In this document: positions 1 to 33,014 of the stretch, piece by piece
How positions within the stretch are numbered: the first letter of the stretch is position 1
Layout: the number at the start of each line of letters is the position of its first letter
NCBI GenBank assembly: GCA_025363675.1
Contig: JANYDJ010000083.1
Coordinates: 1 to 33,014, forward strand
Direction: 5' to 3'
DNA: 33,014 bases
DNA from: Flavobacteriaceae bacterium
GTDB lineage: Bacteria; Bacteroidota; Bacteroidia; UKL13-3
Position numbers and translations under genes: made by a program
Notes under the pieces: generated by a model
The model's input: only the letters and a program-made list of their open reading frames with translations
Databases searched by the model: none
Told to the model about the DNA's origin: nothing

Positions 1-1
1 A

Positions 2-262
2 TGGACGGGGATTGCAGCGGTATATAACAATGATATAAATATATATCCCAACCCCACAAACGGTGATGTGTATATAGAATTAAATTCTTACGCAAACAGA
101 ACATTATATATATATGATGCTTATGGAAAGCAAATTCTTCATAAGAAATTCTCTGACAAAATATATCATATTTCTTTGAACGAAAATTATGCTGCGGGTA
201 TTTATTTCTTTGTGATAGTTGAGGGAGATAGAACGAATATATATAAAGTGATGAAGGATTAA
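2..262 (+). CDS. C-terminal fragment of a T9SS-secreted protein (type A sorting domain), truncated at window left edge
   Basis: Frame 2 is open from the window edge: WTGIAAVYNNDINIYPNPTNGDVYIELNSYANRTLYIYDAYGKQI...GIYFFVIVEGDRTNIYKVMKD*. The IYPNPTNG...GIYF...K pattern is typical of T9SS type A sorting domains. Confidence 0.85.
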   Translation, partial: WTGIAAVYNNDINIYPNPTNGDVYIELNSYANRTLYIYDAYGKQILHKKFSDKIYHISLNENYAAGIYFFVIVEGDRTNIYKVMKD

Positions 263-293
263 TGGTTAGTTGTTAATTATAAATGGTTAATGC
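259..293. repeat. Degenerate heptanucleotide-period array beginning at the stop codon of the preceding CDS
   Basis: Parses as TTAATGG TTAGTTG TTAATTA TAAATGG TTAATGC. The stop codon TAA (260-262) lies in the first unit. Confidence 0.6.
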
Positions 294-349
294 CATTCGG
301 TAGATATTGGAGTAGGTGCAATTAATCCGCCGCGAATGATACAAACATT

Positions 350-379
350 GTAGATACCTCCTATCGTCGGCATGACAAA
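350..379. repeat. Direct repeat B copy 1
   Basis: gtagatacctcctatcg-tcggcatgacaaa, recurring at 480-510 with one inserted g. Confidence 0.8.
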
Positions 380-479
380 GTACTAGGAAGCTGCTTGCTC
401 ATTCTATACTATCATATCGAGAAACGAGATATCTACTAAAACTGCTTAAGTGGAAATATATAAACACACCACTAGCATC

Positions 480-510
480 GTAGATACCTCCTATCGGTCG
501 GCATGACAAA
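480..510. repeat. Direct repeat B copy 2
   Basis: gtagatacctcctatcggtcggcatgacaaa; matches 350-379. Confidence 0.8.
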
Positions 511-516
511 AAAGAT

Positions 517-594
517 TGTCAGTCTGAGTTTATCGAAGACGGCTTGGAGTAGTAGTAAGGTTTGTCGCCCTTCGATAAACTCAGGGTGACAAAC
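517..594 (+). repeat. Dispersed inverted-repeat element A, copy 1 (REP/MITE-like)
   Basis: TGTCAGTCTGAGTTTATCGAAG ... CTTCGATAAACTCAGGGTGACA: 22-bp terminal inverted repeats with 2 mismatches; other copies at 3382 and 21388. Confidence 0.85.
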
Positions 595-641
595 AAGCAA
601 TTTGTTATCTTATATTTGCCTGATGCGTATATCTATCAAGT

Positions 642-953
642 ATGGATTTTAACAATAAAAATTGGGTCGTCTTTTATTTTGCTGGAATCGTTTTATGGCT
701 ATCAATACCAATATGTAATATACTATTGAGCAATAATTATTCACACGCACTATATAATACTTATGGCAACCTCCTTCTTATAAATGTATATATCCAATGG
801 GTATTTATCCTATTAGGCATTAAGTTAGTTATCGATAAAGAGAATGGAATTGCTCTGTTTATAAAACTCATTATATTCTTTAATACGATATTTTTGGCTC
901 TAATGTACTTATTCCTTTTCGCTTTGGGCAGTATGGATACAGGTTGGACATAG
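642..953 (+). CDS. Small hypothetical integral membrane protein
   Basis: 103-aa ORF with several hydrophobic segments (VVFYFAGIVLWLSIPICNILL, LINVYIQWVFILLGIKLVI, IIFFNTIFLALMYLFLFALG). Confidence 0.6.
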   Translation: MDFNNKNWVVFYFAGIVLWLSIPICNILLSNNYSHALYNTYGNLLLINVYIQWVFILLGIKLVIDKENGIALFIKLIIFFNTIFLALMYLFLFALGSMDTGWT

Positions 954-1000
954 AAAATAGAAAACTACAAATAATAATTAAAGTATTTAACTAACTGCCC

Positions 1001-1014
1001 GTGTCGAAAGACAC
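1001..1014. repeat. Short hairpin with GAAA loop
   Basis: GTGTC-GAAA-GACAC. Confidence 0.4.
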
Positions 1015-1083
1015 TAGCGTTCATATATACTTTCAGTCACCCTGCGGAAGACTAAAAGCAGCGTCGGAAGAGGTCACAAATTT

Positions 1084-1911
1084 TTAGAACTGAATCCTTA
1101 TGTTATGTTCGGTAATAACCTTTTGGTCATTTATTTTTCCTGGTTCCCAATACTTATTCTGTTTTAAGAACTTTATACCTACTTCTAATAACTGTTTCTT
1201 AAGTTTTCGATTTGTTGCTTCATTTTGATCGTTAAAGTTTTCTAAAAAGTATCCAGTAGCTATTCCTTCTTTATCAATATAGAAACTTATATCCATAAAT
1301 GGCAAAGCCCCTTCTTTACCTGGCTTTAACTGATTTCTTAAACTATCGCCAAGTAAAAACAAAACATTAATTGTGTGAATATCATATCTAATTTGTTCGG
1401 GCTTAGTATCACAACGATGACTCTGAATAGTGTCATTTGAAAATCCCAACAAACTATCAGCTTGTTTATATAGTTTTTCTTTAAAATCAACTCCATATTT
1501 CTCAGCAATAATCTTGTCCATATATCCCATGTAACATCCTCGTGTTTGCCCTTTCGTCCCTCCCCATCCACTAACGGTTTCGTACTTAAATCTTAAATTA
1601 TATGTTTTACAAAGCTGTTTCAGTTGTTTTATTTGTCTTGGAAAAATAGCAAAACAAGCATCTGTGGGATAACAATAAGTAATATCATTTTTATCAATGT
1701 CTCGTTTGGCTTCTTTTATGTCTTCTTTACATAGCAAATCACTATCTTTTGGATGCTCAATATATTTTATCAGGTAATTAGGAGGGTCTATTATTTCAAC
1801 TCTTCGTCTGTGTTTGTTTGTTTCTTTCTTTAAGGCAGGTTCTTCTTCCCCACAAGAAAAAACAAACAATGTCAAAATATATCCAATAATAAAGATTTTA
1901 TTATTTCTCAT
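1084..1911 (-). CDS. Hypothetical lipoprotein
   Basis: 275-aa ORF with N-terminal signal and lipobox-like cysteine (MRNNKIFIIGYILTLFVFSCGEEEP). Confidence 0.75.
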   Translation of the reverse strand: MRNNKIFIIGYILTLFVFSCGEEEPALKKETNKHRRRVEIIDPPNYLIKYIEHPKDSDLLCKEDIKEAKRDIDKNDITYCYPTDACFAIFPRQIKQLKQLCKTYNLRFKYETVSGWGGTKGQTRGCYMGYMDKIIAEKYGVDFKEKLYKQADSLLGFSNDTIQSHRCDTKPEQIRYDIHTINVLFLLGDSLRNQLKPGKEGALPFMDISFYIDKEGIATGYFLENFNDQNEATNRKLKKQLLEVGIKFLKQNKYWEPGKINDQKVITEHNIRIQF

Positions 1912-1950
1912 TTTAATACTAATGCATCAATTTGATAAAAGGTTGCTTAA

Positions 1951-1980
1951 GTGGTGTCGGGTTTTAAAACCCGACACCAC
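1951..1980. terminator. 30-bp perfect palindrome downstream of kmo; possible terminator or REP-like hairpin
   Basis: GTGGTGTCGGGTTTT/AAAACCCGACACCAC, perfect 15-bp arms without spacer, 13 bp after the kmo stop (minus strand). Confidence 0.55.
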
Positions 1981-1992
1981 TAATACCGAATT

Positions 1993-3333
1993 CTACAAAT
2001 AATCCGCAAACCTTCTTATCACAGGTTCTATAATACTTCTATCTTTTATTTTATCCTCTAGCTTTTGCTCTATAATACTTGATAAAATTTTATCGTTGAT
2101 GGGGCCACGCTCCAGTGCTTTTATATAAGGTGTATTGCTAAAAGTAACCAGCTCGTATTGCGACTGAAATAAATCAGAATATAATTCGCACAAGTCGTGT
2201 TCTATATGTTTGCGGTGAAGGAATTCTGCATCACCAACGCGGTCACTCATTTCATAAAAATTTTGAACTGCGAGTGATGCTATAGCATCTGTATTTGGTT
2301 TGCGTAAATGTTGGTATTGGTCGAATACATTTTTCCAATCGGGCAAATATTTTTCTATACATTCATCCATAATCACACAATCTTCGAACGAACAATTCAT
2401 TCCTTGTCCGAAGAAGGGAACTACGGCGTGTGCTGCATCGCCCAGCAATGCTACTTTACCATCAACAGCCCAAGGCCAGCAGCGAACGGTTACCAATGAA
2501 CCTGTAGGATTTGCAAAAAAATCTTCTATTAAAGTGGGCATTAAGAGTAATGCATCTGGAAATTCTTTTTCGAAAAATTGTATTATATCATCTGGTTTTT
2601 TCAAATTGGCAAATGAGGTTTCTCCCTCCATCGATAAAAATAAAGTACAGGTAAAAGTTCCATCGGGATTGGGTAAAGCTATCATCATAAATGCACCACG
2701 TGGCCATATATGCAATGCATTTTTCTCCAACTTAAATTCGCCATTGGGTCCTGGTGGAATACATAATTCTTTATAGCCCACATGCAAATAACTTTGGCTA
2801 TAATCGAACCTATCTGTTATCTGCAAACGCCCACGGGTAGCGGCAAATGCACCATCGGTTCCTATAATATGATCGGCCATAAATGTTTGCTCACTTCCAT
2901 CGGCCATTTCAAATTTTGCAGTGGCATTTTGTATATCAACATCGGTACATCTCGCATCGAAATGTATATTTATATTTTCATATTCATCGGCCAATTCCAA
3001 CAGTCTTATATTTAACCGTCCGCGTGAAACAGAATATATACATTGTTGCTCGGTACCATAAGGTTGGAAATTCAATTCACCCGTGCGACTATGCATCATA
3101 CGTCCGTACATGGGAATGGCATCGCTCAATATATCTTCTGTAAGTCCAACTTTATCTAATGCATTAATTCCACGATTTGAAAGTGCTAAATTAATAGACC
3201 TCCCCGCAGAAATTTTATTGCTACGCATATCAGACCTTCGTTCAAATAAATCAACTTTAAATCCCCGCCTAGCCATAAATACACTAAGTAATGAACCAGA
3301 AAGTCCGCCGCCTACAATTGAGATATGTTCCAT
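1993..3333 (-). CDS. kmo: Kynurenine 3-monooxygenase (FAD-dependent)
   Basis: MEHISIVGGGLSGSLLSVFMARRGFKVDLFERR (Rossmann GxGxxG), ISAGRSINLALSNRG, LLGDAAHAVVPFFGQGMNCSFEDC; typical KMO motifs. Confidence 0.9.
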   Translation of the reverse strand: MEHISIVGGGLSGSLLSVFMARRGFKVDLFERRSDMRSNKISAGRSINLALSNRGINALDKVGLTEDILSDAIPMYGRMMHSRTGELNFQPYGTEQQCIYSVSRGRLNIRLLELADEYENINIHFDARCTDVDIQNATAKFEMADGSEQTFMADHIIGTDGAFAATRGRLQITDRFDYSQSYLHVGYKELCIPPGPNGEFKLEKNALHIWPRGAFMMIALPNPDGTFTCTLFLSMEGETSFANLKKPDDIIQFFEKEFPDALLLMPTLIEDFFANPTGSLVTVRCWPWAVDGKVALLGDAAHAVVPFFGQGMNCSFEDCVIMDECIEKYLPDWKNVFDQYQHLRKPNTDAIASLAVQNFYEMSDRVGDAEFLHRKHIEHDLCELYSDLFQSQYELVTFSNTPYIKALERGPINDKILSSIIEQKLEDKIKDRSIIEPVIRRFADYL

Positions 3334-3340
3334 GAGGCAA

Positions 3341-3372
3341 ATTTACGATTTACGATTTACGATTTACGATTT
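3341..3372. repeat. Heptanucleotide tandem array (ATTTACG)x4+, immediately 5' of kmo
   Basis: atttacg atttacg atttacg atttacg attt; ends 7 bp upstream of the kmo ATG (3333, minus). Confidence 0.9.
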
Positions 3373-3381
3373 TTTTATAGC

Positions 3382-3478
3382 TGTCAGTCTGAGTTTATCG
3401 AAGACGACGTTCGGAGAAAGATGTTAGTATATATGAGCACCTAGTTTGTCGCCCTTCGATAAACTCAGGATGACAAAC
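3382..3478 (+). repeat. Dispersed inverted-repeat element A, copy 2
   Basis: TGTCAGTCTGAGTTTATCGAAGACG ... TTTGTCGCCCTTCGATAAACTCAGGATGACAAAC; same ends as 517-594. Confidence 0.85.
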
Positions 3479-3540
3479 CTTTAAGGCGTCAACCATGCTT
3501 CGACTCCGCTCACCATAGCATCGTAATCAGGCGTCAGCCA

Positions 3541-3563
3541 AATCGTACATCGTACATCGTAAA
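3541..3563. repeat. Heptanucleotide tandem array (ATCGTAC)x3, just 3' of rsgA
   Basis: a atcgtac atcgtac atcgtaa; lies 5 bp from the rsgA stop (3568-3570, minus). Confidence 0.85.
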
Positions 3564-3567
3564 TAAA

Positions 3568-4491
3568 CTAGTCCATCACATCCTCATTATTATACATACT
3601 CACATAATTATAATAACGACCTTGATTTATTTTCCCTTCTTCTAGTGCTTTTAATACCGCACAGCCGGGTTCATGTATATGGGTGCAATTGTTAAACTTG
3701 CATTGTGATAATAGTTCTCGCATTTCGGGAAAATAGTGGGCAAGTTCTGTGTCTTCCACGCCTACTACACCAAAGTCTCTAATACCTGGTGTGTCTATCA
3801 CTTTTCCTATTCCGGGCAGGTCGAACATTTGGGCAAAAGTGGTGGTATGTTTCCCTTGTCCGCTAAAGCCTGATACATCGCTTGTTTTTTGTATCGCTTC
3901 TGGCACCAGTGCATTTAATAAAGTAGATTTCCCTACTCCTGAATGACCTGCGAATAAGGTAGTTTTATTTTGTATTAACGCAATCAATTCATCAAGTCCG
4001 TGTTTTTGAGTAGCCGATATTCCAATTGTTATATATCCCAAACTATTATACAATGCTTTTATCTCATTATAAAATTCGGCATGGCCATATAAATCAATTT
4101 TATTAAAAACTATACAAGTAGGAATATGATAAGAACCAGTACATACCAAAAACCGATCAATAAATCCGGTAGAAGTTCGTGGGTCAACTAAAGAAACTAT
4201 AATACATGCCAAGTCGATATTTGCTGCAATAATTTGTGTTTCTTTTGATAGTTTATTCGATTTACGGATAACATAATTGTGGCGTTGTAATACCGAAACT
4301 ATATTATAGTCAGGTGCTGCGTCTTGCAATAGTACTTTGTCGCCAACCGCAATGGGATTGGTACTTCGTAGGTTTTGTAATTTAAGTTTCCCTTTTACGC
4401 GGGCTTTAATAGTTTGTCCATCTTCCAATCGCACATCATACCAACTTCCGGTCGATTTATATACAATTCCGTGGAGATGTGTTTCAGCCAT
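3568..4491 (-). CDS. rsgA: Ribosome small subunit-dependent GTPase A
   Basis: Circularly permuted GTPase motifs (VFNKIDL, FAGHSGVGKSTLLNAL, DTPGIRDFG) and CKFNNCTHIHEPGCAV zinc motif. Confidence 0.95.
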   Translation of the reverse strand: MAETHLHGIVYKSTGSWYDVRLEDGQTIKARVKGKLKLQNLRSTNPIAVGDKVLLQDAAPDYNIVSVLQRHNYVIRKSNKLSKETQIIAANIDLACIIVSLVDPRTSTGFIDRFLVCTGSYHIPTCIVFNKIDLYGHAEFYNEIKALYNSLGYITIGISATQKHGLDELIALIQNKTTLFAGHSGVGKSTLLNALVPEAIQKTSDVSGFSGQGKHTTTFAQMFDLPGIGKVIDTPGIRDFGVVGVEDTELAHYFPEMRELLSQCKFNNCTHIHEPGCAVLKALEEGKINQGRYYNYVSMYNNEDVMD

Positions 4492-5570
4492 TAAGCATAT
4501 TTTTCGCCAAACTCAAGTTTGATGTCGGTAACTACTTGCTTTATTTCTTGCTCCAAATCTTTATCACAAATCAATAATATATTATCTTTCTCAACCACTA
4601 TTAAATTGTCGACGCCTTTCATAATAACAAGCTTATCATGCGGCATATTTAATACATTGCCATTGCATTCAAACAGTTTTACTTTTTTGCCAACTACGGC
4701 ATTTCCGCTGGCATCTTTATCCATGGTATCATATATAGAATTCCAGGTACCCAAATCGCTCCATCCAAAACTTGCGGGAATGGTATATACATTATCTGCT
4801 TTTTCCATAATACCATAGTCGATAGAAACGCTGGGGCATTGCGGATATATTTTGGTAATAAATCCAGCTTCATCCGCAGTATTATATAATCCTTTTCCTT
4901 GCTTGAAAAGATTGTGCAAATCGGGCAAATATTTTTCAAAAGCAGTTTTCATGGTACTGGCCCTAAATACAAATATGCCGCCGTTCCACACAAAGTCGCC
5001 GCTGGCTAAAAATGTTTTTGCCAATTCCAAATCGGGTTTCTCGGTAAATGTTTTTACTTTATGTACGTTCGGGCTTTTCTCTTCTTCCAAATATTGTATA
5101 TATCCATAACCAGTATCGGGTCGGGTTGGTTTAATTCCGAGGGTTACAAAAGCTTCTTCTTCGGTAGCAAATTCGCGGGCAATTTCCATACATTCCAAAA
5201 ACAATGTTTCGTCCATAATTAAATGGTCGCTAGGCACTACCATACAAGTTGCTTTTGGGTCGATTTGCTTAATGCGATAAGTGGCATAAGCAATACATGG
5301 GGCTGTATTTTTTCCCGAAGGTTCACCCAATATTTGCATATCGGCCATCTCGGGAATTTGCTCTTTTACCAAACCTCTATATTGCTCATTGGTAACCACC
5401 CAAATATTTTCGGGTTTATACTTTCGTGCAAATCTTTCGTAGGTATGTCTGATCAATGATTTACCTGTACCCAATATATCAATAAACTGTTTGGGTCTGC
5501 TTGAACGACTTACTGGCCAATAGCGGCTTCCAATACCGCCAGCCATTATAATCACATAATTATTTTCCAT
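4491..5570 (-). CDS. Mannose-1-phosphate guanylyltransferase
   Basis: IIMAGGIGSRYWPVSRSSRPKQFIDILG nucleotidyltransferase signature; TEKPDLELAKTFL; SIDYGIMEKADNVYTIPASFGWSDLGTW. Confidence 0.92.
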   Translation of the reverse strand: MENNYVIIMAGGIGSRYWPVSRSSRPKQFIDILGTGKSLIRHTYERFARKYKPENIWVVTNEQYRGLVKEQIPEMADMQILGEPSGKNTAPCIAYATYRIKQIDPKATCMVVPSDHLIMDETLFLECMEIAREFATEEEAFVTLGIKPTRPDTGYGYIQYLEEEKSPNVHKVKTFTEKPDLELAKTFLASGDFVWNGGIFVFRASTMKTAFEKYLPDLHNLFKQGKGLYNTADEAGFITKIYPQCPSVSIDYGIMEKADNVYTIPASFGWSDLGTWNSIYDTMDKDASGNAVVGKKVKLFECNGNVLNMPHDKLVIMKGVDNLIVVEKDNILLICDKDLEQEIKQVVTDIKLEFGEKYA

Positions 5571-5622
5571 TTATTATTTCTCTTTATTTAAAAAAGGAGT
5601 GCGAAGTTACGCAATTATTTTA

Positions 5623-7086
5623 TCAATATGCTTTGGCAAATAAAACCCTTTGTGTGGAGGGGTTTCCACTCAATATACATTTGCCTGTTTGCTGCTCGTT
5701 ATTTAAAGGAATACAACGAATTGTTGCTTTGGTTTTTTCTTTTATTTTCTTTTCTGTTTCGGCTGTACCATCCCAATGTGCATATACAAAACCAAGTTCT
5801 ACTTTTTGTTCAAAATCATCCCAGGTATCACATATATATGTTTTCTCGGCACGGTTATCCAATGCTTTTTGATAAATGTTTTCCTGAATCTGATCTAACA
5901 AATGCAATACTTTATTTTCCAAATCGGTAAGTGAAACCAATTGTTTTTCTTTGGTATCACGACGAGCAATCTCCACCGTTTGGTTTTCCAAATCGCGTGG
6001 ACCAATGGCTATGCGAATAGGCACACCTTTCAGTTCCCACTCGGCAAATTTGAAACCTGGCTTGTGGGTATCACGGGTATCGAACTTTACGCTAAGTCCT
6101 TTTGCTTTTAGTGCTGCAAATATTTTATCGCCCGCTTCCAATACTTTGGTCTGTTCTTCATCGCTTCTATATATAGGTACTATCACTACTTGTATCGGTG
6201 CCAAGCGTGGGGGTAATACCAAGCCGTCATCATCGCTATGCGACATAATCAAAGCTCCCATCAATCGGGTAGATACGCCCCATGAAGTGGCCCATACAAA
6301 TTCTGGTTTGTTTTCTTTACTCACAAATTTCACATCGAAAGCCTTGGCAAAATTTTGTCCCAAGAAATGCGAGGTCCCCATTTGCAATGCTTTGCCATCT
6401 TGCATCAATCCTTCTATACAATAAGTATCGAGTGCTCCGGCAAATCTTTCGGTTTCTGTTTTCAAGCCTTTAATAACGGGTACTGCTAAAATATTTTCAG
6501 CAAAGTCAGCATATACTTCCAGCATTTTGCGGGTTTCTTCCACAGCCTCTGCTTCGGTGGCATGGGCGGTGTGACCTTCTTGCCAAAGAAATTCTGTGGT
6601 ACGCAGGAACAAACGTGTACGCATTTCCCAACGGACTACATTGGCCCATTGATTTACGAGCAACGGCAAGTCGCGGTAACTTTGTATCCAGCCTTTATAG
6701 GTGTTCCATATAATAGTTTCGGAAGTGGGGCGGACTATTAATTCTTCTTCCAATTTCGCTTCGGGGTCAACCACCATTTCGCCATCTACATTTTTGAGTC
6801 GGTAATGCGTTACCACTGCACACTCCGTGGCAAACCCTTCTACGTGACTTGCTTCTTTGGTAAAAAAAGATTTGGGAATGAACAAAGGGAAATAGGCATT
6901 TACATGTCCTGTATCTTTAAATCTCCTATCCAATTCCTGTTGCATTTTTTCCCATATAGCATAGCCATAAGGTTTAATAACCATACATCCTTTAACGGCT
7001 GCATGTTCAGCTAAATCAGCATTCTTCACCAAGTTATTATACCAAGCAGAATAATCTTCACTGCGTTTTACTTTTTGATTCTCCAT
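5623..7086 (-). CDS. proS: Prolyl-tRNA synthetase; likely start at 7086 ([15 protein letters not shown]) rather than the 7146 ORF start
   Basis: Class II aaRS motifs: [62 protein letters not shown]-terminal ProS_C-like end. Confidence 0.95.
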
Positions 7087-7261
7087 ATTCTTATTATTCG
7101 CCGCAAAAATAATCCAAAGAGGTGGTAATGGGGCAAAGAATAACAAATGGAAGATGGCGGTGTACTATTTATTTATTTTATTTGTGATTAAGGAACGGTT
7201 TTTGTAAATTTACAGCAAAAAATAAACCCGCTCATCCCCAAAAACTAATATCATCAAAATT

Positions 7262-8275
7262 ATGAAAAATATTGGATTCGCTGTTTGTATAATAACAGCC
7301 CTTGCACTAGCCAGTTGTGGCACTATAAAAAATACTGCAAGCAATGCAGACGATGTGTATACCATTGGTGGCGATTTTAAACATATACAAAACGACCAAG
7401 TGGCCCGAGAGCAGAGAGCCATTGAGAAAGAACAAGAAAGACAAACAGCCCTGGCAGCTTTATATAAAACCAATACCACAGCAACCACCGTTAATGCTGT
7501 TCCCACCGCTGCAATTGCAAGCACGAATAACCCCTGTAGCTGCAACAATATGTATCCCGGCTATGGCACTTATGGATTTAATACAGGCTATGGTTACAAC
7601 AATAATTATAATATGATGGGAATGGGATATGGTTATAATACCTTTGGTATGGGAAATAATTATCGCAGCCCCTATAGCTATAGCAATTATTATACGCCAA
7701 CAAATTATTATTATAATACCTATTCCACAAACAATACTGGATATACTGAAAATATACAACAGCATTCGGTTCCGCAACAGCACCGCACAACAGGGATTGG
7801 GAGTAGCACACCGGGGCAAAGCAAGGGTGTGAATGCCTCGTTCGATAAGCCTGGGGTTGCTGTTCAAAATACGCCAGCACCTGCCACTGGCAATATGCAG
7901 GTTCATACCCGTAGTACCTATAATAATCCGCAAACTTCTTATACCCCAGTGCCTCAAAACTATCAACCAACACCTCAGGTGCACACCCCAACGGCACAGA
8001 GTTATACCCCTATACCACAAGCTACCCAGCAAAGTTATACCCCCGCTCCACAGCCAGTATACCAATCTAGCTCCAATCAACCTTCTTCGTATTCTACCCC
8101 AGCATCCACTCCTTCATATAGTACACCATCCTATAGCACTCCTTCACCTAGCACTCCTTCTTACAGCACACCCTCGTATAGCTCACCTGCTCCCCGCTCT
8201 GGCAACGGTGGATTTGGCGGGGCTACACAAAATAGTGGCAGTAGCTCACACAGTGGAGGAGGCAGGCACCGTTAA
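7262..8275 (+). CDS. Low-complexity lipoprotein (Tyr/Asn/Gly-rich followed by Ser/Thr/Pro/Tyr repeats)
   Basis: Lipobox ALASC in MKNIGFAVCIITALALASCGTIKN; GYGTYGFNTGYGYNNNYNMMGMGYGYN; SYTPxPQ and PSYSTPSYSTP repeats. Confidence 0.8.
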   Translation: MKNIGFAVCIITALALASCGTIKNTASNADDVYTIGGDFKHIQNDQVAREQRAIEKEQERQTALAALYKTNTTATTVNAVPTAAIASTNNPCSCNNMYPGYGTYGFNTGYGYNNNYNMMGMGYGYNTFGMGNNYRSPYSYSNYYTPTNYYYNTYSTNNTGYTENIQQHSVPQQHRTTGIGSSTPGQSKGVNASFDKPGVAVQNTPAPATGNMQVHTRSTYNNPQTSYTPVPQNYQPTPQVHTPTAQSYTPIPQATQQSYTPAPQPVYQSSSNQPSSYSTPASTPSYSTPSYSTPSPSTPSYSTPSYSSPAPRSGNGGFGGATQNSGSSSHSGGGRHR

Positions 8276-8322
8276 TACGATATCTCGTATTTAGAATTAT
8301 CATATATAATAGCCCATTAATC

Positions 8323-9843
8323 GTGATGAAATTTTTAAAAAATCTTGGACTTTGCATTGTTGTTTTCTTTTTTTGTATTCCATTAGTTCATGCACAAAAC
8401 GAGCAGGATGTATTAAGATACAGCCGATTTTTCCCTTTCAGTACTGCACGAAGTTTGGCATTGGGTGGGGCCATGGGAGCAGTGGGGCACGATATCGGAT
8501 CATACACTATAAACCCTGCTGGTATAGCTGTTAACCGATACAATCTTTTAAGTTTTAGCGGTGGTACCCTACAAACAATTTCATCGGGAAACTATGCTGG
8601 AGATATATCTCGGGCAAATCGTTTCAATCTCAATATCCCTTCTATGGGCATCGTATTTACAGGATTAAAATATGACGACAAAAACAAACCAGTTAGTGAT
8701 GGGTGGGCCAATGTGAACCTATTGTTTAGTTATAACCGCGTTACCCCTTTATACGAAGATTATACCTATAGCGGCAATAATAACCAGAGTTCTATAGCTG
8801 ATGTATTTGCACAGCAGGCCGCCGGCAATAGCACCTCCGATTTAGAAAATAACTATGCCGACCCGTATGCCCTTGCCTATAAATCGGGTATTATAAAATC
8901 GGCAGGAACTTTTGGAAAGTATGTTCCCTCCTTTACAGAAAACAACAACAACCCCCGACCTAACTTCTCGCAATCGGGACAAAATGTGTTACGGGGCAAT
9001 GTGAATGAATTTAGCACAGGCGTAGCCGCCAGCTATGCACACCGTTGGTTTATTGGAGGTACTTTTATATTACAAACCATCCGGTTTAAATCTAATTTAA
9101 ATTACCAGGAGGAAGATATAGATAACACGGCAGCATATATAAAATCAATGGCATACGATCAAAAACTCTTTACCAGTGGTAGCGGTGCAGGTTTCAAATT
9201 GGGAGCGATATACAGAGCCAATGATTTAGTTAGAATTGGATTAAGCTATCATAGTCCGATAGCCTATAGCCTCACCGACCAATATAGTTATAATGTTTCA
9301 TCTACATTGGACCAAGCATCCAATGGCACTGCTTATTATACCAACCCTTCTGACCAACAAAATTTTTCTTATCGCATATATCGTCCGGGTCGCATTATAG
9401 TTAGCTTAGCTTTGGTAAAAGAGAAAAAAGGCTTATGGAGTTTAGATGCTGAGTATGTGAATTATTCTAATGGGAACCTATCTTCAATCACTTATAATTT
9501 TAACCAAGAAAATAAGAATATAATAAAATCATACAACCCTGGTTGGAATATCCGCACGGGCGGAGAGCTGTTTTTCGAAAAGGTATTCTTGCGTTGTGGT
9601 TATTCCTATATGGCCAGCCCATATACTGATAAAAATACCTATGCAGCAGCACTGTCATCTAGGCATTTAATAAGTGGCGGACTCGGTATCAATAATAAAT
9701 ATAATTCATTTGACATAGGGCTTGGATACATAACGGGCAAAGACTATTTCACGCCCTATAGCATAAGTAATCTGCCCTACCAAAGTGCCATTGTAAAGGA
9801 AGAATCCTTTATGATGATGCTTACCTATAATTATAAGTTTTAG
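8323..9843 (+). CDS. Outer-membrane beta-barrel protein, OMPP1/FadL/PorV-like
   Basis: Signal peptide, then YSRFFPFSTARSLALGGAMGAVGHDIGSYTINPAGIA, typical of this Bacteroidota barrel family; ends with aromatic LTYNYKF. Confidence 0.75.
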   Translation: MMKFLKNLGLCIVVFFFCIPLVHAQNEQDVLRYSRFFPFSTARSLALGGAMGAVGHDIGSYTINPAGIAVNRYNLLSFSGGTLQTISSGNYAGDISRANRFNLNIPSMGIVFTGLKYDDKNKPVSDGWANVNLLFSYNRVTPLYEDYTYSGNNNQSSIADVFAQQAAGNSTSDLENNYADPYALAYKSGIIKSAGTFGKYVPSFTENNNNPRPNFSQSGQNVLRGNVNEFSTGVAASYAHRWFIGGTFILQTIRFKSNLNYQEEDIDNTAAYIKSMAYDQKLFTSGSGAGFKLGAIYRANDLVRIGLSYHSPIAYSLTDQYSYNVSSTLDQASNGTAYYTNPSDQQNFSYRIYRPGRIIVSLALVKEKKGLWSLDAEYVNYSNGNLSSITYNFNQENKNIIKSYNPGWNIRTGGELFFEKVFLRCGYSYMASPYTDKNTYAAALSSRHLISGGLGINNKYNSFDIGLGYITGKDYFTPYSISNLPYQSAIVKEESFMMMLTYNYKF

Positions 9844-9968
9844 TACTTCGTGGTCTTAAAATTTTTGTAGAATTATTATATTTAATTAAAATTGCAGGAT
9901 ACGCTATATATAATACATCACCTGTTGAATCTAATTGAGCGGTAGATATTATAAGAATGCCAAAAAAT

Positions 9969-9999
9969 TTTGCCCCTTAAATATTCCTATCTACTTTTG
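9969..9999 (+). promoter_or_regulatory. Bacteroidota-type promoter for the Glu dehydrogenase gene
   Basis: TTTG (9969-9972), 19-nt spacer, TACTTTTG (9992-9999) = TTTG-N19-TAnnTTTG. Confidence 0.75.
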
Positions 10000-10026
10000 C
10001 AGCCCTAAATTCTAAACTCATTAAGA

Positions 10027-11301
10027 ATGACTTATAAAGAACCCGCTCCATTGAGCAAAACCCACCTCAACCCTTTCGAGTCTATGATGTCACGATTTGA
10101 CATTGCTGCTAAAGCCCTCGGATTAGACGACTCATCGTATAATGTATTGAAATCGCCCGCCAAAGTGGTGATGGTAAACCTGCCCGTAGTAATGGACAAT
10201 GGCAAAGTGCAAGTGTTTGAAGGTTACCGTGTAGTACATAATGCAAACCTAGGCCCATCCAAAGGCGGTATACGCTATAGTATGGATGTGAACCTAGACG
10301 AGGTGAAAGCCCTTGCAGCATGGATGACCTGGAAATGTGCCGTAGTTGGTATTCCTTATGGCGGTGGTAAGGGAGGTGTTAAATGCGACCCACGCAGCAT
10401 GAGCAAAGGCGAACTTGAAAGACTTACCCGTGCCTATACCGTTTCTATGATAGACGTGTTCGGCCCCGAAAAAGATATACCAGCACCCGATATGGGAACA
10501 GGCCCGCAAGAGATGGCTTGGCTAATGGATGAATATTCAAAAATAAAAGGCTACTCATGCCCCGCAGTTGTTACCGGAAAGCCATTGGTACTTGGTGGTT
10601 CATTAGGCCGTGTGGAAGCTACCGGCCGTGGGGTGATGGTTACTGCCCGCAGTGCGATGGCCAAAATGGGAATTAATCCTGTTGGGGCAACCTGTGCTGT
10701 GCAAGGATTTGGTAACGTAGGTTCCATATCTGCAAAACTTTTGGCCACACAAGGTCTAAAAATTGTAGCCATTTCTGATGTAAGCGGTGGTTATTATAAT
10801 CCCGATGGAATTAATATAGAAGAAGCAATAGCGTATCGTGATGGAAACCAAGGAACACTAGAAGGATTTCAAGCTCAGAAAATTAGCAACAATGAGTTGT
10901 TAACTTTAGATGTTACAGTATTGGTACCTGCCGCTATGGAAGACCAAATAACTGCTGAAAATGCAAACGATATAAAAGCCAAACTTATTGTGGAAGGTGC
11001 CAATGGGCCTACATCGTGGAATGCTGATGAGATATTAAATAGCAAAGGTATTATGGTTGTTCCCGATATTTTGGCAAATGCGGGGGGCGTTACTGTATCG
11101 TATTTTGAATGGGTACAGAACCGACTTGGATATTATTGGACAGAAGAACGCGTAAATCGCCGTGCCGATCGTACTATGAAAATGGCTTTTGAAGCAGTAT
11201 ATGCCGCTGCCCAAAAATATAATGTAAGTTGGCGTATTGCTGCCTACGTAGTATCTATTGACAAGGTAGCCAACACCCAAAAATTCCGCGGCGTATTTTA
11301 A
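10027..11301 (+). CDS. Glu/Leu/Phe/Val dehydrogenase (glutamate dehydrogenase)
   Basis: GPSKGGIRY...VDEVKALAAWMTWKCAVVGIPYGGGKGGV; PDMGTGPQEMAWLMDEY; AVQGFGNVGSISAKLL; ANAGGVTVSYFEWVQN. Confidence 0.95.
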   Translation: MTYKEPAPLSKTHLNPFESMMSRFDIAAKALGLDDSSYNVLKSPAKVVMVNLPVVMDNGKVQVFEGYRVVHNANLGPSKGGIRYSMDVNLDEVKALAAWMTWKCAVVGIPYGGGKGGVKCDPRSMSKGELERLTRAYTVSMIDVFGPEKDIPAPDMGTGPQEMAWLMDEYSKIKGYSCPAVVTGKPLVLGGSLGRVEATGRGVMVTARSAMAKMGINPVGATCAVQGFGNVGSISAKLLATQGLKIVAISDVSGGYYNPDGINIEEAIAYRDGNQGTLEGFQAQKISNNELLTLDVTVLVPAAMEDQITAENANDIKAKLIVEGANGPTSWNADEILNSKGIMVVPDILANAGGVTVSYFEWVQNRLGYYWTEERVNRRADRTMKMAFEAVYAAAQKYNVSWRIAAYVVSIDKVANTQKFRGVF

Positions 11302-11332
11302 TTCAGGATTCGCTTAACTAATTTTAATTTGA

Positions 11333-11416
11333 AAAGTATAAAGTACCTTATACTTGCTACTTTATACTTAATACCTACTACTTGATACCTTATACTATTT
11401 ACTTTATACTATTATG
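11333..11416. repeat. 12-unit degenerate heptanucleotide array ending in the psd start codon
   Basis: AAAGTAT AAAGTAC CTTATAC TTGCTAC TTTATAC TTAATAC CTACTAC TTGATAC CTTATAC TATTTAC TTTATAC TATTATG; units 2-11 all end in TAC. Confidence 0.9.
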
Positions 11417-12070
11417 ATACACAAAGAAGGATTTGCCACAATTTTTATCGTTACTCTACTATTGGTGGGCATAAATTGGGGGTTGACTTTTATCACCAAA
11501 AATGAAATCATTGTTGGGCTGCTTTTGTTGGCTTCGATAATTGTATTTGGTATTGTATTACAGTTTTTTCGCAACCCCAGCAGGAACACTCCTATTAATG
11601 CCAATAATATTATAGCACCCTGCGATGGCAAAGTGGTGGTAATAGAAGAAGTGGAAGAGCCCGAATATTTCAAAGACAAACGCATACAGGTTTCTATTTT
11701 TATGAATCCTTTTAATGTGCATGTAAATAGAAATCCAATTAGTGGAACCGTAAAATATAGCAAGTATCATCCGGGCAAATATTTGGTAGCTTGGCACCCT
11801 AAAAGCAGTACAGAAAATGAACGCACCACTATTGTAATAGAACAGCCCGAAAAAAAAATGGAAGTACTTTTCCGTCAAATAGCTGGGGCTATGGCTCGCC
11901 GTGTGGTAAACTACAGTAAAGAAGGACAACCCGCCATGCAGGGAGCCGAAATGGGATTTATTAAATTTGGAAGTCGTGTTGATATTTTTTTACCCGTAGG
12001 AACACAGATAAAAGTAAAACTGGGCGATAAAACCGTGGGCGGAGAAAGCATCATCGCTTCTTTTGCTTAA
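11414..12070 (+). CDS. psd: Phosphatidylserine decarboxylase family protein
   Basis: FFRNPSR, SIFMNPFNVHVNRNPISGTVKYSKYHPGKYLVAWHPKSSTENERT, and KFGSRVDIFLP (Gly-Ser pyruvoyl cleavage site). Confidence 0.93.
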   Translation: MIHKEGFATIFIVTLLLVGINWGLTFITKNEIIVGLLLLASIIVFGIVLQFFRNPSRNTPINANNIIAPCDGKVVVIEEVEEPEYFKDKRIQVSIFMNPFNVHVNRNPISGTVKYSKYHPGKYLVAWHPKSSTENERTTIVIEQPEKKMEVLFRQIAGAMARRVVNYSKEGQPAMQGAEMGFIKFGSRVDIFLPVGTQIKVKLGDKTVGGESIIASFA

Positions 12071-12173
12071 TGGTTGTGGTAAGTATTAAATACCACACAA
12101 GTATTCCCAAGTTCTTGTCTTATATCAAAGGCAATTATTATATAAGCTAGCATTGTTTTTATTCTTAATATAA

Positions 12174-14012
12174 GTGAATACTAAAATATATTTTCGCATC
12201 TTGGGGTTTGCCCGCAAATCCATGAGTATTGTTCCATTATATATATTATTTTCTTTGATGAGCATTGTATTTGGGATGCTTAATATTATACTATTAATTC
12301 CCTTGTTAAAAGTTATATTTGACAAAGCCCAACCGAAACACCTGCCATCACCTACTTTCAACAATCCGTTCCAGTATTTATTAGATTCTTTCAATTATCA
12401 GTTCGATAAAATATTGATAGAACACGGAAGTTTGGGTTCCTTATATTTTGTATGTGCCGTGGTAATGATATCCGTACTGTTGGCCAATGTATGCCGCTAT
12501 ATGGCCCAGCGTACGATGCTAAAAATACGGGTAAATGTAATCAGAAATTTGAGGCAGGCCATCTATGATAAAATTGTATCGCTCGATTTATCTTTTTTCA
12601 GCAACCAACGCAAAGGCGATTTAATGTCGAGCATGAGCAATGATGTGCAATCTATTGAAGACACTGTGGTTTCAAGCATACAAGTGGTATTTAAAGACCC
12701 TTTGATGATTATTGTATATTTCATTATGCTTTTCTCTTTATCAACCAAGCTCACTTTGTTTACTATTATAATATTACCCCTAACCGGTTTGTTAATTTCT
12801 CAAATAAGCAAGCGGCTAAAAAAAGACTCTGTTGAAAGCCAGAAAACTTTGGGCAGCCTGCTCTCTATTACCGAGGAGACCATATCGGGCACCCGTATTA
12901 TAAAAGCTTTTAATGCACAACATTATTTAAGAGACAAATTTGAAAGCCTCAATTTTTATTATACACGCACCCTCAAACGTATGTTTTACCGACGCGATAT
13001 TGCTTCGCCTTTAACAGAGTTTATGGCCTACGGTGCTATCATCGCTATTATATTATATGTGGGGCCTTTGGTTTTATCTGATAAGAGTGATTTAAGTGCT
13101 GAAGAATTTATAGGATATATTGTTTTTTATGTGCGGATTTTAGACCCCGCCAAAAACATTACCGGAGCTATAGCGGCCATACAGCGTGGGCTGGCATCGG
13201 GCGAAAGAATTTTTGCCATCATGGATGAAGAGCAACATATAGTAGAGAAACCAAATGCCGAAGCCATACAAAGTTTCGAAAAAGATATCACATTTAACAA
13301 CCTCTCATTTGCCTATACTAAAGGAGATACAGGCTATGTACTCAAAGATATAAACCTTACCATAAAGAAAGGACACATGGTGGCACTGGTAGGACATTCG
13401 GGAAGCGGGAAAACTACTTTGAGTGATATGCTGCCTCGCTATTATGATCCAAGCCAAGGCTCTGTGAAAATTGATGGGCACAATTTGAAGGATATTAAAC
13501 TTCACAACCTGCGAGACCTCATGGGTGTGGTATCGCAAGAAGCAATTTTATTTAATGACAGTATATATAATAATATTGCTTTTGGATTACCACACATACA
13601 GCAAGAAGAGGTGGAACAAGCAGCCGCAATTGCCAATGCCCACGATTTTATTATGCAAACTGAAAATGGCTACCAAACGATAATAGGAGACCGTGGGAAT
13701 AAATTAAGCGGAGGGCAAAGACAACGGCTCTCTATAGCTCGTGCGGTGCTTAAAAATCCTCCCATATTAATACTCGATGAAGCCACCAGTGCACTGGATA
13801 CCGAAAGCGAAAAAATAGTACAAGATGCATTATATAAACTCATGCAGAACAGAACTAGTATTGTAATTGCACACAGGCTTAGCACCGTGCAAAGTGCCGA
13901 TATGATAGTGGTGCTTGACAAAGGCCAGATAGTGCAATGCGGCACGCACGAAGAACTGATTACACAAACTGGGATATATAAACAATTGAACGATTTACAA
14001 AAACTGGGTTAA
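12174..14012 (+). CDS. ABC transporter, fused permease/ATPase (MsbA-like lipid exporter), GTG start
   Basis: ABC TM domain; VALVGHSGSGKTTL Walker A, LSGGQRQRLSIARAVLKNPPILILDEATSALD signature and Walker B. Confidence 0.93.
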   Translation: MNTKIYFRILGFARKSMSIVPLYILFSLMSIVFGMLNIILLIPLLKVIFDKAQPKHLPSPTFNNPFQYLLDSFNYQFDKILIEHGSLGSLYFVCAVVMISVLLANVCRYMAQRTMLKIRVNVIRNLRQAIYDKIVSLDLSFFSNQRKGDLMSSMSNDVQSIEDTVVSSIQVVFKDPLMIIVYFIMLFSLSTKLTLFTIIILPLTGLLISQISKRLKKDSVESQKTLGSLLSITEETISGTRIIKAFNAQHYLRDKFESLNFYYTRTLKRMFYRRDIASPLTEFMAYGAIIAIILYVGPLVLSDKSDLSAEEFIGYIVFYVRILDPAKNITGAIAAIQRGLASGERIFAIMDEEQHIVEKPNAEAIQSFEKDITFNNLSFAYTKGDTGYVLKDINLTIKKGHMVALVGHSGSGKTTLSDMLPRYYDPSQGSVKIDGHNLKDIKLHNLRDLMGVVSQEAILFNDSIYNNIAFGLPHIQQEEVEQAAAIANAHDFIMQTENGYQTIIGDRGNKLSGGQRQRLSIARAVLKNPPILILDEATSALDTESEKIVQDALYKLMQNRTSIVIAHRLSTVQSADMIVVLDKGQIVQCGTHEELITQTGIYKQLNDLQKLG

Positions 14013-14075
14013 GTTGTGCATAAAATTCTCAACTATTTAAGCTATTCTTCCTACCTTTGTTTTGTCATTAACTGC

Positions 14076-14762
14076 ATGAAACACATATATAATACTATTT
14101 TATTTGTTTTAATCTCAATGGTTTTGAGTATATCATTTGCAGTTGCTCAAACCCCTGCAAAGCCCAGTAAAAAATTAAATTATTTACAAAGCGACGGCTA
14201 TGCAAAAGCCCTAAAATACGCTGCTACAGAGAACAAGCCTGTGCTCCTATTTTTCAATTCGCACGATTGCCACCAATGCGAAAAATTTAGCAGCGAGGTG
14301 ATGGAAAGTGATACATTTATTAAAGCGATTAAAGGGAAATTTATAGCAGTAAATGCATCCGTAAATAATGATGATGCCAAGAAAGCAGCTATCAAATTTG
14401 GGGTAATGAAACTTCCTTTATTGGTGATGATGCACTCGGCAATGCCCGAGTTTTTTTATATATGCGAGATGACCATGAATGCTGATTCTATGGGAAAACA
14501 AGCAGATGCATTTACCGCCGCCAAAAATCTATATGATCAAATTCTGTTGATGACAAGCACAAATAAAATCAGCAATGATTCTGCATCAGCAGAAATTGCT
14601 CGAAATTATGCAAAACGTGACTACACAAAATATAAAGACAATGAAGCAACATTGCATTGCAAATCGAGAACTTTAGATATTAAATTTTTTACCAAATTTA
14701 AAGATATATATATACAAGAGTGGGAAATACAGAAGAAAAAGGCAGCGGCCAAAAAGCCTTAA
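14076..14762 (+). CDS. Thioredoxin-like periplasmic protein; start likely at 14076
   Basis: Signal peptide MKHIYNTILFVLISMVLSISFAVAQ; KPVLLFFNSHDCHQCEKFSSEVM (CxxC), FGVMKLPLLVMM (cis-Pro). Confidence 0.8.
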   Translation: MKHIYNTILFVLISMVLSISFAVAQTPAKPSKKLNYLQSDGYAKALKYAATENKPVLLFFNSHDCHQCEKFSSEVMESDTFIKAIKGKFIAVNASVNNDDAKKAAIKFGVMKLPLLVMMHSAMPEFFYICEMTMNADSMGKQADAFTAAKNLYDQILLMTSTNKISNDSASAEIARNYAKRDYTKYKDNEATLHCKSRTLDIKFFTKFKDIYIQEWEIQKKKAAAKKP

Positions 14763-15904
14763 AAGTACTTATAGTAGGTCCTGCACATCCTTTGCGTGGC
14801 GGCCTTGCCACTTTTGACGAACGCCTTTGCAAAACATTTAACGACCTTGGGCACCATTGCGAAATTCTTAATTTTAGCTTGCAGTACCCCAATGTATTAT
14901 TCCCCGGAAAAACTCAATATAGCGATGAGCCGGCACCCCAAAATATGATTATAAATACAGAGCTTAATTCTGTAAACCCGCTCAACTGGCTTGCCAAAGG
15001 TTTAAAATATAAAAAACAAAACTACGATTTTTTGGTGTTCCGTTTTTGGATGCCATTTATGGGGCCCTGCTTGGGTAGTATCGCACGTATAGTTAAGTCC
15101 AATAAAAAAACCAAAATTTTAGCCATTGCCGACAATTTAATACCGCACGAAAAAAGAGCTGGTGATCTACTTTTTACCAAATACTTTATCAATTCCACAC
15201 AAGGGCTGCTTACTATGTCGCAATCGGTAATGCACGATATTGATTTGTATTTTCCGGGCAAGCCAAAAGCTTATAACCCGCATCCCATGTACGATTCGTT
15301 TGGCCCTGCCGTGAGCAGAGAAACAGCATTGAAAGAATTGAATCTCGATCCAGATTATCGCTATCTTTTATTTTTTGGTTTTATACGCAAATACAAAGGC
15401 TTGGATATATTACTAGAATCTTTAACAAAAAGTAAATACTTTAACAATGCTACAAAAAAAATTAAAGTAATTATTGCTGGTGAATTTTATGAAGACTCAA
15501 AACCTTATATGGATTTGATAGAAAAATACCAACTACAAGAACATTTAATTTTACACACCGATTTTATACAAAACAGTAAAGTGCCCAATTATTTCTGTGC
15601 TGCCGATATGGTGGTTCAGCCTTATCACAGTGCCACACAAAGTGGGGTTACGCAAATTGCTTACTATTATAATGTGCCGATGTTGGTAACCGATGTAGGT
15701 GGCCTAGCTGAGCTTGTTCCCCACAACCAGGTTGGTTATGTGTGCCAGCCAAATGCAGAATCGGTAGCGACCGCTATCGACGATTTTTTCGACCATAATA
15801 GATACGATTCTATGAGGACAAATGTAGAAGTATATAAAAAGAATTTTTCTTGGAATTCATTGGTCGAAAAACTGATTGGACTTTATAACAATACCAAACC
15901 ATAA
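14720..15904 (+). CDS. Glycosyltransferase family 4 (GT-B), GTG start overlapping the upstream gene
   Basis: VLIVGPAHPLRGGLATFDERL; YLLFFGFIRKYKGLDILLESL; VVQPYHSATQSGVTQIAYYYNVPMLVTDVGGLAELV. Confidence 0.88.
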   Translation: MGNTEEKGSGQKALKVLIVGPAHPLRGGLATFDERLCKTFNDLGHHCEILNFSLQYPNVLFPGKTQYSDEPAPQNMIINTELNSVNPLNWLAKGLKYKKQNYDFLVFRFWMPFMGPCLGSIARIVKSNKKTKILAIADNLIPHEKRAGDLLFTKYFINSTQGLLTMSQSVMHDIDLYFPGKPKAYNPHPMYDSFGPAVSRETALKELNLDPDYRYLLFFGFIRKYKGLDILLESLTKSKYFNNATKKIKVIIAGEFYEDSKPYMDLIEKYQLQEHLILHTDFIQNSKVPNYFCAADMVVQPYHSATQSGVTQIAYYYNVPMLVTDVGGLAELVPHNQVGYVCQPNAESVATAIDDFFDHNRYDSMRTNVEVYKKNFSWNSLVEKLIGLYNNTKP

Positions 15905-15915
15905 ATTAGCTAAAA

Positions 15916-16590
15916 ATGGCATCAATAAAAAAATATAGTATCGCATTTACTATTATAATATCACTCACCTGTATACTATACTTTTCATGGGACTATTATA
16001 ATAATTCAAAAGCCCTGAATACTGAGAAAAATTCACCCGATGATTCTTTAAAAGATTTAGATGCTATGGACACTATAATTGTTGGAACTAAAAACATAGC
16101 AGATATTGAAAAGCAATTCGGCCCCTCAAAAACTGACCAATTTGTAGGCAATTATTATATAGATAAAGAAGCAGGCTATATGTTTGAGGTTGATAGTGCC
16201 AAAAACTATAACCTTAAATACAATTTCGAGAAAAAAATTAAACCTGATGACCCGCTACTAAAGTGCAGCCCGGGCAAAAATATATTTTTTGAAATTACAG
16301 AAGTGCAACTGCAGAAAGGTATGGGTATCGATGATTATATAAACAGGTGGTGTCTTCCCGGAATATATAGCAATAGCAAATATCCCAAAGTATATTTTGA
16401 TTACCCAAATCAAACAGCTTATTTTAGAGGAGAGTTCCCTGCATTTAAACAACTATTATATACCAAATGCTGCTTAAGGGGAGATAAGGTTATGGTGTGC
16501 ATGCTTCGCTATAATGCCAAAGATGAATCAAATTATTTTGTAAAAGCATTATCTAAATCTGTTGACGGATTTAAATTAATTGCCAAATAA
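15916..16590 (+). CDS. Hypothetical membrane-anchored/secreted protein
   Basis: 224-aa ORF with N-terminal hydrophobic segment (YSIAFTIIISLTCILYFSW); no family recognised. Confidence 0.65.
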   Translation: MASIKKYSIAFTIIISLTCILYFSWDYYNNSKALNTEKNSPDDSLKDLDAMDTIIVGTKNIADIEKQFGPSKTDQFVGNYYIDKEAGYMFEVDSAKNYNLKYNFEKKIKPDDPLLKCSPGKNIFFEITEVQLQKGMGIDDYINRWCLPGIYSNSKYPKVYFDYPNQTAYFRGEFPAFKQLLYTKCCLRGDKVMVCMLRYNAKDESNYFVKALSKSVDGFKLIAK

Positions 16591-16618
16591 AAAGCAGATT
16601 CAATGAACCTGCTTTTTT
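16589..16618. terminator. Intrinsic terminator
   Basis: AAAAAGCAG gattcaatgaac CTGCTTTTTT-type hairpin with T tract at the end of CDS 15916-16590. Confidence 0.75.
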
Positions 16619-16643
16619 AAAACTATATAATGATAATAGTATA

Positions 16644-17312
16644 CTACAATTTCACAAATTTCACGTTCACTTCTATTCCAAACTTTTCGAAATGGAATAT
16701 ATAAACACCTTTGGGTAAAAAGGGCAGGGAAATACTTTGTATATCATTTCCATTTAATTGTTGGGTAGCAATTGATCTTCCGCTTAAATCAATAATTTTT
16801 ACTTGCTTAAAATCTGATATACCCGATACTTGTATACTTTCAGCAGCATCATATAAAATTACTTTGGGGGTTTTCGATTTTACATCTTCAATACCTGTGC
16901 ACCATGCTTTCAAATTATAAGTTAAAGTATCGGCATGTGTGGGGTCTGAATCTAATTTAATTGCAAGGGCTAATTGACCCGTGCCACAGTCAGCATTGGT
17001 TTCCACATCTATCTGAAAAGTCTTTGTTTTGCTTTTCCCAATCACAAACGGATTACTATTGGCAAAAGGCGTGTTGTGGCACACAAAAGGATCGCAAAAG
17101 GTAGTTACCCAACTGTTTTTAAAATTGGCATTTATCAAAGTCCATGTAAAATCTGTATCGGTTGTACTGTTGTTGGTAATTTGTATAGTCTTGGCTAAAG
17201 TGCCACCAACACCTGCATCGAGGTTGATTGTTTTTTGAGATAGCGTGAACTGCTGACCAAAAATAGCAAGCGTGGCGAATAAGAAAACTTGTAGTGAAAT
17301 TATTTTTTTCAT
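16644..17312 (-). CDS. Secreted protein with T9SS type A sorting domain; start likely at 17312
   Basis: Signal peptide MKKIISLQVFLFATLAIFGQQ; C-terminal FKQVKIIDLSGRSIATQQLNGNDIQSISLPFLPKGVYIFHFE. Confidence 0.8.
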   Translation of the reverse strand: MKKIISLQVFLFATLAIFGQQFTLSQKTINLDAGVGGTLAKTIQITNNSTTDTDFTWTLINANFKNSWVTTFCDPFVCHNTPFANSNPFVIGKSKTKTFQIDVETNADCGTGQLALAIKLDSDPTHADTLTYNLKAWCTGIEDVKSKTPKVILYDAAESIQVSGISDFKQVKIIDLSGRSIATQQLNGNDIQSISLPFLPKGVYIFHFEKFGIEVNVKFVKL

Positions 17313-17394
17313 TGGATAAAGACGGTTAATTTTAGGCAAAAATAAAGAAAAGTATTCGAGAACGACAACTTTTTCTATTTTAAATTTTTTTATG

Positions 17395-17408
17395 TTTTAC
17401 TAGTAAAA
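17395..17408. promoter_or_regulatory. Perfect palindrome between divergent T9SS-cargo genes
   Basis: TTTTACTAGTAAAA; lies upstream of a TTTA-N19-TACCTTAG promoter-like sequence before 17481. Confidence 0.35.
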
Positions 17409-17480
17409 TGAAAAAAATTTTACGGTTGCAAAAAAAGATTGTACCTTAGCAGCCCAAATTAATCTAAAATCAAAAAAAAC

Positions 17481-19697
17481 ATGAAAAAATTATTACTTGG
17501 ATTGGCCCTATTGGCTGCGGGTACTGGCTCTTACGCTCAGTCCTACTATTCCATTAAAAAAATTGGTGTTGCCGACTCATACGATTGGCAATACGGACTA
17601 ACAAACGGGAATGTGCTTTTAAACAAACCCAACAACGATGTATTGTCTAGTAGCCAAACCGTACCTTTCTCATTTACTTTGTTTGGCAATAGCTATACTT
17701 CCTACAAAGTATCTGACAATGGCTACCTCACTTTCGATACTAGTGCATCTACAAGTGACAACACCCCAGCAACTTTGCCATCAGCTTCAAAACCTCAAAA
17801 TTCAATATTTGGTTTTTGGGCCGATTTGGAATTGAAAGCAGCTCCAGCTCCAAATGCAAATTTCCCAGTAAAAGTATTGAACTATTCCTATGGCACTTCA
17901 CCAAACAGGGTTCACGTTATTCAGTGGTTTGGCGTATCTAAAAAAGGTGCAGCCATTGCCGCTAATTCTGATGTGCTTGCATTTGCAGTAAGATTATATG
18001 AAGATAGTCATTTTGATGTGGTTTATAGCTGGGGTGGCAATGCCAACTTTACCGGTTCAGTAGGTACTCAAGATGCAGGAAACAACGCATACACAATTTC
18101 TGGAAGCCCATCATTTTCTTTCCCACTTACCGCAGGTGCCAGCCAAAAAAATGCTGACGCTATTATATATACCTTCAAATCGGGTACACAACCTGATTGG
18201 GATGCTTCGGTAATTTCATCTACCATCAAAAATGTGGTAAAATTAGGAAATGTAAATGTAGCGGGTGTAGTTACCAATTATGGTAAAAGCACTATCAATA
18301 CATTCGATATCAACTATAGTGTTGATGGCGGTGCAACCGTAACAAAAAATATAACAGGTGTAAATATTGCTCCAGGTGGAGGTACTTATAGCTTTACCCA
18401 TCCTACAGCTTGGGTTCCTGCTACTCCTGGTAAATTATATGCTTGCAAAATTTGGGCTTCAAACCTTAATGGTAATAATGATGCAAACCCTAGCGACGAT
18501 GAATTCAATGTATCGTGTTTTGTAAACGAAGGCCTTAATGGAACCAAACACGTTCTTCTAGAAGAAGGTTCTGGTGCTTGGTGCGGTTACTGCCCCGATG
18601 GGCATTTAATTATGACAAGCATACTAGAAGACCCTAACTACGCTGGCAAAGTATTTGGTGTGGTGCATCATAATGGCGACGGAATGACCAATGCAAATAG
18701 CGATATTATCAATAGCAAATTTGCTACAGGCTATCCTTTTGGTATGATTGACCGTACACTTTTCTCAGGTCAAACTAGCGTTGGCTTAAGCCGTAACCTA
18801 TGGGTACAAAATGTAGATGCTAAATTAAATGCCCCTACTCCTGTTGATGTTACCATCACAAACAAAAAATATGATCCTGCTACCCGCAAATTAACCTTTA
18901 CCGTTAAAGCTAATTTCGCCGATTATTATATGGGCGACCTTCGTTTGAATGCCTTTATTGTTGAAGATAAAGTGCGTGGTGCAGATGTTCACTCTACTTG
19001 GACCCAACATCAGTATTATAGCAAACAAGGCTCTGCAGCAGGCGGACCTTCGCATCCATTATATGAATTGCCTGAGTGGATGGTAGGTTATGTTCACAAC
19101 CACGTGGTTCGTAAAGTTAATCCTATTGCTACTTCATCTGCTTGGGGCGATGCAGGTATAATCCCTACTATTGTTTCCAAAGGTGATACCTATACCCAGA
19201 ATTATTCATATACAATCCCAGTTCTTAAAACAGTAACAGGAATTTTGGGCAAAAATACCCTTCCTTGTAATTTGTGTAACGAAAATGATGGTGACGGGAT
19301 GAACAAACCAAGTGATATTAAAATTATCGGTTTTGTAAGTATGTACGATGCTACTGATATAACAAAATATGAAGTATTGAACTCTATGGAAGAATCGAGT
19401 GTTTGGGGAACTGGTGTAACTGAAAAACGTGTTTCTACCATTTCAGTTAGTTCTTTATATCCTAACCCAACCCAAGATGTAATTAATGTAGAATTGAACT
19501 TGACCCAGTCAGCCAATGTAGCTGTAACAATTACAGACGTTGCTGGCAAATTGGTTCAAACAGTTGCTAACAAATCTCTTCCAAATGGTGCTTCTATGTT
19601 GCCTCTATCTACTTTGGCATTGCAAAACGGTATCTACTTTATGACCTTGAATGTAAACGGTCAAAGTGTTACTCACCGTTTCGTTGTAGCTCACTAA
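17481..19697 (+). CDS. Omp28-related outer membrane/secreted protein with T9SS type A sorting domain
   Basis: KHVLLEEGSGAWCGYCPDGHLIMTSIL (Omp28/thioredoxin-like CxxC) and C-terminal SLYPNPTQDVINVELNL...NGIYFMTLNVNGQSVTHRFVV. Confidence 0.9.
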   Translation: MKKLLLGLALLAAGTGSYAQSYYSIKKIGVADSYDWQYGLTNGNVLLNKPNNDVLSSSQTVPFSFTLFGNSYTSYKVSDNGYLTFDTSASTSDNTPATLPSASKPQNSIFGFWADLELKAAPAPNANFPVKVLNYSYGTSPNRVHVIQWFGVSKKGAAIAANSDVLAFAVRLYEDSHFDVVYSWGGNANFTGSVGTQDAGNNAYTISGSPSFSFPLTAGASQKNADAIIYTFKSGTQPDWDASVISSTIKNVVKLGNVNVAGVVTNYGKSTINTFDINYSVDGGATVTKNITGVNIAPGGGTYSFTHPTAWVPATPGKLYACKIWASNLNGNNDANPSDDEFNVSCFVNEGLNGTKHVLLEEGSGAWCGYCPDGHLIMTSILEDPNYAGKVFGVVHHNGDGMTNANSDIINSKFATGYPFGMIDRTLFSGQTSVGLSRNLWVQNVDAKLNAPTPVDVTITNKKYDPATRKLTFTVKANFADYYMGDLRLNAFIVEDKVRGADVHSTWTQHQYYSKQGSAAGGPSHPLYELPEWMVGYVHNHVVRKVNPIATSSAWGDAGIIPTIVSKGDTYTQNYSYTIPVLKTVTGILGKNTLPCNLCNENDGDGMNKPSDIKIIGFVSMYDATDITKYEVLNSMEESSVWGTGVTEKRVSTISVSSLYPNPTQDVINVELNLTQSANVAVTITDVAGKLVQTVANKSLPNGASMLPLSTLALQNGIYFMTLNVNGQSVTHRFVVAH

Positions 19698-19705
19698 TAT
19701 TTAAT

Positions 19706-19757
19706 ATCCGCCTTTGCGGATTATATAAACCCTGCCCCATAAAGGCAGGGTTTTTTA
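19706..19757. terminator. Double-hairpin intrinsic terminator of the Omp28-like gene
   Basis: ATCCGC-CTTT-GCGGAT (19706-19721) followed by AACCCTGCC-ccataaa-GGCAGGGTTTTTT (19728-19756). Confidence 0.85.
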
Positions 19758-19780
19758 TTATATAAGAGGGGGAACATTCC

Positions 19781-19912
19781 GTCATTGCGAGGAGCGTGTG
19801 AATGGAAAAACAATGGCGACGAAGCAATCTCCTTGAAGTATGCTCGAGCACATCGAAATTTTCAAGCATACATTCTATGAGACCCTTCGTGAGAAGATTC
19901 CTCTGAATGACG
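19781..19912. repeat. Dispersed-repeat-like element C
   Basis: Ends GTCATTGCGAGG ... CCTCTGAATGAC form imperfect inverted repeats (2 mismatches); non-coding. Confidence 0.55.
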
Positions 19913-19936
19913 AGAGATATATAATACATAACAAAC

Positions 19937-20707
19937 ATGAACAACAAAGAAGATATAGTAAAAGATTGGTTGCCCCGATACACAGGCACACCGCTCGATA
20001 AATTTGGTGAATATATATTGCTCACCAATTTCAGTAATTATATAGAACTGTTTTCCAAAAAATTTAAAGTTGAAATTATAGGAAAAGACAAGCCCATGCA
20101 AACCTGCACGCATGATAACATCACTATTATAAATTTCGGGATGGGCAGTGCTATGGCAGCTACTGTTATGGATTTGCTTTCGGCTATTATGCCCCAGGCG
20201 GTATTGTTTTTGGGCAAATGCGGAGGCCTTAAAAAAACAAAATTGGGCGATTTTATTTTACCCATTGCCGCCATCCGTGGCGAAGGTACAAGCAATGATT
20301 ATTTACCTCCTGAAATACCCGCCCTACCATCATTCCGTTTACAAAAAGCGGTATCGGTTAATATAGTAAAACACCAATGCGATTATTGGACAGGCACTGT
20401 TTATACAACCAACCGCCGTGTATGGGAGCACGATAAAAAATTTAAAGATTATCTGCATGATATAAAAACAATGGGCATTGATATGGAAACAGCCACTATA
20501 TTTATAGTAGGTTTTGCCAATGGAATTCCTCATGGTGCTTTACTTTTGGTAAGCGATAACCCAATGACACCCGAGGGAGTAAAAACCAGCAAGAGCGACC
20601 AAAAAGTAACCGGACAATTTGCAGAAAAACATTTAATGATTGGTATAGATTCGTTAAAAGAATTAAGAGACTCGGGCGAGAGTGTGAAGCATTTGAAATT
20701 TGATTGA
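19937..20707 (+). CDS. AMP nucleosidase / nucleoside phosphorylase-like protein
   Basis: FGMGSAMAATVMDLLSAIMPQAVLFLGKCGGLKK; IAAIRGEGTSNDYLPPEIPALPSF; GIDMETATIFIVGFANGIPHGALLLVSDNPMTPEGVKT. Confidence 0.88.
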   Translation: MNNKEDIVKDWLPRYTGTPLDKFGEYILLTNFSNYIELFSKKFKVEIIGKDKPMQTCTHDNITIINFGMGSAMAATVMDLLSAIMPQAVLFLGKCGGLKKTKLGDFILPIAAIRGEGTSNDYLPPEIPALPSFRLQKAVSVNIVKHQCDYWTGTVYTTNRRVWEHDKKFKDYLHDIKTMGIDMETATIFIVGFANGIPHGALLLVSDNPMTPEGVKTSKSDQKVTGQFAEKHLMIGIDSLKELRDSGESVKHLKFD

Positions 20708-20756
20708 TATATATAATTTTAGACACCAAGTAACATAAATATATAAACCTAATTCC

Positions 20757-21383
20757 ATGCAAACCTACATCATCGGAATAACTGGCGGAAGTGCATCGGG
20801 CAAAACATCGTTTTTGCTTGAGCTGAAAAATACATTTGCTGCACATGAGGTTTGTGTAGTATCGCAAGACAATTATTATAAACCTTTACACGAGCAAGAG
20901 GCTGATGGCAATGGCATGGTAAATTATGATTTGCCCACTTGTATTGATGTAGATAGATTTTTGGTGGATATACAAAACCTAAAAAATGGCGACAGTATTA
21001 CCAAGAAAGAATATGTATTTAACAACCCCAATAAAGTTCCCGAAACTATAATTATAAATCCTGCTCCTATTATAATAGTGGAAGGTTTGTTTATATATTA
21101 TTTTGAGAAAATAGCGGAACAGTTACAGTTAAAAATATTTGTTGATGCTGATGAAGAACTAAAATGGCAACGCCGCCTGCAACGCGACACTGCCGAACGT
21201 GGTATTGAAAACCATATAGTAAAATACCAATGGGACAACCATGTAAAACCTGCTTATGAGGCGTATCTTCTCCCCTATCGAAACCATAGTGATATTATAA
21301 TAACCAATAATATAAATTATAATAAAGGTTTAGCAGTAATGCAAAATCATATCAGGCAAATACTTGAAGGTTTATCATCCTGA
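20757..21383 (+). CDS. udk: Uridine kinase
   Basis: IIGITGGSASGKTSFLLEL Walker A; SQDNYYKPL; NYDLPTCIDVDRF; IIVEGLFIYYF; RRLQRDTAERG. Confidence 0.92.
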   Translation: MQTYIIGITGGSASGKTSFLLELKNTFAAHEVCVVSQDNYYKPLHEQEADGNGMVNYDLPTCIDVDRFLVDIQNLKNGDSITKKEYVFNNPNKVPETIIINPAPIIIVEGLFIYYFEKIAEQLQLKIFVDADEELKWQRRLQRDTAERGIENHIVKYQWDNHVKPAYEAYLLPYRNHSDIIITNNINYNKGLAVMQNHIRQILEGLSS

Positions 21384-21387
21384 ATGT

Positions 21388-21495
21388 GTTTGTCATCCTA
21401 AGTTAATCGAAGGGCGACAAACTAGGATGCTTATATATTGAGTAGTATTGGAACAATTCACTCCAAACACCGTCTTCGATAAACTCAGACTGACA
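21388..21495 (-). repeat. Dispersed inverted-repeat element A, copy 3 (inverted orientation)
   Basis: GTTTGTCATCCTAAGTTAATCGAAGGGCGACAAAC ... CGTCTTCGATAAACTCAGACTGACA; starts 5 bp after the udk stop. Confidence 0.85.
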
Positions 21496-21579
21496 GTCGT
21501 GATTAACTCGTTACAATTTTGTTAAAAAGCCCTGCCTCCCAAACAATACTTTTGCATCCCTGTTAGAGATTGGTATTAA

Positions 21580-24420
21580 ATGAAGAACAAAGAAGAAATT
21601 GAAGATGGCCTGATAGAGGTGTTTGGTGCCCGCATGCACAACCTCAAGAATATTGATATCGCTATGCCCCGCAATAAACTAATTGTTATTACGGGACTGA
21701 GCGGAAGCGGGAAAAGTTCCCTGGCTTTCGATACTATTTTTGCCGAAGGGCAACGTCGTTATCTGGAAACTTTCAATGCCTATGCCCGACAATTTGTGGG
21801 AAATTTAGAACGCCCCGATGTGGACAAAATAGATGGACTGAGTCCCGTAATTGCTATTGAACAAAAAACGGTGAGCAAAAATCCACGCTCTACAGTGGGT
21901 ACTATTACTGAAGTTTACGATTTCCTTCGACTACTATATGCCCGTGCCGCCGATGCCTATAGTTATATAAGTGGTGAACGCATGGTGAAGATGAACGAGG
22001 ACCAGATTATCCAAAAAATATTCACCAATTTTCACGAGAAAAAGATTATGCTTTTGGCCCCAGTAGTTAAAGGTAGAAAAGGGCATTATAGAGAACTGTT
22101 TGAGCAAATTCGCAAACAAGGATATAGCAAAGTACGGATTGATGGAAAGCTACAAGATATAGTGCCCAAAATGCAAACCGACCGTTACAAGATACATGAT
22201 ATAGAAATACTGATAGACCGCGTACAGCCTGGTGTGGAGAAAGAAACCCGTATAAAAGACAGTATAAAAATGGCGATGAAAACGGGCAAAGGTATTATAA
22301 TGGTTGCCGAGGCCGATGGAGAAAATGTACAACATTATAGTCGTTTTTTAATGGACCCTGTTAGCGGCATTAGTTATGATGAACCGCAACCCAATACCTT
22401 CTCATTCAACTCGCCTTATGGAGCTTGCCCTACCTGCGATGGCCTAGGTTCGCAACGCGAGGTGAATGAAAAATTCTTAATTCCAGATCATACAAAATCT
22501 ATTATAGGCGGTGCACTTGCCCCCATGGGAGAGTATAGAAATAACTGGACGTTTGCCGTGATGAAAGCATTGGGAAAAAGACATAAATTTGGTTTGAATG
22601 ATAGTATTAATTCATTGAAGAAAAACCAAATGGAAATACTCCTCAATGGCGACCAAGAACAGCTGGATGTGGAGTACGAATTTGCATCGGGCTACAAACA
22701 AATATATCATACTACTTGGGAAGGGTTGGCCAATTATGTAAAACGCCAATACCTCGAAAAACCTGGCGATAGTATAGCCGCTTGGGCCGAAGACTTTATG
22801 GAGGTATCGCCTTGCCCCAGTTGCCATGGTACGCGTTTAAAACAAGAAAGCCTTTGTTATAAAATTGCCGATACCAATATAGCCCAACTTGCTGAAATGG
22901 ATTTATTGAGCCTGGGCAAATGGATGGAAAATGTGGAAAGCAAATTGGATGAAAGACAAAAAATTATAGCTACAGAAGTATTAAAAGAAATACGTTCTCG
23001 CTTAGGTTTTTTATTAAATGTGGGATTGGAATACTTAACACTTAATAGTCCGGCACGAACGCTTAGTGGTGGAGAGGCACAACGTATTCGCTTGGCTACA
23101 CAAATAGGTAGTCAGCTTACGGGAGTATTATATATATTGGACGAACCCAGCATAGGTTTGCACCAACGCGATAACCACAAACTGATTGAAAGTTTAAAAA
23201 ATCTGCGTGATATAGGAAACACCGTAATGGTGGTAGAACATGATAAAGATATGATGATGGATGCCGATTATATAGTAGACATTGGACCCGGTGCTGGCAG
23301 CCATGGCGGACATATAGTAGCACAAGGAAATTTGCAAGAATTTATGAAACAAAATTCTGTTACCTCGCAATATATAAGTGGTAAAAGAAATATAGATGTG
23401 CCGAAAAAACGCAGAGCAGGAAATGGGAAACATATAGAACTAAAAGGCTGTACCGGAAATAATTTGAAAGGTGTAGATGCTTCATTTCCATTAGGCAAAT
23501 TTATTTGTGTAACCGGTGTTTCAGGCAGTGGAAAATCTTCTTTAATTAATGAAACATTATATCCTTTGCTGCACAAACATTTTTATCAATCACGTTTAAA
23601 ACCATTACCCCATAAAAGTATTACAGGATTAAAAAATATAGATAAAGTAATAGAGATTGATCAAAGTCCAATTGGTCGTACACCACGCAGCAATCCGGCA
23701 ACTTATGTAGAAGTATATACTGATATAAGAAACCTGTTTACCAATTTACCTGAAGCAAAAATAAGAGGCTATAAACCTGGTCGTTTTTCATTCAATGTAA
23801 AAGGTGGCCGCTGCGAAACTTGTGAAGGCGGTGGAATGCGTGCCATTGAAATGAATTTTTTACCCGATGTATATGTACAATGCGAAACATGCAAAGGCAA
23901 AAGATATAATAGAGAAACATTAGAAATAAGATATAAAGGTAAATCTATTAGTGATGTTTTAGATATGAGTATTGAACATGCTGTTGAGTTTTTTGAACCG
24001 GTTCCATCTATATATCGCAAAATAAAAACATTGAAAGATGTGGGCTTGGGATATATAACACTTGGCCAACAAAGCACCACACTTAGTGGCGGCGAAGCAC
24101 AACGCGTAAAACTAGCTACAGAACTGAGCAAACGCGATACTGGAAACACCTTTTATATATTAGACGAACCCACCACTGGTTTGCACTTTGATGATGTAAA
24201 AGTATTACTTGATGTATTAAATTTATTGGTCGATAAAGGCAATACCGTTCTTGTTATAGAACACAATATGGATGTAATAAAAGTATCCGACTATATTATA
24301 GATATTGGCCCCGAAGGTGGCAATGGCGGTGGACAGGTGCTTGCAACTGGCACACCCGAAGAACTTATTAAAGTAAAGAAAAGCTATACTGCACAGTTTT
24401 TGAAAAAGGAATTGAGTTAG
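21580..24420 (+). CDS. uvrA: Excinuclease ABC subunit A
   Basis: [31 protein letters not shown] and [33 protein letters not shown] zinc modules, two LSGGEAQR signatures. Confidence 0.97.
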
Positions 24421-24496
24421 ACTTAATAAGAGCGAGCCCGTCTCAGAAAAAAAAATCTGACCGCATTTTACTTAATTTTTCTTGGCTTTTAATGCG

Positions 24497-24524
24497 ACAT
24501 TCATCCGCCTCGGCGGATGAATGT
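24497..24524. repeat. Perfect hairpin 1 after uvrA
   Basis: ACATTCATCCGCC-TC-GGCGGATGAATGT (13-bp arms). Confidence 0.8.
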
Positions 24525-24531
24525 TTCTTTG

Positions 24532-24567
24532 GTTACTTTCTTTTGCATCAAGGCAAAAGAAAGTAAC
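24532..24567. repeat. Perfect hairpin 2 after uvrA
   Basis: GTTACTTTCTTTTGC-atcaag-GCAAAAGAAAGTAAC (15-bp arms). Confidence 0.85.
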
Positions 24568-24609
24568 AGCGACGAAAAGGTTAATTTTGAAGATATAATT
24601 AGAATTGTA

Positions 24610-24828
24610 ATGTACATGGCTCCGTCATGGATTAGAAAGAGTTCACTTCAGTTTTTCCAGTTTGAACCTTATCATTATGCTCGAATATATACAATTACTG
24701 GTGAAATAATAATTATCACAAGTTTACTCTCGTTGGATGTAGAAAAATTATTGAAGAATATAACAGGGGTTAAAATTGAAAAAAAGAACGGTAAGTTCGC
24801 AAGCATTTCTTTTGAAATAGACAAATAA
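24610..24828 (+). CDS. Small hypothetical protein; the longer ORF start (24517) lies inside a hairpin element and is doubtful
   Basis: ORF 24517-24828; an internal ATG at 24610 (MYMAPSWIRKSSLQFFQFEPYHYARIY...) lies outside the hairpins. Confidence 0.35.
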   Translation: MYMAPSWIRKSSLQFFQFEPYHYARIYTITGEIIIITSLLSLDVEKLLKNITGVKIEKKNGKFASISFEIDK

Positions 24829-24950
24829 TTATTGAACATGTTATACTCGCTCATTTTATTTTAATTGTATAATGCTGATGGCAATCTATTAATAATTTGA
24901 TCATTGCGACATCATATTTAGTTTCCATAATCAGGTAAAACGGTATTCAC

Positions 24951-25694
24951 TCAGTCGGCTTGATACAAATCATTTTCAGCATGACGTAGGTTGTGAGAAT
25001 GGTAAGTAAGAAAAGAGTTTTTCTTATATAACAACTGCCTAATACTTGCCAAATGCGATAACAAAACCAAAGGCACTACACAGCAAGGTAACCATATAAA
25101 AGGGAAATATAATACACCTATATTAGGTTGATCGAAAGCCAATTTTTGAAATGGGAAGGGGGCTGATAGCACAGCAAGTGCCACAATATTAATAAGCAAA
25201 CCTATGCATATAAAATTCCACAATAAAAGTGCGTTTTTCCCTAATTTGTTTTTTATAAATGCAAAATAATATATAATAGGAGCAGAAATACCTGAAAGTA
25301 TATCGAAGTTTCTTCCTTCAAAAGTCATAAGTTGTGGAACGGCTTTATATATAAATAGCCAGAACAAAGTAATCTCAACGGGAACTCTGATAATATGTAA
25401 TATGGTTAAGGTTTGTAGGTTGAGGTTGTCAATATACCTTCTTCCACTTTTGGTGGCAAATAGTATGATAATGGTGAGCAAAGCAGGGAGTACCAATAGC
25501 ATGAATCTGGGTGGGACAGTGTCAGTAACGGTGTAAAATCCAGTTAAACTAATGGCAGTTTGTAATGCTAGCCAGCCTAGCAAAACCACTATAGTAATTT
25601 TTGATTTGTTGGTGGCTTTGTAAAAAAACCAAACAGTAAGCAAAGTAGTTAACCCAAAAACTATGCTGATGTAAATTGGAAGATGCTGTATCAT
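24951..25694 (-). CDS. Hypothetical multi-pass integral membrane protein
   Basis: 247-aa ORF with about 7 hydrophobic segments; divergent from an HxlR regulator. Confidence 0.75.
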   Translation of the reverse strand: MIQHLPIYISIVFGLTTLLTVWFFYKATNKSKITIVVLLGWLALQTAISLTGFYTVTDTVPPRFMLLVLPALLTIIILFATKSGRRYIDNLNLQTLTILHIIRVPVEITLFWLFIYKAVPQLMTFEGRNFDILSGISAPIIYYFAFIKNKLGKNALLLWNFICIGLLINIVALAVLSAPFPFQKLAFDQPNIGVLYFPFIWLPCCVVPLVLLSHLASIRQLLYKKNSFLTYHSHNLRHAENDLYQAD

Positions 25695-25727
25695 ATTTTT
25701 AAATGTTAAATTTTTAATGTAAATTTG

Positions 25728-25776
25728 CTTGCAAATTGCAAGTGTAAATGTAAGTACCCACTTGCAAAATACAAGT
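25728..25776. promoter_or_regulatory. Putative HxlR operator: two inverted repeats between divergent genes
   Basis: CTTGCAAATTGCAAG (25728-25742) and ACTTGcaaaataCAAGT (25760-25776). Confidence 0.6.
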
Positions 25777-25796
25777 AAATTTTAAAAATTATTTCG

Positions 25797-26222
25797 ATGA
25801 ACAAAAATACAATTAATCGTGGTGTGCAGCGGTCTCCTTGTCCTATCAGTACTTCGCTAGATATATGGGGAGATAAATGGTCGCTGTTAATTATAAGAGA
25901 CATGATGCTTTTCAATAAAAACACGTATGGCGAGTTTTCAAATTCAATGAAAAAAATCGCGACTAATATATTGGCTTCTCGTTTGGTAGATTTAGAGCAG
26001 TCGGGACTAATTAGCAAGGAAGAACACCCAGATAGCAAAGCTAAAATATTTTATAAACTCACACAAAAAGGAATTGATTTGCTGCCCATTATTGCTGAAA
26101 TGAATTTGTGGGCAGCCAAATATTATGAAATTGGGCCCAAGGCAAAAGAGGTAAATAAAATGCTGAAAAAGGACAAGGCTGGTTTTATTAAAAGTAGAAC
26201 TGCGGTATTGAAGAAGTTGTGA
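25797..26222 (+). CDS. HxlR-family transcriptional regulator
   Basis: CPISTSLDIWGDKWSLLIIRDMMLFNKNTYGEFSNSMKKIATNILASRLVDLEQSGLISKEE; conserved N-terminal Cys. Confidence 0.92.
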   Translation: MNKNTINRGVQRSPCPISTSLDIWGDKWSLLIIRDMMLFNKNTYGEFSNSMKKIATNILASRLVDLEQSGLISKEEHPDSKAKIFYKLTQKGIDLLPIIAEMNLWAAKYYEIGPKAKEVNKMLKKDKAGFIKSRTAVLKKL

Positions 26223-26236
26223 GTTGTGAGTTGTCG
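26216..26236. repeat. Heptanucleotide tandem array (GTTGTGA)x3 containing the HxlR gene stop codon
   Basis: gttgtga gttgtga gttgtcg; stop TGA at 26220-26222. Confidence 0.75.
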
Positions 26237-26262
26237 ATGCCTAAATAGTTTTGACCGTTATG

Positions 26263-26311
26263 GGTTATCTGTTATCGGTGCAGGTGCAGACAACAGATAA
26301 CCGACAACAGA
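26263..26311. repeat. Head-to-head heptanucleotide array / hairpin
   Basis: GGTTATC TGTTATC GGTGCAG GTGCAGA CAACAGA TAACCGA CAACAGA; GGTTATCTGTT pairs with AACAGATAACC. Confidence 0.75.
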
Positions 26312-26316
26312 AATTG

Positions 26317-26736
26317 TTAAGCTGTTTTGCTGCTCATGCCCATTATTCTGCCTATGATGGCTCCCACAATAGCAAACATAAGAGTACCTGCTGCCACATC
26401 TACTATTAATGCATTCATGTTTTTAAAACACGTGCTCATGGCATGCATACTCAGGTTTAACGACAATGAAACTAGGAGCCCAATAATGGCACCCTTTTGC
26501 ATACCGATTGACAAGCCACGCGTATTGCTCCAGCCCAGCATTAAAGCAGTAAAATATCCCTGAATAAGGCAACTGAGACCCATTGCCCACCATACCATTT
26601 CTTCCATTTTTCGCATGCCTGCTTGATTCATGTTCTCAGCCATAAAATCTTTAAGAAGGATGCCGTAAATTAACCAACCGAGCAGGAAGAAAGCTACACC
26701 TCCCACTAAACCTCCAAGAATTGTTTTGTTGTTCAT
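26317..26736 (-). CDS. Hypothetical membrane protein; start likely at 26736
   Basis: MNNKTILGGLVGGVAFFLLGWLIYGILLKDFM...; four hydrophobic segments. Confidence 0.7.
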   Translation of the reverse strand: MNNKTILGGLVGGVAFFLLGWLIYGILLKDFMAENMNQAGMRKMEEMVWWAMGLSCLIQGYFTALMLGWSNTRGLSIGMQKGAIIGLLVSLSLNLSMHAMSTCFKNMNALIVDVAAGTLMFAIVGAIIGRIMGMSSKTA

Positions 26737-26882
26737 TTTAGTATTTATTAAGGTTAGAAAAAGAAACAAACATATTTAATTAAGTTGATGATTACCAATT
26801 AATTCAATTATTTTTATCCATACTTTTTAAACATTGGGGCAAAATCGGGTGAATATCATACTTCGGCGGTTTGCATGGACAT

Positions 26883-27680
26883 TTATATATGGCTTTCAAT
26901 ATAATGTTTAGCTTGCTTCTGCGTATAAAATGAAAAATTTCTGTAACGATGGTGCACGTCTATAATTTCATACAATGCTTTACTGACTAGGTCTTTATTT
27001 TCCCAGGTTTTGAGGTGTGTAATAACTTTTTCGAGGCAGTTTTTTTTATATGCAATTTGCCCAATAACATGCACTAGGGTATTTTTTACTCTGGCAGTTT
27101 TATCATGTTGTAGTTCTTTAAGAATAGGCAAAATATCTTCGGGATGTGTGCGACCTCGCAGTTCAATGCCATGACAAATTTCTCGGCGTATTTCTTTGTT
27201 TTCATGTTGCAAATATTTTGTTGCCCATTGTAATACAGGTTCTGGGTTTTTTTCTCCCATTTTTTTTATCGAACCTATCACCGCATTCCGCACACTGTGG
27301 TGCTCGTCGAACAATCCAGTATCAAAAAAATGGGCTACGATTCCAAAATTTGTTTTGCCAATTTTGCCCGCAGCGTTGATGGTTGTTTGGCGAATTTTAA
27401 AATCCATTTCTGTTAGCAATTGGTCTAATATACCAATAATTTTCTTTTGCAAATTTTCGTGTACTATATATATTCTTCCCACACCTAAATAAGCCGATTT
27501 GCGGATATAGGTGTCTTGGTGAGAAAAGTAATATATAGTTTTGCTAAGGGTGCCTTTTTGTATATCGGCAAGCATTTGGTGATGTATAGTTTCAACAAGC
27601 CTGATTCTTTCTTGTTTTGAGAGGTTATAGAATGCTGTAGGTTGCGTTAGGCTCATGCGAATATGAGTATATGGTTGCAA
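26883..27680 (-). CDS. HEAT-repeat / DNA-alkylation-repair-like helical repeat protein
   Basis: Repeating helical units: IRKSAYLGVGRIYIVHE, KIRQTTINAAGKIGK, SVRNAVIGSIKKMGE, EIRREICHGIELRG, RVKNTLVHVIGQIAY. Confidence 0.75.
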   Translation of the reverse strand: MQPYTHIRMSLTQPTAFYNLSKQERIRLVETIHHQMLADIQKGTLSKTIYYFSHQDTYIRKSAYLGVGRIYIVHENLQKKIIGILDQLLTEMDFKIRQTTINAAGKIGKTNFGIVAHFFDTGLFDEHHSVRNAVIGSIKKMGEKNPEPVLQWATKYLQHENKEIRREICHGIELRGRTHPEDILPILKELQHDKTARVKNTLVHVIGQIAYKKNCLEKVITHLKTWENKDLVSKALYEIIDVHHRYRNFSFYTQKQAKHYIESHI

Positions 27681-27714
27681 AGATATAGTACAAGGTGGTA
27701 CTTTATTTTTACGT

Positions 27715-27744
27715 TTTGTTTCTTTATAAAAATCCCTAGATTTG
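27715..27744 (+). promoter_or_regulatory. Bacteroidota-type promoter upstream of the sensor kinase gene
   Basis: TTTG (27715-27718), 18-nt spacer, TAGATTTG (27737-27744). Confidence 0.5.
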
Positions 27745-27775
27745 CCTCCTTAATTTAGGTACAAATAAATATCAA

Positions 27776-30727
27776 ATGCAAATAAACTCTTATATATATA
27801 GATTTTTTTATTTGATTTGTGTCTTGCTTTCCTATACCAATTGTTGTAGTCAGGTTAATTATATAACTACGGCCGATGGTCTTTCCAATCGTTATATTAG
27901 TGCTATTATCCAAACCAAAGATGGAGTTATGTGGATTGGCACAGCCAATGGGCTCAATAGTTATGATGGATATAATTTCACACCTTATAATACGTTTACT
28001 GAAGGTATACATTTATCTAGTTCCAGAATCAATTGTTTAATGGAGGACAGCCTAGGAAATATATGGGTGGGTACCAATGCAGGACTCAATAAAATATCGG
28101 AAGATAGAAGAAAAAGTATCTTGATATCCGGTACAGAAAATATGGGTATCTTAACTATTTGTAGTCTGGGTAATAATAGTATATTGGTAGGTAATAACGC
28201 AGGGGGTATTATAAGTATCGATGCCAAGGGCGTAAAAGAAGTGTATCATACTCCCCATAATTATCCAGTGCATCAGCTAGGCGAATATGGGGGTAATATT
28301 TGGTTTTGTAATGAATCGCAATAGGGACTATATAAGTTGGGATTAGATTTTTTTCCCAAAGTTGCATTTAAGTTTAACAAACCCATAGATAAAAATTATA
28401 TTATAGATAATAATCATTTGGTGGTTTCTATGTCCAAGTCAAAAGGCTTGGGAAGTCTTGATATTCGCACAGGTGAAGTAATTGCCGATGCGTATTTAGA
28501 TTCGGTAAACAAGATTTATAGTACTGCCGGTCTATTATATATTGATCGGAATAAAAATTATTGGGCCTCGTACTATGGTGGTAAATTATTGAAAATAAAT
28601 ACCAAAGATAAAACAGTAGTTAATTATAGTAAGTACTTAATTCAAGCCAATTTTGGCAGCTTAGTTACCTGTTATTTTGAAGATAGAACCGGCATGATGT
28701 GGGTGGGAACTGATGGTGGTATTGTTAAAATTCCCTCATCAATACACGAGTTTAGAAACTATTTATATAACAGTAGCAGTGCACAGCACCTTGACATCAG
28801 TACACGAGGGATGCTTGAAAATAAGGAAGGAAATTTATATATAGGGTCGTACGATGGTTTGCTTTTATTAGATATAAAAACAGGCACGTATCAAAAATAT
28901 CAGATCGAGGGGCTTGCTACAAAACCCATACAGCCCAACCCTTTTCAAATGATATGGCTTGATACTAAAAATATATTAATTGCCTCGCAAACCGAAGGGA
29001 TTTTGATTTTTGATACAGAAGACAAAAAATTTAATTATTTATATGCAAATCATCCTAAGTGGGAACGCCAATTGTTTTCAATATGTAAGGACAAATCAGG
29101 AGCAATATGGGTAGGGTCGCATCTCGGACTAAAAATATATAATTTAGAAAAAGATACACTCAGTAATTATGCAGGTGCAGGGTTAGAATCTAATATAAAA
29201 ACAGCCAATATATGGAGTATCGTAGAATCGGAAACAGGAGATTTGTGGGTGGGGAGTAACAGTGGATTGTTTGTGCTCGATAAAAATAGACAAGTTAAAA
29301 AGGTATATAACCTACACTCTACCCCGGCACTTAACAATGAAGAAATATTATATATATTGCCCGATAAAAATAATGTATTTTGGCTTGGCAGTCGCGGTGG
29401 GGGCTTAATGGCCTTGAACTATAGTAGTAACACCTTGCTAAGGTACACCACCTCAGAAGGGTTGAGCAACAATACGGTGTACGGTATGATAATGGAAGGC
29501 GATTTTATTTGGATAAGTACCGATAATGGACTTTCTAGATTTGATAAACACACCAAGTTATTTAGGAACTATTATGAGAAGGACGGAATTGGAGAGAATG
29601 AATTTAACTCGGCTTCATTTATTAAAAGTAAAAAGGGGAGGCTTTATTTTGGAGGGATTAATGGTATTACCTCTTTTAACCACAATGATTTAACAAATGA
29701 TGCAGGCAATGTATATATTATACTCACCTCATTGGTTAATAGCAAAGGCGAGTTGCTAAATAAACCCATTTTACAAGATACGCTTATCGATATTGATTTA
29801 CCCTATTCCAATAAATTTTTAAGTATCAATTTTGCTTTAACGGATTATTTTTACCCGTCACTCAATAAATTTTACTATAAAATTGAAGGGTTTGATGATG
29901 ATTGGAAAAGCTTGGAAGGGCAGAATTTTCTACGATTGAACGACCTCCCTTCAGGCCACTACCAGTTGTGGATTAAAGGAAAAAACATGAATGGTGCCGA
30001 AAGTAAAAATATGATCAAGATAAATTTATCAGTGGCCCAAATATATTATAAAGAAATTTGGTTTTGGGTATTGATACTTGTTTTAATTTCGACAATTATA
30101 TATATGATATTTCAGTTTCGATTGAAACAGTTGGTTAAGTTACAAAATTTGAGAACTTCTATTTCTAGCGATTTACATGATGAGGTGGGGAGTATGCTCA
30201 CCCGCATTTCTATATTAACCGAGCAGGCCAAATATAAACACAAACAGATTCCAGAAATGGAACAGATAGCCAAAGCCAGTCGTGAGGCTACTACCACCAT
30301 GAGTGATGTGTTGTGGAGTGTGGACGCACGAAATGACAAGATGGGAAACCTTATTGACCGCATGCGTGAACATGCCGATAAAATGTTATTGCCGCTCGAT
30401 ATATATATCAACTTTAAAGTAGAAAGCATCGACACCAATCAAATTGTTACCATGCAAATACGCAGAAGTGTGCTCTTAATTTTTAAGGAAGCAATTCATA
30501 ATATAGTGAAGCATGCAAATGCAACAACAGTATTGATAGTAATAGAAAATAAGGGGAATGATACTATACTATATATTAAAGACGATGGTAAAGGACATAA
30601 CGAGAAAATGACCGGTGGCAGCGGGCAGGGTTTAAAAAATATGCAAATGCGGGCAGATGAAATTAAAGCGAAATTATGGATAGAAAAGGAGGAAGGATAT
30701 AAGGTTATTTTATATTTTACATTTTGA
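27776..30727 (+). pseudogene. Two-component sensor histidine kinase (reg_prop propeller, Y_Y_Y, TM, HisKA_3/HATPase), interrupted by one in-frame TAG at 28322-28324
   Basis: ORFs 27776-28324 and 28337-30727 are in the same frame: ...IWFCNESQ*GLYKLGLDFFPKVAFKF.... Propeller repeats lie on both sides; DLHDEVGSMLTRIS H-box; DDGKGHNEKMTGGSGQGLKNM. Confidence 0.75.
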
Positions 30728-30797
30728 TTTTCAAACGTATAAAATAAGATATTTTATATTTTAATTAACAAGCGAATAAAATATAAAATGTTCCACT

Positions 30798-30813
30798 ACA
30801 TCTTTGTGTAGTT
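30798..30813. promoter_or_regulatory. Shared motif copy 1, upstream of the response regulator
   Basis: ACATCTTTGTGTAGTT; 15/16 match to 31638-31653. Confidence 0.45.
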
Positions 30814-30846
30814 TTGTTTATATATTAAAATAAAGTAAATTGCAGC

Positions 30847-31488
30847 ATGAATGAATTGAGTAATTTGGATATAGCTATTGTAGAAGATGACCAGGTAGTG
30901 CGTGAAGGGTTGAAAGATTATTTACAATCAGAAGCTTTTACCAAAAATGTTTGGGCAGTTGAATCAATGGAATTATTTTTTGAATCTATTTCAAAAGGGA
31001 AAAGTGCAGATGTTATTTTATCCGATATTGGACTGCCGGGTATGTCAGGAATTGAGGGTATTAAATTGATTCGGGAAAAGTTGAAAAAATCGGATATTAT
31101 TATGCTTACTGTTTTTAAAGATGAGAACAGAATTTTTAAATCGCTGTGTGCGGGTGCAACCGGCTACCTGCTTAAGGATACCCCTTTTGAAGAGATAAAG
31201 CAAGCCATATATATTATAAGAAATGGAGGCAGTTTTATGTCGCCCGCAATCGCTCGCAAAGTAGTAGAGCACTTTAATCCGCTACCGCAGAATAGTGATA
31301 ATAATTTAACTGCAAGAGAGAAACAAATTATACAAGGTATGGTAGATGGACTTAGCTATAAATTAATTGCCGACCGATTGGGAATTTCTATCGATACCAT
31401 TCGTTATCATATAAAAAATATATATAATAAACTGCAAATTAATAGTCGTACGCAGTTATTGAATAAAAGTTTTAGAGGAGAGATTTAG
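30847..31488 (+). CDS. NarL/LuxR-family response regulator
   Basis: Receiver DIAIVEDD...VILSDIGLPGMSGIEGI...IIMLTVFKDE, GYLLKDTP; HTH LTAREKQIIQGMVDGLSYKLIADRLGISIDTIRYHIKNIYNKLQINSR. Confidence 0.95.
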   Translation: MNELSNLDIAIVEDDQVVREGLKDYLQSEAFTKNVWAVESMELFFESISKGKSADVILSDIGLPGMSGIEGIKLIREKLKKSDIIMLTVFKDENRIFKSLCAGATGYLLKDTPFEEIKQAIYIIRNGGSFMSPAIARKVVEHFNPLPQNSDNNLTAREKQIIQGMVDGLSYKLIADRLGISIDTIRYHIKNIYNKLQINSRTQLLNKSFRGEI

Positions 31489-31516
31489 GACAGGATTTAG
31501 GGTTCGGGATTCTGGG
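31484..31516. repeat. Degenerate heptamer-like array overlapping the response-regulator stop codon
   Basis: TTTAGGA (cagga) TTTAGGG TTCGGGA TTCTGGG; consensus TTYRGGR. Confidence 0.5.
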
Positions 31517-31560
31517 GCGTACGTCAGCCGTATTTTGTTATACAATTGTTATTCCCAAAA

Positions 31561-31626
31561 AATCATGCATCATGCATCATGCATCAACCATTAACCATTA
31601 ACCATCAACCATCAACCATTAACCAT
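31561..31626. repeat. Continuous heptanucleotide array with two unit families
   Basis: AATCATG CATCATG CATCATG CATCAAC CATTAAC CATTAAC CATCAAC CATCAAC CATTAAC CAT. Confidence 0.95.
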
Positions 31627-31637
31627 CTCTCGTGCTA

Positions 31638-31653
31638 ACATCTTTATGTAGTT
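31638..31653. promoter_or_regulatory. Shared motif copy 2, upstream of the surface-protein gene
   Basis: ACATCTTTATGTAGTT; 15/16 match to 30798-30813. Confidence 0.45.
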
Positions 31654-31704
31654 GCCTGTTTGCAAGGTATTGGCGAAATTTGTATATAATAAATTTTTCA
31701 CCTT

Positions 31705-33014
31705 ATGAAAAAAATAATATATATATATTGCTTTACCTTTTTATTTAAGTTTGATATATTTGCCCAAGTTGGTATAGGTACGAATATTCCCGATAGCAGT
31801 TCAGTTCTGGAGTTGAAAAGCACCACAAAAGGGATGTTGGTACCACGCATGACCGCAGTTCAAAAAAACAATATCAATAAACCTCAAAATGGCTTACTTA
31901 TTTATCAAACAGATAGTATTATAGGTTTCAAATATTATACGGGTACCAAGTGGACAGATATACAAGATGCAGTAAACGGTTTGCCAACGGGTAAACAAGG
32001 CCAAACCCTGCGTTATAATGGGAGCAACTGGGTAGCAGATAGTTTGGTGTTTAATGATGGAACAGATATATATCTTTCAGGATATAATTATGATGCAAAA
32101 GGGCAGGTAATTATTAATTCCAAATCGGGGCAGTCATATATAGGCTCGGGTAGTGGCGATGTTTTTTTAAGCTATGGCAAAAGTTCCAATTTTAAACTTG
32201 GGTATAATACCAATGTATTAAATCAGCCCAAGCTCAATTTAGATTCAAATGGGAATATGGGTTTGGGCATTTCATTATATACAAATCCTTTGGAAAAATT
32301 AGAAGTAGGGGGCGGTATAAAATTGGGAACAACAAGTAATAGTAACCTTGGAACCCTTAGGTGGACGGGCACCAATTTGCAAGTATATAGTTATGGTGGT
32401 TGGAAATATTTAGATAGTACTATTAACTTATCATGGAATAAGTTGGGCAACTCGGGCATCAATTCTTATAATGATTATATAGGAACAAGTGATAGCCGTT
32501 CTTTGGTTTTCCGCACCAATAATATAGAACGTGTTCGTTTCGATTCGTTGGGAAAAGTTGGTATTGGCACCAATAATCCAAATACTTCTTTGCATATAGG
32601 TACAGGTAGCGATGCCAGTTTAAGTTCAGGGAGTGGGTATCTTATGACAGGAAGTATTAGTGCCTCCAATATTATAATAGATGATAATGAAATAATGGCC
32701 AGAAGTAATGGTGTAAAATCTATATTACATCTTCAAGCCGACGGTGGAGATTTGATTATGCATAATAATACCACTGGAAATAAATTTGTATTTACCGATG
32801 CTGGCGATATGGGTGTGGGCCAAACTACACCCGTTGAAAAATTGGATGTGGCTGGAGGAATACGATTAGGTAATACTGGAAACTCAAACCTTGGAACCCT
32901 TAGGTGGACGGGCACCAATTTGCAAGTATATAGTTATGGTGGTTGGAAATATATAGATAGTACCACCAATAACTCATGGAACAAAACTGGAAATTCGAGC
33001 ACTAGTATTACAAC
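31705..33014 (+). CDS. N-terminal part of a large secreted surface/tail-fibre-like protein, truncated at the window edge
   Basis: Open from ATG 31705 to the end; MKKIIYIYCFTFLFKFDIFAQVGIGTNIPDSSSVLELKSTTKGMLVPRMT...; repeated VGIGTNNP / MGVGQTTPVEKLDVAGGIRLG motifs. Absent from the ORF track because it has no stop in the window. Confidence 0.8.
   Translation, partial: MKKIIYIYCFTFLFKFDIFAQVGIGTNIPDSSSVLELKSTTKGMLVPRMTAVQKNNINKPQNGLLIYQTDSIIGFKYYTGTKWTDIQDAVNGLPTGKQGQTLRYNGSNWVADSLVFNDGTDIYLSGYNYDAKGQVIINSKSGQSYIGSGSGDVFLSYGKSSNFKLGYNTNVLNQPKLNLDSNGNMGLGISLYTNPLEKLEVGGGIKLGTTSNSNLGTLRWTGTNLQVYSYGGWKYLDSTINLSWNKLGNSGINSYNDYIGTSDSRSLVFRTNNIERVRFDSLGKVGIGTNNPNTSLHIGTGSDASLSSGSGYLMTGSISASNIIIDDNEIMARSNGVKSILHLQADGGDLIMHNNTTGNKFVFTDAGDMGVGQTTPVEKLDVAGGIRLGNTGNSNLGTLRWTGTNLQVYSYGGWKYIDSTTNNSWNKTGNSSTSIT
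32344..32420 (+). repeat. Intragenic direct repeat copy 1
   Basis: aaccttggaacccttaggtggacgggcaccaatttgcaagtatatagttatggtggttggaaatattta...; 77 bp, 1 mismatch to 32887-32963. Confidence 0.9.
32887..32963 (+). repeat. Intragenic direct repeat copy 2
   Basis: Same 77 bp with one T/A difference; offset 543 bp = 181 codons. Confidence 0.9.

Follow-up and report, generated by a model that had tools for sequence, protein, structure and literature searches.

Seven-base arrays in a Flavobacteriaceae genome as probable arms of hairpin elements related to S23/IVP genes

The heptanucleotide repeats of cyanobacteria, Xanthomonas, Beggiatoaceae and Bacteroidota have been known since about 1990, and their origin has gone unexplained for decades. 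The stretch of Flavobacteriaceae DNA analyzed here (33,014 nt, hereafter the window) contains several such arrays, and the question it raises is why the period is kept while the unit differs from locus to locus. A preliminary description had ascribed the arrays to a common process or factor recognizing or copying 7-bp units regardless of sequence, and had named a genome-wide excess of lag 7 as the test beforehand. We analyzed 584,780 bases of the host genome, 86% of which are coding. Periodic runs and windows were almost wholly restricted to lag 7 and multiples of it. The excess was present: 43 intergenic arrays have lag 7, against 0, 1, 0 and 0 at lags 5, 6, 8 and 9, and Markov-shuffled controls gave a mean of about 0.1 lag-7 arrays, with a maximum of 1 in 20 shuffles. 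A sample not selected for repeats (226 kb, C1-C20) yielded 11 arrays at lag 7, and 0 or 1 at each lag not divisible by 7. As had also been claimed, the arrays are non-coding, 46 of 47 lying mostly outside ORFs. They consist of tandem, intergenic, degenerate 7-nt units, as heptanucleotide SSRs or STRRs do.

Many of these arrays form inverted pairs, one array on each side of a conserved core, and so make up the arms of hairpin elements. In the window, the loci lie between protein genes, outside 23S rRNA, and touch start or stop codons as described. No IVP gene (PF05635, the 23S_rRNA_IVP / S23 / TIGR02436 four-helix bundle protein) is present among the scanned window ORFs. Seven arrays had been listed, of which TRF called those at 3341, 3542, 26215 and 31562/31582, and, as degenerate, the one at 11344; the array at 259-292 was weak (70% matches, score 33), and that at 31484-31516 was not called.

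At 259..300 (+ strand), a degenerate left arm of the TTAATGG family is closed by the boundary word GCCATTCGG (292-300), and both the unit family and the boundary word recur elsewhere in the host genome. The array at 3341..3372 (- strand) contains 4.6 copies of ATTTACG (100% in TRF); read on the - strand, (CGTAAAT)n stops some 8 nt upstream of where a FAD-monooxygenase-like ORF (1993-3333) starts. Its position is kept in two congeners, with the unit variants ATTTACG/ATTTATG and AATTACG. Inverted with respect to this array is the one at 3532..3563 (+ strand), composed of the boundary word CGTCAGC (3532-3538) followed by (ATCGTAC)2.9 (TRF 3542-3561, 100%). It lies immediately 3' of the stop of an rsgA-like ORF (3568-4491, - strand), so that the pair brackets the gap between the rsgA and FAD genes.

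The element at 11333..11413 (+ strand) has a short left arm, AAGTATAAAGTA, and a longer right arm of TTTATAC/TTGCTAC/TTGATAC heptads, which TRF reports at 11344-11413 as a degenerate 7/14/21 array. It ends at the ATG of a psd-like ORF (11414-12070) and folds as a hairpin (z = -4.7); the orthologous site in genome G001 also has an array. Arms at 26215..26311 (+ strand) lie between convergent stops: (GTTGTGA)n, which includes the TGA stop (26220-26222) of an HxlR ORF and is called by TRF as AGTTGTG at 100% (26215-26234), is followed by GGTTATCTGTTATCGG and then by the inverted CAACAGATAACCGACAACAGA, which reaches the stop of ORF 26317-26769 (- strand). This element also has a hairpin fold (z = -2.2). 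At 31484..31528 (+ strand), a left arm of GGGATTC-type heptads, which reads TTTAGGA|CAGGATT|TAGGGTT|CGGGATT|CTGGGG, precedes a core remnant, CGTACGTCAGC (31518-31528). The first unit of the arm, TAGGACA, provides the TAG stop (31486-31488) of a response-regulator ORF (30847-31488), and an intact counterpart, a GGGATTC-type element, is found at locus L082 of the host genome. The right arm at 31557..31631 (+ strand) contains three to four CATCATG units that pass in register to CATCAAC/CATTAAC (TRF: 31562-31586, ATCATGC, 100%; 31582-31627, CATCAAC, 89%); its unit family is present at dozens of host loci.

The core, CATTCGGCGTCAGC, has 35 host copies at no more than one mismatch and none for its reversed control; at two mismatches the counts are 54 and 5. 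It is confined to the genus, whose three members contain 35, 26 and 7 copies against 0-2 in each of 61 other genomes of the family. A few unit families (AAGGRRT, TAGTCGT, TAATGGT, ATTTACG and others) are reused genome-wide, and boundary words are common to several arrays. The claim that unit sequence is unconstrained is therefore refuted by the limited families and shared boundary words, as well as by the AG at a fixed phase in most IVP-associated 5' arms described below. Stop codons in all frames were considered as the reason for 7-mers and rejected: the sense arms of the ATTTACG and GGGATTC families lack a stop. The non-coding elements, which we call solo elements, end in inverted repeats that can pair into a stem, in the window at 26215-26311 and 11333-11413; being short and present in many copies (the 35 core copies), they resemble MITEs.

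Elements abut stop codons, lie at gene 3' ends or sit just upstream of start sites, their stems are stable (-38 vs -17 kcal/mol for shuffled sequence), and their positions are kept between species while the sequence differs. All this would suit functional RNA hairpins (terminators, 3'-end stabilizers or RNase III sites) under host selection, in which heptads would simply be a practical way to build a stem and IVP genes would be passengers. We consider that explanation quite unlikely; it leaves the fixed 7-/8-nt period and the AG anchor unexplained, the core is not conserved family-wide, and some sites are polymorphic for presence, the empty allele having no arms. Locus-specific compensatory pairing between arms was looked for and not seen: the arms of one element pair no better than arms exchanged within its family. 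Arm pairing goes by family, with no locus-specific covariation.

In the host itself (genome G000), all four IVP genes are bracketed by arrays of heptads and have units or the core in common with solo elements. At one orthologous gap (L065), a solo element in G000 has an IVP element as its counterpart in G001. Beyond the host, scanned with a tight IVP alignment, about 140 IVP genes of many phyla as a set display inverted arms of period 7, or of period 8 in one group of relatives, with AG in a fixed phase. Flanks of IVP genes match at lag 7 (at least 11 of 14 positions) in 37% of cases, at lag 14 in 32%, at lag 8 in 11% and at other lags in no more than 4%, with 9% for control flanks. For 80 named IVP loci from many phyla, the values for lags 7, 14 and 8 were 39%, 36% and 21%, against 9%, 7% and 3% for controls. 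Inverted arms are found at 60% of IVP loci, and at 2.7% when partners are shuffled. Among the 5' arms of IVP loci, AG occupies a fixed phase in 49 of the 69 built from heptads and in 23 of the 26 built from octads; the ATTTACG family of the window (3341, 3541) lacks this anchor. Heptad or octad arms flank 13 of 15 cyanobacterial plasmid IVP loci, and heptad arms flank an Azospirillum IVP gene within 23S rRNA. The arms of a Bernardetia plasmid IVP gene are (TTAGTGA)n and not TAACTGA, the link for which this locus was examined. Searches for IVP in phages gave no match, and PADLOC revealed no defence link.

One group of IVP relatives has period 8 instead of 7, and within the genus Flavobacterium 8-nt and 7-nt arms both occur, following the IVP relative present. 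On the full IVP tree the two periods are strongly clustered; among proteins less than 55% identical the clustering is modest (7 changes vs 9.4; ~8-13 of 500 shuffles). An alternative is that the polymerase slips with a footprint of 7 nt, the idea of Mrazek 2007 as cited in PMC4679880 and PMC4692102, by which the arrays would be ordinary long SSRs produced by the replication machinery and unrelated to IVP. Unit numbers do change in steps of 7 nt, units do turn over in register, and the cited work ranks heptamers first among the long SSR classes of most bacterial genomes. Slippage probably still drives copy-number change. As the origin of the arrays it is unlikely, given their inverted pairing around a conserved core, their greater density around IVP genes than around other genes of the same loci, the dependence of period on the IVP relative in Flavobacterium, and empty sites without any array. 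Nor does slippage alone explain the replacement of whole elements at a fixed site, seen at L067/L084, where the arm family differs wholesale between congeners and both core and hairpin layout stay the same.

The empty sites come from homologous copies of three Nostoc plasmid loci, at which 12 empty copies in all have neither heptads nor IVP and full copies have both arms and IVP; 3-nt intergenic gaps correspond to armed elements at the same sites. Because empty sites have neither, the arms travel with the element. The comparisons are unpolarized, so loss at the empty sites is possible. A possible 5-nt target repeat, TTCTA, occurs at one Nostoc IVP locus only, and none of the solo elements compared within the genus of the window had a clean empty site. 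The three Nostoc plasmid loci contradict the idea of IVP genes homing into heptad arrays that were already in place, with arms as targets rather than parts of the element. Solo arrays in G000 are indeed much more numerous than IVP genes (about 49 per Mb in the sample not selected for repeats, against 4 genes), and close IVP relatives do have different arm families, as homing would have it; with 3-nt gaps becoming armed elements, we nevertheless regard it as very improbable.

We conclude that the window arrays are likely arms of the solo members of a hairpin element family in which a PF05635 gene is found in the coding members; units, boundary words and core held in common suggest this link. 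Rather than independent microsatellites, most arrays are inverted arms of a single element family associated with the S23/IVP gene. A common process with a fixed register stands, whereas its indifference to sequence does not, in view of the families, the AG anchor and the core; of the three mechanisms put forward in the preliminary description, a protein with 7-bp spacing is retained as a working hypothesis. A full element would consist of a 5' arm of ~7-nt units, mostly xAGxxxx and C-poor, the IVP ORF and a complementary G-poor 3' arm, placed between genes and typically beginning at the stop of the gene before it. Solo elements may arise by ORF loss or be mobilized in trans. The RNA stem would make insertion tolerable and provide a stop, and by analogy with 23S rRNA intervening sequences (IVSs) it is probably cut by RNase III. 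An IVP oligomer may recognize units that are anchored by AG and evenly spaced, thereby selecting or maintaining the 7-nt (or 8-nt) register, which we infer to be set by the protein. To our knowledge, S23/IVP proteins have no known function, though their fold is solved, and we know of no nuclease or recombinase activity.

More tentatively, such recognition may drive the spread and re-copying of hairpins, and cyanobacterial STRRs, Xanthomonas GGGAATC, Beggiatoa TAACTGA, trnL P6b heptads and 23S rRNA IVSs could possibly form one mobile class without a known recombinase. On the main reading, seven-base repeats gain a testable origin, with the same arrangement in many bacterial phyla, and joining them with S23/IVP as one element gives each problem the other's evidence. 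This predicts the binding target of IVP, the landing sites of new copies (stop codons and rRNA helices) and a period that is kept while sequence varies, and it flags the elements as a common source of assembly breaks and of hypothetical genes inside operons. Apart from the Coxiella IVS heptamers, we provisionally found no earlier report of a heptad-IVP link in the open-access PMC literature.

Among known systems, cyanobacterial STRRs were reportedly described by Mazel et al. in 1990 as free-standing heptanucleotide repeats without a linked protein. They share with the host arrays degenerate intergenic 7-nt units, and the comparison drawn earlier is apt, since STRR-like arms flank cyanobacterial plasmid IVP genes; the host unit families differ from the published STRR units known to us. 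Intergenic heptads near start or stop codons are likewise known as TAACTGA repeats in Beggiatoaceae, Cyanobacteria and Bacteroidetes (PMC4679880) and as GGGAATC repeats in Xanthomonas and Nostoc, with 70 (Xcc) and 75 (Xac) convergent inverted pairs in Xanthomonas (PMC4692102). Those studies examined one dominant unit per genome and proposed no IVP link, whereas the host has several families; the solved S23 structure 2GSC is XCC0516, by its locus tag an Xcc protein. The P6b stem of the Nostoc trnL (UAA) intron has one of two heptad motifs and underwent repeated wholesale class replacement with the stem kept (PMC4476775), which resembles L067/L084, although P6b lies inside a group I intron and has no ORF. 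In Bacillus, tandem repeats of constant size and variable sequence (52 and 20-21 nt), for which a protein needing fixed spacing was proposed, also keep the period and not the sequence, but the periods differ and the parts of that account considered here describe neither inverted arms nor a linked gene (PMC8161180). REP/BIME elements have a conserved stem, a GTAG/CGTC foot tag and a RAYT transposase; the host elements, with a conserved loop or core and a variable stem, are set apart from them by which part is conserved. The closest counterpart is the 23S rRNA IVS of Coxiella, Leptospira and Alphaproteobacteria, with an S23/PF05635 ORF between terminal inverted repeats and a long stem, and in Coxiella with tandem GACAGAT heptamers upstream of S23p in strain-dependent copy number (PMC4990558). 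Host elements differ in lying between protein-coding genes at stop codons, usually without an ORF, and in having arms of regular heptads from many unit families. The solo elements of the window, with no PF05635 ORF inside and located outside 23S rRNA, are therefore related to IVSs and are not IVSs themselves; on the best reading, the S23/IVP element class is widespread and includes the 23S rRNA intervening sequence as a special case.

The window corresponds to contig C271 in a MAG of 3.53 Mb and 279 contigs, which is 87% complete and fragmented, with breaks often at arrays; the genes of the window are consistent with Bacteroidota (Por secretion tail, Omp28, Reg_prop kinase). ORF calls were heuristic. 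TRF detected the period-7 arrays of the window, of which the one at 259-292 is weak and that at 31484-31516 falls under the threshold. In a 584,780-base sample of the host, approximate repeats were found at lag 7, the lag being the offset at which a sequence matches itself (n=47), and also at lags 14, 21, 28 and 35, with nearly none at others. When only intergenic sequence was counted, lag 7 gave 43 arrays and lags 5, 6, 8 and 9 gave 0, 1, 0 and 0, respectively; shuffled intergenic sequence contained a mean of 0.1 arrays at lag 7. Part of this sample had been selected for its array hits, so the lag test was re-run on contigs not picked for repeats, which gave a matching lag profile (11 arrays in 225,757 bases, ~49 per Mb). 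The excess of lag 7 over neighbouring lags and shuffled sequence, on which the preliminary description had made its claim depend, is therefore present genome-wide.

The same description regarded the unit sequence as unconstrained, which was not borne out. A few unit families recur in the host (GGRRTAA/TTAYYCC, TTAGTCR, CAGTRRT, GGTTAAT/ATTAACC, TTTATAC-like, ATTTACG, GGGATTC and CTTCCTA/CTTCGGT), many arrays terminate in the words CCATTCGG or GCGTCAGC, and the anatomy of the compact elements consists of a left arm of ~7-nt units (heptads), the core CATTCGGCGTCAGC, and a right arm of inverted units. The arrays are not sequence-free microsatellites. At two or fewer mismatches the core matched 54 times, versus 5 for a reversed control; it is confined to the host's genus, with 35, 26 and 7 copies in three members and 0-2 in 61 other genomes of the family. 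In 14 of the 16 elements with a stop on that side, the stop codon of the left neighbour lies 17-31 nt from the core, at the outer arm end. In the window, the TAG stop of the response regulator gene (31486-31488) and the TGA stop of the HxlR gene (26220-26222) both lie within the first heptad unit. The RNA MFE was -37.7 with an element's own arms, -38.2 with arms swapped within the family and -17.2 after shuffling; since the own arms of single elements pair no better than family-swapped ones, complementarity is a property of the unit family.

Other repeats were also seen. One further dispersed repeat, palindromic and TTCGACTCCGCTCACCAT / GAGTTTATCGAAG-like, occurs at 3400-3535 of the window, on the reverse strand near 111-165 of locus L022 and at 6066-6112 of locus L023, and is often interleaved with ATTTACG-family arrays and the words AATCAGGCGTCAGC. 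ORF 7262-8275 contains coding repeats of 15/30 bp (8107-8187) and 27 bp (7601-7663), apparently unrelated to the heptads, and a 37-bp near-duplicate AT-rich repeat with short ATATTTT heptads lies between the kinase and response-regulator ORFs (30706-30783).

Over the rsgA region, the congeners G001 and G002 share ~89% and ~86% DNA identity with the window, and arrays are present at orthologous gaps in both. At the FAD-gene site, the window has ATTTACG units, G001 has ATTTACG/ATTTATG and G002 has AATTACG. At two other loci the arm family was swapped wholly (GGRRTAA to AGTRRTC-type at L067, TTAGTCG to CAGTAGT-type at L084) while core and hairpin layout were kept, and at L061 the core is inverted between congeners.

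One gap (L065) holds a compact solo element in the host and, in G001, a PF05635 ORF between GGRRTAA arms with the common core. This gene, present in 4 copies in the host and 7 in G001, encodes the S23/IVP protein (NCBIfam TIGR02436, four helix bundle protein), with 2GSC (XCC0516) and 2RLD as solved-structure relatives. Heptad arrays bracket all four host IVP genes and both G001 genes inspected, with units or core common to solo elements. The 3' flank of one host IVP gene (L034, contig C6) is a long tandem 14-mer array (AATTTAGACATTAG), a two-unit heptad period, that reaches the contig end. Contigs C168, C169, C174 and C175 and loci L022 and L042 start or finish in or close to arrays, so the assembly probably breaks there.

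The association extends across phyla. Among 67 IVP genes, almost all from Bacteroidota genomes, 37% had 120-nt flanks that reached 11/14 matches at lag 7, 32% at lag 14, 11% at lag 8 and ≤4% at any remaining lag; for flanks of other genes from the same loci, the lag-7 value was 9%. For 80 named IVP loci from many phyla, the values were 39%, 36% and 21% at lags 7, 14 and 8 (controls, 9%, 7% and 3%). Upstream and downstream flanks were complementary in 60% of 141 IVP loci, versus 2.7% with shuffled partners. The 5' arms are C-poor and the 3' arms G-poor (10% each in heptad arms), and 49 of the 69 heptad 5' arms, together with 23 of the 26 made of octads (8-nt units), keep AG in constant phase; for GA, GG and AA, with the same composition expectation, this holds in 20, 20 and 18 of the 69. 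Periods other than 7 were seen in the IVP elements L201 (8) and L203 (about 6) and in a group of octad loci, L251-L267; the labelled octad loci are spread over Bacteroidota, Nitrospirota, Thermodesulfobacteriota, Pseudomonadota and Nomurabacteria.

On a tree of 136 IVP proteins, period 7 versus 8 required 9 changes and shuffled labels required 27 (0 of 500 shuffles); for named hosts, period changed 6 times and the Bacteroidota/other label 13 times. Below 55% identity the signal was modest (7 changes versus 9.4 shuffled), and Flavobacterium has both heptad and octad elements. Thus, the period passes on with close kin and is labile at depth.

Filamentous cyanobacteria are known for heptanucleotide STRRs. 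A plasmid search with an IVP protein matched 32 records, chiefly from this group, and 13 of the 15 plasmid loci read had arms of heptads or octads; examples are (GGGAGTA)n/(TCCCTAC)n from Nostoc edaphicum and (AGCTAAA)n from Pseudanabaena. Pseudanabaena and Anabaena plasmids (L332, L334) carry an IVP element at the equivalent position between cas6 and cas4, with different arms (AGCTAAA and CAGGTGA).

Among homologous gene strings of Nostoc plasmids, some contain the element and others lack it. Five copies of gap A|B are 3 nt long, with the sequence ..TTC TAG GTT ATG or one close to it, and three read TTC TAA followed by ATCAGGAGTCAGGAGTCAGAAGTCAG-type arms, IVP (truncated in one) and CTGACTTCTGACTCCTGACTTCTGGATTCTAG-type arms. 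Gap B|C is empty in five copies and holds IVP with different arms (GGGAAAA) in one; the TraM gap is full in two and empty in two, and in a fifth copy its arms enclose a stretch in which no IVP is annotated. A 5-nt repeat, TTCTA, borders one insertion. Arms and IVP therefore appear and vanish jointly, at stop codons, in a comparison unpolarised as to gain or loss. On the Nostoc C057 plasmid (L352, 495-695), a gap that holds an IVP element on other plasmids has a different small ORF, so this stop-codon gap may accept insertions in general.

We consider it quite likely that the arrays belong to an S23/IVP-linked element family. Solo copies could derive from IVP elements or be mobilised by them. 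Insertion would be tolerated because the arm provides a stop codon and the RNA stem is probably open to processing, by analogy with rRNA IVSs and RNase III (PMC4990558). That the S23/IVP protein sets the register is possible, at slightly under an even chance; the protein, a pentamer according to the X. campestris structure as cited in PMC4990558, might fix the spacing via AG contacts.

Heptads are known as a class (PMC4679880, PMC4692102 and the works cited there), and polymerase slippage, translational regulation and G-quadruplexes have been proposed for them. In open-access text, no link of heptad arrays to S23/IVP genes was found beyond a remark on the Coxiella IVS, in which S23p is preceded by three GACAGAT heptamers, or by two in some strains (PMC4990558). 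An IVP ORF absent from the record's gene table lies within a plasmid-borne 23S rRNA gene (Rfam RF02541) of Azospirillum lipoferum 4B (L360, AZO_p2, 13701-15430), and its stem is made of heptads (11/14 at lag 7 on both sides, ≤8 at other lags tested). IVS/S23 elements are already known in 23S rRNA. Whole-arm replacement, as in the elements described here, also occurs in the trnL P6b heptad hairpins (PMC4476775).
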